The notes under the pieces were generated by a model, which was not told where the DNA came from, made no database searches, and was given only the letters and a program-made list of their open reading frames with translations. Below are positions 1 through 64,000 of a stretch of DNA of 64,000 nucleotides, in pieces. The stretch is from positions 1 to 64,000 of the forward strand of contig LJTT01000007.1 of assembly GCA_001303585.1 (NCBI GenBank). The letters run 5' to 3'. The stretch comes from Betaproteobacteria bacterium SG8_41 (lineage in GTDB: Bacteria > Pseudomonadota > Gammaproteobacteria > Burkholderiales > SG8-41). The first letter of the stretch is position 1. Each line of letters begins with the position of its first letter. The position numbers and the translations under genes are program-made.

Positions 1-2
1 AG

Positions 3-590
3 ACCGGCCGCTCGGTGGGCCGGGGCAAGGGGGGTATTCTTGTAATCAAACGTCCCTGGCCCGCCATGTTGCGCACGATCTGGGGCGACCCCGAGCGCTA
101 CAAGAAGACCTACTACCCCGACGATTTTCAGGGCAAGCTCTATCTCGCGGGCGACGGCGCCTCATTCGACGAGGACGGGTACATCCGCATCATGGGGCGC
201 ATCGACGATGTGCTGAACGTGTCGGGTCATCGGCTCGGAACAATGGAGATCGAATCGGCGCTGGTCGCCAACACCAGAGTTGCCGAAGCAGCGGTGGTCG
301 GACGTCCCGACGACCTCACGGGCGAAGCAGTGGTGGCGTTCGTGGTATTGAAACAGGCCCGGCCGGCTGGCGACGAGGCGAAGAACATCGTCAAGGAGCT
401 GCAGGATTGGGTCGGAAAGGAAATCGGGCCGATCGCGAAACCGAAGGATATCCGCTTCGGCGACAATCTCCCCAAGACCCGCTCCGGCAAGATCATGCGG
501 CGCCTGCTGCGCTCGATCGCAAAAGGCGAGGAAATCACCCAGGATGTCACGACCCTGGAGAACCCCGCCATTCTAAAGCAGTTCGCATGA
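3..590 (+). CDS. acsA: acetyl-CoA synthetase, C-terminal part (truncated by window start)
   Basis: Frame open to the window edge; [23 protein letters not shown] and [15 protein letters not shown] motifs typical of the acyl-CoA synthetase C-terminal domain. Confidence 0.9.
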
Positions 591-616
591 TGACCGCTGT
601 CGCCGGTGCCTCGCGC

Positions 617-1247
617 TTATCCGCTATCCTGCGACGCATCCCCGCGGGGGCTCACCTGCCCGATTGATGCCATCAGGGCGTCGGCATCGAGATCGCGGCG
701 CAGGTCGCGTCGCACTTCCTGCCAGCGGAAGCGCACCGAGTTTCTGACCCGAGAACGGCGTCTCGTCGTCGCGCACGGCGGCCCAATCGCACGACGCGAC
801 GCGCTCGCGCAGACGCTGCGTGAGCTCCAGAAATTCGCTTCCCGCCCGTTCGGGAACGCCAGTATTCGTGATGATCACATCGACGACCCCCGCCATAAGA
901 CGGCCCACCGCGGCCTGGCCGGAATTGGTGCGCTGCGCAATAAGCCCGCCGGCGTAGATCGCAAGATCCGACACGCACGCAAGCCAGACATACCACTTGG
1001 CGATGTCGATCGATCTGGCAAAGTCGTCGTTGGCGAACAGCTCCGGGAATCGTACCCCCGAGCGGGTTCTAAGATAACCGTAGAGTGAGGTCTGCGCGAC
1101 GTGGCTGGCGCGAGACTCGAGAAACTCGCACAGGGCGTCCAGGTTGGCGATTCGGGACCTGCGACGCCGTCCGCCCGCGCCGAGATAGCCCCTCAGGGCC
1201 TTCCACAGCTCGGCGATCCCGGCCCGCCCCGGCCATGGCATGGTCAT
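617..1247 (-). pseudogene. conserved hypothetical protein next to acs/DUF4212-SSS genes, apparently frame-disrupted
   Basis: ORF 624..1265 reads well to ..DWAAVRDDETPFS then becomes Pro/Arg-rich; another frame carries a plausible C-terminus (VRNSVRFRWQEVRRDLRRDLDADALMASIGQVSPRGDASQDSG*) ending at 617. Confidence 0.5.
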
Positions 1248-1363
1248 ATTATTGCCTCTAGACACTAACGATCAAAACATCGTAGCCTTAGCACCGCATT
1301 CCCCTTGGAGGGGGGTGGAAGTGACTATCCAGCAAGACCACAAATGATAAAGGAGGATAGCGC

Positions 1364-1627
1364 ATGAGCACGGCCAATTCCCAGAAAGTGATTCATTGGG
1401 AACGAACCCGACGGTTGATGATCACCCATCTGACCATCTGGTTCATCTTCTCGTTTGTCGTTCATTGGTTCGCCCCGCAGCTGAACGAGATAGCGTTCAT
1501 GCATTTCCCGCTCGGCTTCTATATGGCAGCGCAGGGCTCGCTCGTCGTGTTCGTGGTCCAGCTCTTTTTCTTTGCCAAGCAGCAGGAGAAGATCGACCGC
1601 GAATGTGGCATGGCTGAAGACCTATAA
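1364..1627 (+). CDS. DUF4212-type small membrane subunit of a sodium/substrate symporter
   Basis: 87 aa with two hydrophobic segments, directly upstream of an SSS-family transporter. Confidence 0.85.
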   Translation: MSTANSQKVIHWERTRRLMITHLTIWFIFSFVVHWFAPQLNEIAFMHFPLGFYMAAQGSLVVFVVQLFFFAKQQEKIDRECGMAEDL

Positions 1628-1633
1628 GGGGGA

Positions 1634-3478
1634 ATGATCATGGCCATGTTTGGCGATTTCAAGACTAAGGCGGGGTTCATCGAGAACCTGCCGAAGATTT
1701 ACGGTATTTACACCGGCGGTTTCGTCCTCTTCATCCTCCTGATGGCGGTGTTAGAGCAAATGGGGTTGGGTTCCGACACGATCGGGATCCTGTTCGTAGC
1801 CTTTACGATCTTTATCTACGCCCTGATCGGGTGGCTCTCGCGCACCATGCAGATCGACGCCTACTACGTCGCCGGCCGCCAGGTGCCGCCCGTATTCAAC
1901 GGGATGGCCACCGGCGCGGACTGGATGTCGGGGGCGTCGTTTGTCGCAATGGCGGGCGGCATCTACATGGGCGGTCATGCCTATCTCGCCTTCGTGGTGG
2001 GCTGGACCGGGGGTTACGTGCTGGTCGCGACCCTGATGGCGCCGTACCTGCGCAAGTTCGGCTGCTATACCGTGCCCGACTTCATCGGGACGCGCTATGG
2101 CGGTAACTTTGCGCGCCTGTGCGCCGTGCTGGTGCTGGTGATCGCGTCGTTCACGTACGTGACGGCGCAGATCAACGCCACGGGCACGATCGCCTCGCGC
2201 GCGCTGCAGATCCCGTTCGGCGTCGGCGTGTGGTTCGGCCTGTTGGGCATCCTGCTGTGCTCGATGCTGGGCGGCATGCGCGCGGTCACGTGGACGCAGG
2301 TGGCGCAGTACATCGTGCTCATCATCGCCTACCTGGTGCCGGTCATCTGGATGTCGAACAAGCAGGGGTTCGGCGTCATTCCGCAGCTGGTTTATGGGGA
2401 CGCGGTGGCACGGATCGGCGAGCTGGAGGTGCTGCATCAGGTGGGCACGCTCAAGCCGGCCGCAACAGTGGCTGGCGTTAGCGCGCTCACGGTGAAGCAT
2501 GCAACGGCCGCTGATTCCGCGATCGCGTCATTCCGATTCGTGACGCTCGTGGCCTGCATGATGCTCGGGACGGCGTCGCTGCCGCATATCCTGATGCGCT
2601 ATTTCACGACGCCGTCAGTGAGGGACGCGCGCAGGTCGGTGGCCTGGTCGCTGTTTTTCATCTTCCTGCTCTACTTCACGGCGCCCGCGCTGGCGACTTT
2701 CACCAAGCTCCAGGTGCTCGATCCCAACCTCGCGACCAGCATCATCGGCAAGTCGATCGCCGACGTGAATGCGCTCGAGTGGATCCAGAAGTGGAGCAAC
2801 GTCGGCTTCCTCAAGATCATCGACAGCAACGGTGACGGGATCCTGCAGATCAACGAGTTCTTCATGCGCGGCGACATCGTCGTGCTGGCGACACCGGAGA
2901 TTGCGGGCTTGCCCTACGTGATCTCGGGCCTGGTTGCGGCCGGCGGCATGGCGGCTGCGATGTCCACGGCCGACGGACTGCTGCTGGCGATCGCCAACGC
3001 GCTCTCGCACGATCTCTACTACAAGATGATCGATCCGAAGGCGGATGTTCGGCATCGTCTGATCGTCGCCCGGATTCTGCTGGTCGCCATCGGCGCAGCG
3101 GGCGCGATCGTCGCGAGCTTCAGGCTGACGGGGATTCTCGGCGCGGTGGCGTGGGCGTTCTGCTTCGCCATGTCGGGATTGTTCTTCCCGCTGGTGCTGG
3201 GCGTCTGGTGGAAGCGCGCCAACCGTCCGGGAGCGATTGCAGGCATGCTCGTTGGTCTGGGCGTGGGGACCTGGTATCTTTACATGGTACGGTTTGCCGG
3301 TATGGAGCCGTGGTACGGCCTTGACCACCTGCGCTTCGGCATCGTCGGCGCCGCGGCCAGCCTTATCGCCATGGTCGTGGTATCACTTGCGACGAAGGAG
3401 CCTGACGCTGAAACGCAGGCTATGGTCGAAGAGCTTCGCATCCCGAAAGGCGAGACCATCCTGGGTTCCACTCACTGA
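1634..3478 (+). CDS. sodium:solute symporter family protein (VC_2705/ActP-like), probably acetate or monocarboxylate
   Basis: 614 aa multi-TM protein; DAYYVAGRQVPPVFNGMATGADWMSGASF is typical SSS sequence; next to acs and DUF4212. Confidence 0.88.
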   Translation: MIMAMFGDFKTKAGFIENLPKIYGIYTGGFVLFILLMAVLEQMGLGSDTIGILFVAFTIFIYALIGWLSRTMQIDAYYVAGRQVPPVFNGMATGADWMSGASFVAMAGGIYMGGHAYLAFVVGWTGGYVLVATLMAPYLRKFGCYTVPDFIGTRYGGNFARLCAVLVLVIASFTYVTAQINATGTIASRALQIPFGVGVWFGLLGILLCSMLGGMRAVTWTQVAQYIVLIIAYLVPVIWMSNKQGFGVIPQLVYGDAVARIGELEVLHQVGTLKPAATVAGVSALTVKHATAADSAIASFRFVTLVACMMLGTASLPHILMRYFTTPSVRDARRSVAWSLFFIFLLYFTAPALATFTKLQVLDPNLATSIIGKSIADVNALEWIQKWSNVGFLKIIDSNGDGILQINEFFMRGDIVVLATPEIAGLPYVISGLVAAGGMAAAMSTADGLLLAIANALSHDLYYKMIDPKADVRHRLIVARILLVAIGAAGAIVASFRLTGILGAVAWAFCFAMSGLFFPLVLGVWWKRANRPGAIAGMLVGLGVGTWYLYMVRFAGMEPWYGLDHLRFGIVGAAASLIAMVVVSLATKEPDAETQAMVEELRIPKGETILGSTH

Positions 3479-3498
3479 CGCTGTTGCTGCAAAGGACC

Positions 3499-3530
3499 GG
3501 GGCAGGCGCAAGTCTGCCCCGTTTTCTTTG
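3499..3530 (+). terminator. rho-independent terminator downstream of the SSS gene
   Basis: GGGGCAG gcgcaagt CTGCCCC followed by GTTTTCTTTG. Confidence 0.8.
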
Positions 3531-3559
3531 CTGGTTTTGCCGCAGGAGGCCTTGGACCG

Positions 3560-3916
3560 ATGAGCGAGGGGTTCCCGATCTGGGTGATCATCGTCGATTA
3601 CGTCCTTGGAACCGTCATGTGGACGCTGATCGGGCGGTTCGGGATGAGTCTTTTTCTGCCGGAAAACAGCAGCTTTTTCTTCATGCGCTTTTTCGTCCGC
3701 GTGACGAACCCGCTGCTGAAGCTCTTCGGCCCGATTACGCCGGCGTTTCTAGTGCCGCCCCTGATTCCGCTCTACGTCGCCTGGTTCTTCTTCATGTTCC
3801 GCTTCTACGCCATGCCGTGGCTGCTCGGCTACTCCGTGATGGGGATGCTCTCGTTTCCGTTGGAGAGCGAGATCGCGCAGGGCGTTGCCTACCTGGTCGG
3901 ACTGCTTCTCAGATAA
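3560..3916 (+). CDS. small YggT-like membrane protein
   Basis: 118 aa hydrophobic; NPLLKLFGPITPAFLVPPLIPLYVAW pattern. Confidence 0.55.
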   Translation: MSEGFPIWVIIVDYVLGTVMWTLIGRFGMSLFLPENSSFFFMRFFVRVTNPLLKLFGPITPAFLVPPLIPLYVAWFFFMFRFYAMPWLLGYSVMGMLSFPLESEIAQGVAYLVGLLLR

Positions 3917-3985
3917 TGCGGCGGTGTGCTGTCGGGCCTCCCGCCTCCAGTCTACAGTCGTTGATCTGATAAAATTGGCGGCGCC

Positions 3986-4077
<92 letters not shown>

Positions 4078-4083
4078 CAAAAG

Positions 4084-4162
4084 CGGTGACCGGTGACTCG
4101 TGACCAGTCACCGGTAAACCTTGGGGTCTATCCTCGGCATACTGGTCACCGGTCACTGGTCA
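4084..4162. repeat. inverted pair of heptamer arrays
   Basis: Left CGGTGAC/CGGTGAC/TCGTGAC/CAGTCAC (4084-4111), right CTGGTCA/CCGGTCA/CTGGTCA (4142-4162); fills the tRNA-SDR gap. Confidence 0.85.
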
Positions 4163-4168
4163 CGCGTT

Positions 4169-4924
4169 ATGGATCTTGAGCTCTCAGGTAAAACCGCCCT
4201 CGTCACCGGCGCATCCCGCGGCATAGGCCGCGCGGTCGCGCTCGGGCTCGCGCGCGAGGGCGTCAAGCTCGCCATTGCCGCGCGCCGCGTCAATCTCCTG
4301 CAGGAGCTCGCCCAGGAGATCGCCGGCCAGCGGGCGGCAGAGCCGCTCGTTCTCGAGGTCGACCTCTACCAGGAAGGATCGGCGGAGAAGCTCGCGCAGG
4401 TCGCAAGCGCGGGACTTGGCCGCGTCGACATCCTGGTGAACGCGGCCGGCGGCAGCCGCCCTTTCCCCTTCGAAGCGACCAAGGAGCAATGGGCGGAGGG
4501 CATGCTGGTCAACTTCATCAGGCTGCGCGAGCTCTCGCACGCACTCGTTCCGGCCATGAAGGCGCGGGGCTGGGGCCGGATCGTCAATATCACCGGCACG
4601 TCCGAGCCGCGAGGCATCAATGCCGCCAACTCCGCCAAGGCGGCCGTTCACGCGTGGGCAAAGGGCCTCTCGCGCGAAATGGCAGCGCACGGGATCACCA
4701 TCAATTCGATCCAGCCCGGGCGCATCATGAGCGAGCAGATCGTGCGCATGCACCCCACCGAAGACGATCGCCGCGATTTTGCCCGCCAGAATATTCCGGC
4801 GGAAAGGTTCGGCGAGCCGGAGGAACTTGCGAATCTGGCGGTGTTTCTCGCCTCGCCGCGCGCCGGCTATATCACCGGAACGGTCATTCCGGTGGACGGC
4901 GGTATGAGCCGCTTTGCGTTCTGA
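4169..4924 (+). CDS. SDR-family oxidoreductase (FabG-like)
   Basis: TGASRGIGRAVA cofactor motif; internal ATG at 4169 preferred because the longer ORF start reads through the repeat. Confidence 0.88.
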   Translation: MDLELSGKTALVTGASRGIGRAVALGLAREGVKLAIAARRVNLLQELAQEIAGQRAAEPLVLEVDLYQEGSAEKLAQVASAGLGRVDILVNAAGGSRPFPFEATKEQWAEGMLVNFIRLRELSHALVPAMKARGWGRIVNITGTSEPRGINAANSAKAAVHAWAKGLSREMAAHGITINSIQPGRIMSEQIVRMHPTEDDRRDFARQNIPAERFGEPEELANLAVFLASPRAGYITGTVIPVDGGMSRFAF

Positions 4925-5041
4925 CGACGCACAACCAGATCAAGAACTTTAGCCGCCGGAAAACATGGAATTCCGTTTACGCGCTCTTGATCGGGATCCG
5001 TCGGCTTTCATCGACTGCTGCAATTCGACCTTCTTTGGCTT

Positions 5042-6220
5042 CTAGGCGGCGGCAGGCTTGCTGGCCTGAGAAGGCATGAAGAGCGCGGCGCAGAACATCG
5101 CCGTCGCCATGCCGGCCAGCACAAAAAACAGATACCGGAAATCGCTGCTGTAGCGGTGCATGAGCGCGATCAGCGGCACCGACAGCGCACTGGCGCCGAA
5201 CGAGACGACGTAGCGCACCGCCAGCGCGCGTGCGCGCCAGCGCTCATCGGTGTAAGCCGCAACCATCGCGTCGTTGATCGGCACCTGGCCGAATATGAAA
5301 AACATCATCGCCAATGCGATGAGCAGCATCAGGTAATTGTCGAAAAAAGCCGCGGCCAGAAGCAGCGGCGCCTGAAGCGCGACGATCGGCACCAGTACCG
5401 ACCTGATCGTATCGCGGTCGAGCAAATGCCCGACCACCAGCTGCGCCATTGCGGCCAGAACATAGACGCCCGAAACCAGCAGGCCGATTCCCAGTGTCGT
5501 GTCGACGAGCGCCGTGAGTTTTTCGTCGAAGATCTTAGGCATTGCGACCGTCGTAGAATTGAAAATGATGCCGCCGCACAGTGTCGTAACAAGAAGAATG
5601 GAGAATACCCGCGCAAGGAGCCTGCGCGAGAAGACCTGCCTGGGGCCGCCCATTGCCGCTTTCGCCGAGATCTTGAGCTCGGGCACCGCGGCCGCAAACC
5701 CGATGCCGATTGCGATGGAGGCAATGCCGGGAACGATGAAGGCCGCACGCCAGCTCAACCAGTGCGCAAGCGCACCTGCGATCAAGGCGGCGAAAGCCAC
5801 ACCGAGATTGCCAAAGACGCCATTGACGCCCAGCACGCGCCCCACCTTGTCGCGGCCGCTGACCAGCATCGCGATGCCGACCGGATGATAGATCGCAGCG
5901 AATGTCCCGATGAGCGTGATCCCGGCCGCGACCTGCCAGGCGGCGCGGGCAAAACCGGTCAGCATCGATGAAACCCCGATCCCGACGAAGAAGACAACCA
6001 TCATGCCGCGCCGGCTCCAGCGGTCCGCCAGCCAGCCCGCCGGTATGGATCCCGCGCCGAACATGATGAAACCGCCAAGCGCAAGCGGCAGCATCTCGCT
6101 GTAAGGCCGGCCAAACTCGGGCGCCATCGCCAGCACCACCGTCGGAAAGATCAGCATGAACAGGTGGTCGAGAGTGTGCCCGACATTGAGGAACAGCTCA
6201 TTCCGGCGCGACCGCTCCAC
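5042..6220 (-). CDS. MFS transporter
   Basis: Multi-TM protein with AGWLADRWSRRG-type MFS loop; GTG at 6220 preceded by AAAGGAGAAG. Confidence 0.85.
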   Translation of the reverse strand: MERSRRNELFLNVGHTLDHLFMLIFPTVVLAMAPEFGRPYSEMLPLALGGFIMFGAGSIPAGWLADRWSRRGMMVVFFVGIGVSSMLTGFARAAWQVAAGITLIGTFAAIYHPVGIAMLVSGRDKVGRVLGVNGVFGNLGVAFAALIAGALAHWLSWRAAFIVPGIASIAIGIGFAAAVPELKISAKAAMGGPRQVFSRRLLARVFSILLVTTLCGGIIFNSTTVAMPKIFDEKLTALVDTTLGIGLLVSGVYVLAAMAQLVVGHLLDRDTIRSVLVPIVALQAPLLLAAAFFDNYLMLLIALAMMFFIFGQVPINDAMVAAYTDERWRARALAVRYVVSFGASALSVPLIALMHRYSSDFRYLFFVLAGMATAMFCAALFMPSQASKPAAA

Positions 6221-6317
6221 GTGGCTTCTCCTTTGTGGTCCCTGCCCTCGTTCAGCCACGCAGTGTAACCCCCACGTTTCGCCTTGAAAACGGCGGCGAA
6301 GGCGCCGGAGACACAGC

Positions 6318-8219
6318 TCAGGATTTGCTGCCGATGGCGGTGCGGATCTGCTCGAGCGCCGCCGGATCCTCGATGGTCGTGAGATCGCCGGGGTCACGCC
6401 CCTCGGCCAGCGCCTGTATCGAGCGCCGCAGCAGCTTCCCGGACCGCGTCTTGGGCAGGAGCGTGACAAAATGGACCCGCGCCGGGCGCGCGATCGCCCC
6501 CAGCAGCTTGTCGACCGTGTCCATGACCGCCTTCTCCTCCCGCGCGCGAGATTCGGCCGTATCGATCTTTCCCGCATCCTTGACCACCGCGAACGCGAGC
6601 GGCATCTGCCCCTTTATCTGGTCGGCCACGCCCACCACGGCGACTTCGGCGATGTTGGGATGCGCCTGCACGGCCTCCTCGATTTCCCGGGTACCGAGGC
6701 GATGGCCCGCAACGTTGATGACGTCATCGGTCCTGCCGAGGATGTAGTGGTAGTTTTCCTCGTCCCGAATGCCCCAGTCGAATGTGGAGTAGACGAGTTT
6801 GTCTCCGAAACTGGTGAAATAGGTCCTCACGAAGCGCTCGTTGTCCCCCCACACCGTGGACATGCAGCCAGGCGGCAGCGGCGGAAAAATCGCCACGACC
6901 GCCTTCTCGTTCGGGGCCGCTTCCATTGCGTCAGCCTCGCGCAGCAGGCGCAGGTCATAGCCATAGACCGGAAAGCTGGGGCTGCCAAACTTGATCGGCG
7001 TCTTCTCCACGCCCGGCACGCTCGACAGGATCGGCCAGCCCGTCTCGGTCTGCCAGTAGTGATCGATCACCGGCTTGCCCAGCATTTCGTTGAACCAGCG
7101 GTGCGTCGGCTCGTCCAGCGGCTCGCCCGCGAGAAAAAGGTGCTTCAGGCAACTCAGGTCATACTTTTTCAGGAACGCCGGATCCTGTTTCTTCAGCACG
7201 CGGGCCGCCGTCGGCGACGAGAACATCACGGTCACCTTGTTGTCCGCGACGATCTTCCACCAGATTCCGGCGTCCGGACGAATGGGCAGACCCTCGTAAA
7301 GGATCGTCGTCATGCCGTAGATGAGCGGCCCGTAGACGATGTAAGAGTGGCCGACCACCCAGCCGATATCGGAGGTCGTGAACATGGTCTCGCCCGGTGC
7401 GCCACAGTAAATGTGCTTCATCGACGCGGCCAGCGCCACCGCATAGCCCCCGACGTCGCGCTGCACGCCCTTGGGGTGACCGGTCGTGCCCGAGGTGTAG
7501 AGAATGTAGGACGGCTCGTTCGATTCCAGCCAGGTTACGGGAACCCGGTCGCTCATGTGCTGCGCGCGCAGTTCCGCATAGTCCTCATCGCGCCCTGCCG
7601 TGAGCTTCAGCTCCTTGTCGAGCCCTCGGTTGAGGATGAGGACTCTCGCCGGTGGTGACTTGGCGAGCTTGATGGCCTCGTCGTACATGGATCGATACAA
7701 AATCGCCCGACCGCCGCGCAGGCCGCCGTCCGCCGTTATCATGAGTTTGGGCTGCGCGTCATCGATTCGAGCGGCAAGGCTGTGGGCGGCGAAGCCGCCG
7801 AAGACCACCGAATGAATCGCGCCAAGGCGGGCACACGCCAGCATGGCGAAAACGGCTTCCGGGACCATGGGCATGTAGATCAGCACCCGGTCACCCTTGC
7901 CCACGCCGAGCGCCCGTATCATGCCCGCGCAGCGATTTACCTCAGCGTCCAGGTCGCGGTAGGTGTAGGTGTGCTCCTGCCCGGTTTCAGTGGAAATGTA
8001 GATGAGCGCTTTCTGCTCGCCGCGCGCGGCAAGATGGCGGTCAACCGCGTTGTGACACAGATTGGTGCGCCCTCCCACGAACCACCGGGCGAACGGGGGC
8101 CGGCTGTAGTCAAGAACCTGCCCGAACGGCTCGTGCCAGTCGATGAGTTTCGCCTGCTCTCCCCAGAATGTCTCGCGCTGCTCTATCGAGCGACGGTGGA
8201 AATCCCGATAAGCGCTCAT
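6318..8219 (-). CDS. prpE: propionyl-CoA synthetase / acyl-CoA synthetase
   Basis: [38 protein letters not shown]; PrpE-like N-terminus; start chosen at MSAYRDF. Confidence 0.88.
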   Translation of the reverse strand: MSAYRDFHRRSIEQRETFWGEQAKLIDWHEPFGQVLDYSRPPFARWFVGGRTNLCHNAVDRHLAARGEQKALIYISTETGQEHTYTYRDLDAEVNRCAGMIRALGVGKGDRVLIYMPMVPEAVFAMLACARLGAIHSVVFGGFAAHSLAARIDDAQPKLMITADGGLRGGRAILYRSMYDEAIKLAKSPPARVLILNRGLDKELKLTAGRDEDYAELRAQHMSDRVPVTWLESNEPSYILYTSGTTGHPKGVQRDVGGYAVALAASMKHIYCGAPGETMFTTSDIGWVVGHSYIVYGPLIYGMTTILYEGLPIRPDAGIWWKIVADNKVTVMFSSPTAARVLKKQDPAFLKKYDLSCLKHLFLAGEPLDEPTHRWFNEMLGKPVIDHYWQTETGWPILSSVPGVEKTPIKFGSPSFPVYGYDLRLLREADAMEAAPNEKAVVAIFPPLPPGCMSTVWGDNERFVRTYFTSFGDKLVYSTFDWGIRDEENYHYILGRTDDVINVAGHRLGTREIEEAVQAHPNIAEVAVVGVADQIKGQMPLAFAVVKDAGKIDTAESRAREEKAVMDTVDKLLGAIARPARVHFVTLLPKTRSGKLLRRSIQALAEGRDPGDLTTIEDPAALEQIRTAIGSKS

Positions 8220-8251
8220 GCCTGCCTCCTCCCAGCCACGTGAGTCCTGCG

Positions 8252-8318
8252 TAGTGAGCAGTGAGTGGATCGGATGCAGCCCAGCATTGCCTCGGCCTGC
8301 TCGCCACTCACTAATGAC
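8252..8318. repeat. heptamer-type inverted pair upstream of prpE
   Basis: TAGTGAG/CAGTGAG/TGG (8252-8268) versus CGCCACTCACTAATGAC (8302-8318). Confidence 0.6.
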
Positions 8319-8366
8319 GCCCTGCTCGTGAAAGCTTAACCCAGCGCAATCCTGGCGGACCAATAC

Positions 8367-9353
8367 TTACGAGATCTTGACGACCGCGCGGCCCCGGACC
8401 TGCGCCTTGAGCATCCGCTCGAACAGGCCGGGGAGCTCGTTGAGCTCAATGGTATACGCGATGACCGGCAAGTGGCGCGGCTTGAGATCCGATGCGAGGC
8501 GGCCCCAGACCTTGCGGCGCAGCGGCATCGGCGTGAAGCCCGAGTCCACGCCGATCAGGCGCACGCCGCGCAGGATGAAGGGGAGCACTGTGGTCTTGAG
8601 CTCGATTCCGCCCGCGTTCCCGAAACTCGCAATGAGCCCCCCCTGCTGCATTGTGCGGGTGAGCCAGGCGAGCTGCTCCCCGCCCACCGAATCGAACGCG
8701 GCGGCCCACATCGCTTTTTCCAGCGGGCGCGTCCCCATTTCCAGCGCCTGGCGCAAAAGGATTTCCGCTGCCCCGATGTCCTTGAGGAACGCCGCCTCAG
8801 CGTCCTTGCCGGTCAGGGCAACCACGTGGTGCCCGAGGCGGGCGAGCATGTCGATCGCCAGCGTCGCGACGCCGCCGGTGGCCCCGTTGACGAGAACCTT
8901 TCCGTTGGCCGGGGCCAAGCCGTTCAGCTCGAGCAGCTCGATGGCAAGCGCCGCGGTATACCCCGCGGTGCCCAGCGCCATGGCCTCGAAGCTGGTGAGG
9001 CCTGTGGGCAGCGGCACCACCCAATCCGCTGGCACGCGGCAGTATTCCGAATAGCCTCCGTCATGTGCCACGCCGAGGTCGTAGCTGGTGCAAAGGATGG
9101 CTTCACCGGACTTGAAGCGCGCGTCGCTCGAGGACACGACAGTCCCCGCGGCATCGATGCCGCCGACACGCGGAAACCCGCGGACGATCTTGCCCGCGCC
9201 GGTCGCGGCAAGCGCATCCTTGAAGTTGACGCTCGAGTACTCCACGCGGAAAACCACCTCACCTGGAGAGAGCTCGTCGAGCCGCGCCTCGACAAGCCGC
9301 CCGGCGATCTTGTCGTTATCGTTGAAGATACGAAAAGCCTTGAACGTTTCCAT
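8367..9353 (-). CDS. acuI: MDR-family quinone oxidoreductase / acrylyl-CoA reductase-like
   Basis: METFKAFRIFNDNDK.. YSSVNFKDALAATGAGKIVRGFPRVGGIDAAGTV matches the YhdH/AcuI pattern. Confidence 0.82.
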   Translation of the reverse strand: METFKAFRIFNDNDKIAGRLVEARLDELSPGEVVFRVEYSSVNFKDALAATGAGKIVRGFPRVGGIDAAGTVVSSSDARFKSGEAILCTSYDLGVAHDGGYSEYCRVPADWVVPLPTGLTSFEAMALGTAGYTAALAIELLELNGLAPANGKVLVNGATGGVATLAIDMLARLGHHVVALTGKDAEAAFLKDIGAAEILLRQALEMGTRPLEKAMWAAAFDSVGGEQLAWLTRTMQQGGLIASFGNAGGIELKTTVLPFILRGVRLIGVDSGFTPMPLRRKVWGRLASDLKPRHLPVIAYTIELNELPGLFERMLKAQVRGRAVVKIS

Positions 9354-9393
9354 GTTTTTCTCCTCTGGCGCGGCTAAAGGCGCGACACCACGT

Positions 9394-10533
9394 TCACGCG
9401 GTCTGCGGCTGGCGCGGTTCACTCAGGTACTGGGCGGTCTGCATCTCCGCAAGACGGCTCGTCGTACGGTCAAACTGAAAGATCATTGCCTTCAACTGCG
9501 CGCTCGACGAACGCGCATCACGCACAAGCAGCTGCTCTGTCGGCGCTTCGGCCGACACCACGAGTTTCACGCGCTGGTCGTAGAGCACGTCTACCAGCAG
9601 CGTGAAGCGCCGCGCCTCGTCGGCGCGCTCGAGCCCCATCCGCGGGACGCCCGAGACGATGATCGTATGAAAGCGCCTGGCAAGATCGAGGTAGTCGTTC
9701 TGGGATCGGCCCCAGCCGCAAATGACCTTGAAATCGAACCACACCACGCCCCCGGCACGATGCCGGTAAGGGATGACGCGGCCCTCGACGTCGAGCTCGT
9801 GAAACTCCTCCTCGACTTCAGCGATCTGCCCGAATGCGCGCATCAGGGCACGGTCGCTCTCCGGCGTCAGAGGCGAGTGGTAAGTCCTGACCTGCTGCAG
9901 CGCCCGCTTCCTATAGTCGGTGCCTCCGTCGACGTGCACCACGTCCAGTCGCTCCTTCAGCAAAGCGATGGCCGGGATGAAATCCTCGCGCTTGAGCCCG
10001 CCCTTGTACAGCTCGTCCGGATGATAGTTGGAGGTCATGCAGTAGACGACGCCGCGATCCATCGTGCGCGTCAGCAGCCGGCCGAGGATCATCGCGTCGG
10101 CGACATCGGAAATCGCGATCTCGTCGAAACAGATCAGCCGGTAGCGGCGCGCGATGCGGTCGGACAGCGCCTCGAGTGGATTGGGCCTCCCCTTGAGCTC
10201 ATCGAGCTCGCGATGCACATCGCGCATGAAATGGTGGAAGTGCACCCGCCGGCGGCGAACGAGGGGCAGGCAGCGGTAGAAACTGTCCATGAGGAATGTT
10301 TTTCCCCGGCCAACGTCGCCCCACAGATAGACTCCCCGCGGCAGCTCCGGCCGCACCACGAGCCGCTGCAGCGCGGTGCGGCGCCGGCGTTTGTAAGACG
10401 ACCATTCCTCGAACAGTTGCTGCAGGCGCACAACCGCGCGGTGCTGCGAATCGTCCTCGGCAAAGCCCCGTTTCTTGAGCGCCTCCTCGTAGAGATCCAG
10501 CACCGAGGGCGCGGCAGCGGCCCGTCGCGCCAC
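9394..10533 (-). CDS. zapE: AFG1/ZapE-type ATPase
   Basis: GVYLWGDVGRGKTFLMDSFY Walker A, CFDEIAISDVADAMIL Walker B; GTG start at 10533 inferred. Confidence 0.88.
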   Translation of the reverse strand: MARRAAAAPSVLDLYEEALKKRGFAEDDSQHRAVVRLQQLFEEWSSYKRRRRTALQRLVVRPELPRGVYLWGDVGRGKTFLMDSFYRCLPLVRRRRVHFHHFMRDVHRELDELKGRPNPLEALSDRIARRYRLICFDEIAISDVADAMILGRLLTRTMDRGVVYCMTSNYHPDELYKGGLKREDFIPAIALLKERLDVVHVDGGTDYRKRALQQVRTYHSPLTPESDRALMRAFGQIAEVEEEFHELDVEGRVIPYRHRAGGVVWFDFKVICGWGRSQNDYLDLARRFHTIIVSGVPRMGLERADEARRFTLLVDVLYDQRVKLVVSAEAPTEQLLVRDARSSSAQLKAMIFQFDRTTSRLAEMQTAQYLSEPRQPQTA

Positions 10534-10580
10534 ACCGTGCCCGCTGCGCTCAGCTGCCCCCGCGCTGCCGCCCGTCCTGC

Positions 10581-12008
10581 TCACAGGTTGAGGGTGCGCT
10601 TGTCGACGGCGAGCGCCGCCTCCTTCATCGCCTCGGACAGAGACGGATGCGCGTGGCATATCAAAGCGATGTCTTCCGCAGTGGCGTGAAATTCCATCGC
10701 GACCACCGCTTCCGCGATCATCTCGGAGGCCATCGGACCGATGATGTGCACGCCGAGGATGCGGTCGGTCGCTGCATCGGCCAGAAATTTGACAAACCCC
10801 CGCGTGTCGCCCATCGCCCGGGCGCGGCCATTCGCCATGAACGGGAACGAGCCTGCGCGATATGCAACACCGTCGTTTTTCAGCTGCTGTTCCGTCCTGC
10901 CCACCCAGGCGATTTCCGGCGCGGTATAAACCACCCACGGCACGGTGTTGAAATCAACATGACCGTGCTGGCCGGCGATGCGCTGCGCGACCGCCACACC
11001 CTCCTCCTCGGCCTTGTGCGCCAGCATGGGCCCACGCACGACATCACCGATGGCCCAAATATCAGGCAGATTGGTGCGGCAATCGGCATCGACCTCGATG
11101 AAGCCACGCCGGTCGAGCTTCAGCCCCGCCGCCGCGGCCTCCAGGCCTTCGGTGTTTGGAACGCGCCCGATCGACACGATCAACCGGTCGCACTCGAGTT
11201 TGTGCGCGCCGTTCGGGCCGGCGTATTCGATGCTGACGCCCTTTTTACTCGCCGTGACCCGGGTGATCTTGGCGCCAAGGACGATGTCGAGCCCCTGCTC
11301 TTTTGTGAATATCTTCCAGGCGGCCTCGGCCAACGTCTCGTCCGCCGCCGGCAGGAAGGTATCCAGCATCTCGAGCAGCATCACCTCGGCTCCCAGCCGG
11401 CGCCACACGCTGCCCATCTCGAGACCGATCACACCGGCACCGATGACCCCGAGCCGTTTCGGGACCTCGGCCAGGGCAAGCGCTCCGGCGTTGTCCAGGA
11501 TCTGCGCGTTGTCGAACGGCGCCCCGGGAAGCGGGCGCGGCTTTGACCCCGTCGCCACGATGACGTGTCTCGCGGTCACGGTCTCTTCGGCAGTGCCCTT
11601 CACCCTGATCTGCCATCCCCCGGCGCTTCCGCCAGCGAAACTGCCGCGTCCGTGGAAAAACATCACCTTGTTCTTCTTGAAGAGATAGGCAATCCCCTCG
11701 TTGTTCTGGCGCACCACCTTGTTCTTGCGCTTGAGCATCTGCGCGAGGTCGAGCTCCACGCTGCCAACCCGTATTCCATGCTCGCCAAACGCATGCACCG
11801 CGTGATCGTAGTTCTCGGAGGACTGGAGCAGCGCTTTCGAGGGAATGCATCCGACGTTGGTGCAAGTGCCGCCGAGCGCCGGTTTGCCATCCGCCCTCAT
11901 CCACTCGTCGATGCAGGCGGTCTTGAGCCCGAGCTGCGCCGCGCGTATCGCGGCGATATAACCGCCGGGGCCGCCACCAATTACCACGACATCGAACATT
12001 TTGCTCAT
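10581..12008 (-). CDS. lpdA: dihydrolipoyl dehydrogenase (E3)
   Basis: [16 protein letters not shown] redox motif; C-terminal [15 protein letters not shown]. Confidence 0.95.
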
Positions 12009-12015
12009 GGCGAGA

Positions 12016-12091
12016 AGTGATCCGTGACCAGTTACGAGTGACCGGTAGGCGTTCCGTGTTTTAACCAGTTACTGGTCACGGGTCACAGGTC
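12016..12091. repeat. inverted pair of heptamer arrays
   Basis: AGTGATC/CGTGACC/AGTTACG/AGTGACC (12016-12043) and ACCAGTT/ACTGGTC/ACGGGTC/ACAGGTC (12064-12091); fills the sucB-lpdA gap. Confidence 0.88.
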
Positions 12092-12098
12092 ACGAACT

Positions 12099-13310
12099 TC
12101 AGATATCAAGCAGGATGCGCGCGGGATCCTCGAGCGCTTCCTTGATGGCGATGAGCGAGAGCACCGCCTCGCGCCCGTCGATGATGCGGTGGTCGTAGGA
12201 CAGCGCAAGGTAGTTCACCGGGCGGATCACCACCTGGCCGTTTTCCGCGACCGGGCGATCACGCGTCGCGTGCACGCCCAATATCGCGCTCTGCGGCGGA
12301 TTGATGATGGGCGTCGACAGCATCGAGCCGAAGACGCCGCCATTCGAGATCGAGAACGTCCCGCCGGTGAGATCCTCGAGGCCGAGCTTACCTTCCTGGG
12401 CCCGGGCGCCGAAATCGGCGATTGTCTTTTCGATCTCGGCAAGCGTCAACTGGTCGGCATTGCGGATGATTGGAACCACCAGCCCGCGCGGACTCGCCAC
12501 CGCCATGCCGATGTCGTAGTAGCCGTGATAGACGACGTCATTCCCGTCGATCGACGCGTTGACGACCGGATAGCGCCGCAATGCGTGGACCGCAGCCTTG
12601 ACGAAAAACGACATGAAGCCGAGCCTGACGCCATGCTCTTTCTCGAAGCGCTCCTTGTAGCGATTGCGCAGGTCGATCACCGGCTGCATGTTGACTTCGT
12701 TGAAGGTCGTGAGAATCGCCGCCGTCTGCTGTGACTGCACCAGGCGCTCGGCAATGCGCGCCCGCAGCCTCGACATCGGCACCCGCTGCTCAGGGCGCAA
12801 GCCCAGTGCGCCGAGGTCCACGCTCGGGGCCGGCGCGCGGCTCCGCGCTTCCGGCGCCTTGGCAGGGGACGCCTCGCCGGCTTCGAGGGCGTGGATCACA
12901 TCTTCCTTGGTCACACGCCCGCCGCGGCCGGTGCCCGCGATTGCGGAGGTATCGACGTGTCTTTCGGCCGCCAGCTTCTGGGCCGCCGGCATCGCCGCCG
13001 CGACCGGCTTTGCTTCCGTCCGGGCGGGAGCCTTCACTTCAGCCGCTGGGAATGCTTTCGCCTCCGGCTTGGCATCGGTATCGATCTGAGCAATGACTTC
13101 CTTGCTCACCACCGTGCCGCCGTCGCCTTTGATGATTTTCACGAGCACGCCTGCGTCGGGCGCCGGCGTCTCGAGCACGACCTTGTCGGTCTCGATATCC
13201 ACCAGATTCTCGTCCCGCTTGACGAAATCACCCGGCTTCTTGTGCCACGAGAGCAGCGTCGCCTCGGCCACTGACTCCGAAAGCTGGGGAACCTTAACCT
13301 CGATCAGCAT
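12099..13310 (-). CDS. sucB: 2-oxoglutarate dehydrogenase E2 (dihydrolipoyl succinyltransferase)
   Basis: Lipoyl domain [18 protein letters not shown]; catalytic [16 protein letters not shown]. Confidence 0.95.
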
Positions 13311-13333
13311 ATCAATTCCGTGTTACGGCAGGC

Positions 13334-16225
13334 CTAGTATTCCTCGCCCGCCGAGAGCGGACGCGGCTGTTGCGTCACCCTGCGAGGCTCGCTGCCCCCA
13401 GACATCGTCAGCGCCTGTTCGACCAGCTCTTTCTGCTGCTTGTCGTGCAGCAGCTTGTAGCCGGGCGCCGGGCTCGCCGAAGACTCGCGGCCAGCATAGA
13501 AGATCTTCTGGTGCGGCAGCAAGTGCCGCAACAGGTAGTGCTGGATATGGCGCCAGGCGCCTTGATTGCGCGGTTCCTCCTGGCACCAGACGATTTCGGA
13601 CGCATTCTTGTAGCGCTCGATCTGGGCACGGAAATCCTCGTGCGGGAAGGGGTAGAGCTGGGCAATACGCACCAGCGGCAGATTCTTCACGCCCTGCGTG
13701 CGGCGCGCGGTACGCAAATCGTAGTAGACCTTCCCGCTGCAGAAGATGACCCGCTCCACCTTGTCCGGCTCGATCTCCTGGGAATCCCAGTCCTCGTTGA
13801 CCGGACGGAAGCGGTCGTTCGCAAACTCTTCCAGCGGCGACACGGACTCCTTGTGCCGCAGCAGGCTCTTGGGCGTGAACATGATGAGCGGCTTGCGGTA
13901 CGGCCGGATGATTTGCCGCCGCAGCAGGTAATACATCTGCACCGGCGTGGCGGGCACGCAGACCTGCATGTTGTAGTCCGCGCACAGTTGCAGGAAACGC
14001 TCGATGCGCCCGGAGGAATGCTCGGGGCCGGCGCCCTCGTAGGCATGCGGAAGGAACAGCGTCAGGCCGCACATACGGCCCCACTTCACTTCACCGGCGG
14101 CGATGAACTGGTCGATCACCACCTGTGCTCCGTTCGCAAAATCGCCGTATTGAGCTTCCCAGATGACAAGCTCGTTCGGCGATGACGTGGCGTAGCCGTA
14201 CTCGAAGCCGAGCACGGCCTCTTCCGAAAGCACCGAATCAATGACCGCGAAATCGCCCTGGTTCACGCTCACGTGCTGCAGCGGCACATAGCTGTTTTGG
14301 CCCCAGCGCTCGCGATTCTGATCGTGCAGCACGGCATGGCGGTGAAAGAACGTGCCGCGCGCGGAATCCTGGCCGGAGATGCGGATCGAGTGGCCTTCGT
14401 TCAGCAGCGTTGCATAGGCCAGCGTCTCCGCCATGCCCCAGTCGATCGGAAGCTTGCCCTCGGCCATCAGGCGCCGATCGCTCATGATGCGCTCGACTCG
14501 CGGGTGGAGCTTGAGACCTTTCGGGACGTCCGTGACCTTGCGACCCAGCTCCTGCAGCAGTTCGAGCGGCAGCCGCGTGTCGTCCTCTTCGTTCCATTTC
14601 GTGTTCCTGAATGGCTTCCAGTTCGTCTCGAACGGCGGCCGATAGTCTGCCATGATGGTCTTGTTCGTGTGATGGCCGGTGTCGAGCGCGGAGCGAAAGA
14701 CCTTGATCATCTCCTCGCGCTCGTCCTCGCCAATGACACCTTCCTCAGCCAGCTTGGTTCCGTAGAGGCTGCTCGGCGTCGGAAGATGGTGAATCCTCTT
14801 GTACATGAGCGGTTGGGTGACCATCGGCTCGTCCTGCTCGTTGTGTCCGAGCCGGCGGTAACAGACGATGTCGACGACCACGTCCTTGTGAAACTGCATG
14901 CGATAGTCGAGGGCAATCTCGGTGACCATGCAAACCGCCTCCGGGTCGTTTCCGTTGACATGGAAAATGGGGACTTCCAGCATCTTGGAGACGTCGGTGC
15001 AGTAAAGGGTCGAGCGCGCGTCCCGCGGGTCCGAGGTCGTGAAGCCGATCTGATTGTTGATGATGATGTGTATGGTGCCGCCCGTGCCGTAGCCTCGCGT
15101 CTGCGCCAGGTTTAGCGTCTCCATCACCACGCCCTGCCCCGAGTACGAGGCATCGCCGTGGATCAGGACGGGCAGCACCTGGTCGCCCTGATGGTCTCCG
15201 CGGCGATGCTGCCTTGCCCGTACCGATCCCTCGACCACAGGGTTCACGATTTCGAGATGCGAGGGATTGAAGGCCACTGTGACGTGCATTGGCCCGCCCG
15301 GCGTTATCACGTTGGCGGAGAAACCGTCGTGATACCTCACGTCACCCGCCAGAGTCTCGACCGCGTGCTTGCCCTCGAATTCTGCGAAAAGAACCCCCGG
15401 CATCTTGCCAAGGGTATTGACGAGCACGTTGAGACGCCCGCGATGCGCCATGCCGATGACCAGCTCCTGCACGCCGGCGGCCCCGGAACGCTGCAGCAAA
15501 TTGTCGAGCATGGGTATCAGGCTGTCGCCGCCCTCGAGCGAGAAACGCGTCTGACCGACGTAGCGGGTGTGGAGGTACTTTTCCAAGGTTTCCGCAGCAA
15601 TCAGCCGCTCGAGGATGTGCTTCTTGTATTCGGCGTCGTAGCTCGGCGTGGCGCGCGGTCCTTCGAGACGCTCTGAAATCCAGCGTTTCTGCGGCACGTC
15701 CGAGATGTACATGTACTCCGCACCGATCGAGCGGCAGTAGGTATCCTTGAGGAACTGCAAGATGTCCCTCAGTTTCATCTCCCGCGGCCCGACGAGCGTA
15801 CCCGTATTGAACACCGCGTCCAGGTCTGCTTCGGTAAGCCCGTAGAACGCGGGGTCGAGCTCTGCAATGTCGGGCTTCGGCAGGCGTTTAAGGGGATCCA
15901 GATCCGCATGACGAACGCCCTGGAAGCGGTGCGCCGATATGAGCTGAAGGACGGCGAACTGCTTCTGCCAGGCGCCCTCTCCGGCCGGGGTGGGCCCGGC
16001 AGCCACCACCGGGCGCCGCTCGCGGGCAAGCCTTACGAAACGCTCCTGGATCTCGAAATGCGAGACGTCAGGCGCACCGTCGTCGAGTTTCTGCAACTCG
16101 TCGAAATAGGCACGCCAGCGCGGCTCGACCGAGGCAGGGTCGTTGAGATAAGCCTCGTACAGCGCTTCGATGAACGGCGCATTCGCGCCGAACAAATAGG
16201 AATTGCCCAGCATCTGCTTCATCAT
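13334..16225 (-). CDS. sucA: 2-oxoglutarate dehydrogenase E1
   Basis: 963 aa; GMAHRGRLNVLVN, YKRIHHLPTPSSLYGTKL and other OdhA motifs. Confidence 0.95.
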   Translation of the reverse strand: MMKQMLGNSYLFGANAPFIEALYEAYLNDPASVEPRWRAYFDELQKLDDGAPDVSHFEIQERFVRLARERRPVVAAGPTPAGEGAWQKQFAVLQLISAHRFQGVRHADLDPLKRLPKPDIAELDPAFYGLTEADLDAVFNTGTLVGPREMKLRDILQFLKDTYCRSIGAEYMYISDVPQKRWISERLEGPRATPSYDAEYKKHILERLIAAETLEKYLHTRYVGQTRFSLEGGDSLIPMLDNLLQRSGAAGVQELVIGMAHRGRLNVLVNTLGKMPGVLFAEFEGKHAVETLAGDVRYHDGFSANVITPGGPMHVTVAFNPSHLEIVNPVVEGSVRARQHRRGDHQGDQVLPVLIHGDASYSGQGVVMETLNLAQTRGYGTGGTIHIIINNQIGFTTSDPRDARSTLYCTDVSKMLEVPIFHVNGNDPEAVCMVTEIALDYRMQFHKDVVVDIVCYRRLGHNEQDEPMVTQPLMYKRIHHLPTPSSLYGTKLAEEGVIGEDEREEMIKVFRSALDTGHHTNKTIMADYRPPFETNWKPFRNTKWNEEDDTRLPLELLQELGRKVTDVPKGLKLHPRVERIMSDRRLMAEGKLPIDWGMAETLAYATLLNEGHSIRISGQDSARGTFFHRHAVLHDQNRERWGQNSYVPLQHVSVNQGDFAVIDSVLSEEAVLGFEYGYATSSPNELVIWEAQYGDFANGAQVVIDQFIAAGEVKWGRMCGLTLFLPHAYEGAGPEHSSGRIERFLQLCADYNMQVCVPATPVQMYYLLRRQIIRPYRKPLIMFTPKSLLRHKESVSPLEEFANDRFRPVNEDWDSQEIEPDKVERVIFCSGKVYYDLRTARRTQGVKNLPLVRIAQLYPFPHEDFRAQIERYKNASEIVWCQEEPRNQGAWRHIQHYLLRHLLPHQKIFYAGRESSASPAPGYKLLHDKQQKELVEQALTMSGGSEPRRVTQQPRPLSAGEEY

Positions 16226-16246
16226 CGGCGAACCCGCTCCAACTTC

Positions 16247-16267
16247 AGTGTTGAATCGTGAGTACTG
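16247..16267. repeat. short heptamer array in the gltA-sucA gap
   Basis: GTGTTGA/ATCGTGA/GTACTGA. Confidence 0.5.
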
Positions 16268-16331
16268 AATGCCGTATCAACACCGCAGAAACGGGCAATT
16301 CAAAACCGGACATCAAGCGTTCAACATTGCT

Positions 16332-17630
16332 CTATTTGCGTTTGCCCATCGGAACGAAGTCGCGCCGCTTTGCGCCCGCGAACAGCTGGCGCGGGCGGCC
16401 GATCTTCTGCTCCGGATCGCTGATCAACTCGTTCCACTGAGCGATCCAGCCCACCGTCCGCGCGAGCGCAAAAATCGCCGTGAACATGCTCACCGGTATC
16501 CCGAGCGCCTTGTAGACGATACCGGAATAGAAGTCGACGTTGGGATAGAGCTTGCGTTGGATGAAGTAGTCGTCCTCCAGGGCCACTTTCTCGAGCGCGA
16601 TGGCAAGCTTGAAAAGCTTGTCGTCTTTCAGGTCGAGTTCCTCGAGGACCTCGTGGCATGTCTTCTGGATGATCTTGGCGCGCGGGTCGTAATTCTTGTA
16701 GACCCGATGGCCGAAGCCCATGAGCATGGCGTGGCCGTCCTTTTCCTTGACTCGCTTGATGAACGACGGGATGTTCTTGGCGTCGTCGATTTCTCCGAGC
16801 ATCTTCAGCACGGCTTCGTTGGCGCCCCCGTGCGCCGGACCCCAGAGGCTCGCGATTCCCGCCGAAATGCAGGCAAACGGATTGGCGCCCGTTGAGCCGG
16901 CGAGGCGCACCGTGGAGGTCGAGGCGTTCTGCTCGTGATCGGCATGCAGAATGAGCACACGCTCCATCGCGCGCGAGAGCACCGGGTTGGGCTTGTAGTC
17001 GTCGCACGGCGTGCCGAACATCATGTACATGAAATTGTCGACATACGACAGGGCATTCCTGGGATACATGAACGGCTGGCCCAGGTTGTACTTGTAGGTC
17101 ATCGCCGTGATGGTCGGCAGCTTGGCGATCAGGCGAAACGCGGAGATCTCGCGGCTGCGGGCATCGTGGATGTCGATCGAATCGTGGTAGAACGCGGAGA
17201 GCGCGCCCACCACCCCGCAGACCACTGCCATCGGATGCGCGTCGCGCCGGAACCCGGTGTAGAAACGGGAAAGCTGCTCGTGCACCATGGTGTGCCGGGT
17301 GACAAGCTCAACAAAATCATCCAGCTGTTTCTTGTTGGGCAGCTCGCCGTTCAGGATCAGGTAGGCCACCTCGAGAAAACTGCAGTTTTCGGCCAGCTGC
17401 TCGATCGGGTAGCCGCGGTATTGAAGAATGCCCGCGTCGCCGTCGATGTACGTGATGTTGGAGCGGCAACTGGCCGTGGACATGAAACCGGGATCGTAGG
17501 TGAACTTTCCGGTCTTCCCGTAGAGCGCGCGCACGTCGATGACATCGGGGCCTTCGCTGCCACCCAGCACCGGGAAATCGATCGAAGGGGTGCCGTCACT
17601 GAAACTCAGCGTCGCCAGTTTCTCAGCCAT
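16332..17630 (-). CDS. gltA: citrate synthase
   Basis: 432 aa; [25 protein letters not shown]; type II citrate synthase layout. Confidence 0.95.
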
Positions 17631-17696
17631 GACTATCTCCGTTTATTTAATAGGTTATTTAAGTTTATTCACGTAACACTTTACATCGGATCTGGC

Positions 17697-17930
17697 TCAC
17701 GAGGCGCGCAGCAACTCCACAACGTGCTGGTAGCGCCGATCGGCCGGGGCACTTCTGCCCAATGCCCAATCGAGAAGGTCATTGTCGGGGCGCTCCAGCA
17801 GCTCCTTGAACAACGCCTGCGCCTCGGCATCGAGGCCTTCGTAATGTCGGTCCATAAAACGCGCAAGAATCAGGTCGAGCTCCAGCAATCCGCGGCGGCA
17901 ATGCCAACGCACCCGATCGGCCTCTGACAT
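17697..17930 (-). CDS. sdhE: succinate dehydrogenase assembly factor 2 (FAD assembly)
   Basis: RRGLLELDLILARFMDRHYEGL; adjacent to sdhB. Confidence 0.92.
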   Translation of the reverse strand: MSEADRVRWHCRRGLLELDLILARFMDRHYEGLDAEAQALFKELLERPDNDLLDWALGRSAPADRRYQHVVELLRAS

Positions 17931-17939
17931 GCCGGCCTT

Positions 17940-18635
17940 CTACACCGTCCGTTTGACCAGCAATTCCTTGATCTTGCCGATCGCGCGGGTCGGGTTGAGT
18001 CCCTTCGGACAAACTTCCACGCAGTTCATGATCGTATGGCACCGGAAAAGGCGGTAGGGGTCTTCCAGGTTGTCCAGCCGCTCGTTGGTCGCCTGGTCGC
18101 GCGTGTCGGCAATGAAACGGTAGGCCTGCAGCAGGCCCGCGGGTCCGACGAACTTGTCCGGGTTCCACCAGAACGACGGGCAGGACGTCGAGCAGCAGGC
18201 GCACAGAATGCACTCATAAAGGCCGTCGAGCTCTTCCCTGTCCGCCGGCGACTGCGTGCGCTCTTTCTCGGGCGGCGGATCGTTGTTGATCACGTACGGC
18301 TTGACCGACTGGTATTGTTTGAAGAACTGCGACATGTCGACGATCAGGTCGCGGATTACCGGCAGGCCCGGCAACGGACGAATCACGACCGGATCGCGCA
18401 GCTCGGCGAGCTTGGTAACGCATGCCAGGCCGTTCCTGCCGTTGATGTTCATCCCGTCGGAGCCGCACACCCCCTCTCGACAGGACCGGCGGAATGCCAG
18501 GCTGTCATCATGCGCCTTGATGCGCACCAGTGCGTCGAGAAGCATGCGATCGGTCGGCTCCAGCGCAATGTCGTAGTCCTGCATGCGCGGCTTCTCGTCG
18601 ACGTCGGGGTTGTAGCGGTAGATCGAAAAACGCAT
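17940..18635 (-). CDS. sdhB: succinate dehydrogenase iron-sulfur subunit
   Basis: CREGVCGSDGMNINGRNGLAC; CILCACCSTSCPSFWWNPDKFVGPAGLLQAYRF. Confidence 0.95.
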   Translation of the reverse strand: MRFSIYRYNPDVDEKPRMQDYDIALEPTDRMLLDALVRIKAHDDSLAFRRSCREGVCGSDGMNINGRNGLACVTKLAELRDPVVIRPLPGLPVIRDLIVDMSQFFKQYQSVKPYVINNDPPPEKERTQSPADREELDGLYECILCACCSTSCPSFWWNPDKFVGPAGLLQAYRFIADTRDQATNERLDNLEDPYRLFRCHTIMNCVEVCPKGLNPTRAIGKIKELLVKRTV

Positions 18636-18717
18636 TAGCAGCTCCAATAATCCGTGGATCGCAAATCATGCATCGCCAATCGATGCCCATCCATAACCCG
18701 TCTAGCGCTCTGCCTGC

Positions 18718-18745
18718 GTTTCACGATTCACCATTCACGTCTTAC
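18718..18745. repeat. heptamer array abutting the sdhA stop codon
   Basis: GTTTCAC/GATTCAC/CATTCAC/GTCTTAC. Confidence 0.75.
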
Positions 18746-18746
18746 G

Positions 18747-20513
18747 TCAATAAACTCGGGCTTTCGGCTCGAACGGTTCCACCGACAGCGGTTTTCTGTG
18801 CACTGGTTTGTACTCGAGCCGGTCGCCGTCCTTGTACCAAAGCGTATGCTTCAGCCACTTCTCGTCGTCGCGCTCCGGACAATCGGCTCGGTCATGCGAG
18901 CCGCGGCTCTCTTTGCGCGCCTCGGCCGATACGAGTGAAGCCACCGCGGTCTCGATTAGATTATCGAGTTCGAGCGCCTCGACGCGCGCCGTATTGAATG
19001 TCTTGCTCTTGTCCTTGATCTCCGTGCGGCCTGCGCGCCCGGCGACTTCCTTGAGCTTTCGCACGCCCTCGGCCAGCAGTTCCGGGAAGCGGAACACGCC
19101 ACAGTGAAGCTGCATGATGCGCCGCATCTCGGCACCAACGTCGGACACACGCTCGCCGTTCTTCTGGCCGTCGAGACGGGCTAGGCGTTGTAAGGTGAGC
19201 GCGTCTGCGTCCTTTGGCAGGGATTTGTGAAGCCGCCCATCTTCATTGAGATCGCGTATGACCTGCTCTCCCGCCGCCTTGCCGAAAACCAGCAGGTCGA
19301 GCAGGGAATTCGTTCCCAAGCGGTTGGCGCCATGAACTGACACGCATGCGCACTCGCCTACCGCGTACAGGCCCTCCACCACCGTTTCTGCGTCGCCATC
19401 TTTCGGGACAACAACCTGCCCGTTGTAGTTCGTGGGAATGCCGCCCATCTGGTAATGGCACGTGGGCACGACGGGAATCGGATCCTTTACCGGATCGACG
19501 TTGGCAAATTTCCGCGCGATCTCCCGAATGCCCGGCAGCCGTTTGTTGATGACTTCTTCGCCGAGATGGTCAAGTTTGAGAAGAATGCTGTCGGCTTCCT
19601 TGCCGGCGCCGCGCCCTTCCTTGATCTCCGTCGCCATTGCGCGCGAAACGACGTCGCGGCTGGCCAGATCCTTGGCGTTGGGGGCATAGCGCTCCATGAA
19701 CCGCTCACCATCCTTGTTCAGCAGGTAACCGCCCTCCCCGCGCACGCCTTCGGTAATCAACACGCCAGCGCCGGCGACACCGGTTGGATGGAACTGCCAG
19801 AACTCCATGTCCTCTAGCGGGATGCCCGCGCGAGCCGCCATCCCCAGACCGTCGCCCGTATTGATGAACGCGTTCGTGCTCGCGGCATAAATGCGGCCCG
19901 CGCCGCCCGTCGCGAGGACGGTTGCCTTGGCCTGGAGCATCATCACTTCACCGGTTTCCATCTCGAGGGCTGTCACGCCGAGAACCGTGCCGTCCGCGCC
20001 ACGCACCAGCTCGAGCGCCATCCACTCGATGAAGAACTGCGTGTGGGCCTTGAGATTGGCCTGATACAAGGTGTGCAGCATGGCATGACCCGTGCGATCC
20101 GCCGCGGCGCACGAGCGCGGCACCATGCGCTCGCCGTAGTTGCGAGTCTGGCCGCCAAACGGCCGTTGATAGATCTTGCCATCCGGCAACCGGTCGAAAG
20201 GCATGCCGAAATGCTCGAGCTCGTAGACGACCTCGTTCGCCTTGCGGCACATGAATTCGATTGCATCCTGGTCGCCCAGGTAGTCGGACCCCTTTACCGT
20301 GTCATACATGTGCCAGTGCCAGTTGTCCTCCTCGACATTCCCGAGCGAGGCCGCAACCCCGCCCTGCGCGGCCACCGTGTGCGAGCGCGTCGGAAACACC
20401 TTGGACAACACCGCGACCTTGAGTTCGGCTTGCGAGAGCTCGAGCGCCGTGCGCAGCCCCGAGCCACCGCCGCCAACGATCACGGCATCAAACGATCTGA
20501 CCGGCAATTGCAT
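18747..20513 (-). CDS. sdhA: succinate dehydrogenase flavoprotein subunit
   Basis: [34 protein letters not shown]. Confidence 0.96.
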
Positions 20514-20861
20514 CTAAAAGCCCCACAGTATCTGAATGGACCAAACGGCATAACAGACGAGCGCGCCGATCACGATGACGTACAGTGTCAGCCGCAGCCC
20601 CGCGTCCTTGACGTAATCCATGACGATGTCACGAACACCGATCCATGCGTGGTAGTAAACGCAGAGCAGGAACAGCACGGTGGCGTAGCGCATCACGGGC
20701 ATTTTCCACAGCGTGCTCCAGTGCAGGAAATCAACGGCTGGGGCTATCGCCAGCGCCAGCACCAGCAAAAGGGTGTAGATCACCATCACGACGGCGGTGA
20801 TTCGCTGCGCGAGCCAGTCGCGCAAACCGTAGTGCGCCCCGACCACCTCGCGTCTTACCAT
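20514..20861 (-). CDS. sdhD: succinate dehydrogenase membrane anchor subunit
   Basis: HAWIGVRDIVMDYVKDAGLRL; between sdhC and sdhA. Confidence 0.9.
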   Translation of the reverse strand: MVRREVVGAHYGLRDWLAQRITAVVMVIYTLLLVLALAIAPAVDFLHWSTLWKMPVMRYATVLFLLCVYYHAWIGVRDIVMDYVKDAGLRLTLYVIVIGALVCYAVWSIQILWGF

Positions 20862-21229
20862 ATCCACACCCCGAACAGCAGCGTTAGGCCCAGGCTGACG
20901 GCCACGACGGCTTTGGCACTCGCGCGCGCCGGCGCCAGATCCGTGCCGTAGTCGAGATCCAGGGCCAGGTAACGTAGCCCGGCGCAAAAGTGGTGCAGGT
21001 AGGCCCACGCCAAACCCAGGAGGAAGAGTTTGGCAAGCGGATGGGCCAGCGCGTTCTTCAACGCGTCGAACGAAGCGGGCGATTCCAGGCTCGACTGCAT
21101 GGCATACAGCAGAAGAGGAATGGCGAGGAACAGCGCCGCCCCAAAAACCCGGTGCATGATCGATATCACGCCCGGAAGCGGCAAGCGAATCTGGAGAAGA
21201 TTGAGGTGTTTCGGTCTCGGCTTGGTCAT
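20855..21229 (-). CDS. sdhC: succinate dehydrogenase cytochrome b556 subunit
   Basis: RPKHLNLLQIRLPLPGVISIMHRVFGAALF; HHFCAGLRYLALD heme region. Confidence 0.93.
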   Translation of the reverse strand: MTKPRPKHLNLLQIRLPLPGVISIMHRVFGAALFLAIPLLLYAMQSSLESPASFDALKNALAHPLAKLFLLGLAWAYLHHFCAGLRYLALDLDYGTDLAPARASAKAVVAVSLGLTLLFGVWIW

Positions 21230-21553
21230 CAGCTGCTGTCAGGTCAGGGCCAAAGCGGGATGTGCGGTTGCCTGGTCGTATCGTTACTGCGGCGGGACGA
21301 GTCGGGGTTAGCAATCGGTTAGCAATCGAATTTTAGCAGTTTTTTGTGCAGTGCATAAGTCGGCCAGGCGCTTGCAACCTGCTGATCTGCGGGGCACTCT
21401 GGTCTGAACTCAGGTTCCAGCATCAACTTGTCACTTCAGTGCATCGTTCGCTATCATCGCAGGTTGAAACGCTGGCAACGTCCCCGCCTAACTAGCTTTT
21501 CTCGCCCCATACCATCAAGCAAAACCCCTTCCAGTACAAGAGGAGTCCACGTC

Positions 21554-22546
21554 ATGAAAAGCCCCATGCGCGTCGCGGTTACCGGCGCAGCCGGTCAAAT
21601 TGGCTACAGCCTGCTATTCCGCATTGCCAGCGGCGAAATGCTCGGTAACGACCAACCGGTCATCCTTCAATTGCTAGAGATCCCCGACCCCAAAGCCCAG
21701 AAGGCGCTCACCGGCGTCATCATGGAACTGGACGACTGCGCATTTCCGCTCCTCGCCGGGGTGGTTCCCACCGCCGATCCGTTGGTTGCTTTCAAGGACG
21801 CCAATATCGCCTTGCTGGTCGGCGCGCGCCCGCGGGGTCCGGGAATGGAGCGCAAGGATTTGCTCGATGCGAACGGCAAGATTTTTGCTCCGCAGGGCAA
21901 GGCCCTTTCGGAGGTGGCCAGCCGCGACGTCAAAGTGTTGGTCGTCGGCAACCCCGCCAACACCAATTGCCTGATCGCGATGAAGAATGCTCCCGGCCTC
22001 AAGCCGGAAAATTTCGGTTCAATGATGCGCCTCGACCATAATCGGGCGCTGTCGCAGGTGGCCCAGAAAACCGGCAAGCCGGTCGCCAGCGTGAGGAAAA
22101 TGGCCGTCTGGGGCAATCATTCCGCGACACAGTATCCGGACATCTTCCATGCCGAAGTGGACGGAAAAAATGCCGCCAGGCTGATCAACGATCAGAAGTG
22201 GCTCGAGTCCCAATTCATCCCGACCATCCAGAAGCGCGGTGCGGCCATCATCGAGGCGCGCGGCCTGTCCTCGGCGGCCAGTGCTGCGAACGCCGCGATG
22301 GACCACATTCGGGATTGGGTCTACGGCACCCGGGATGGCGATTGGGTGAGCATGGGGGTCGCTTCGGATGGGAGCTACGGCATTCCCGAGGGTGTCATCT
22401 ACGGCTATCCGTGCGTATGCCGCAAGGGGACGCATGAGATCGTCCAGGGTCTGGACATCAGCGATTTCAGCCAGGCGCGCATGATGGCAACGCTCAAGGA
22501 GCTGCATGAAGAGCGCGACGCCATCAAGCATCTTCTGGGCTCGTGA
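21554..22546 (+). CDS. mdh: malate dehydrogenase
   Basis: [43 protein letters not shown]. Confidence 0.95.
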
Positions 22547-22613
22547 ACGCTAAACGGTCACGTACAAGCGTCCGCCTATCCATCCGTTCACTGTTCACTG
22601 ATCACCGTTCACG
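22544..22613. repeat. heptamer arrays in the mdh-prpC gap
   Basis: Perfect-phase GTTCACT/GTTCACT/GATCACC/GTTCACG (22586-22613) just before the GGAGG RBS of prpC; weaker opposite arm starting at the mdh stop. Confidence 0.8.
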
Positions 22614-22622
22614 GGAGGTCGT

Positions 22623-23774
22623 ATGAGCGAAGGCCAGACTGCCATCAAGCCCAAAAAATCGGTCGCCTTGTCGGGTATAGCTGCGGGCAGTACGGCCCTA
22701 TGCACGGTCGGGCGCAGCGGAAACGACCTGCACTATCGAGGCTACGATATTCTGGACATTGCCGAGCAATGCGAGTTCGAAGAAATCGCGTACCTCCTCG
22801 TGCACGGTAAGTTGCCGACCGCCGCCGCGCTCCGCGGCTACAAGGCGAAGCTGGCGCAGCTGCGCGGCCTGCCGGCTGCCGTGTTGCGCGTTCTCGAGCA
22901 GCTGCCCGCCAGCGCCCACCCCATGGACGTCATGCGCACCGGTTGCTCGGCCCTGGGAACCGCCCTGCCGGAGAAGGATGACCACAATCTGCCGGGCGCC
23001 CGCGACATCGCAGACCGGCTCATGGCCTCCTTCGGCTCGATGCTGCTCTACTGGTACCACTACTCGCACAGCGGGCGCCGCATCGAGCTCGAAACGGATG
23101 ACGATTCGATCGGCGCTCATTTTCTACACCTGCTGCACGGCAAGCCCGCGCAGCCGCAATGGGTGCGGGCGATGCATACCTCGCTAAACCTCTACGCGGA
23201 ACATGAGTTCAACGCCTCCACGTTTGCGGCGCGCGTCGTGGCGGGCACTGGCGCCGATATGTATTCCGCGATCACAGGCGCGATCGGCGCGCTGAAGGGA
23301 CCGAAGCACGGCGGCGCGAACGAGGTCGGGTTCGAGGTCATGAACCGGTACGACACCCCCGACGAAGCAGAGAACGACATCGTGACTCGGGTGCGCAACA
23401 AGGAGGTCGTGATCGGATTCGGGCATCCGGTCTACACCATCGCCGATCCCCGCAACAAGATCATCAAGGACGTCGCGCGCCGCCTGTCCGAGGCGGCGGG
23501 TGACACCAAGATGTTCGAGGTTGCCGACCGCATCGAGGCAGTGATGATGCGGGAGAAGAAGATGTTCGCGAATCTGGACTGGTTCTCGGCCGTGTCCTAC
23601 CACCGTATGGGCGTGCCCACCGCGATGTTCACGCCAATCTTCGTCATCTCCCGGACCAGCGGCTGGTCTGCGCACGTCATCGAGCAACGCATAGACAACA
23701 AGATTATCCGCCCGACCGCGGTCTACACGGGGCCCGAGCCCCGGAAGCTCGTCCCCATCCAAAACAGAAAGTGA
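22623..23774 (+). CDS. prpC: 2-methylcitrate synthase / citrate synthase family
   Basis: 383 aa citrate synthase-family protein; [18 protein letters not shown]; followed by prpD. Confidence 0.88.
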
Positions 23775-23863
23775 CCGGTGATCAGTGACCCGTGACCGGT
23801 TGTTCGCAAGAACACGCCAAACAACCGGGTCTCTTCGTCACGGGTCACGGCGCACTAATCACG
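23771..23863. repeat. inverted pair of heptamer arrays filling the prpC-prpD gap
   Basis: GTGACCGGTGATCAGTGACCCGTGACCGGTTGTT versus AACAACCGGGT..CGTCACGGGTCACGGCGCACTAATCACG; prpC stop TGA lies inside the first unit. Confidence 0.88.
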
Positions 23864-23876
23864 CTTGATCAGCCAT

Positions 23877-25319
23877 ATGAGCTCGCACATTTCCAACGTC
23901 CGCCCAAAATTCGATAAGGTCCTGACGGACATCGCCGATTACGTCGTCGGCTACAAGGTCCGAAGCCAGGAAGCCTACAACACCGCGCGGCTTTGCCTCA
24001 TGGACACGCTCGGCTGCGGACTTGAGGCTCTCGAATATCCCGCCTGCACCAAGCTGCTCGGCCCCATCGTTCGCGGGACGATCGTGCCGCATGGCGCAAA
24101 GGTTCCCGGGACGCCATATCAGCTCGACCCGGTCACGGCCGCCTTCAACCTCGGCGCAATGGTCCGCTGGCTCGACTTCAATGACACCTGGCTGGCAGCC
24201 GAGTGGGGCCACCCGTCCGACAATCTCGGCGGCATTCTGGCCACCGCCGACTGGCTGTCGCGCACGCGCGTCGCGCAACGCAGGGAAGCGCTGGTGATGC
24301 GCGACGTCCTCACGGCCATGATCAAGGCACACGAGATCCAGGGAGTGATCGCGCTCGAGAACAGCTTCAACCGAGTCGGCCTCGACCATGTCGTCCTGGT
24401 GAAAGTCGCATCAACGGCGGTCGTGACACAAATGATGGGCGGCACTTACGACGAGATCGTCAACGCGATCTCGAATGCCTGGATCGACGGCCAGTCCCTG
24501 CGCACCTACCGTCACGCACCCAACACGGGTTCGCGCAAGTCCTGGGCCGCAGGTGATGCGACCAGCCGGGCGGTGCGACTCGCGCTGATGGCGTTGAGGG
24601 GCGAGATGGGCTATCCCTCTGCCCTCACCGCGAAGACATGGGGTTTCTATCATGTCCTGTTCAAGGACAAACCGCTGCGCTTCACGCGCACCTATGGCTC
24701 GTACGTGATGGAAAACGTGCTGTTCAAGATTTCGTTTCCGGCCGAGTTTCACGCCCAGACGGCGGTCGAGGCGGCGGTTCGACTGCACCCGAAGGTGAAA
24801 GACCGACTCGGAGAGGCGAAGAAGATCGTAATCACGACCCACGAATCGGCCATCCGGATCATCGACAAGAAAGGGCCGCTTCACAATCCCGCCGACCGCG
24901 ACCACTGTCTCCAGTACATGACCGCCATCGGCCTCATGAAGGGCAATCTCGTTGCCGCTGACTACGAAGATGACGTTGCTCGCGACCCGGGCGTCGACGC
25001 CTTGCGCGCAAAGATGCACTGCGTCGAAAACAAGCAGTGGACACGCGATTACCTGGATCCCGGAAAACGCTCGATCGCCAATGCGGTCCAGGTTTTCTTC
25101 CGCGACGGCTCGCGTTCCGAGAACATTGCCGTTGAATATCCTGTCGGCCACCGGCGCCGGCGCAAGGAAGGCGTGCCGCTGCTTGAAGCGAAGTTCCGGA
25201 CCAATCTTGCCCGCCGCTTTGCGCCCAAGCAGCAACAGTCAATACTGGCAGCCTGCCGCGACCAGGAACGCCTCGAGGCAATGCCGGTGCACGAGTTCGT
25301 GGACCTCTTCACGCTTTAG
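23877..25319 (+). CDS. prpD: 2-methylcitrate dehydratase
   Basis: MmgE/PrpD family: [26 protein letters not shown]. Confidence 0.92.
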
Positions 25320-25321
25320 CT

Positions 25322-25342
25322 GTCGTGAATCGTGAGTCGAGC
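25322..25342. repeat. short heptamer array just after the prpD stop
   Basis: GTCGTGA/ATCGTGA/GTCGAGC. Confidence 0.5.
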
Positions 25343-25361
25343 TTCGTACAGAACTGAAAGG

Positions 25362-25563
25362 TTAGCAGCAGATACACGCAGATAAACGCGGATCGAAAAC
25401 CTGCGTAAATCACTCAACTCTTTTTTTGATCGGCGTCTTTCGCCGTTCATCCGCGGCGGATTAACTTTGACTCAAAAGGCAGAAATCAGGCGCTGGCAGG
25501 CGAAACGGTTTTCGGTTTTTTGTGTCGACTTATCTGCGTTTATCTACGTGTATCTGCGGCTAA
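25362..25563. repeat. decamer-repeat inverted-pair element (about 200 bp)
   Basis: Left TTAGCAGCAGATACACGCAGATAAACGCGGATCG (25362-25395); right CTTATCTGCGTTTATCTACGTGTATCTGCGGCTAA (25529-25563), near reverse complement. Confidence 0.85.
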
Positions 25564-25571
25564 TCAAGTTT

Positions 25572-26067
25572 TTGCGTTTTTCCAGACACCCTCGTATTGC
25601 ACGAGGACTTTTGGCGGGCGTCATGCTTTGCGCGCTTGCCGCGCCCGCGCTGGCTGCCGAAGGCCGCGATCCCTACCAGCATTTCTTCGCTTCGGGCACG
25701 GATGACCTCCGGGCGGAGCTTGCGGACGCGAAACGCGGCGGCAAGAAAGCTCTGTTCGTGATGTTCGAGCAGGATGGGTGCCCGGGATGCATCTACATGA
25801 AGGCGCATGTGCTCAATCGGCGCGACATCCAGAAATTCTACCGCGACCACTTTCTCAATTTCTCCATCAATATTTATGGCGCCGCGCCTCTGGAGGACTT
25901 CGGGGGACGGAACGTGACGGAGAAGGCATGAAATCGTTCGCATCACCGGCGCGATCCGGGATGCAGGTGAATTCATACTGCTCGGCGAATTCGTTGTGAG
26001 CGGTGCTTATCGCAAGAGAAAGTTTGCCGAATTTCTGCAGGAATACCGGCGAAGGAAAGGAAGCTGA
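25572..26067 (+). pseudogene. exported thioredoxin-fold protein with internal out-of-frame deletion
   Basis: LFVMFEQDGCPGCIYMK; frame stops at 25931 but a good continuation (EIVRITGAIRDAGEFILLGEFVVSGAYRKRKFAEFLQEYRRRKGS*) follows in the +1 frame to 26067. Confidence 0.65.
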
Positions 26068-28761
26068 GTGGCACACGACCCGTTCAACGCGCTGCGCGAA
26101 TTGAAGCTGCCTTCGGGCAAGACCGGCCGCTACCATGCTCTGGCGGCGCTGGAATCAGCGGGGCTTGGCAAGATCTCGCGCCTTCCCTGCTGTTTGCGCA
26201 TCATCCTCGAATCACTGCTTCGGAACTGCGATGGCAAGCGCGTCGCGGAGGAGCACGTCAGAAACCTGGCCGCCTGGCAGGCCAATGCCGCGCGTGAGGT
26301 GGAAATTCCATTCGTGGTCGCGCGTATCCTGCTCCAGGATCTGTCGGGATTTCCCGCCCTCAACGACTTTGCCGCGATGCGAGCGACCGCGCGCCAGCTC
26401 GGCAAGGATCCCACCCGCATCGAGCCTATGGTGCCTGTCGACCTTGTCGTCGACCACCAGGTCGAAGTGGACTTCCACAAGGTTCCGGACGCCGTCGCCC
26501 GTAACATGGAGCTCGAGTATCGTCGCAACGCGGAGCGGCTCTCGCTGCTGAAGTGGGGCAAGCAGGCGTTTTCCGGCATTCGCATCGTGCCGCCAGGCAA
26601 CGGCATCGTGCACCAGGTGAACCTGGAATACCTGGCCCGCGGCGTATGGGAGAAAGACGGGATCTATTATCCTGACACGCTCGTATGCACCGATTCTCAT
26701 ACGCCCATGATCAATGGCATCGGCGTGCTCGGCTGGGGCGTCGGCGGCATCGAGGCGATGGCCGGGATGCTGGGCGAGCCCATTTATTTCCTCACTCCCG
26801 ACGTCGTGGGCGTGCACATGAGCGGGCAGCTCGGCGAAGGCGTCACCGCAACCGACCTGGTCCTGACCGTCACCGAACTGCTGCGGCGTTCGAATGTCGT
26901 GGGCAAGTTTGTCGAGTACTTCGGCGAGGGCGCGGCCTCGCTCTCTCCTACCGACCGGGCAACGGTTGCCAACATGGCCCCCGACTACGGCGCCACATGC
27001 GGGTACTTCCCGGTGGACGAAAAGACCATTGATTACTACCGCATGACCGGCCGCGATCCGGCGCTGGTGGAAGCGATTGAAGGTTATTACCGCGCCCAGG
27101 GCCTCTTTGGCATCCCGGGTAAAGGCGCGTGCGACTACTCGCAAGTGATCGAGCTCGATCTTTCGAAGGTGGCACCCAGCGTGTCGGGACCGCGGCGACC
27201 GCAGGAGCGTATCGACCTGGGGAGCATCAAGCGACGCTTCAAGGAACTTTTTTCCAAGCCCACGAGCGCCGGCGGCTACGGAAAAGCAGCCGGTGATCTT
27301 GGAAAACGCATGGCCACGGCCCGCGACGGGCTGGATGTCGGTCACGGTGACGTGCTCATCGCCGCGATCACGTCGTGCACCAACACCTCCAATCCGAATC
27401 TTCTGCTGGGTGCGGGCTTGCTCGCAAAAAAGGCGGTCGAAAAGGGCCTCACTGTCGGCCCGCGGGTCAAGACGTCGCTCGCACCCGGGTCCAAGGTGGT
27501 GACGGCCTACCTGCGCGACGCCGGCCTGCTGCCCTACCTCGAGCGCCTGGGCTACCAAGTGGTTGCCTATGGCTGCACCACCTGTATGGGAAACTCGGGC
27601 CCGCTTGATCCCGTGATTGAGGAAGCCATCGTCAAAAACGACTTCATCGGCTGCGCCGTACTCTCCGGCAACCGCAACTTTGAAGCCCGCGTCCACAACA
27701 GCCTGAAGGCCAATTTCCTGATGAGTCCACCTCTGGTGGTCGCGTTTGCCCTTGCGGGCAATGTGAACATCGACATGACGCAGGAACCCCTCGGCACCGG
27801 GAGCGACGGAAAACCGGTCTACCTGAGAGACATCTGGCCCTCCGACGCGGAAATCACATCGGCACTTCGGTTTGCGCGCAACGCGGAGAACTTCCGCCGG
27901 GAGTACGGCGATCTGATGGTGGCGAAGAAGCTCTGGGACGCGATCCCCGAGACCAAGGGTGCGCTCTACGAATGGGAGGCGAAATCCACTTATATCCTGA
28001 AGCCACCGTTCTTCTCGGGCTTCGGGCTACAGCCTGGTCGCGTCGAAAATGTCACGGGCGCGCGGATTCTCGGCATGTTTGGAGATTCCCTCACGACCGA
28101 TCACATCAGCCCCGTGGCCGCGATTACTCCTGATTCTCCGGCGGGCCGCTGGTTGCAGGAGCATGGCGACGAGCCTTCGCAGCTGAGCAGCTTTGGCTCT
28201 CGCCGCTGCAATCATGAAGTCATGGTACGCGGGACATTCGCCAACCTCCGGATCCGCAACCTCATGGCGCCCGGACGGGAAGGCGGCTACACCACGCACC
28301 AGCCCAGTGGCGAAGTCATGCGGATTTTCGACGCTGCCACGCGATACCAAAGCGAAGGCATTCCGCTTGTCGTGTTCGCGGGCGAGGAGTACGGCACCGG
28401 GTCGTCGCGCGACTGGGCGGCGCGCGGCCCTCAACTGATGGGAGTAAAGGCGGTGATCGCGCGCGGCTTCGAGCGCATCCATCGCTCCAACCTGGTCGGC
28501 ATGGGCATTTTCCCCTGCCAGTTCACGGGCGACGATTCCCTCACCTCGCTCGGTCTCGACGGCACCGAAACGGTGGACATCCTGGGGGTTGAAGGTGACA
28601 TCTCACCGCGACAGAAAGCGCGGCTTGTCGTTCACCGCAGCGATGGCAGCCGACAGGAGGTTCCCGTCATTTTGCGGGTGGACACCGCGATCGAGGCGGA
28701 GTACTTGAGGCACGGCGGCATCATGCAGTACGTTCTACGCGGCCTTCTGACGGCCGCGTAA
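26068..28761 (+). CDS. acnA: aconitate hydratase A-type (copy 1; next to prpCD)
   Basis: 897 aa; [40 protein letters not shown] start. Confidence 0.92.
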
Positions 28762-28824
28762 GACCCCGACGAGGCAAACCTTCGCGACTCCGACCGGCCC
28801 CTTTTCGATCACGAGTCGGTAAAG

Positions 28825-29958
28825 TTAATCGGGAGATCCCGCGGCCACCCTCGGGGAGCTTTCGATTGCGTCGTTCAATGCGGGCATGACCTTCTCGGCC
28901 ATGAGTTCCATCGAACGCCGCGCCAGGCGCGCATCCGCCCAGTCATGGCCGGCGTAAAGGAGCGTTCCGAAATCGCCCACCGTTTCGCGAAACGCGAGCA
29001 ACTCGTCGATAACGCGGTTAACGCCGCCGCAAATGACCAGGGAGTCCAGAAGGTAATCCACGGTCACCTCTCCATCGGGCATTTCGACGCGTCGCTTGAA
29101 GATGTCGACATTGCCGTGGCGGCGCCTCTTCGCCAGCAGGTTCCAGTAATAAAAACCGTAAGGTCCGTCGCGGCTCATGGCATAACGGCGCGCCACCGCG
29201 TCGTCATCGGCAACGAAAATGCTCTTGCACACCCGCCAGTCAGAGCGCTCGGCCGGGAGCCCGCCCGCCTGGCAGCCCTTCTCGTACATCGGCCAGTGGG
29301 TTGCCGCCCACGCCGGCTGCAGGAAATTGGCCGAGATCGGCTTCCACCCGCGCGCGGCCGCCGCCGCGAGCCCTTTCGAATGCGGCACCACGGCCGTTAC
29401 CACGATGGGCGGATGCGGTTTCTGGTAAGGCGTGAGCATTACGCCCTGCCCGGCCTCCGCCAGCAAGGTCCGCTCCGTGGAAAGTCGCCAGAACCGCCCC
29501 TCCAGCCTGTAGGGAGGCGTCCCCGACCACAACGCAAGGATGTGGTCGATCGCCTCGACAAACATGGCGTTTCGGTCCTGATCGAGATTGCCGAACATCT
29601 CCATGTCCGAGCGCAGCCCGCCGGGCCCGATCCCGAACAGGAAGCGGCCTTCGAGAAGGTGATCGACCATCGCAACATGCGCCGCCACCTGTGCCGGATG
29701 ACTGTTCGGAAGATTGACGGTGCCGCTTCCGAGCCTGATGCTCTTCGTCTGGTGCGCAACGCTCGCGATAAAAGTGAGGCAGGATGGAATCGACTCGCAA
29801 ACATCCGTGACATGCTCGCCGATCAGGGCCTCGCTGTACCCGAGCCTGTCGGCCAGCAGCACCGCCTCGCGATCCTCCTTGAGCGTCTGCGTGTAATTGC
29901 GCCCCGGCGGATGCATGGGCATGGTGAAGAACCCGAGTTTCATATTGCGCATCCGCAC
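28825..29958 (-). CDS. LLM-class flavin-dependent oxidoreductase
   Basis: MKLGFFTMPMHPPGRNYTQTLKEDREAVLLADRLGYSEALIGEH; F420/FMN luciferase-like. Confidence 0.85.
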   Translation of the reverse strand: MRMRNMKLGFFTMPMHPPGRNYTQTLKEDREAVLLADRLGYSEALIGEHVTDVCESIPSCLTFIASVAHQTKSIRLGSGTVNLPNSHPAQVAAHVAMVDHLLEGRFLFGIGPGGLRSDMEMFGNLDQDRNAMFVEAIDHILALWSGTPPYRLEGRFWRLSTERTLLAEAGQGVMLTPYQKPHPPIVVTAVVPHSKGLAAAAARGWKPISANFLQPAWAATHWPMYEKGCQAGGLPAERSDWRVCKSIFVADDDAVARRYAMSRDGPYGFYYWNLLAKRRRHGNVDIFKRRVEMPDGEVTVDYLLDSLVICGGVNRVIDELLAFRETVGDFGTLLYAGHDWADARLARRSMELMAEKVMPALNDAIESSPRVAAGSPD

Positions 29959-30020
29959 ACCGAGCGGCGATTGAGCCGTGATTGGAAGCGTGCAACCGGA
30001 GTCCGATGAGACGCCACCGG

Positions 30021-31061
30021 TCAGCGCTCTACCGGCAGCTTGCGATCGTTCCAGTCGACCATTCCGTCCCTCAGGTTATAGACCCGCTCAAAACCCAGGC
30101 CGTAGAGAATGGCAGCCGCCGTCGTGCTGCGAACGCCGGAGCGGCAGACGGCGACAATGCGCCGCCCGCGGTGGGGCTCGAGCTCTCCGGCGCGGGCTGC
30201 CAGTTCGCGCAAGGGGATGAGCACGCTTCCGGCAATGTGCCCCAGCTCGCCGCGATACTCGTTTGGTTCACGCACATCGATCAGCAGGGGTGCGTCGGCT
30301 TCCCCGCACATGGCGCGCACTTCCTGCGCAGAGAGCTGGCGCACGCGATTGAGCTCGGCCAGGTCCGGAAACTTGGTCCTGTCGTCCTCAATGGCACTCT
30401 GATTCGGCTGCAGGACTTCCTGGATGTTTTCGGGCATCGGGAAGTTGATGCTTGCCATCAGGTCTATGTACTGCTGGCGCGTCCGCCCGGCGATCCGCGG
30501 ATTGGTGCGCTTCTCCTGCCCGATGGTCGAGCTGATGTTGCCCCGATAGTCGTGCGCCGGAAAGACGAGTGTCTCGTCCGGCAGCGCGAACAGTTTGTCC
30601 GTGATTGCGTCGTATTGCTGTCCGGCATCGCCGCCGGCAAAATCCGCCCGTCCCGTGCCCTGGATCAGAAGGACGTCGCCGGTAAACACACGGTCTTCGA
30701 CATGGAGGCTGATGCTGTCGGGCGTGTGTCCCGGCGTATGGAGCACCCGGATCCGGGCGTCGCCTACCGCGATGTCGTCGCCATCCTCGACGTGCTGCGA
30801 TACGGCGGGTGCCGGCGCCCGCCGGTGCATAATGAGACGCGCGTCCACGAGATCGCACAACTGGAACCCGGCCGTGGGATGGTCCGCGTGGGTATGAGTG
30901 TCGACGACCGCATCCAGAGTGAGCTGGTGGTACGCGAGCAATGCAATATAACGACTGATGTTCTCGCGCAGAGGGTCGATCAGCAGCGCCCGCTTCGTCC
31001 TCGGGCAGGCTACCAGATAGGTCTTACACTTCCCGCGATTGAGCTCGCGAAACAGCAACAT
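30021..31061 (-). CDS. MBL-fold persulfide dioxygenase-like protein fused to a C-terminal rhodanese domain
   Basis: THTHADHPTAG metal motif, FPAHDYRGNISSTIGQEKRTNPRI (ETHE1-like), then LIDVREPNEYRGELGHIAGS and CRSGVRS rhodanese loop. Confidence 0.82.
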   Translation of the reverse strand: MLLFRELNRGKCKTYLVACPRTKRALLIDPLRENISRYIALLAYHQLTLDAVVDTHTHADHPTAGFQLCDLVDARLIMHRRAPAPAVSQHVEDGDDIAVGDARIRVLHTPGHTPDSISLHVEDRVFTGDVLLIQGTGRADFAGGDAGQQYDAITDKLFALPDETLVFPAHDYRGNISSTIGQEKRTNPRIAGRTRQQYIDLMASINFPMPENIQEVLQPNQSAIEDDRTKFPDLAELNRVRQLSAQEVRAMCGEADAPLLIDVREPNEYRGELGHIAGSVLIPLRELAARAGELEPHRGRRIVAVCRSGVRSTTAAAILYGLGFERVYNLRDGMVDWNDRKLPVER

Positions 31062-31110
31062 GACGGCCTGGAATACGCCCAGCCTCAGCTTCCGCACACC
31101 CATTCTGCAC

Positions 31111-31150
31111 GAAAAAAACGCCAGCGGGCACCGGACGTGCCCGCTGGCGT
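31111..31150 (-). terminator. rho-independent terminator of the HMGL-type gene (minus strand)
   Basis: 14-bp perfect stem ACGCCAGCGGGCAC/GTGCCCGCTGGCGT with A7 on the plus strand (T7 after the stem on the minus strand). Confidence 0.9.
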
Positions 31151-31167
31151 GTATCAAGCAAGAGCCG

Positions 31168-32403
31168 CTAGGCTGCGGCGCGCTGGCTGAGAACTTCCTT
31201 CGCGATATTGCGAAACTCGTCTTCGGTGAGCAGCCGCTTGTTCTTCAGCGAGAAGCCCTTGACGTTGGCGGTCATCTTGAGGGCCTCTTCCTCGCTCGCT
31301 TCAATGCCGAGCTGCGCGAGCCAGGCCTTGACCGAATCGATGCCGCTGCCCTTGCCCATCACGATCGTAGCGGGCGGTTGCCCGACGAACTCGGCACGCA
31401 CCGGGAACAGCTCGGTCGCGTTTTCCTCGCCGCAGTTCTTGTACCAGCTTGCGATGATCCCGGACTCGATCTGGTAGAGCTGCTTGCCCACGACCGGCTT
31501 GTTGGAGGGGACCACCACGCCGGTCAGCTTCTGCACCAGGTTGGCGAGCGAAGTCAGCTTGCTGTAATTGATCCCGCAGTCAATGCCGTACATCGTGAGC
31601 AGACCCATGACCGTCTCTTCCATGGGGGTGTTGCCGGCGCGCTCGCCGACGCCCAGGACGGTCGTGTGCAGCACTTCGACCCCCTCCGCAGCGGCCATGA
31701 TCGTGTTCGCGACGCCCATGCCGAAATCCTGGTGGAAGTGCGCTTCGAGGCGCTTGTTGATGCGTTTCTTGACCTCGCGGACGAAGTACTGCATCGCATG
31801 GGGCGACACAACACCGAAAGTATCGACCAGGGCCAGTGCATCCATATGACCCTCGGTCGCGACCCGATTGATCAGGTTCAAAACCCAGTTCATCTCCGAG
31901 CGCGAAAAATCGATGGGGAAAAATACGACTTCCAGCTTGTTTTTCTTGGCAAACAAGGTCGCTTCGATCGACGTCTCGATCGCTTTTTCCATCGGCCACT
32001 TGTAGGCGAGATCAACCATGTGCTGGCTCGACGGAATCTCCATCACCACGCCGTTTACGCCAGTGTCAATCGCGCGCTGGACGTCTTCTTTCATGCAGCG
32101 CGAGAACGCGAAGATCTGCGGGCCGAGATTGCGTTTCGCGATCTCCTTGATGGCCTCGGCGTCGGAGGGGGACACGATCGGCATCCCGGCCTCGATGCGG
32201 TGTACGCCGGCTTCCGCCAGTCCCTCGGCAATTCGGATCTTGTCGTCCTTGGAAAGGATGACCCCGGTTTGCTGTTCCCCGTCGCGCAGGGTGATATCGT
32301 GGATCTTGATTTGCTTCGGGAACTTGAGGTCCTTGCGCACCTCATCCGCGAAATTCCACTGGCTCACGAACCAGTTTTTCGTTTTCCAGGGTTCTTTTGC
32401 CAT
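31168..32403 (-). CDS. HMGL-domain 2-oxoacid/acetyl-CoA condensing enzyme (homocitrate/isopropylmalate/citramalate synthase-like)
   Basis: IHDITLRDGEQQTGV, LEAHFHQDFGMGVANTI, VLGVGERAGNTPMEE; apparently no LeuA regulatory domain. Confidence 0.82.
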   Translation of the reverse strand: MAKEPWKTKNWFVSQWNFADEVRKDLKFPKQIKIHDITLRDGEQQTGVILSKDDKIRIAEGLAEAGVHRIEAGMPIVSPSDAEAIKEIAKRNLGPQIFAFSRCMKEDVQRAIDTGVNGVVMEIPSSQHMVDLAYKWPMEKAIETSIEATLFAKKNKLEVVFFPIDFSRSEMNWVLNLINRVATEGHMDALALVDTFGVVSPHAMQYFVREVKKRINKRLEAHFHQDFGMGVANTIMAAAEGVEVLHTTVLGVGERAGNTPMEETVMGLLTMYGIDCGINYSKLTSLANLVQKLTGVVVPSNKPVVGKQLYQIESGIIASWYKNCGEENATELFPVRAEFVGQPPATIVMGKGSGIDSVKAWLAQLGIEASEEEALKMTANVKGFSLKNKRLLTEDEFRNIAKEVLSQRAAA

Positions 32404-32732
32404 GCTAGATCTCCTTCATTGTTAAGCGATGTCGAATGCGTCTTGCGCTGACCGCGCGGTCCCGAGTTCGTGGGTAAACCAAGGCCCTCCTGGCGCGACG
32501 AGACTGCTTCGTCGGTAAAAGTCGTCCGCCGCGCGATAAACCCGAGCGTTGCCCAAAACCAGGCCGGGCAAAGGCTCGTGCGAGCTGACCGGCCAATTTT
32601 ACAACATTAGGCGATGCCGGGCAGACACCACGAATCATGATTTATTGAGATAGATCAAACAGTCCCGGGCGCCGCCCCCGGCCACGGATCCTCGAAATTG
32701 GCCCCTACCCGTCGTGTGGCCTTTGTCGCAGC

Positions 32733-33620
32733 TCACCGACGGCGCACCGACCGACCGCGCGCCTTGAGATACCAATCAAGGATTTGCGCGCCGTTCCAAA
32801 ACAGGACTCCTTTCTGCTTCGCAAGGCGCCGGAAAACCGATTCGACGTACCCGAAGCGGTGGGGCACCCCGGAAATATAGGGATGCATCGCAATCGCCAT
32901 GACCTTGGCCCGATCCTTGCCCTCCCGGTAGAGACAATCGAAGTGGTCCAGGCAGCGCGCCTCGAACTCCTTTGCGCGATGGTGCTGAACGACCATCATC
33001 GCGATATCGTTGAGTTCCAGTGTGTACGGCATGGTCACGAGCTCGCCGCGCCCGGTGCGGATCGTGCAGGGCTCGTCGTCGATGACCCAATCCGCGATAT
33101 ACCGGATGCCGGCGGCCGCGAGGTGCTCGGGCGTGTCGAGTTTTTCCGTCAGGCCGGGCCCCATCCAGCCAACCGGGCCTTTCCCGGTGAATTCGCGGAT
33201 CACGTTCACCGAGCGGCGGATCATCTCCGCCGGGTTCGGCTCCGTATGGAGGGGACGCTGGTCATAGGAGTGCCCCATGAATTCCCAGCCTGCGTCGCGC
33301 GCCGCTTTCGCGATCGGGCGATAATCGAGACAAACCCGCGCGTTGACCGATAACGACGGAACGATCTTGAGCTCGTCCAATAACGCCTTCAGGCGCCAGA
33401 ACCCGACGCGATTGCCGTATTCGTGCCAGCCCCAGTGCGGCACATCGGGCGATTGTGTGATGCCCGTGGGCGGTGGCAGGACCTGTCTCGGCATGGGCCG
33501 GGCAATGTCCCAGACTTCGACGTTGACGACGGGCCAGACCACGACGCGCGCGCCGTCAGGGAGCTTGAGCGGTGGACGGTCAACGATGGCGGAGTATTTC
33601 AGGCGCTTTGCGGGAATCAC
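32733..33620 (-). CDS. polysaccharide deacetylase/PuuE-allantoinase-like protein
   Basis: GWEFMGHSYDQRPLHTEPNPAEM; GPGLTEKLDTPEHLAAAGIRYIADW. Confidence 0.78.
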   Translation of the reverse strand: MIPAKRLKYSAIVDRPPLKLPDGARVVVWPVVNVEVWDIARPMPRQVLPPPTGITQSPDVPHWGWHEYGNRVGFWRLKALLDELKIVPSLSVNARVCLDYRPIAKAARDAGWEFMGHSYDQRPLHTEPNPAEMIRRSVNVIREFTGKGPVGWMGPGLTEKLDTPEHLAAAGIRYIADWVIDDEPCTIRTGRGELVTMPYTLELNDIAMMVVQHHRAKEFEARCLDHFDCLYREGKDRAKVMAIAMHPYISGVPHRFGYVESVFRRLAKQKGVLFWNGAQILDWYLKARGRSVRRR

Positions 33621-33927
33621 GGCGGGGTAATCCTTATCGAAATGAATGCGAAAGAAATTTTAGCCCCAGATGAACGCAGAAGTTACAGACAGCAAGACCC
33701 TTCATCGGGCGCCGATGCAAAACGATATACCTCAATGCGAAATCGCCACGGCGTCAGGAGCACCGAAAGCCGTTTCACGATTCCCGCCAGTCAGACAGCG
33801 GCCGACAAGAAATCACTTCATTCGTGCAGGCGTTGCGCATCGATTATATAACGCCCTTCGCTCATGGCTCGGGAGCCATGAATGGTTCTGTTATATTTGC
33901 CTTCAAGCGCACCCCGGAGAAAACATC

Positions 33928-34803
33928 TTGGAAGAACCCTGCCTGCCGCCAGTTCCCGAGCCCAAACGCCCCGATCTCCCCTGCCCGCGGGGCGCATGTG
34001 ACGCGCACTTCCACATTTTCGGACCCGTCAGCCGTTTTCCCTACGCCGAAAGCCGCGCTTACACGCCGCCGGAAGCGCCGCTCGAATCACTGCTGAGGAT
34101 GCATGCGCGTCTGGGCATCGAGCGCGGCGTGGTTGTTCAGGGAAACGCCCATGGCACCAATAACTCAGCGATTCTCGATGCGGTTCGCCGTGAGCCGCAT
34201 CGGCTGCGCGCCGTCGCCATTATTGGCACGGATACCGGTCCTGAACAGTTGAAAACTCTCGCGCGTTCAGGGGTGCGCGCGTTGAGGTTCCACCACGCAC
34301 CGCGGCAGGCGGGCACTTACAGCAGCCTCGGCTTCACCGCGTTCGAAAAGCTTGCCCCGCATATGGCCGAGCTCGGTCTGCACGTGCAGTTCTTCATGGA
34401 TGCGCGCGAGCTGCCGGCGCTGTTGCCCCGCCTGCGCGATTGGCGGCTTCCGGTCGTTCTCGACCACTTCGGCTCGACGAAGGGGAAGGAAGGAACGACG
34501 GCGCCCGGGTTTCAACTTCTCAGGCAGCATCTCGCGAACGGGACGATCTGGGTCAAGATTTCCGGCGCCTATCGCGCGTCCGAAAAGTATCCGGATTACC
34601 CCGACGCGCGCGCCCTGCACGATTCGCTGATTACGGCGAATCCCGACCAGTTGCTATGGGGTACGGACTGGCCCCACCCGCGCTTGGCCAGGGACATGCC
34701 CGACGACGGCCACCTGCTCGATCTGTTCAACGAGTGGACGCCGGATGCCGCCGTGCGCAGGAAGATCCTCGTGGACAATCCTGCACGCCTTTACGGCTTC
34801 TAG
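33928..34803 (+). CDS. amidohydrolase-2 family (2-pyrone-4,6-dicarboxylate lactonase-like TIM barrel)
   Basis: GACDAHFHIFGPVSRFPY; LLWGTDWPHPRL; TTG start inferred. Confidence 0.8.
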   Translation: MEEPCLPPVPEPKRPDLPCPRGACDAHFHIFGPVSRFPYAESRAYTPPEAPLESLLRMHARLGIERGVVVQGNAHGTNNSAILDAVRREPHRLRAVAIIGTDTGPEQLKTLARSGVRALRFHHAPRQAGTYSSLGFTAFEKLAPHMAELGLHVQFFMDARELPALLPRLRDWRLPVVLDHFGSTKGKEGTTAPGFQLLRQHLANGTIWVKISGAYRASEKYPDYPDARALHDSLITANPDQLLWGTDWPHPRLARDMPDDGHLLDLFNEWTPDAAVRRKILVDNPARLYGF

Positions 34804-34824
34804 CCAAGGACTCGGCAATCGCAC

Positions 34825-35199
34825 GTGACAATGGAGCGAATCTTCTTCACGATCGGCAGCCTCTCGGGGTTCCTGGGAGTGGGCTTGGGCGCGTTTGGAG
34901 CGCATGCACTCCGCAGTCGCTTGGATGCCGATCTCTTGGCCATCTTCGAGGTCGGGGTGCGCTACCAGATGTATCATGCGTTCGCGCTGCTTGCGGTCGC
35001 GTGGGCCTGCACGCGTTGGCCCGGAGCAATCCTGACCGCAAGCGGGTGGCTTTTCGTCGCCGGAACGGTGCTGTTTTCGGGAACCCTCTATGCGTTGAGC
35101 TTGAGCGGGGCGCGATGGCTCGGGGCGATCACGCCCTTCGGGGGGCTCGCATTGCTGGCCGGTTGGCTGTGCCTGGCGTGGGCAGCCTGGAGAGGATGA
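34825..35199 (+). CDS. DUF423 (YgdD-like) membrane protein
   Basis: GSLSGFLGVGLGAFGAHALRSRLD; GTVLFSGTLYALSLSGARWLGAITPFGGLALLAGW. Confidence 0.88.
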   Translation: MTMERIFFTIGSLSGFLGVGLGAFGAHALRSRLDADLLAIFEVGVRYQMYHAFALLAVAWACTRWPGAILTASGWLFVAGTVLFSGTLYALSLSGARWLGAITPFGGLALLAGWLCLAWAAWRG

Positions 35200-35431
35200 A
35201 GGCAATATCGAGTCCCGATGTCGGACCGGGCCTCCGCTGCTGAGATACAGCTGTCGTCTGCCATCGCAGCCTCGTCACCAAGCACGGTGACGCAATAGGT
35301 TTTCGAAACATCCCTTAAATCTCTTCGCCCGTCCTTGCGCGGCAACTTCCCGCCTTGAAGGATGCCTCTGTCGCGCGCACAATACCGGTTGGCTCACCCC
35401 TTCAATTCAGCAGTCATCCCCTTGCCAAGCC

Positions 35432-35713
35432 ATGGAAACTGAAGTCCGGGATATCAACGGCGCAGCAGTTCGCGTGGGCACTCGAGTACGCGTGCTGCGG
35501 ATTAGCGACTCGGTTCTTTCGCAATTGCCGGAATCAGAAGCAGAAGCAGCCCGCGCAATGGAAGGCGAAGTCCTCGAGGTGTACGAAATCGACGACTGGG
35601 GCGGCGCATGGGTGGAAAAAACCCTGCGGGCGCGCGACGGAACGAGCGTTTCCCACTCGCTGGGGCTGGGGCCCACGCAGATGGAAGTTGTGCCCGCCTC
35701 TAAAGCGGGCTAA
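35432..35713 (+). CDS. small conserved hypothetical protein
   Basis: VRVGTRVRVLRISDSVL..EGEVLEVYEIDDWGGAWVEKTL; 93 aa, protein-like composition. Confidence 0.6.
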   Translation: METEVRDINGAAVRVGTRVRVLRISDSVLSQLPESEAEAARAMEGEVLEVYEIDDWGGAWVEKTLRARDGTSVSHSLGLGPTQMEVVPASKAG

Positions 35714-35898
35714 CCACCCGCTCCGCACCGACGCCTACGAGCGCCCCGCTCCGTTACGCGCGCGGTCGATCGAGACGCGCCAAAGTAAAAACGCGGCTTG
35801 ACCGAGCGACAGACCGGCGGCAGAGGCCTGACGGTCAGCCCGGTAGACTGGCGCGAGGTCTTGGCGCCATTGGCGCCTTCGCTTTTCAATCCCCATCG

Positions 35899-35928
35899 CG
35901 TTTCTCTCCACGCCTCTGCGGTTCAATT
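35899..35928. repeat. octamer-type repeat (CTCCACGC/CTCTGCGG)
   Basis: CGTTTCTCTCCACGCCTCTGCGGTTCAATT, related to 36764-36795. Confidence 0.55.
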
Positions 35929-35977
35929 ATCGGTCTTGCCTCTCTTGGTTTCGCGCCGGTTGACTTTCCGGCGCGGG

Positions 35978-36592
35978 TCACCGCTCCACGAACAGCCACG
36001 GCGTTTCCCGTCGATACGCCTCCTCGAACATTTCGAAGCGCTCGGCGTACTGCCGGGTGCGCGAAATGTCGTCGAGACCCTCGAGCAGGCACTGCTTGCG
36101 CACCGGGTGAATCTCGAACCGATAGACCTTGCCAGCAGGATCTGTAACGGTCTGAGCGGCAAGGTCCACCGTTACCGTCGCGCCGGGCTGCGCGTGGAGT
36201 TGCCGCCGGATCGCGACGACATCCTCCTGGGCAAGCACAACCGGCAGGAGCCCGTTCTTGCAGCAGTTACTGGCGTGTATGTCGCCGAAGCTCGAGGCGA
36301 TGACGCTGCGGATGCCGAACTCATAGAGTGCGTAGACCGCGCTCTCGCGCGATGACCCGCAGCCCCAGTTGCGGTCAGCCACGACGATCTGCGCGTGGCG
36401 GTAGGGCTCGCGGTTCAGTATGAAGTCCTTGTCCCTGCCGTCGGCCTCGAACCGGCGGTCGTGGAACAGGATCTCCGCATGCCGCGGCCCTCGCGGCACC
36501 TTGTTGAAGCGCGTCGGGCAGAGCTGATTGGTGTCGACGTTCGGCTCGTCGATCGGCACCGCGATTCCGGTGAGCTTGGTAAACGGCTGCAC
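35978..36592 (-). CDS. leuD: 3-isopropylmalate dehydratase small subunit
   Basis: NWGCGSSRESAVYALYEFGIRSVIASSFGDIHASNCCKNGLLPV. Confidence 0.92.
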   Translation of the reverse strand: MQPFTKLTGIAVPIDEPNVDTNQLCPTRFNKVPRGPRHAEILFHDRRFEADGRDKDFILNREPYRHAQIVVADRNWGCGSSRESAVYALYEFGIRSVIASSFGDIHASNCCKNGLLPVVLAQEDVVAIRRQLHAQPGATVTVDLAAQTVTDPAGKVYRFEIHPVRKQCLLEGLDDISRTRQYAERFEMFEEAYRRETPWLFVER

Positions 36593-36630
36593 GTCAACCC
36601 CCTCAAGCCGCCGATGAACGCCGACAAGAA

Positions 36631-36831
36631 CAATAACTGAACCGAGGAGATACGGAGAGATTCAAAAAAAAGTCCTATTAGCTAGAAAGCTGTTGACAGA
36701 CCTCGATAACCGCAAACGAATTGTGAAAAAACCTCGGCAACTCAGCGGTTCAATTCAGTGTTGCTTCTCTCCGTGCCTCCGTGGCTTAGTTGTTGATTTT
36801 ATCTGCGTGTATCTGCGTTTATCTGCGGCTA
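36631..36831. repeat. octamer inverted pair followed by a decamer array, filling the leuC-leuD gap
   Basis: 36631-36663 (ACCGAGGAGATACGGAGAG) versus 36764-36795 (CTTCTCTCCGTGCCTCCGTGGCTTAGTTGTT); then ATCTGCGTGT/ATCTGCGTTT/ATCTGCGGCT at 36801-36830. Confidence 0.82.
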
Positions 36832-38232
36832 GATGAAAAACTCGCGGACATCGGCGAGCCGCCCGGTTAGCGCAGCAGCAGCGGCCATCGCGGGGCTCAC
36901 CAAGTGAGTCCGCCCGCCCGTTCCCTGCCGTCCGCGGAAGTTTCGGTTGGAGGTCGATGCGCAGCGCTCCCCCGGCTGGAGCTGGTCGCCGTTGATCGCC
37001 GTGCACAGCGAGCAACCCGGCGAGCGCCATTCGAATCCGGCCCCGGTAAACACCCGGTCAAGTCCTTCAGCCTCCGCCTGCTTCTTCACGCTCATCGACC
37101 CAGGCACGATCCATGAGGGCACTCTTGCCCGCCCGTGGCGGGCAACCTGGGCCGCAGCGCGCAAATCCTCGATGCGGCTGTTGGTGCATGAGCCGATGAA
37201 CACGCGGTCCACGGCGATATCTGCCAGTGCCATGCCCGGCTTCAACGCCATGTAGTCGAGCGCGGCGGCAATCTCGGTGCGCTTTGCTTCATCCGAGACT
37301 TGCGCCGGGTCGGGCACCCGTCCCGTGACGGGCGCGGCATGCTCGGGGCTCGTGCCCCAGGTCACCATGGGCGCGAGAGCGCCGGCGTCGAGGCTCTCTT
37401 CCCGGTCGAACACGGCGCCCCGCTCGCTTGGCAGCGTTTTCCAGAAATCGAGCGCGCGCTCCCACGCCGCCCCTTTCGGGGCGTAAGGACGCCCCTCCAT
37501 GTACGCGAAGGTCGTTTCATCAGGCGCCACCATCCCGGCGCGTCCACCCCATTCGATCGACATATTGCATATCGTCATGCGCCCTTCCATGTCGAGCCCG
37601 CGTATGGTCGAGCCGGCGTACTCGACAAGATGTCCGGTGGCTCCGCCCGCCCCGGCCTGCGCGATCAGCGCAAGGATCACGTCCTTCGCATAGACGCCCT
37701 TGCCCGGAGAACCGTCGATCGTCACCCGCAGCGTCTTCGGCCGCCGCTGCCACAGTGTCTGGGTGGCCATCACGTGCGCCATCTCGGATGCGCCAATGCC
37801 GAAGGCGATGCTGCCGAATGCCCCATGGGTCGAGGTATGCGAATCCGCGCCCACCATCAGCAGACCCGGCTGCGTAATGCCCTGCTCCGGCGGCACGATA
37901 TGAAGAATCCCCTGGCGCGGATCGTCGATTCCGAACAACGTGATGCCGTAACGCTTCGTGTTCTTTTCGAGGTTGACGACCATGTTGCGGATCTCGGGAT
38001 TCGCGATGCCAGCGACGCCCTTCTCGCGGCCGTGCGTTGGCACGTAATGATCGTTGAAGGCGAACACCTGCTCGGGCCGGCGCACGCCGTGCTGCCCGGC
38101 ATCGAGCATCCGGAACGCATGCGACGAGCCTTCATGGAACAGCGCGCGGTCGACGTAGAGCAGCAGCTCGCCTTCCTCTTCGGCGATCACATGCCGCTCC
38201 CAAATTTTCTCGAACATCGTCCGGGTACTCAT
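36829..38232 (-). CDS. leuC: 3-isopropylmalate dehydratase large subunit
   Basis: VGADSHTSTHGAFGSIAFGIGASEMAHVMATQTLW; FIGSCTNSRIEDLRAAA. Confidence 0.93.
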   Translation of the reverse strand: MSTRTMFEKIWERHVIAEEEGELLLYVDRALFHEGSSHAFRMLDAGQHGVRRPEQVFAFNDHYVPTHGREKGVAGIANPEIRNMVVNLEKNTKRYGITLFGIDDPRQGILHIVPPEQGITQPGLLMVGADSHTSTHGAFGSIAFGIGASEMAHVMATQTLWQRRPKTLRVTIDGSPGKGVYAKDVILALIAQAGAGGATGHLVEYAGSTIRGLDMEGRMTICNMSIEWGGRAGMVAPDETTFAYMEGRPYAPKGAAWERALDFWKTLPSERGAVFDREESLDAGALAPMVTWGTSPEHAAPVTGRVPDPAQVSDEAKRTEIAAALDYMALKPGMALADIAVDRVFIGSCTNSRIEDLRAAAQVARHGRARVPSWIVPGSMSVKKQAEAEGLDRVFTGAGFEWRSPGCSLCTAINGDQLQPGERCASTSNRNFRGRQGTGGRTHLVSPAMAAAAALTGRLADVREFFI

Positions 38233-38266
38233 GTCCGGTGCCCCGCGCCCTCGGCAGCCTCGCCCT

Positions 38267-39319
38267 TCACCAACCCGCGATGAGATCCGCGGCCGCTGGC
38301 GTCATGCCGCGCTCGACCCGCTTGACCGTCTCGTTCATGCGGCCGTGCAAGGCAGCCTCCACGCCAATCTCCGCGCCGCGCGCGGCGACGTAGCCGTTGA
38401 TGAAGTCCGTTTCCGTGCGGCGTCGCTTGGCAATGTCCTGCGCCATCGAGGGGCGCTGATCGTCCGCGCGCTTCTTCGCCCCCTCGAGCAGAATGTCGAT
38501 GATCTCAGCTAGCGCGTCCTTGTAGCCCTCGCCGGCGCGCGCAAGGGTCTCCGGCTCCATGCCCAGCATCCGTTCCAGCGAGTATCCCAGCGCCTGGCCC
38601 ACGCGGACCGCCTGGCTGCCAAGCCGGATGGAGAGCCAGCGCGGCCCTTCCGCAGTGTCGCGCTGGTTGCCATAAAGGCCCGTCGCGGCCGAAAGACCAT
38701 TGCGCATCGAGTTGATCACGAGCTTCGACCAGCGCTCGCCCCACAGATTGGATGTCGCCTTCGCGCTGTCCACACTGCTCAGGAGCTCCGCCACCTCCTG
38801 TACCCGCGGCGTGATTCGGCCGTGCGGCTCACCCACACGAAATACCGTGTGGCGTTCCCCGCCCATCGGCACGGTCCGCTTGATGCGGCCCGGCTCATAG
38901 AGCTCCGAGGCGATCAGGCTTGCGATGCAGCCCGTTGTCCGGCCCCACCCGACCAGCGCTGCGATACGCTCCTCGTTGATGCAGTTCTGAAGCGACACCA
39001 CGAACCCGTCGGCGGCGAGATATTGCCGGATAAGAAGCGTCGCCCATTCGGTGTCATACGATTTCACACTCACGAACGCGATATCGATGGGCCGCTGCCG
39101 GGACAGTTGCTGCACGTCGGTGATGTGCAGGGCGTTGACCTTCACCGTATACCGCTCCGCGTCGGTGACGCCGGAGAGCTCGAGCCCGCGCGCGCGCATT
39201 TGCTCGACGTGCTCGGGCCATGCGTCGATGAGCGTTACGTCATGCCCCGCGCGCGTCATGTGGCCGCCGACATAGCCGCCGATCGCCCCTGCCCCAACGA
39301 ATACTATGCGCTTGCCCAT
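38267..39319 (-). CDS. ketopantoate reductase-like (2-dehydropantoate 2-reductase family)
   Basis: VFVGAGAIGGYVGGHMTRAGHDVTLIDAW. Confidence 0.85.
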   Translation of the reverse strand: MGKRIVFVGAGAIGGYVGGHMTRAGHDVTLIDAWPEHVEQMRARGLELSGVTDAERYTVKVNALHITDVQQLSRQRPIDIAFVSVKSYDTEWATLLIRQYLAADGFVVSLQNCINEERIAALVGWGRTTGCIASLIASELYEPGRIKRTVPMGGERHTVFRVGEPHGRITPRVQEVAELLSSVDSAKATSNLWGERWSKLVINSMRNGLSAATGLYGNQRDTAEGPRWLSIRLGSQAVRVGQALGYSLERMLGMEPETLARAGEGYKDALAEIIDILLEGAKKRADDQRPSMAQDIAKRRRTETDFINGYVAARGAEIGVEAALHGRMNETVKRVERGMTPAAADLIAGW

Positions 39320-39391
39320 TCGTCTTTCTCGTTAACAGGTCACCCGTTGCCGCTCGACCAATTGAATTCCCCGAAGAGCCCTGCGTACCCT

Positions 39392-39419
39392 CCGGTCACA
39401 GGTCACTGGTCACCGGTCA
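39392..39419. repeat. perfect-phase heptamer array including a stop codon
   Basis: CCGGTCA/CAGGTCA/CTGGTCA/CCGGTCA; last TCA is the TGA stop of the minus-strand CDS ending at 39417. Confidence 0.88.
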
Positions 39420-40472
39420 TGCCCTCAGCTTTTGAATGATGGCGTCAGTCATCGCGCGGGTGCCCGCATTGCCGCCGAGATCCGGCGTAACGGCGTGTTT
39501 TTCCATTAGCACTTGGGCAAGTGCCTGCGCGATGCGATCCGCCGCCGCTGTCTCCCCGATATAGCGCAGCATCATCACGGCCGACAGGATCGAAGCCGTT
39601 GGATTGGCCACGTCCTTCCCGGCGATGTCGGGCGCACTGCCGTGCACGGCTTCGAAAATGGCGTAGTCGGTGCCGAAGTTGGCCCCAGGCGCGACGCCGA
39701 GCCCTCCCACCAGCCCCGCCGCGAGATCGGACACGATGTCGCCGTAGAGATTGGGCAGCAGCAGGCAATCGTAGTCCTCCGGCCGCATCACCAGATCCAT
39801 GCACAAGGCATCGACGACGCGCTGGTCGACCAGGATATCGGAGCGCCCCTTGGCGATGCTTTGGGCCACTTTCAGGAACAGGCCGTCGGTCATCTTCATC
39901 ACGTTGGCCTTGTGCCCGATGGTAAGGCGGCGCCGGCCCAGGCGCTGCATGTAGTCGAGCGCGAAACGCGTCACGCGCTCGGTACCGCGCTCGGAGATGA
40001 TCTTGATGGCTTCGGCGGTTCCCTCGTCGACCATGCGTTCGACGCCAACGTAGAGGTCCTCGCTGTTCTCGCGGAAGATGAGCAGATCCACCTTCTCGTA
40101 GCGTGAAGGGATACCCGGATAATTCTTGATCGGGCGCACATTGACAAACAGCCCCAGCTCGCGCCGGAGCGCGATGGATATGCTCGGATACGAGCGCGCG
40201 ACGCCGCCCGCCTGCACATCGTTGCGCTCGATCGTGACCCGGTAGTCGCCGCCGAACGGAGTCTGGGTGGGTCCCTTCAAGGCGATCTTGGTGACCTCGA
40301 TGGAGTCGAAAACCGGGCGCGGCAATGGCGTTCCGTGCTCGCGCTCCGCCCGCTGGCCTGCGACGACCTCTTCGAACGCCACCGTGGCACCCGAAGCTTC
40401 CACGATCGCGCGCGCCGCCGCGGTCACCTCCGGACCGATGCCGTCGCCTGGTATCAGGGTAATCCGTCGCAT
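39417..40472 (-). CDS. isocitrate/isopropylmalate dehydrogenase family (beta-decarboxylating)
   Basis: MRRITLIPGDGIGPEVT; GSAPDIAGKDVANPTASILSAVMML. Confidence 0.87.
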   Translation of the reverse strand: MRRITLIPGDGIGPEVTAAARAIVEASGATVAFEEVVAGQRAEREHGTPLPRPVFDSIEVTKIALKGPTQTPFGGDYRVTIERNDVQAGGVARSYPSISIALRRELGLFVNVRPIKNYPGIPSRYEKVDLLIFRENSEDLYVGVERMVDEGTAEAIKIISERGTERVTRFALDYMQRLGRRRLTIGHKANVMKMTDGLFLKVAQSIAKGRSDILVDQRVVDALCMDLVMRPEDYDCLLLPNLYGDIVSDLAAGLVGGLGVAPGANFGTDYAIFEAVHGSAPDIAGKDVANPTASILSAVMMLRYIGETAAADRIAQALAQVLMEKHAVTPDLGGNAGTRAMTDAIIQKLRA

Positions 40473-40477
40473 GGCGA

Positions 40478-41992
40478 TCAGGCCGCATCGGCCTCGGCGC
40501 CTTCGCGCCAGGCCTTCAGTTTGGGCAATAGGAACGGCAACAGCGCCGAGATGACGGACAGCGCCACGAGAACCACGCAGATTGTGCTGCCAATCAGGAT
40601 CCCGGGGTTGCCACCCGAGATGGTCATTGCCTGCCGGAACGACTGCTCCATCATGTCACCGAGAACCAGGGCGAGCACCAGCGGCGCGACCGGTATATCG
40701 ACTTTGCGGAAGACGTATCCGGTGATTCCGAAAAAGAGCAGCATATACAGTTCCACAGGATTGCCGTTGATCGCGTAAATGCCGATCGTGGAAATGGCAA
40801 GGATGAAAGGCATCAGGATACCGCCCGGAATGTAGAGCAGTCGAACAAACAGGCCGATGAGCGGCAGATTGAGGATAAGCAGCATGATATTGCCGATGTA
40901 CATGCTATCCACGAGTCCCCACACCAGGTCCGGGCGGTTCTGAAACAGCAAGGGGCCCGGCTGAATGCCATACATGATGAACGCGCCCAGCATGACCGCG
41001 GTCGCGCCACCGCCGGGAATTCCCAGCGTCAGCAGCGGAACCAGCGCGCCGGCCGTGTCGGAGTTGTTGGCGGCTTCGGGGCCGGCAACCCCTTCGATAG
41101 CGCCCTGCCCGAACTGTTCTGGGTGTCTGGACAGGCGCTTTTCCCAGACATAAGTCATGATGCTGGCAATCGTGCCCCCCGCACCAGGCAGCACGCCGAT
41201 GACGAATCCGATCACGCCTCCACGCATGATCGGCATCACCGATCGGTTCCACTCCTCGCGCGTGAACCACAGCTTACCGCGCAGCTTGATCATCTCCGGC
41301 CGGATGCCCTTGATCATCTCCTCCATGGAGCTGAAAACTTCGGCGAGCGCAAACAAGCCGACCACGGCAATCACGAATCCCACTCCGTCCTGCAGCTCGG
41401 GCACGCCAGCAGTGTATCGCGGCTGCCCGCTCTGCAAATCGATGCCGATCGTTGCGATCATCAGCCCGAGAATCGTCGAGATCGCCGCCTTCGCCGGCGA
41501 CTTGCCTGCCAGAGAAGAGACGGCGGTTATTGCAAAGAGCATCAGCGCAAAGTACTCGGCCGGCCCGAATTTCAGTGCCATGCTCGTGAGCGGCACCGCG
41601 AATAGCGTCAGCCCGATGACGCCCAGCGTGCCCGCGATAAACGAGCCGACAGCTGAAATCGCCAGGGCCGCGCCCGCGCGCCCCTTCCTGGCCATCTGGT
41701 AGCCGTCGATGGCCGTCATCACGGATGCCGACTCGCCCGGTGTGTTGATTAGAATGGCCGTCGTCGATCCGCCATATTTCGCGCCATAGTAAATGCCCGC
41801 CAGCATGATCAGCGCGGAAGTGGGATCCATGCCGTAAGTGATCGGGATGAGCAGAGCAATGCTGGCCGATGGCCCGATCCCCGGGAGCACCCCAACGATC
41901 GTGCCAAGGAACACCCCGATGAAGGTGTACATGAGATTGACCGGCTGCAGACACACGGCAAAACCGTTGATGATGTGCTGCAGGGTGTCCAT
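40478..41992 (-). CDS. tctA: tripartite tricarboxylate transporter, large membrane subunit TctA
   Basis: [56 protein letters not shown]. Confidence 0.93.
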
Positions 41993-42005
41993 CAGCGTTT
42001 TTCCG

Positions 42006-42467
42006 TCAGAATGGCAGAACGCCTTGGGGCAGCGTCACGTCGAGCCAGGCGAACATGACGTAGCTGCCGACGCTGAAAAGCGACGCCGAAAGCGTGTTCG
42101 CAAGCCACTTGCCGCGGTTGAACCAAGCCATCAAAGGGAGCAAGAAGACAGTGGTCGCGACGACGTAGCCGAGCGTCTCGAATAATGAAAAGTAGAATGC
42201 CATCCAGACCACGACCACCCCGAGTACCGGCAGGTGGCGCCGGTCAGGTCTCGCCGGTTTCTGTAACTGCGGATCCGCCGACTTGATGTCCTTGAGATGC
42301 TCGACGAACAACAGACCCGTCGCCAACAAAAGGGCGATGCCCAGCAGGATCGGAAACGCCTTCGGCCCCAGCGGATCCCCGATCTCGAGCGACGGAATCT
42401 GGGACGTGCCGTAGAAGTAAGCCACCGCCAGCATCACGCAACAGGCGATGATGATTCGGTCGGCCAT
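42006..42467 (-). CDS. tctB: tripartite tricarboxylate transporter, small subunit TctB
   Basis: GDPLGPKAFPILLGIALLLATGLL; four-TM pattern, next to TctA. Confidence 0.85.
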   Translation of the reverse strand: MADRIIIACCVMLAVAYFYGTSQIPSLEIGDPLGPKAFPILLGIALLLATGLLFVEHLKDIKSADPQLQKPARPDRRHLPVLGVVVVWMAFYFSLFETLGYVVATTVFLLPLMAWFNRGKWLANTLSASLFSVGSYVMFAWLDVTLPQGVLPF

Positions 42468-42637
42468 CGCGTTGTTCTCCTCCTGCCAACGACCAGTTTT
42501 GCAACATGCCGACTGTCATCGTCGGTTCAACTGTCCAGCCAGCGGTGCGGCGCTTCTTCTCTGGACTCGCGGGCGATTCTACCGAATTCTCCCGTCACCG
42601 TGTTGCGATCAGCGCCACCCCTGCCCGGGGCGCAAAC

Positions 42638-44254
42638 CTACATCTGTTTGCGATACTCGGCCGGATCGATCCGCGCCTCGATGAGAGTGAAACGCGGGGA
42701 CTTCAGCGCCGCTCGCGCTGCCTTCCCAAGCTCCTCGACGTTGCGGACGACATGACCGTTGCCGCCGTAAGCGCGAGCAAGCGCTGCGTAGTCCGGGCTG
42801 CCGGTCACCACGCCGCTTTCCGGCAGCTTCATGCGCTCCTGCTTCAGCTTGATCAGCGACAGCGTGTCGTCGCGGAACACGACGACCGTGATGGCCAGCT
42901 TGTGATGTGAGAGCAGCGCCAGCTCGCCGATTACCATGTCGAGCCCGGCCTCCCCCGTCATGGCAAGAACCGGGCGCCGCGGAAAGATCAGCTTCGCAGC
43001 AATCGCCGCGGGAAGGCCATAGCCCATCGAGCCCAAACCGTTCGACTGCAGCATCCGCTGCGGCTCGTAGGACTCCCAGACATGGTTGATCAGGATCCGG
43101 TGGGACCCCGTGTCCACCGTGGCAATCGTGTCGCGCGGAAACACGGCGCGCAGCGTCGACACCACCTGGAACGGCCCCAGGCGCCGGGCCGGCCGGTGCG
43201 CGATCGCCTGGCGCACGGCCGCCCGATGGCCCGCAAGTTGGGCATCGGGCCAGCGGCGCGGGGCACTCCTCGGAGCCCCCGCCGAAAGCTGGCGCAGGGC
43301 CTGCGCAATGCTGCCGATGCACTCGATCGAGCATTGATAGACATGATGCGTATTGGCAACCAGGTCGATGTTGACCGTGCGCTTGGCTGCGTCCCACGGG
43401 GCCATCCAATCGGCTCTCAGCTCCACGGGATCGAAACCGATCGTCAGGATCAGGTCTGCATCGCGCACCTGCTCCATGTGAATGCGATCCACGACTGGCG
43501 ACAGGCCGGTTCCGCCGAGCACCAGGGGATGGTCCTCGGGGATGATGCCCTTCGCCTTGTACGTGGTGATGACCGGCACGCGCCACCGCTGCGCGAAGCG
43601 CCAGAGGTCCCGCGCAGCGCCGTCCAGCTGCGCGCCCAACCCGACCAGCGCCAGCGGTTTGCGTGCGCGCGCGAGCCAGGCACGCACCTTTCCCAAGTTC
43701 GCCATCGCGGGGGCGGACTGGAGTTGCGTCCGCGCGAAGCGCTTACCCGCCGCAGGCTGTTGCACCGCTGCCACGTCCGTCGGCAGATTGAAGTGCACCG
43801 GGCCCGGCAGGGCCGCCTGCGCGATCGCGATGCCTTTCTCGACCTGGGCGGACGCGCCCGAGGCTGCGATCATCGTCGACCACTTGACGATGGGCCTCAT
43901 CACCTCGCACTGATCGATGATCTGGTGCGTGAAGACCGGTTTCAGTCCGGTGGCGATCTCGCCGGTGATTACCATCAGCGCCGAACGGTCGAGCAGCGCT
44001 TGTGCGACTGGCGTAACGGCGTTGGTAAAACCGGGCCCCAGCGTTGCCACCAGCACGCCAGGCTTTCCGGTCAGCTGGAAGCTCGCCTCGGCCATGAAGC
44101 CGGCGCCGAGTTCCTGTTTCGTGAGAATGAAACGGATGCCGGCCCTGCGGAACGCCTCAAGCAGTTCCAGGACCTCGCCGCCCGGGATACCGAAAGCGTA
44201 ACGCACGCCCGCCGCCTTTAGGGACTGGGCGATGATGTCAGCCGTTTTTGGCAA
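42638..44254 (-). CDS. thiamine pyrophosphate-dependent enzyme (acetolactate synthase-like)
   Basis: AFGIPGGEVLELLEAF, LATLGPGFTNAVTPVAQA; C-terminal GEAGLDMVIGELALLSHHKLAITVVVF. Confidence 0.87.
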   Translation of the reverse strand: MPKTADIIAQSLKAAGVRYAFGIPGGEVLELLEAFRRAGIRFILTKQELGAGFMAEASFQLTGKPGVLVATLGPGFTNAVTPVAQALLDRSALMVITGEIATGLKPVFTHQIIDQCEVMRPIVKWSTMIAASGASAQVEKGIAIAQAALPGPVHFNLPTDVAAVQQPAAGKRFARTQLQSAPAMANLGKVRAWLARARKPLALVGLGAQLDGAARDLWRFAQRWRVPVITTYKAKGIIPEDHPLVLGGTGLSPVVDRIHMEQVRDADLILTIGFDPVELRADWMAPWDAAKRTVNIDLVANTHHVYQCSIECIGSIAQALRQLSAGAPRSAPRRWPDAQLAGHRAAVRQAIAHRPARRLGPFQVVSTLRAVFPRDTIATVDTGSHRILINHVWESYEPQRMLQSNGLGSMGYGLPAAIAAKLIFPRRPVLAMTGEAGLDMVIGELALLSHHKLAITVVVFRDDTLSLIKLKQERMKLPESGVVTGSPDYAALARAYGGNGHVVRNVEELGKAARAALKSPRFTLIEARIDPAEYRKQM

Positions 44255-44504
44255 GAGAAATTCTCCGGAGCGCCGCGGGCTGCATCAAGAACCCCTGCAA
44301 CCAACGCGATGGGCGGCGATGTTAACACAGCCTGAGACCATGCTATTCGCCTATCGAGAGCTGGCGGGTCCATTTCGTGGATGGGCGTCTATGCCCATGC
44401 CGCGGCGCACTATATAATCGCCCTTCCGCGCCGAGGGACCCGAGGCGCCGCGACCATTCAGAATATCCGCTGAGCTGATACGCCGGCGGCACCCAGGAGC
44501 AACC

Positions 44505-47189
44505 ATGACGCAGAATCCGTTCAACTCCCTCCAGGAGTTCAAGTACGCCGGAAAGACCGGCAAGTATTGTTCGCTTCCCGCGCTCGAAAAAGCCGGCCTC
44601 GGCAAGATCTCCCGCCTGCCCGTGAGCCTGCGGATCGTTCTCGAGTCCGCATTGCGCAATTGCGATGGCAAAAAAATCTCGGAGGAACACCTGCGCACGC
44701 TGGCAGGCTGGAAGCCCAAGGCGGAGCGCACCAAGGAGGTTCCAATCGTTGTCGCGCGCGTGCTGCTCCAGGACATGACGGGCGTTCCGCTGGTCGTCGA
44801 TTTTGCGGCAATGCGCGAAGCGGCGAAGGCGCAGGGCAAGGACCCCGATATCATCGAGCCGATCGTGCCTGGTCACCTCATCATGGACCACTCGGTGCAG
44901 ATCGACAATTACGGTGGCCCGGATGCCCTCAAGAAGAACATGGAGATCGAGTTCTCTCGCAACCGCGAGCGCTACCAGTTCCTGAAATGGAGCGCGCAGG
45001 CGTTCAAGACCTTCCAGATCATTCCGCCGGGCAACGGCATCTGTCACCAGGTCAATCTCGAATACGTCTCCCGGGTCGTGTGGCAGAAGGATGGCATGTT
45101 CTATCCCGACAGCCTTGTCGGTATCGACTCGCATACCACGATGGTGAACGGCCTCGGCGTGCTGGGATGGGGTGTCGGCGGCATCGAGGCGGAAGCGGCC
45201 ATGCTGGGCCAGCCGATGTACTTCCTGGAGCCCGACGTGGTCGGCGTGCATCTCACCGGGAAGATGTCCGAGGGGGTCACCGCCACCGATCTCGTGCTCG
45301 CGATCGTCAAGTTGCTCCGCGACCGGAAGGTCGTTGGCAAGTTCGTGGAGTTCTTCGGTGAAGGCGCAGCCTCGCTGACTGTGCCCGATCGCGCCACCAT
45401 CGGCAACATGTCACCCGAGTATGGCGCGACGTGCGGCTTCTTCCCGGTGGACGACGTGTCCTGCGCGTTCCTGCAGATGACGGGACGCGGTGACATCGTG
45501 CCGGCGGTCAAGGCCTACTATCAGGCACAGGGCATGTACGGCATGCCGAAAAAGGGCGACATCGATTACTCCGAAGTCGTCGAGCTCGATATCTCGACGG
45601 TCCGTCCGGCGGTATCCGGGCCGCGTCGACCGCATGATCGGCTCGATCTGCCGGCGCTCAAAGGCAAGTACCAGGAGCTCATGGGCAAGGCTTTCACCGA
45701 TGGCGGCTACGGCAAAGGTAGTGAGATGGAAAAACGCGTCCCGACCGGCAAAGACAACATCGATGTCGGCCATGGCGACGTGCTGATTTCCGCCATCACG
45801 TCATGCACGAACACGTCAAACCCGGGCGTGCTGCTCGGCGCGGGATTGCTCGCAAAGAAGGCGATCGATAAAGGGCTCAAGCCGCCAGCACGGGTCAAGA
45901 CGTCTCTTGCCCCCGGCTCGCGCGCTGTGACTGAGTATCTGAAAAATGCCGGCCTGCTCACCTATCTGGAGCAGCTCGGCTATTACCTCGCCGGTTATGG
46001 TTGCACCACGTGCATCGGCAACTCCGGCCCGCTCGACCCGAAGATCGATGAAGCCGTGGCCAAGAATGACATCGTCGCGGCAGCCGTGCTTTCGGGCAAC
46101 CGCAACTTCGAAGCCCGGATCCATCAGAACATCAAGGCGAACTTCCTGATGAGCCCGCCGCTCGTCGTCGCGTTCGGGCTGGCCGGCACCGTCAACATCG
46201 ACTTGACCAAGGATCCGCTCGGCACCGGCAAGGACGGCAAGCCCGTCTTCCTGAAGGATATCTGGCCGAGCCAGAAGGAAATCGCGGACGTCATGAAGTA
46301 CGCCACGGACCCCGACATGTACAAGAAGGTGTTCTCGGCGTTCCAGGAGGGCAATCCGATGTGGGACGAGATTCCGGCCTCGGTCGGATCGACCTACCAA
46401 TGGGACGAGAAATCGACCTACGTGCGCCTTCCGCCCTACTTCGAGGGCTTCACCATGAAGCCGGGCAAGGTTTCGGACGTGAGGGGCGCGCGCGTGCTGG
46501 GCATATTCGGCGATTCGATCACGACCGACCACATCAGCCCGGCGGGTGGCATTCGCGCCACCTCGCCTGCCGGCAAGTACCTGCAGGATCACGGTGTGGC
46601 GGTCGCTGACTTCAACACCTACGGAGCGCGCCGCGGAAACCACGAGGTCATGATGCGCGGCACGTTCGCCAATGTGCGGATCAAGAACCTCATGGTTCCG
46701 GGTACCGAGGGCGGCCTCACCATCCACCATCCCTCCGGTGAGCAGACCTCGATCTATGAGGCTGCCATGCGCTACATCAAGGAAGGCGTCCCCTCGGTCG
46801 TGTTCGGTGGCGATGAATATGGCCAGGGCTCTTCGCGCGACTGGGCCGCCAAGGGCCCGCAGCTGCTGGGCTCAAAAGCAGTCATCGTCCGCAATTTCGA
46901 GCGGATTCACCGTGCCAACCTGGTCTTCATGGGCGTGCTGCCTCTGCAGTTCAAGGACGGCGCCAGCGTGCAGTCGCTCAAGATCGATGGCTCGGAAACC
47001 ATCGACATCCTGGGAATCGAGAACGGCATCACCCCGATGCAGGACGTCACCATGGTCGTTCACCGGAAGAACGGTCAGACCGACAAGGTTCCGCTGCGGC
47101 TGCGAATCGACACGCCGATCGAGGTGGAGTACTACCAGCACGGCGGCATCCTGCCCTACGTGTTGCGCGAGCTCCTCGCAGCAGCCTAG
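44505..47189 (+). CDS. acnA: aconitate hydratase A-type (copy 2)
   Basis: 894 aa; [40 protein letters not shown]. Confidence 0.95.
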
Positions 47190-47231
47190 AATCGTGCATA
47201 GCCGGCGCCTTACCGGGCGCCGGTTCCCATA

Positions 47232-47267
47232 CAGGCCGGCGTCCACAAGACACCGGCCTGTTTCTTT
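47232..47267 (+). terminator. rho-independent terminator downstream of acnA copy 2
   Basis: CAGGCCGGCGTC cacaa GACACCGGCCTG TTTCTTT; further hairpin CCGGCGCC/GGCGCCGG just upstream. Confidence 0.85.
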
Positions 47268-47315
47268 AGACCCTGCTTCAAGCTGTTGTTTATAATGGCG
47301 CGTTCCAGATCAGAC

Positions 47316-48755
47316 ATGCCCAAGTCCGCTCCCTCCACTGTCAACCGCGCCGCCCCGCTCGAGCGTATCCGCGCCGTTGTCGGCGACCGGGGCATGCTCA
47401 CCGATGGAGCGGATCTGGAACCGTACGTGGTCGACTGGCGCGGCTTGTTTCGCGGAGTGACCCCCGCGGTCGTGCGCCCGGCAAGCACGGCCGAAGTCGC
47501 CGCAGTCGTGAAAATCTGTGCCGAGACGCGCACCCCGATCGTTCCCCAGGGCGGCAACACCGGCATGTGCGGCGCTGCGACCCCCTCTCCCGCCGGCACC
47601 GAGATCGTCCTGTCGCTCGGGCGGATGAACCGAATCCGCGAGGTTGACCCATTAAACAATACGATCACGGCGGAGGCAGGGTGCATCCTCGCCCACATCC
47701 AGGAGGCGGCCCTGGAGGCGGATCGCTTCTTTCCGCTTAGTCTTGGCGCCGAGGGCAGCTGCCAGATTGGCGGCAATCTTGCGACCAACGCGGGCGGCGT
47801 CAACGTCCTGCGTTACGGCAACACGCGCGAGCTTGCGCTTGGGCTGGAAGTCGTCCTCCCGGATGGACGGGTGTGGGAAGGCCTGCGCGGGTTACGCAAG
47901 GACAACACCGGTTACGACCTGAAGGACCTCTTCATCGGGTCGGAAGGCACCCTCGGCATCATTACTGCGGCAGTGCTGAAAGTGTTTCCGAGACCGCGCA
48001 CTGTCGTCACCGCGCTCGCTGTTGTCCCGGACCCTGCGGCAGCGGTGGCGCTGCTGACCTTGCTGCGCCGCGAGTGCGGCGAGAGCATCAGCGCATTCGA
48101 GCTCATCTCGCGGCTGTGTCTCGATCTCGTTTTCAAGCATATTCCCGACACGCGCGATCCGTTTGGCAAGGCACACGGCTGGTACGTGCTGGCGGAGCTC
48201 GCTGATGCGAGTGAGGAAGGACCGCTTGGCGCCGCCTTCGAGCACGCGATGGGGCTGGCCGTCGAGCGCGGGCTCGTCGTCGACGCCGTCATCGCCGGCA
48301 CCGAGGCGCAACGCCGCTCCTTGTGGCGACTGCGCGAGTCGGTGCCCGAGGCTTCGCGCGAGGAAGGAATGGTGTACCGCCACGATATTTCCGTGTCGGT
48401 GAGCCGCATCCCCGATTTCATCCCGACCGCTGCAGCGGCGCTCGATCGCAGCTTTTCGGGGGTGCGGATCATCTGCTTTGGCCACCTTGGGGACGGCAAC
48501 CTTCACTACAATGCCTTCGTTCCCGGCCGCCGCCGGGACAACCCTTCTGATCGCGATGCCACTGACGTCTTTCGCGTCGTCCACGACATCGTGCATCGCT
48601 TTGGCGGGAGCTTCAGCGCCGAGCATGGCATCGGTCAGGCCAAGCGCAGCGAGCTCGCGCAGTACAAGAGCGCGCTGGAAATCGAGCTGATGCAGATGCT
48701 GAAGCGCACGCTGGATCCACAGGGCATCATGAATCCCGGCAAGGTACTACCCTGA
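47316..48755 (+). CDS. FAD-linked oxidase, GlcD/D-2-hydroxyacid dehydrogenase family
   Basis: VPQGGNTGMCGAATP; GAEGSCQIGGNLATNAGGVNVLRYGNTRELALGLEVVLPDG; GSFSAEHGIGQAKRSEL. Confidence 0.88.
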   Translation: MPKSAPSTVNRAAPLERIRAVVGDRGMLTDGADLEPYVVDWRGLFRGVTPAVVRPASTAEVAAVVKICAETRTPIVPQGGNTGMCGAATPSPAGTEIVLSLGRMNRIREVDPLNNTITAEAGCILAHIQEAALEADRFFPLSLGAEGSCQIGGNLATNAGGVNVLRYGNTRELALGLEVVLPDGRVWEGLRGLRKDNTGYDLKDLFIGSEGTLGIITAAVLKVFPRPRTVVTALAVVPDPAAAVALLTLLRRECGESISAFELISRLCLDLVFKHIPDTRDPFGKAHGWYVLAELADASEEGPLGAAFEHAMGLAVERGLVVDAVIAGTEAQRRSLWRLRESVPEASREEGMVYRHDISVSVSRIPDFIPTAAAALDRSFSGVRIICFGHLGDGNLHYNAFVPGRRRDNPSDRDATDVFRVVHDIVHRFGGSFSAEHGIGQAKRSELAQYKSALEIELMQMLKRTLDPQGIMNPGKVLP

Positions 48756-48818
48756 CCGGTGACCCGTGCCCGGAACTTTTCGTGGCCTTGGCGGGTCACT
48801 TTGCACTGGTCGTCAATA
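48753..48818. repeat. degenerate heptamer inverted pair beginning on the GlcD-like stop codon
   Basis: TGACCGGTGACCCGTGCCCGG ... GGCGGGTCACTTTGCACTGGTCGTC. Confidence 0.65.
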
Positions 48819-48830
48819 TTGGAGTCTGAG

Positions 48831-49289
48831 ATGGCCGACAAGATCGTGAAGACGGATGCGGAATGGAAGAAGCAGCTCGATCCCGAACAGTTTCACGTCG
48901 CCCGGGAAAAAGGCACTGAGCCCGCTTTCAGCGGTGCTTACTGGGACCACCACGAGCGCGGCGTCTACCGCTGCGTCTGCTGCGGCGCGGAACTTTTCGG
49001 TTCGGACCAGAAATTTGATTCCGGAACCGGCTGGCCCAGCTTCTGGCAACCGCTGAAAGCGGAAAACGTCGCGACCGAGGACGACTACGGCTTCCTCATG
49101 CGCCGCACCGAGGTACTGTGCAGCCGCTGCGACGCTCATCTCGGTCATGTCTTCGAGGACGGCCCCGCCCCGACCGGGCTGCGTTACCCAGCTACCCGCG
49201 CCCATGTTCCACGATCTGTTACTCCATTGCCCATCCCCTTTCCCCGTTTACTATTTCCCATTTCCCATTCCCTCGCAGGCGCGGGATAA
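48831..49289 (+). pseudogene. msrB: peptide-methionine (R)-S-oxide reductase, 3' end lost or replaced
   Basis: CVCCGAELF..SGTGWPSFWQP..CSRCDAHLGHVFEDGPAPTGLRY then PATRAHVPRSV.. in place of the expected RYCxNS catalytic-Cys motif. Confidence 0.75.
49222..49270. repeat. seven-unit heptamer array (CCCATTT type)
   Basis: CTCCATT/GCCCATC/CCCTTTC/CCCGTTT/ACTATTT/CCCATTT/CCCATTC in unbroken 7-bp phase. Confidence 0.8.
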
Positions 49290-49298
49290 TACGCAGCC

Positions 49299-49815
49299 AT
49301 GAAGTTCCTGTTCGATACTTTTCCGGTCATCCTGTTTTTCGCGGCGTTCAAGCTGTACGACATCTACGTCGCTACCGCCGTCGCCATGGCCGCCACCGCC
49401 GTCCAGATCGGCTGTCGACAAGATGCTCTGGATCAGTCTGGGCGTCATCCTGGTCTTCGGCGGCGCGACGCTGCTGCTGCAGGACGAGACCTTTATCAAA
49501 TGGAAGCCGACCGTCCTCTACTGGCTGTTCGCGGGCACGTTGGCGGTTGCCGCGATGGCGTTCAAGAAGAACCTCATCCGCAGCATGCTCGAGCAGCAGG
49601 TGGCGATGCCGGATGTGGTGTGGAACAAGCTGCTCGCCAGCTGGATCGGTTTTTTCGGCGCCATGGGTATTCTCAACCTCCTTGTGGCCTACAATTTTTC
49701 GACCGATGCCTGGGTAAACTTCAAGCTCTTTGGCGGCATCGGGCTCATGCTGGTGTTCGTTTTGCTGCAGGCCGTGCTGCTCGCCCGTTACGTCGAAGAA
49801 AAGAAGGTTGAATGA
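49299..49815 (+). pseudogene. yciB: inner membrane septation protein, frame-disrupted
   Basis: [38 protein letters not shown] in one frame; [39 protein letters not shown].. in another; about 7-8 linker codons appear lost at about 49413. Confidence 0.82.
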
Positions 49816-49840
49816 CGCCGTGCTCGGCTAAGGCGCGCTG

Positions 49841-50143
49841 ATGCTCTACGTGATCATCGGTGAGAGTGCACCGAGTTCCCGGGACAGGCAGCGTGAGCTC
49901 CTGCCGCAGCATTTGAGCCGTCTGCGCGAGCTGCAGCGGGCTGGACGCCTGGTGCTCGGTGGCGCCTGCCCTGCCATCGACAGTCCCGACCCGGGACCCG
50001 CCGGATATCTCGCCGGGCTCACGGTGGCGGAATTCGACTCCTTGGAAGCCGCGATGGCGTGGGCCGACGCCGATCCGCAGGCGCTCGCCGGCGTCTGGTC
50101 GTCGGTGACGGTCAGGCCGTTCGTTCGGGCGCGTGCGGCGTGA
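49841..50143 (+). CDS. yciI: YciI-family protein
   Basis: 100 aa; LPQHLSRLRELQRAGRLVLGGAC; DPQALAGVWSSVTVRPF. Confidence 0.88.
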   Translation: MLYVIIGESAPSSRDRQRELLPQHLSRLRELQRAGRLVLGGACPAIDSPDPGPAGYLAGLTVAEFDSLEAAMAWADADPQALAGVWSSVTVRPFVRARAA

Positions 50144-50403
50144 ACATCGTCCAGAAAATGGAGGAGCGGCTCGCCCTGCTGCAGCCGGAGTCGCTCGAGA
50201 TAGCGGATGAATCGAGCCAGCACATCGGTCACGAAGGCGCCAGGAGCGGGGGCGGGCATTACCAGCTCGTTATCGTGTCGGCCCGATTCGCCGGCAAGCC
50301 CTTGCAGCAGCGCCACCGCATGATTTACGAGGCACTTGGCCCGATGATGAAAAACGAGATCCACGCGCTTGCGATTCGCGCCTACGCACCAGACGAAATC
50401 TGA
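50140..50403 (+). CDS. bolA: BolA-family protein
   Basis: GTG start overlapping the yciI stop; SLEIADESSQHIGHEGARSGGGHYQLVIVSARFAGKPLQQRHRMIYEALG. Confidence 0.88.
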   Translation: MNIVQKMEERLALLQPESLEIADESSQHIGHEGARSGGGHYQLVIVSARFAGKPLQQRHRMIYEALGPMMKNEIHALAIRAYAPDEI

Positions 50404-50426
50404 CTCTCTTACAAAAAGGAAGACTG

Positions 50427-51215
50427 ATGAAAAGGTTTCTTGCCATGCTCGCGATATCGCTGGCCGCTGCTACCGGCGCAAACGTCGCGTTCGCCCAGAA
50501 CAAGCCAGCCGCGAAAGTGAACGGCGTTACCATACCCCAGTACCGTCTCGATGCCGCGGTGCAGTCCGGAGTGGCCCAGGGCCAGGCCGACACCCCACAA
50601 CTGCGCCAGAGCGTCCGCGAGGCCCTTATCAACCAGGAGGTCATCGCGCAGGAAGCCGTTCGCCAGGGCATCGACAAGCAGCCCGGTGTCGCCGCGAGCC
50701 TTGAGCTATTTCGCGTCAGAGCCCTAGCTCAAGCGTATTTTCAAGACTATTTCAAGAAGAATCCGATCTCGGACGAGGCGCTCAAGAAGGAATTCGAGCG
50801 GATCAAGCCGCAGATGGCAACCAAGGAGTACCGCGCGCGCCACATTCTTGTCAACGGCGAGGACGAGGCGAAAGACATCATCAAGCAGATCGACGCCGGC
50901 GGCAGCTTCGAGAAACTTGCTGCCGAGAAATCCAAGGACCCCGGGAGCAAGGCTCGCGGCGGTGACCTCGACTGGAGCCCCGCCTCACGCTACGTCAAGC
51001 CGTTCGGCGACGCCCTCGTCAGGCTCAAGAAGGGCGAGATGACCAAGACACCCGTGCAGACCGATTTCGGCTGGCATGTGATTCGTCTCGATGATGAGCG
51101 CATTGCCAAGCTACCGACCTTCGAGGAAGCCAAGCCGACTCTGGAGCGCGAGCTTCAGAACCAGATGGTACGGAAGGAGATTGCCGATCTGCGCGCGAAG
51201 GCCAAGATCGAGTAA
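50427..51215 (+). CDS. exported parvulin-type peptidyl-prolyl isomerase
   Basis: Signal peptide; YRARHILVNGEDEAKDIIKQIDAGGSFEKLAAEKSKDPGSKARGGDLDW. Confidence 0.92.
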   Translation: MKRFLAMLAISLAAATGANVAFAQNKPAAKVNGVTIPQYRLDAAVQSGVAQGQADTPQLRQSVREALINQEVIAQEAVRQGIDKQPGVAASLELFRVRALAQAYFQDYFKKNPISDEALKKEFERIKPQMATKEYRARHILVNGEDEAKDIIKQIDAGGSFEKLAAEKSKDPGSKARGGDLDWSPASRYVKPFGDALVRLKKGEMTKTPVQTDFGWHVIRLDDERIAKLPTFEEAKPTLERELQNQMVRKEIADLRAKAKIE

Positions 51216-51234
51216 CGGCCGTGAACCCCATTAT

Positions 51235-51383
51235 CTAGCCGCAGATACACGCGGATAAACGCCGATCTAGTCACGGCTTAAGCCCCATGGGACGCGCGGG
51301 CGACAACCCATTAACGCTCAGCGGTTTTCCGGTTTCGGTCTGCGTGTTATTACAAATATAAATCTGCGTTTATCTGCGGCTAG
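51235..51383. repeat. decamer-repeat inverted-pair element (149 bp)
   Basis: CTAGCCGCAGATACACGCGGATAAACGCCGATCTAG (51235-51270) versus AATCTGCGTTTATCTGCGGCTAG (51361-51383). Confidence 0.85.
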
Positions 51384-51393
51384 AAAGTTTTTT

Positions 51394-51627
51394 CTAGTAC
51401 GCATTCTCGACGCGGCTCACGGCCAAGACCTCCTCTCTGGGATGCAGCGGCGCGTTTGTGTCGCCCTGAAGAGCGCCATCGATCAATTGCCGCAGCTGAT
51501 GCGGCTCGCGCGAGATGCGCAGCGCTACCACCGGGTCACGCTCATAGAGCGCGTCGAGCTCCTCGTCCGAATAAAACGGCGCGTCAGTCTTGATCGTCGA
51601 TTCGCCGCCTTTCTCTCCCGCCTTCAT
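51394..51627 (-). CDS. small hypothetical protein
   Basis: MKAGEKGGESTIKTDAPFYSDEELDALYERDPVVALRISREPHQLRQLIDG; acidic, protein-like; start lies inside a repeat. Confidence 0.5.
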   Translation of the reverse strand: MKAGEKGGESTIKTDAPFYSDEELDALYERDPVVALRISREPHQLRQLIDGALQGDTNAPLHPREEVLAVSRVENAY

Positions 51628-51656
51628 CCTGCTTCCTTCTGACTTCTTACTTCGGG
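51622..51656. repeat. heptamer array (CTTCTGA type) abutting the purL stop
   Basis: CTTCATC/CTGCTTC/CTTCTGA/CTTCTTA/CTTCGGG. Confidence 0.75.
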
Positions 51657-54600
51657 TCACCCCACCCAGCGCCGCGCGTTGCGGAACATACGCAGCCAGG
51701 GTCCGTTTTCGCCCCAGCCCTCCGGGTACCATGAATGCTGGACCGTCCGGAACACGCGTTCGGGATGCGGCATCAGAATGGTGAAGCGCCCATCTGGCGT
51801 AGTGAGCCCCGTAATTCCCCCGGGCGAGCCGTTCGGGTTGTACGGATACGTTTCCGTTACCGTGCCACGATTGTCGACAAAACGCAGCGCCACGAGCGGC
51901 TCAGCGGCAGTTTGTGTTCCCTCATCCTTGAACTCGGCAAAGCCCTCGCCATGCGCCACGGCGACCGGCAAACGGCTCCCGGCCATTCCCGCAAAGAACA
52001 GTGAGGGCGAGTTTTGCACGGCGAGCATTACCACCCGCGCCTCGAACTGCTCCGAGCGGTTGCGCACGAAGTGCGGCCAGGCGCTCGCCCCGGGAATGAG
52101 CTCATGCAGATTGCTCATCATCTGGCAGCCGTTGCACACGCCCAACGCGAACGTATCCGTGCGTTTGAAGAAGGCCTCGAACTCGTCGCGCGCGCGCGCG
52201 TTGAAAAGGATCGACTTGGCCCAGCCCTCGCCCGCGCCCAGCACGTCACCGTAGGAAAATCCACCGCACGCAGCAAAACCCTTGAAGCGCCCCAGGCTCA
52301 CCCGGCCGGAAATGACATCGCTCATGTGCACGTCGGCAGCGCTGAAGCCCGCGCGGTCGAAGGCGGCCGCCATTTCGACCTGGCCGTTGACGCCTTGCTC
52401 GCGAAGGATCGCGATCCTGGGCCGAACACCGCGGCTCACGAACGGGGCGGCGACGTCCTCCCTGGGATCGAAGCTCAGGGCCGCATGCAATCCCGGGTCA
52501 TCTCCGTCCAGGATCCGGTCGTACTCCTCCTTGGCGCATTCCGGGTTGTCTCGCAGCCGCTGCAGTTGGTAGCTTGTCTCCGACCAGGCCCGCCGAAGCT
52601 CGGTCAGCCCTTCCTCGAGCACGACCGTGGCCCCGTCGGCGATCCGCAATCGCGGCTCGGCAGCCGGCACGCCGATCACATGGCAGGCCGAACCAAGGCC
52701 GTGGCTGGAAAACACCCCTTCGAGCGCCGCGATATCGGCACGCCTGACCTGCACGACCGCCCCGAGCTCTTCGTTAAACAACACGGCCAGCGGCCCGTGG
52801 GTGTCGGTGAGCGGGCTGATGTCGAGGCTCACGCCGCAACGCGCCGCGAACATCATTTCGCAGACCGTTGCGAGCAGGCCGCCATCCGAGCGATCGTGAT
52901 AGGCGAGTAACCTGCCATCGCGGTTCAACCGCTGCACCGCTGCAAAAAACGCGCCGAGTGGCTCCGCGTCCACGTCCGGTGCGGTGTCACCAAGCTGCCC
53001 GTGAACCTGCGCCAGTGCCGAGCCGCCCAGGCGGCAGCGCTTCATCCCAAGGTCGATCAGCACCAGGCTGGTCTCGCCGCAATCGGTCCGCAGTTGCGGC
53101 GTGAGCGTCGAGCGCACGTCCGGCACCGGCGCAAAGGCCGACACGATGAGCGAAAGCGGCGCGGACACCTCCTTGCGCACGCCGTCCTCCTCCCATGCCG
53201 TCTTCATGGACAGGCTGTCCTTGCCCACCGGTATGCTCACGCCAAGGGCGGGACACAGTTCCATCGCGACCGCGCGCACCGTATCGAACAGCGCCGCATC
53301 CTCGCCCGGGTGCCCGGCTGCCGCCATCCAGTTCGCCGAAAGCTTGATATCCCCGATCTCGGCGATGGGCGCGGCGGCGATATTGGTAATGGCCTCTCCG
53401 ACCGCCATCCGGCCCGAGGCCTCCGGATCGATCAGCGCGAGGTGCGTACGCTCTCCCACGGCGAAGGCCTCGCCGCGGCAGGTTTCAAACCCGAGCAGCG
53501 TCACCGCTGCATCGGCGACCGGAACTTGCCACGGGCCGACCATCTGGTCACGCGCCGTGAGGCCGCCTACAGTGCGATCGCCGATGGTGATGAGAAACGT
53601 CTTGTCGGCAACCGCGGGCAGACGTAGCACGCGATAAACCGCCTCGCGCAGATCGATCTTCGCAAATTCGAATCGTGGCAGGTCCCGCGCCTGGTGCGCG
53701 ACATCGCGCGTCATTTTTGGCGGTTTGCCAAGCAGGACAGCCAGCTCCATGTCGACCGGGTCGTTGTCGAACGCTGGATCGGTAACGACAAGTCTGCCCT
53801 CGGATGTCGCGGTGCCCAGTACGGCAAAGGGGCAGCGCTCGCGCTCGCAAATCCCACGGAATCGCTCGAGATCCTGCGGGGCAATGGCCAGGACATAGCG
53901 CTCCTGCGCCTCGTTGCACCAGATCTGCAGCGGGGACATCCCCGGTTCCTCGCTCGGAATCTTGCGCAGATCCATGCGCCCGCCCCGTCCCGCCGAATGC
54001 ACCAGCTCCGGCAGCGCATTCGAAAGACCGCCGGCGCCGACGTCGTGAATCGATAGAATGGGATTCGCCCGGCCCAGTGCCCAGCACCGGTCGATCACTT
54101 CCTGCGCGCGTCGCTCGATCTCTGCGTTGCCGCGCTGGACCGAGTCAAAGTCGAGATCCTCGAGATTGACGCCCGTATCCATGCTCGAGGCCGCTCCGCC
54201 GCCCAGGCCGATCAGCATGCCCGGCCCACCCAGCTGCACCAGCAGCGCGCCGGCCGGCAGCGGCTGCTTCATCGCGTGCTCCGCTGCGAGATTACCGATG
54301 CCGCCGGCAATCATGATCGGCTTGTGGTAGCCGCGCATCTCGCCCGCCATGCGCTGCTCGAACGTGCGGAAATAGCCGGCCAGATTCGGCCGCCCGAACT
54401 CATTGTTGAACGACGCGCCCCCGATCGGGCCTTCGAGCATGATCTGAAGCGCCGACGCAATGCGCCGCGGCCGGCCGTAATCGTCTTGCTCCCAGGGCTG
54501 CACGAAGCCGGGTATGCACAGGTTCGACACGGTGAATCCGGTCAGTCCGGCCTTGGGCTTTGCTCCGCGCCCGGTGGCCCCCTCGTCGCGGATCTCGCCG

Positions 54601-55556
54601 CCCGCCCCGGTCGCTGCGCCAGGAAACGGCGAGATTGCCGTGGGATGATTGTGCGTCTCGACCTTCATCACGGTATGCGTGAGATCCTGCGAGTAGCGGT
54701 ACTCGCCCTCCTCCCCCGGATAAAAGCGCGCGACCCGGGCGCCTTCCATGACTGCCGCATTGTCGGCATACGCGACCACCGTGCCACCCGGGTGCTTCTC
54801 GTGCGTGGTGCGGATCATGCCGAACAGGGAAACTTCCTGAGGCTGCCCGTCGATCACCCAGCCGGCATTGAAAATCTTGTGCCGGCAGTGCTCGGAATTT
54901 GCCTGCGCGAACATCATCAGCTCGACGTCGGTGGGATTGCGCGCCATGCGGGTAAACTGCGCAGCGAGATACGCAATCTCGTCTTCCGAGAGCGCGAGCC
55001 CCATTTCCCGATTGGCGCGTTCGAGCGCAGCCACGCCCCCGCCAATGATGTCCACGGTCGCGAGCGGTTGGGGCTCGAAATGCTCGAACAGGCGCGCCGC
55101 CGCTTCGAAGTCGGCAAGCACGGTCTCCGTCATCCGGTCGTGAATGAGCGGTCCAAGCGCCGCCCGGTCCGCGGGAGCCAGTGCGGCGTCCCCGCGGGTC
55201 GTCACCCAATACGCGACGCCGCGCTCGATGCGCTCTACGGCATCCAGGCGGCAGTGGCGCGCGATATCCGACGCCTTCGAGGACCACGGCGAGATCGTGC
55301 CGATGCGCGGCACCACGAGCATGAGCTCGCCGCGCGCTTCGCCTGTGGTCTGCGCCGGACCGTAGGTGAGAACGCGCTCGAGGCGCGCGGCCTCGTCCAC
55401 TGAAAGAGCACGGCTCGCCTGCACGAAATGCCAGAACTCGGCATGGATACCGGAGACGCCCGGTGCGGCAGCGATGGAGGAAGCGGCGAGCTTTCGAAGG
55501 CGGAAGGCCGAGAGTGCGTTGCGTCCTCTGAGCCTCAGGATTTGCGACATGTGCAA
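51657..55556 (-). CDS. purL: phosphoribosylformylglycinamidine synthase
   Basis: 1299 aa; [42 protein letters not shown]-terminal GATase [12 protein letters not shown]. Confidence 0.96.
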
Positions 55557-55643
55557 AAGCGGTATCGCTAAAGCCCAATCTTACCCGAATCCCCGCCAGA
55601 CCGCAGCGCGGAGAGTGCGATTCACGTTAAACTACGGGGACTT

Positions 55644-57158
55644 ATGAAGCTTCACCTAAATCACGGCGAGCCGGTCTACCTGACGACGGACGTGCGCGCG
55701 ATTGAAATGGCTGCGTCCGCGGCGCCCGAGCCGCCGCCGCTCATGGCGCGAGCGGGCCTGGCCGCCGCTGAACTGGCGCGCGACCTCGCGGGCGGAAACG
55801 GCAAGCCTGTGCTGGTCGTTGCAGGGCCTGGCAACAACGGCGGCGACGCCTTTGTCGTGGCGCGCCATCTCAAGAAGTGGTGGTTCAATGTAACGGTGGT
55901 CTTTGCCGGAGACGAAGCCAGGTTGTCGAACGACGCAGCCCAGGCGCTGCGAGCCTGGCGCGCCGCGGGCGGGACGACCCAGCCGGAGCTGCCCGGCGCC
56001 GGCGACTGGGGACTCATCGTGGATGGCATTTTCGGCATTGGCCTTGAGCGCGACGTTGGCGGCCGATATGCGCAGTGGATTGCCGCCATCAATGCCATGG
56101 ACGCCCCCGTGCTGGCGCTCGATACGCCGAGCGGACTGCATTCCGACAGCGGACGAGTGATGGGCAGCGCCGTCGTTGCGGATCACACCGTCACTTTCAT
56201 TGCCCTCAAGCCAGGACTGCTCACGCTCGACGGCCAGGACCATTGTGGCGAGATCCACCGTAGCACGCTCGGTCTCGACCTCCGGTCGATGCGGCCGGCC
56301 AGCGGTTTCCTGACCGGGCGCGACGTACTCAAAACCGCACTAAAGCCGCGCCGTCACAACACGCACAAGGGCGACTACGGCAGCATCGGCGTGATTGGCG
56401 GTGATCACGCCATGGTGGGCGCAGCGCTGCTGGCGGGGCGGGCCGCGCTAAGACTCGGCGCCGGCCGCGTCTACCTTGGGCTCATCGCGCGGGACGGACC
56501 GGGCGTCGACCCCGCCCAACCCGAGCTCATGATTCGAAACGCGGACGAGTTGCTGAAGCTCGGTCACCTCGATTGTGTGGCCGTCGGGCCTGGGCTGGGC
56601 CAGTCCCCGGAGGCGGCTTTCTACCTCGGGATCGCGCTTGAATCGCCCCTCCCTCTCATCCTTGATGCCGATGCTCTGAATCTCATTGGCGCGGACCCGG
56701 CCCTCGCGAGCCAAGCGAGCGGGCGCAAGGCCGCGACGCTTCTGACGCCTCATCCGGCCGAGGCTGCGCGTCTGCTCGGCATCACCACCCGCGACGTGCA
56801 ACATGACCGGATCGCCGCCGCCCGGGCCCTCGCCACGAGCTTCAATGCCGGCGCTGTGCTCAAAGGCGCTGGCAGCGTCTGCGCGTTTCCCGACGGCACC
56901 TGGCACGTGAATACTTCCGGCAATCCCGGTATGGCCAGCGCCGGCATGGGGGATGTTCTCACGGGATTCATCGCGGCCCTGCTCGCCCAGGGCGCCGACG
57001 CGAAAACCGCATTGCTCGCGGGCACGTTCATCCACGGTGCAGCGGCCGACCATCTGGTTGCAGCTGGCAACGGGCCGGTCGGCCTCGTCGCCGGCGAGCT
57101 CATCGATGCGGCGCGCGCGCTGCTCAACCAGTCCGTAGTAATTTCGCCTGAAGGTTGA
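55644..57158 (+). CDS. nnrD: bifunctional NAD(P)H-hydrate epimerase / ADP-dependent dehydratase
   Basis: VVAGPGNNGGDAFVVARHL; THKGDYGSIGVIGGDHAMVGAALLAGRAAL; GNPGMASAGMGDVLTG. Confidence 0.93.
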   Translation: MKLHLNHGEPVYLTTDVRAIEMAASAAPEPPPLMARAGLAAAELARDLAGGNGKPVLVVAGPGNNGGDAFVVARHLKKWWFNVTVVFAGDEARLSNDAAQALRAWRAAGGTTQPELPGAGDWGLIVDGIFGIGLERDVGGRYAQWIAAINAMDAPVLALDTPSGLHSDSGRVMGSAVVADHTVTFIALKPGLLTLDGQDHCGEIHRSTLGLDLRSMRPASGFLTGRDVLKTALKPRRHNTHKGDYGSIGVIGGDHAMVGAALLAGRAALRLGAGRVYLGLIARDGPGVDPAQPELMIRNADELLKLGHLDCVAVGPGLGQSPEAAFYLGIALESPLPLILDADALNLIGADPALASQASGRKAATLLTPHPAEAARLLGITTRDVQHDRIAAARALATSFNAGAVLKGAGSVCAFPDGTWHVNTSGNPGMASAGMGDVLTGFIAALLAQGADAKTALLAGTFIHGAAADHLVAAGNGPVGLVAGELIDAARALLNQSVVISPEG

Positions 57159-57180
57159 AAACAGAGCAGTTCTTAAGTTG

Positions 57181-57251
57181 TATCTGCGTTTATCTGCGGC
57201 TAAGAATGGTTTTTGGATTTTCCGATTCACGATTCACGATTTACGTTTCAC
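57181..57251. repeat. decamer array followed by heptamer array
   Basis: TATCTGCGTTTATCTGCGGCTA (57181-57202) and GATTCAC/GATTCAC/GATTTAC/GTTTCAC (57224-57251). Confidence 0.85.
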
Positions 57252-57257
57252 GGCCGC

Positions 57258-57574
57258 TCAGCCGGCACCGTTGGTCTCGCCAAACTCCGCCTCGCTCATC
57301 GCGTAGACCACGCGAACCCGCTCGTCACGAACGAGCTGGAGCAGCTTCTCGGCCTGTTCGCGCGGGACCAGGAACTCGACCTCCAGTCTCCCGCCAGCTC
57401 GAAGAAGTGCTGCTCGTGGAGAACGCCGTGCCGGCCGAAGCCGGCGATCGCCCGGAAAGCCGAGCCGCCGTGAACGCCCATCTTCTTCGCGCTTTCCAGC
57501 AGCCACTCGTACAACAGGACGCTGCCATGCCGGTGATTCTCGTGCATGTAGAAACGCAGATAGGTTCCCTTCAT
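57258..57574 (-). pseudogene. DUF190 family protein, single-base frameshift
   Basis: MKGTYLRFYMHENHRHGSVLLYEWLLESAKKMGVHGGSAFRAIAGFGRHGVLHEQHFFELAG in frame 1; GRLEVEFLVPREQAEKLLQLVRDERVRVVYAMSEAEFGETNGAG in another frame; a 1-nt change at about 57390 would join them. Confidence 0.8.
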
Positions 57575-57577
57575 GGC

Positions 57578-57961
57578 TCACCTCACCAGTAACCGCACAG
57601 CGCCGATACCGGCCAGCGTCATCAGCAGCGAGCCGGCCAGGTGCGCAAAAATCAGGGCCGCCGCCCAGCCCCATTGCTGCCGCGCGACGAGGGCCACGGT
57701 CTCCGCGGAAAAAGTCGAAAACGTCGTCATCGCGCCAAGAAAGCCGGTTACGACCAGCAGCCGTATCTCCGGCGGCAATGATTCGAAGTGGGACAGCATC
57801 CCCATGGTGACGCCGATGAGCAGTCCGCCCGTCAGGTTCGCCGCGAGCGTTCCCAGCGGCAAAGTCGGGAAAACCGGGTTGAGAAGAATGCCCAGGCCCC
57901 AACGCACCCAGGCGCCCAGAGCAGCCCCTGCCCCGACCGCAAGAAACCCGAGCCAGGTCAC
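57578..57961 (-). CDS. crcB: fluoride efflux channel
   Basis: GAGAALGAWVRWGLGILLN; GTLAANLTGGLLIGVTMG; GFLGAMTTFSTFSAE. Confidence 0.95.
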   Translation of the reverse strand: MTWLGFLAVGAGAALGAWVRWGLGILLNPVFPTLPLGTLAANLTGGLLIGVTMGMLSHFESLPPEIRLLVVTGFLGAMTTFSTFSAETVALVARQQWGWAAALIFAHLAGSLLMTLAGIGAVRLLVR

Positions 57962-58156
57962 TTCATTTCCTCTCGATCTTTCGATTCACCGGTGTCCGAA
58001 GCAGATGAAACCAGCTTTTGGATCGCGGAGCCGCGGGAAGAAGCAAAATTGAATTAATTGGACGGCCATGAAACCAAGCGCGCCAGGATCTCTCTTCACA
58101 ATACAGTAGGACCTATCGGCGTTCATTGCCGGTTGTCAGTCGATGCTGAGATGACA

Positions 58157-58184
58157 TCCATTCACCGGTCGCTGGTCATGCGTT
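58157..58184. repeat. heptamer-type repeat just after the moaE stop (minus strand)
   Basis: CCATTCACCGGTCGCTGGTCATGCGTT. Confidence 0.55.
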
Positions 58185-58643
58185 CTAGCCCTTGAGCCGC
58201 CAGCGCTCGGCCGCCACGTCATCGGAGGCGCGCGCGTCGACCCAGCGCTCGCCTTTTGCAGTTGATTCCTTTTTCCAGAATGGCGCCCGCGTCTTGAGGT
58301 AATCCATGATGAACTCACACGCGGCAAAGGCATCGCCGCGATGCCCGCTGGTCACCACCACCAGCACGATCTGGTCGGCAGGCCTGAGCGTGCCGATGCG
58401 GTGCACCACGAGCGCGTCAATCACCTGCCAGCGCCCGCGCGCCTGCGCGATGATTTCCTCGATTGAGTGTTCGGTCATGCCGGGATAGTGCTCGAGTGTC
58501 ATTTCGGCGACCGGGTCACCGTCGTTCACGTCGCGCACCACGCCGACGAAACTTGCCACCGCGCCAATCTTGGCATTGCCGCGGCGAAGTCCAGCGATCT
58601 CCGCGCTGACATCAAAATCAGCCGTTTGTATTCTTACCGTCAT
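58185..58643 (-). CDS. moaE: molybdopterin synthase catalytic subunit
   Basis: GAVASFVGVVRDVNDGDPVAEMTLEHYPGMTEHSIEEI; HRIGTLRPADQIVLVVVTSGHRGDAFAACEFIMDYLKTRAPFWKKE. Confidence 0.95.
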   Translation of the reverse strand: MTVRIQTADFDVSAEIAGLRRGNAKIGAVASFVGVVRDVNDGDPVAEMTLEHYPGMTEHSIEEIIAQARGRWQVIDALVVHRIGTLRPADQIVLVVVTSGHRGDAFAACEFIMDYLKTRAPFWKKESTAKGERWVDARASDDVAAERWRLKG

Positions 58644-58653
58644 TACTATTCAA

Positions 58654-58759
58654 CAGCGTGAATGGTGAATGGAGTCCAGGGGAGAACCTGTTGAAGATCT
58701 GTCGCATGGCAAACGCTGGTTGTGCACTTACCAGTCACCGGTCACGGGTCACCGGGTCA
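58654..58759. repeat. heptamer arrays in the moaD-moaE gap
   Basis: GTGAATGGTGAATGGAGT on the left; ACCAGTCACCGGTCACGGGTCACCGGGTCA on the right; the terminal TCA is the moaD stop (TGA). Confidence 0.75.
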
Positions 58760-59008
58760 ACCCCCAGTGACGGGTGGGAAAAACGCGACTTCGTCGCCAT
58801 CGGCGATGGCGGAATCGCCACTCGCCATGCTCTGATTGATCGCCGCGCGGATCGCAGTCTTCTGCAGCTCGTCGGCCCACACCCCGCCGCGCGCGATCAG
58901 ATGGGCGCGCAGGTTGTCGATATTGCTGACATCCGCCGGCAACTTGATGGTCTCCGAGCCAGTGCCAAGCGCCTCTCGCAGTCTTGCGAAATAAAGCACT
59001 GTAATCAT
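58757..59008 (-). CDS. moaD: molybdopterin synthase sulfur carrier subunit
   Basis: ITVLYFARLREALG; ends AFFPPVTGG with the C-terminal GG. Confidence 0.93.
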   Translation of the reverse strand: MITVLYFARLREALGTGSETIKLPADVSNIDNLRAHLIARGGVWADELQKTAIRAAINQSMASGDSAIADGDEVAFFPPVTGG

Positions 59009-59107
59009 GGCGTTAATTATGCGCTCGACGCCGTCGCGTGCCAAGGCGAAATACGACCAACGATTCGCGCGGGCGAGCGACGCACCTGCTTTTCCTGCCT
59101 AGCGCTT

Positions 59108-59602
59108 TCAGGACAGGCCAACGTGCTTCAGCACAAAAGCCGCAATGGTCATAGGGTCGTTGAGGTTGAACTGCGGCAGCTTTGTGTCGAGCTGAATATC
59201 GGCCGCAACCGCCACCACCGCCGGGTCGTGCGGATGAATGAGCGCCTCCCCAACTTCGGCACGGTAGACCTCGAGCTTGGGGATGTGCTCGCGCTTGAAG
59301 CCCTCGATCAAGACCAGATCGCACGGCGAAAGGTGTTGCAGCTGCTCGCCCAGATGCGGCTCCGGAGCACCGCGCAGCTCGTGCATCAGCACCCACCGCC
59401 GCGATGAGGTAACCAGAACTTCGGCGCAGCCCGCTTCGCGGTGACGGTATGAGTCCTTGCCCGGCTGGTCGATGTCGAAATTGTGGTGCACGTGCTTGAT
59501 CAGAGACACCTTGAGGCCGCGCCCCGTGAAAAGAGGGATGAGCTTTTCGATCAGCGTCGTCTTCCCGCTGCCGGAATACCCTGCGAAGCCGAAAATCTTC
59601 AT
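59108..59602 (-). CDS. mobB: molybdopterin-guanine dinucleotide biosynthesis protein B
   Basis: GFAGYSGSGKTTLIEKLIP; LVLIEGFKREHIPKLEVYR. Confidence 0.94.
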   Translation of the reverse strand: MKIFGFAGYSGSGKTTLIEKLIPLFTGRGLKVSLIKHVHHNFDIDQPGKDSYRHREAGCAEVLVTSSRRWVLMHELRGAPEPHLGEQLQHLSPCDLVLIEGFKREHIPKLEVYRAEVGEALIHPHDPAVVAVAADIQLDTKLPQFNLNDPMTIAAFVLKHVGLS

Positions 59603-59608
59603 GGAAAT

Positions 59609-59636
59609 CGGTGATCAGTGACCCGTGATCGGTGAC
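59609..59636. repeat. perfect-phase heptamer array upstream of mobB
   Basis: CGGTGAT/CAGTGAC/CCGTGAT/CGGTGAC, 6 bp from the mobB start codon. Confidence 0.85.
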
Positions 59637-59700
59637 CGTCGTGTAATGAGGTGTTCCCGGATTTTAGCAGCGACCTGTCCCGCATTACTCCTGACCTGCT

Positions 59701-60789
59701 TCAAGCATAGCCAACGCTGTGCCGGTCCAGCGCCACGGCCTTGATCAAAGCATAGGCACTCGCGCCTTCGCGCAGCCCGAGCTCATGCAAAGACTGCCGC
59801 GTGATACGCGCAACCAGCATTGCTCCGCCTGCATCGAGCTGCACCTCGGCAATCGGGCCGTCCGATTCCACGATCGCGGCGACGCGTCCCTTTACGATGT
59901 TGCGGAACGTCGTGGCACCTGGCCGCTCCAGCGCCAGTGCGACGTCGCGCGCCCGTACACGCACGCGGACCGACTCACCAACCAGCGCATCGACACCCGT
60001 GACGAACAGTTCGCCGCCCGCAAATTCAAGGCGCGTGATCTCGTAGGCGAGATCGTGCGCAGCGACCCGGGCTTCGATCACCGCCCCGGCTTCGAACCGG
60101 CCGGTGAAGGGTGCCAGGTCCAGCCGGCTCATGATGTCACGCACCGTGCCCTGCGCTACCACGCTGCCTTCCGACAGCACGACCATGGTATGGGCGAGCC
60201 GGGTGACTTCCTCGATCGAATGACTCACATAAACGATCGGCACGCTGAGCTCATCGCGCAAGCGCTCGATATAACGGAGTACTTCAGCCTTGCGCAGGTT
60301 GTCGAGCGATGCCAACGGCTCATCCATCAACAGCATGCGCGGGCTTGCCAGAAGCGCGCGCCCGATGGCAACGCGCTGCTTCTCGCCGCCCGAGAGTGCG
60401 CCAGGCCAGCGTTCGAGAAGATCCTCGATGCCGAGGAGACCAACCACTTCGTCCAGGCCCACGCTACGCTCGGAGGCTGGCGTTCGGCGAAATCCGTACA
60501 AGAGATTGGCGCGCACCGTGAGATGGGGAAGCAGCCGCCCTTCCTGGAAGATGTAGCCGAGGCGCCGACGATGAGGTGGCACGTCGGTGCCGCGCTCGCT
60601 GTCGAAGACGACGCTTTCATTGAGCACGACGCGCCCTCGGTCCGGCCGAACCAGGCCCGCAACCAGATTGGTCAGCGTCGTCTTGCCTGAACCCGAGCGG
60701 CCGAAAAGTGCCGTCACCTTGCCCTCGGCACGAAAACGCGCATCCAGCCGGAACACGCCCAGCTGCTTGGTCACGTCGAGTTCAAGCAT
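59701..60789 (-). CDS. modC: molybdate ABC transporter ATP-binding protein
   Basis: FGRSGSGKTTLTNLVAG; LSGGEKQRVAIGRALL; C-terminal TOBE-like region. Confidence 0.94.
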   Translation of the reverse strand: MLELDVTKQLGVFRLDARFRAEGKVTALFGRSGSGKTTLTNLVAGLVRPDRGRVVLNESVVFDSERGTDVPPHRRRLGYIFQEGRLLPHLTVRANLLYGFRRTPASERSVGLDEVVGLLGIEDLLERWPGALSGGEKQRVAIGRALLASPRMLLMDEPLASLDNLRKAEVLRYIERLRDELSVPIVYVSHSIEEVTRLAHTMVVLSEGSVVAQGTVRDIMSRLDLAPFTGRFEAGAVIEARVAAHDLAYEITRLEFAGGELFVTGVDALVGESVRVRVRARDVALALERPGATTFRNIVKGRVAAIVESDGPIAEVQLDAGGAMLVARITRQSLHELGLREGASAYALIKAVALDRHSVGYA

Positions 60790-61480
60790 GGCGGCCCTGG
60801 ACGCGCCTGCTCGCGCGCCGCACCAGAATTTCCGAAACGAACAGCACAGCCAGAGAAAGAACCACCGCGACGATGCTCAGCCGCAGCGCCTGGGCGTCTC
60901 CTCCCGGAACTTGCGTGAAGGAATAAATCGCGATCGGCAATGTGCGGGTCTCGCCCGGGATATTCGAGACGAAGGTGATGGTTGCGCCGAATTCGCCAAG
61001 GCTACGCGCGAAGGAGAGCAGCGCGCCGGTCACGACGCCGGGCATGATGAGCGGCAGCGTGACAGTGAAGAATACCTCGCGCGGCCCCGCGCCCAGCGTC
61101 GCGGCGGCCGCCTCGAGACCCCGGTCGACGCTCTCCAACGAGAGGCGAATAGCCCTCACCATCAGGGGGAATCCCATTACCGCGGCCGCCAGGGCGGCGC
61201 CGGTCCAGCGAAAAACAAATACGATCCCGAACTGCTCCTTGAGAAAGCCTCCAATCGGGCCATTGACCCCCATGAGGACCAGCAGGAAATAGCCGACCAC
61301 GACAGGGGGCAGCACCAGGGGCAGATGCACCACCGCGTCGATCAGCGTCTTTCCTGGAAACTCCGCCCGCGCAAGTAGCATTGCAATCCCAATGGCGAAA
61401 GGCAGGCTGAATGCCACGCTCCACAAGGCGACCTTGAGGCTCAGCTGGATCGCGTCGATCTCGTCAGGTCCCAACCACAT
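60782..61480 (-). CDS. modB: molybdate ABC transporter permease
   Basis: HLPLVLPPVVVGYFLLVLMG; SFARSLGEFGATITFVSNIPGETRTLPIAIYSF. Confidence 0.95.
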   Translation of the reverse strand: MWLGPDEIDAIQLSLKVALWSVAFSLPFAIGIAMLLARAEFPGKTLIDAVVHLPLVLPPVVVGYFLLVLMGVNGPIGGFLKEQFGIVFVFRWTGAALAAAVMGFPLMVRAIRLSLESVDRGLEAAAATLGAGPREVFFTVTLPLIMPGVVTGALLSFARSLGEFGATITFVSNIPGETRTLPIAIYSFTQVPGGDAQALRLSIVAVVLSLAVLFVSEILVRRASRRVQGRHA

Positions 61481-61518
61481 CGTCTAGAGCGCACCCTGAA
61501 AATCAAAAATGAATAAAC

Positions 61519-61547
61519 TACAGATAAACGCAGATGAACGCGGATAA
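61519..61547. repeat. decamer array in the modA-modB gap
   Basis: CAGATAAACG/CAGATGAACG/CGGATAAGAA. Confidence 0.75.
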
Positions 61548-61625
61548 GAAAACGACCTAAATCCGCGCTTTTTCTCCTTTTGGGCAACCAACGGCGAGTG
61601 CATTTCTTGCCTTTCGAGATGGCTT

Positions 61626-62396
61626 CTAGTGCTCCATCGCAAAGCCGTGTCGCGTGAACACGGTGTCTGCCTCGACCGAGCGCAGAAATTCGAGCAACGC
61701 TCGTGCACGCTCCTTTTTCTTCGAAGTCGAGACAATCGCGCCCGGGTAGACGATTGCGGGATGCGTATCCTGGGGAAACTCCCCCACGATGCGCACGCGC
61801 TTCACTGCCAGGACATCCGTCCGGTAGACGATACCCAGCGGCGCTTCGCCCCTTGCGACCAGCGCGACGGCGCCCCGAACGTTGTCCGTTCTCGCGACAC
61901 GCTGGGCCACCGAGCGCCACACCTCCAGCGTTTCAAGCGCAGCTTTGCCGTAAAGGCCCGCTGGCACATGGTCCGGATCGGCCATGGCAAGCCACCCGTC
62001 TCCCAGGGCTTGTGCCAGGGGAAAGCGCGGAGCAATGGACAACTGGACCTTCGCGGTCAAGGGTGCGATCAGCACCAGGCGGTTACGCAGCAGATCGGCG
62101 CGGCTGCCACTCTCGATTCGACCGAGCCCTTCCAGATAATCCATCCACCTGGCGTTGGCCGAAATGATCACATCGGCCGGGGCGCCCTGCGCGATCTGCC
62201 GCGCAAGGGCGCTGCTACTCGCGTACGAGACCGCTAACGTCACTCCTGTTGTCCTTTTGTATAACTGCGCCGCCGCGCCCAACGCGTCCTGCAGGCTCGC
62301 GGCCGCGAAGATCAGGAGCTCTTCGGCCCTAACCGCGGGCGCGTGCAGCAGAACCGACAACGCCAGGACCGCCAACCACCTAGACCTCCCTGTCAC
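61626..62396 (-). CDS. modA: molybdate ABC transporter substrate-binding protein
   Basis: LLIFAAASLQDALGAAAQLYKRTTG; ADVIISANARWMDYLEGLGRI. Confidence 0.93.
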   Translation of the reverse strand: MTGRSRWLAVLALSVLLHAPAVRAEELLIFAAASLQDALGAAAQLYKRTTGVTLAVSYASSSALARQIAQGAPADVIISANARWMDYLEGLGRIESGSRADLLRNRLVLIAPLTAKVQLSIAPRFPLAQALGDGWLAMADPDHVPAGLYGKAALETLEVWRSVAQRVARTDNVRGAVALVARGEAPLGIVYRTDVLAVKRVRIVGEFPQDTHPAIVYPGAIVSTSKKKERARALLEFLRSVEADTVFTRHGFAMEH

Positions 62397-62415
62397 TCCC
62401 CACCCCGTGCGGACG

Positions 62416-62439
62416 CGTTATATACGGTTAAATATAACG
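62416..62439. promoter_or_regulatory. ModE-type operator upstream of modA
   Basis: CGTTATAT-ACGGTTAA-ATATAACG, perfect 8-bp inverted repeat resembling the ModE consensus, 20 bp upstream of the modA start. Confidence 0.85.
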
Positions 62440-62480
62440 GCTGCCGCTCTCTCTTGGCAATTCCTGCTTTCGGCACTGGA

Positions 62481-62855
62481 TCAGCGCTTACCCGGGCGCG
62501 TTGTGTCGGGCCGGCGGAGGTGCCGGTTGAATTCCCTCAGATCGCGAGCGATGGCGATTGAGGCCTTGTGCTCCATGCGGCGATAGGCCTGCACCAGTTC
62601 CCGCCCGAACTCGGTCACTCGCGCGCCCCCGCCCCGGCGCCCGCCGATCTCGGTCAGGACCACCGGTTGCAGGAAACTCTCGTTAAGCGCGTCGACGAGC
62701 TGCCAGGCGCGGCGGTAGGACATGCCCATCGCCCGCGCCGCGGCGGAAATCGACCCCGTTTCATCGATGTGGGCGACGAGCGCAGCTTTGCCCGGCCCGA
62801 TTGCGGGAGAATCCTTGGCGAGAATGCGTAGCGTGAGACCCCGGTAGCGCGGCAT
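62481..62855 (-). CDS. modE: ModE-like winged HTH regulator lacking a molybdate-binding domain
   Basis: HIDETGSISAAARAMGMSYRRAWQLVDALNESF; GGRRGGGARVTEFGRELVQAYRRME; about 124 aa. Confidence 0.9.
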   Translation of the reverse strand: MPRYRGLTLRILAKDSPAIGPGKAALVAHIDETGSISAAARAMGMSYRRAWQLVDALNESFLQPVVLTEIGGRRGGGARVTEFGRELVQAYRRMEHKASIAIARDLREFNRHLRRPDTTRPGKR

Positions 62856-62895
62856 GTGATGAATTCTACCGCTGCCAATGCCCACCTGAGCAGCC

Positions 62896-63732
62896 CTATC
62901 GGCCAGATGTTTTCGCGTTCGGGAAGAACAGCTGCTGCCCATTGATCTTGTAGTGCGCGATCGCCTTTTGCCCGTCCCGCGAGAGGATCCAGTCGATGAA
63001 CGCCAGGCCGGGGCCGCGTTTCACGTGCGGATGTCTCGCTGGATTGACCAGCATCACCCCGTATTGGTTGAACAAGCGCTCGTCGCCCTCGAGCGCGACG
63101 ATTAGCTCTCCCTTGTTACCAAAGGACAACCAGGTGCCGCGATCGGTCAGCGTGTACGCGTTCATGCCCGAGGCCGTATTCAGTGTTGCGCCCATCCCCG
63201 AGCCAGTTTCTCGATACCACTGCCCGGTCGCCTTCGTCGGATTGATGCCTGCTGCTTTCCAAAGGCGCAGCTCCGCCGCATGCGTGCCGCTGCGATCGCC
63301 GCGCGAAGTAAACGGCGCCCCGGTGTCATGAATCTTCGCGAGCGCCTCGATTGCATCCTTCATGCCGACGATCCCGGCCGGATCGGACTTCGGCCCGACG
63401 ATGACAAAATCGTTGTACATGACGTCATGCCGTTCCACAAACCAGCCCTCCTTCACCATCCGGAGCTCCGCAGCCTTGTCGTGGACGAACACGACGTCGC
63501 AGTCGCCACGTTTCCCGATATCGAGCGCTTGGCCGGTCCCCTGCGCAACCACGCGGACTTCGATGCCGGTCCTCTGCTTGAAGACTGGCAGGATATGCCT
63601 GAATAGCCCGGAGTTCTCCGTCGAAGTGGTCGACGACACGGTTATGAATCTCTGGGCTCCGGGCACACCCGGCGCCGCCAGTAACATGCACGAAGCCAAA
63701 ACCCCGCTCCACAGCCTACGCGTCAATTCCAT
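62896..63732 (-). CDS. tupA: tungstate-type ABC transporter substrate-binding protein
   Basis: VSSTTSTENSGLFRHILPVFKQRTGIEVRVVAQGTGQALDIGKRGDCDVVFVHDKAAE. Confidence 0.9.
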   Translation of the reverse strand: MELTRRLWSGVLASCMLLAAPGVPGAQRFITVSSTTSTENSGLFRHILPVFKQRTGIEVRVVAQGTGQALDIGKRGDCDVVFVHDKAAELRMVKEGWFVERHDVMYNDFVIVGPKSDPAGIVGMKDAIEALAKIHDTGAPFTSRGDRSGTHAAELRLWKAAGINPTKATGQWYRETGSGMGATLNTASGMNAYTLTDRGTWLSFGNKGELIVALEGDERLFNQYGVMLVNPARHPHVKRGPGLAFIDWILSRDGQKAIAHYKINGQQLFFPNAKTSGR

Positions 63733-64000
63733 GGCAGCTCTGCTCTTATGAACGCAGCAGCTTCCGCTGAGGCAGGCTGCTTGAAAAATTGCTCGACCGG
63801 TGAGCGCTCGACCAGGCGACCGTGACTTAGAAAGAGGATTTCGTCGCCCAGGCGCCTGGCCTGCCCGAGGTTGTGTGTGCTCATGATGATCTTGGTGCCT
63901 CCAGCGCAGATCTGGTTGATGATGCTTTCCACATCGCGCGTAGCGTTGGGATCCAGGTTCGCCGTCGGCTCATCGAGAAACAGCACTTCCGGGTTCAGCG
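63723..64000 (-). CDS. tupC: tungstate-type ABC transporter ATP-binding protein, C-terminal part (truncated by window end)
   Basis: MLFLDEPTANLDPNATRDVESIINQICAGGTKIIMSTHNLGQARRLGDEILFL; overlaps the tupA start. Confidence 0.85.
   Translation of the reverse strand, partial: LNPEVLFLDEPTANLDPNATRDVESIINQICAGGTKIIMSTHNLGQARRLGDEILFLSHGRLVERSPVEQFFKQPASAEAAAFIRAELPWN

What the first reader, a model, noticed from the sequence alone, without database searches (positions are those of the whole stretch)
4084..59636. Intergenic arrays of phase-locked degenerate heptamers at about 15 or more loci
Many gaps contain 3-7 consecutive 7-bp units that keep phase while single positions vary. Examples: CCGGTCA/CAGGTCA/CTGGTCA/CCGGTCA (39392), GTTCACT/GTTCACT/GATCACC/GTTCACG (22586), GATTCAC/GATTCAC/GATTTAC/GTTTCAC (57224), CGGTGAT/CAGTGAC/CCGTGAT/CGGTGAC (59609). 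Known analogues are the heptanucleotide STRR repeats of heterocystous cyanobacteria, but this gene context looks betaproteobacterial. Dispersal over the whole window, confinement to gaps and several sub-families suggest an actively spreading or selected repeat system. I cannot tell from here whether it is already described for this lineage.
Basis: partly seen in the sequence, partly recalled or inferred. Interest (0 to 1): 0.85.

Follow-up and report, generated by a model that had tools for sequence, protein, structure and literature searches.

The report
Heptad-armed foldback elements between genes
The short gaps between this bacterium's genes hold hundreds of 7-letter repeats that usually sit as two inward-facing arms against the neighbouring genes; such repeats are known in many bacteria, but their fixed direction, their position at gene ends and their unit-by-unit independence suggest that a protein reads them rather than that they are copying slips.

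Summary
De novo scanning finds period-7 arrays in intergenic DNA far above shuffles and almost none in coding DNA; the genome (3.75 Mb, 92% complete) holds 133 matches to a three-heptad pattern. Degenerate tandem heptamers are already known (cyanobacterial STRRs, Xanthomonas GGGAATC, Beggiatoaceae TAACTGA, paired sites in Geobacter metallireducens), so the kind is not new.

Tools added four things. (1) The dominant unit is GTGA + two lineage-specific letters + one free letter. (2) Arms face inward (GTGA>…<TCAC): 51 pairs, 0 reversed, in several families of the order and in Bacteroidales, Planctomycetes and Chloroflexi. Arms abut genes, starting at the stop codon or ending just before the next start. 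(3) In short arms, neighbouring units are no more alike at the free letter than units from other loci. Arms of one element are not co-adapted, and loops are unique. Slippage or inverted duplication is therefore not the main origin; only long arrays are homogenised. (4) Orthologous gaps in congeners are either 0-28 bp and empty, or about 50-120 bp with an array often of another heptad dialect.

Best explanation: short foldback insertion units whose ends are tandem heptad sites for a sequence-specific protein. Protein and mobility are inferred, not shown.

The parts
4084..4163 (.). Heptad foldback: left arm CGGTGAC CGGTGAC TCGTGAC, right arm GGTCACC GGTCACT GGTCAC, between tRNA-Ser (3986-4077) and the gene at 4169
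12010..12093 (.). Heptad foldback GTGATCC GTGACCA GTTACGA GTGA / GGTCACG GGTCACA GGTCAC in the gap between the genes at 10581-11999 and 12099-13310; gap 99 bp here, 114 bp with another dialect in G009, -2 to 21 bp and empty in G007, G003, G002, G008
16226..16331 (.). Gap downstream of citrate synthase: degenerate TGA-heptad foldback (TTGAATC GTGAGTA CTGAATG / CATTCAA-type right arm), related to the array at the same gap in G007; below the automatic threshold in G000
18717..18738 (+). Right-arm array CGTTTCA CGATTCA CCATTCA just before the gene end at 18747; same gap carries different heptads in G009, G007, G001 and G003
22586..22612 (+). Array GTTCACT GTTCACT GATCACC GTTCACG
23771..23862 (.). 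Heptad foldback; the stop codon (TGA) of the gene ending at 23774 lies inside the first GTGA heptad
39394..39419 (+). Array GGTCACA GGTCACT GGTCACC GGTCATG in the gap 39320-39416
49234..49272 (+). CCATTTC/CCCATTT-type degenerate heptamer array
51621..51653 (+). CTTCTGA/CTTCTTA-type degenerate heptamer array, resembling the MTYCTGA class of Geobacter metallireducens
57223..57252 (+). Array CGATTCA CGATTCA CGATTTA CGTTTCA
58730..58759 (+). Array ACCAGTC ACCGGTC ACGGGTC ACCGG; a GTGAATG doublet lies at 58658-58672
59607..59638 (+). Array CGGTGAT CAGTGAC CCGTGAT CGGTGAC in the gap 59603-59700
25368..25558 (.). Period-10 foldback of the same build: GCAGATACAC GCAGATAAAC GCGGAT / TTATCTGCGT TTATCTACGT GTATCTGCGG
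51242..51377 (.). Period-10 foldback TAGCCGCAGATACACGCGGAT ... ATCTGCGTTTATCTGCGGCTA

Best explanation
The arrays are the ends of short (about 60-200 bp) intergenic foldback elements. Each end is a run of usually 3-5 contiguous heptads; the main family is GTGA + XY + N, with GTGA conserved across the order, XY set by lineage and subfamily (CC and AT here) and the seventh letter free. The two ends always face inward (5'-GTGA...TCAC-3') around a unique spacer. The elements sit in short gaps, outer ends against the stop codon of one gene and just before the next gene. Shown: polarity, position at gene edges, unit and arm independence, unique spacers, presence or absence as a unit in orthologous gaps. 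Inferred: a trans-acting DNA-binding or DNA-processing protein reads the heptads one by one (ParB/omega of pSM19035, a ribbon-helix-helix protein, reads contiguous WATCACW heptads and needs four), and the elements arise or move by a route that does not copy the spacer. Slippage then lengthens some arrays. Which protein, and whether it mobilises, organises or regulates, is unknown. Fitted to the main GTGA family; the other heptad families share the build and polarity but would need other readers.
For: Sequence-specific: 56% of intergenic period-7 arrays have a GTGA/TCAC core in their consensus, 5% expected; GTGA is the top core of all tetramers. Rigid spacing: same-strand GTGA pairs in intergenic DNA 268 at 7 bp, 1 at 6, 14 at 8, 55 at 13. 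Polarity: 23 inward, 0 outward in G000; 49:0 over all data, plus 2:0 in G015; 13-bp family 12:0; 10-bp family 10 of 10. Not tandem duplication: adjacent units of short GTGACCN arms match at position 7 in 0.299 of cases against 0.317+-0.044 for random units. Not inverted duplication: free positions match between arms 0.585 own, 0.558+-0.030 swapped. Spacers unique. Gene-edge anchoring: 54 of 57 GTGA arms found downstream of stop codons begin within -12 to +14 bp of the codon; TCAC arms do not. Orthologous gaps: occupied about 50-124 bp, empty -9 to 28 bp. Fewer arrays in divergent gaps: 9 observed, 18 expected. Heptad reading by a protein is established for pSM19035 ParB (PMC9499535).
Against: No candidate reader or transposase was identified. 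No target-site duplication. Unique spacers do not fit ordinary copy-paste of a master element. The two RAYT-type transposases have their own flanking repeats, unlike the heptads. Several unrelated heptad families (GTTCNAG, GAAGNCA, TTGAATG) coexist, which one reader cannot explain. In G169 arms are unpaired, and about half of G000 arrays have no clear partner.
Confidence: 0.42

Rival explanations
1. Simple-sequence slippage: arrays arise and grow by slipped-strand mispairing, 7 bp being favoured by the replication polymerase, and decay by point mutation; they lie in gaps only because frameshifting repeats are purged from genes.
For: Long arrays are homogenised (adjacent identical units 0.64 in arms of six or more heptads; AGTTTCC x9). 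One-off heptamers occur (CAACATT, AGTTTCC). In the orthologous gap at 22623|23865, G007 and G004 appear to differ by one heptad. Heptamer excess and a polymerase-footprint idea are in the literature (as summarised in PMC4679880).
Against: Adjacent units in short arms are no more alike than units from other loci. The same core recurs at scores of loci. Positions 1-6 are conserved and position 7 is free. Slippage cannot set a 51:0 polarity or anchor arms at gene ends.
Confidence: 0.15
2. RNA hairpins: the elements are selected as transcribed stem-loops (3'-end barriers, terminators or operon processing sites), the heptads being a way to build a long stem.
For: Predicted RNA folds are stable (mean z -3.7 against shuffles). 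Foldbacks follow stop codons and are rare in divergent gaps. The Nostoc trnL intron P6b stem is built of degenerate heptads (PMC4476775).
Against: Arms are not co-adapted: swapping right arms between loci leaves the free energy unchanged (-41.8 against -41.4 kcal/mol, P=0.84), and free positions do not covary. A hairpin would be as stable with opposite polarity, which is never seen. About half of the arrays lack a clear partner.
Confidence: 0.18
3. Chromosome-organising or regulatory site arrays: the heptads are cis sites for a nucleoid-type or partition-type protein (RHH-like), kept by selection at many loci, with no mobility.
For: pSM19035 ParB (RHH) binds 7-10 contiguous WATCACW heptads and needs at least four (PMC9499535). 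MatP of E. coli reads GTGACRNYGTCAC, the same inward GTGAC half-sites (PMC6907758). Arms most often have 3-5 heptads.
Against: Gaps are gained and lost freely among congeners, and the dialect changes between species at the same gap. No such protein was sought by family search or identified.
Confidence: 0.2
4. Uptake-signal-like drive: the heptads are preferred DNA-uptake words that accumulate by biased transformation, with lineage dialects.
For: A constant core plus a lineage-specific part resembles DUS dialects (from memory); core and lineage letters.
Against: Isolated GTGACC outside arrays is only about 2-fold enriched (69 against 32.6+-5.0); uptake words occur mainly as singles (from memory). 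Rigid 7-bp tandem spacing is not needed for uptake.
Confidence: 0.03

Closest known systems
Paired tandem-repeat sites of Geobacter metallireducens (Aklujkar 2009, PMC2700814)
   Same: Tandem hepta- or octanucleotide units in pairs on opposite strands at variable distance, intergenic, tens of copies; class 3 unit MTYCTGA is close to the CTTCTGA/GACTTCT family here
   Different: Guessed to be IHF/HU sites; no polarity law, gene-edge anchoring, unit-independence test or orthologous-gap comparison found in the passages read; main unit here is GTGAXYN
Xanthomonas GGGAATC / Nostoc GGGGA(T/C)T heptamer repeats (Rehm 2015, PMC4692102)
   Same: Degenerate heptamers, 2-26 units, mostly four, about 180 loci per genome, many convergent pairs
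   Different: Those are G-rich and form G-quadruplexes; GTGAXYN has no G-tract. Their loci were more conserved than controls, here they turn over
Heptanucleotide STRRs of heterocystous cyanobacteria and the Nostoc trnL P6b stem (PMC4476775)
   Same: Degenerate 7-bp units; in P6b two heptad arms form a stem and whole stems are replaced by the other heptad class at one locus, as seen here at orthologous gaps
   Different: P6b is one intron stem under RNA constraint; here hundreds of intergenic arrays without arm-arm covariation
TAACTGA repeats of Beggiatoaceae (MacGregor 2015, PMC4679880)
   Same: Abundant intergenic heptamer arrays at gene borders, patchy across phyla
   Different: One near-invariant unit, mostly directly upstream of starts; here degenerate units at both gap edges with opposite orientation
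Heptad parS of pSM19035 read by ParB/omega (PMC9499535)
   Same: Contiguous 7-bp TCAC-core heptads, direct and inverted, four needed for full activity
   Different: Plasmid centromere and promoters; no such protein linked to the present arrays
REPINs / RAYT repeats
   Same: Short inverted pairs in gaps with variable spacers
   Different: RAYT genes of this genome are flanked by other repeats; arms here are tandem heptads

Membership tests
Slippage-type simple sequence repeats | Neighbouring units are copies of one another | tested here: not met
   Short GTGACCN arms: position-7 match 0.299 against 0.317+-0.044; met only for long arrays
Cyanobacterial-type STRR / heptamer repeats | Dispersed intergenic arrays of degenerate 7-bp units, lineage-specific families | tested here: met
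   other periods far rarer except 10, 13 and 14
Xanthomonas-type G-quadruplex heptamers | G-tract of three or more in every unit | tested here: not met
   Unit GTGACCN; composition by position
G. metallireducens paired tandem sites | Two runs of short tandem units on opposite strands at variable distance | tested here: met
   49% of period-7 arrays have an inverted partner (score >=8) in their own flank against 18% in flanks of other arrays; spacers 10-137 bp
REP/REPIN with RAYT | Repeats flank and match a RAYT (Y1_Tnp) gene of the genome | tested here: not met
   Two Y1_Tnp genes, whose own flanking repeats are GGGTCAGGACCCTTTT-type and GGTCAGGTCTTGAATC-type
MITE / insertion sequence | Target-site duplication | tested here: not met
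   Flank repeats 2.22 bp against 2.25+-0.17 in permuted pairs; old insertions could have lost it
MITE / insertion sequence | Copies share internal sequence | tested here: not met
   19 loops, none similar above shuffle, none elsewhere in 714 kb
MITE / insertion sequence | Empty and filled orthologous sites | tested here: met
RNA stem-loop under structural selection | Compensatory pairing between arms | tested here: not met
ParB/omega-type heptad sites | Contiguous 7-bp units with TCAC core, usually four or more | tested here: inconclusive
   TCAC core and 7-bp contiguity met; arms have 3 (41), 4 (59), 5 (24) or more heptads; first letters differ from WATCACW
ParB/omega-type heptad sites | Bound by an RHH protein | not testable with these tools
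   needs a binding assay
Templated tandem-repeat synthesis (DRT10/telomerase-like) | A reverse transcriptase in the genome | tested here: not met
   No RVT_1 match in G000 (92% complete), though G007, G009, G001, G003 and G005 have some
DNA uptake sequences | Great excess of isolated copies | tested here: not met
   GTGACC singles 69 against 32.6+-5.0

The most novel reading that the evidence does not exclude
The heptads are written, not inherited: when a gap next to a stop codon is broken, an enzyme adds lineage-specific heptads (GTGAXYN, the last letter sloppy) to both 3' ends, and the ends are then joined through a filler. This would give inward polarity on both strands, independent arms and units, unique spacers, no target duplication and genome-wide dialects. 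No reverse transcriptase of the RVT_1 family was found in this genome, so the writer would have to be another polymerase or lie in the missing 8%.
Probability: 0.05. Interest if true: 0.95.

Novelty: new variant of a known kind. Interest (0 to 1): 0.62.

Why it matters
Tandem heptamers are reported as the commonest intergenic tandem repeat in prokaryotes, with 'no clear clue' to function (PMC6344855), and the usual assumption is slippage. Here four measurable rules (7-bp phase with one free letter, inward polarity, gene-edge anchoring, independence of units and arms) argue that a sequence-specific factor is involved, at least for the GTGA family. They join scattered reports (Geobacter paired sites, Xanthomonas convergent pairs, Nostoc P6b) into one testable class. 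A pull-down with a GTGACCN array, or a comparison of near-identical strains, could settle a question left open by those reports.

Tried and rejected
RAYT/REPIN mobility: two Y1_Tnp genes found, but their cognate repeats are other sequences. Reverse-transcriptase writer (DRT10-like, PMC12632851): no RVT_1 in G000. Uptake-sequence drive: singles barely enriched. Three-frame stop cassette (7, 10 and 13 are all 1 mod 3 and GTGA carries TGA): true for GTGA arms (2.7 of 3 frames stopped on entry) but not for other heptad families (0.8 on entry against 1.4 from inside), and the G outside the stop codon is the most conserved letter (0.98), so it is at most a side effect. A universal heptad consensus across phyla (RNTYMYN) was noticed by eye, failed for several families and was dropped. 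Target-site duplication: none. Shared loops: none. Rfam: nothing but tRNA-Ser. Chance and assembly artefact: excluded by shuffles, nine congeners and named isolates such as Nonomuraea indica, Xanthomonas dyei and Nostoc.
Full report
OBSERVATION. The quoted arrays are real and at the stated coordinates. A lag-p scan of the window plus 20 further stretches of the same genome (425 kb; genes called with my own hexamer model) found 85 period-7 arrays in 61 kb of intergenic DNA against 0.7 in dinucleotide shuffles, and 8 in 363 kb of coding DNA. Periods 10 and 13 (and 14 = 2x7) are also enriched; 4-6, 9, 11 and 12 are not. With 714 kb: 139 intergenic, 17 coding arrays. Genome-wide, GGTCACNGGTCACNGGTCAC has 133 matches; of 41 genomes searched, this one included, nine hold any.

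HOST. The window is contig C69 of a 147-contig, 3.75 Mb, 92% complete genome. Its citrate synthase is closest, within a plasmid collection, to Caballeronia and Burkholderia (71%), so the betaproteobacterial guess is fair. Nine congeners at about 77% DNA identity keep synteny. Other gene names were read by eye and not searched.

ANATOMY. 56% of intergenic arrays contain GTGA/TCAC in their consensus (5% expected), and GTGA is the leading core among all tetramers. Same-strand GTGA spacing in gaps is rigid: 268 pairs at 7 bp, 1 at 6, 14 at 8, 55 at 13. Of 138 GTGA arms, 41 have three heptads, 59 four, 24 five, and 14 six or more. In the paired arms letters 1-4 are 98, 94, 87 and 94% conserved, letters 5-6 mostly CC, letter 7 near-random. 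Elsewhere in the order letters 5-6 differ: AA in G239, AC or TT in G047, GG in several others.

FOLDBACKS. An inverted partner (score 8 or more) lies in the array's own flank in 49% of cases, 18% in flanks of other arrays. Neighbouring GTGA arms within 200 bp are 23 inward, 0 outward, with F and R arms equally common. Inward-only polarity holds in G239, G047 and G015 and in Bacteroidales, Gemmataceae, Oscillochloris and betaproteobacterial loci: 49:0 plus 2:0. The 13-bp family is 12:0 and the 10-bp family 10 of 10.

GENE EDGES. GTGA arms found after a stop codon begin within -12 to +14 bp of it in 54 of 57 cases; TCAC arms end mostly 0-20 bp before the next gene. This holds for arms without a clear partner too: GTGA on the coding strand lies a median 5 bp after the stop, TCAC a median 14.5 bp before the next start. 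Of foldbacks listed with both neighbours, none is between divergent genes (one pair by the stricter gene set); arrays as a whole are half as common there as expected.

HOW THEY ARISE. If slippage made the arrays, neighbouring units would be alike at the free letter. In short GTGACCN arms they are not (0.299 against 0.317+-0.044), while arms of six or more heptads are homogenised. If one arm were an inverted copy of the other, free letters would match between arms; they do not (0.585 against 0.558+-0.030), and swapping arms between loci leaves predicted RNA stability unchanged. Spacers are unique and there are no target duplications. So the short arrays are either maintained letter by letter by something that reads six letters of seven, or generated that way.

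TURNOVER. In 17 orthologous gaps, occupied ones measure about 50-124 bp and unoccupied alleles of the same gaps usually -9 to 28 bp. The same few gaps are occupied in several species, often with another dialect but the same two-armed build (GTGACCN here, GTGATTG/GTGAGTA in G009, GTGAACG in G001, CGAGTAA in G007). One gap keeps a recognisably related array between G000 and G007, and one between G007 and G004 with what looks like a one-heptad difference.

INTERPRETATION. The simplest joint reading is a short foldback insertion unit whose ends are heptad sites for a sequence-specific protein. The precedent that contiguous TCAC-core heptads can be read by protein is pSM19035 ParB (PMC9499535); MatP reads inward GTGAC half-sites (PMC6907758). 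Neither protein is claimed to be present. The other heptad families (GTTCNAG, GAAGNCA, TTGAATG) also show a mostly consistent direction at gene edges, but numbers are small.

KNOWN OR NEW. The kind is known: Mori 2018 (PMC6344855) found heptamers the most abundant intergenic tandem repeats with no clue to function; Rehm 2015, MacGregor 2015 and Aklujkar 2009 describe family-specific cases, two of them with paired arms; Kaasalainen 2015 describes heptad stems with whole replacement. I did not find in the passages read the polarity, gene-edge and independence rules or the GTGAXYN dialect pattern; subscription papers are outside the library. Hence new variant of a known kind.

LIMITS. Home-made gene calls; sampled stretches, some chosen because they carry arrays; arms defined by the GTGA core, so tests of free letters are fair but tests of the core are not; one genome per species, so no strain-level evidence.

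Noticed in passing
window 25368-25558, 51242-51377, 36800-36827, 61521-61547; L024 15043-15204; L031 6746-6923: Period-10 foldbacks with outer ends TAGCCGCAGAT...ATCTGCGGCTA, arms CGCAGATNNA, all with the same polarity and varied spacers; a second element type with the same build.
   Followed up: partly
L038 11282-11401, L030 15503-15618, L032 18421-18519: Period-13 foldbacks GGTGATGANNANT / ATCACCATNNNTC: same GTGA core and polarity as the heptads but 13-bp pitch (12 inward, 0 outward).
   Followed up: partly
L090 4071-4415 with 3745-3766, 4539-4560, 4588-4609; L091 4492-4815 with flanks: Two RAYT-type (Y1_Tnp) genes, each flanked by its own inverted repeats (AAAAAGGGGTCAGGACCCTTTT; GGGGTCAGGTCTTGAATC).
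   Followed up: partly
L090 6051-6386: Nested elements: a 10-bp foldback encloses a CGCCGATGAA foldback and a (CGTGAAT)10 array.
   Followed up: no
orthologues of window gap 17889-17939 in G009, G007, G005 (L071, L072, L075): Insertions that enlarge the gap to about 208-263 bp, with ends CTAGGAATTTGCCGG...AATTCCTA, MITE-like, absent in G000.
   Followed up: no
orthologue of window gap 22547-22622 in G007 and G004 (L072, L047): The gap holding heptads here holds a 10-bp foldback with a nested ACAGGAT-type one in G007, and CTTGGCG-type 8-bp repeats in G004: different short-period elements use the same gap.
   Followed up: no
L116-L121 (G169): Ten GTGA arms all on one strand and unpaired, with very degenerate last three letters; differs from the foldback genomes.
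   Followed up: no
L246-L255 (G015): Period-9 intergenic arrays are as common as period-7 ones in this same-family genome.
   Followed up: no
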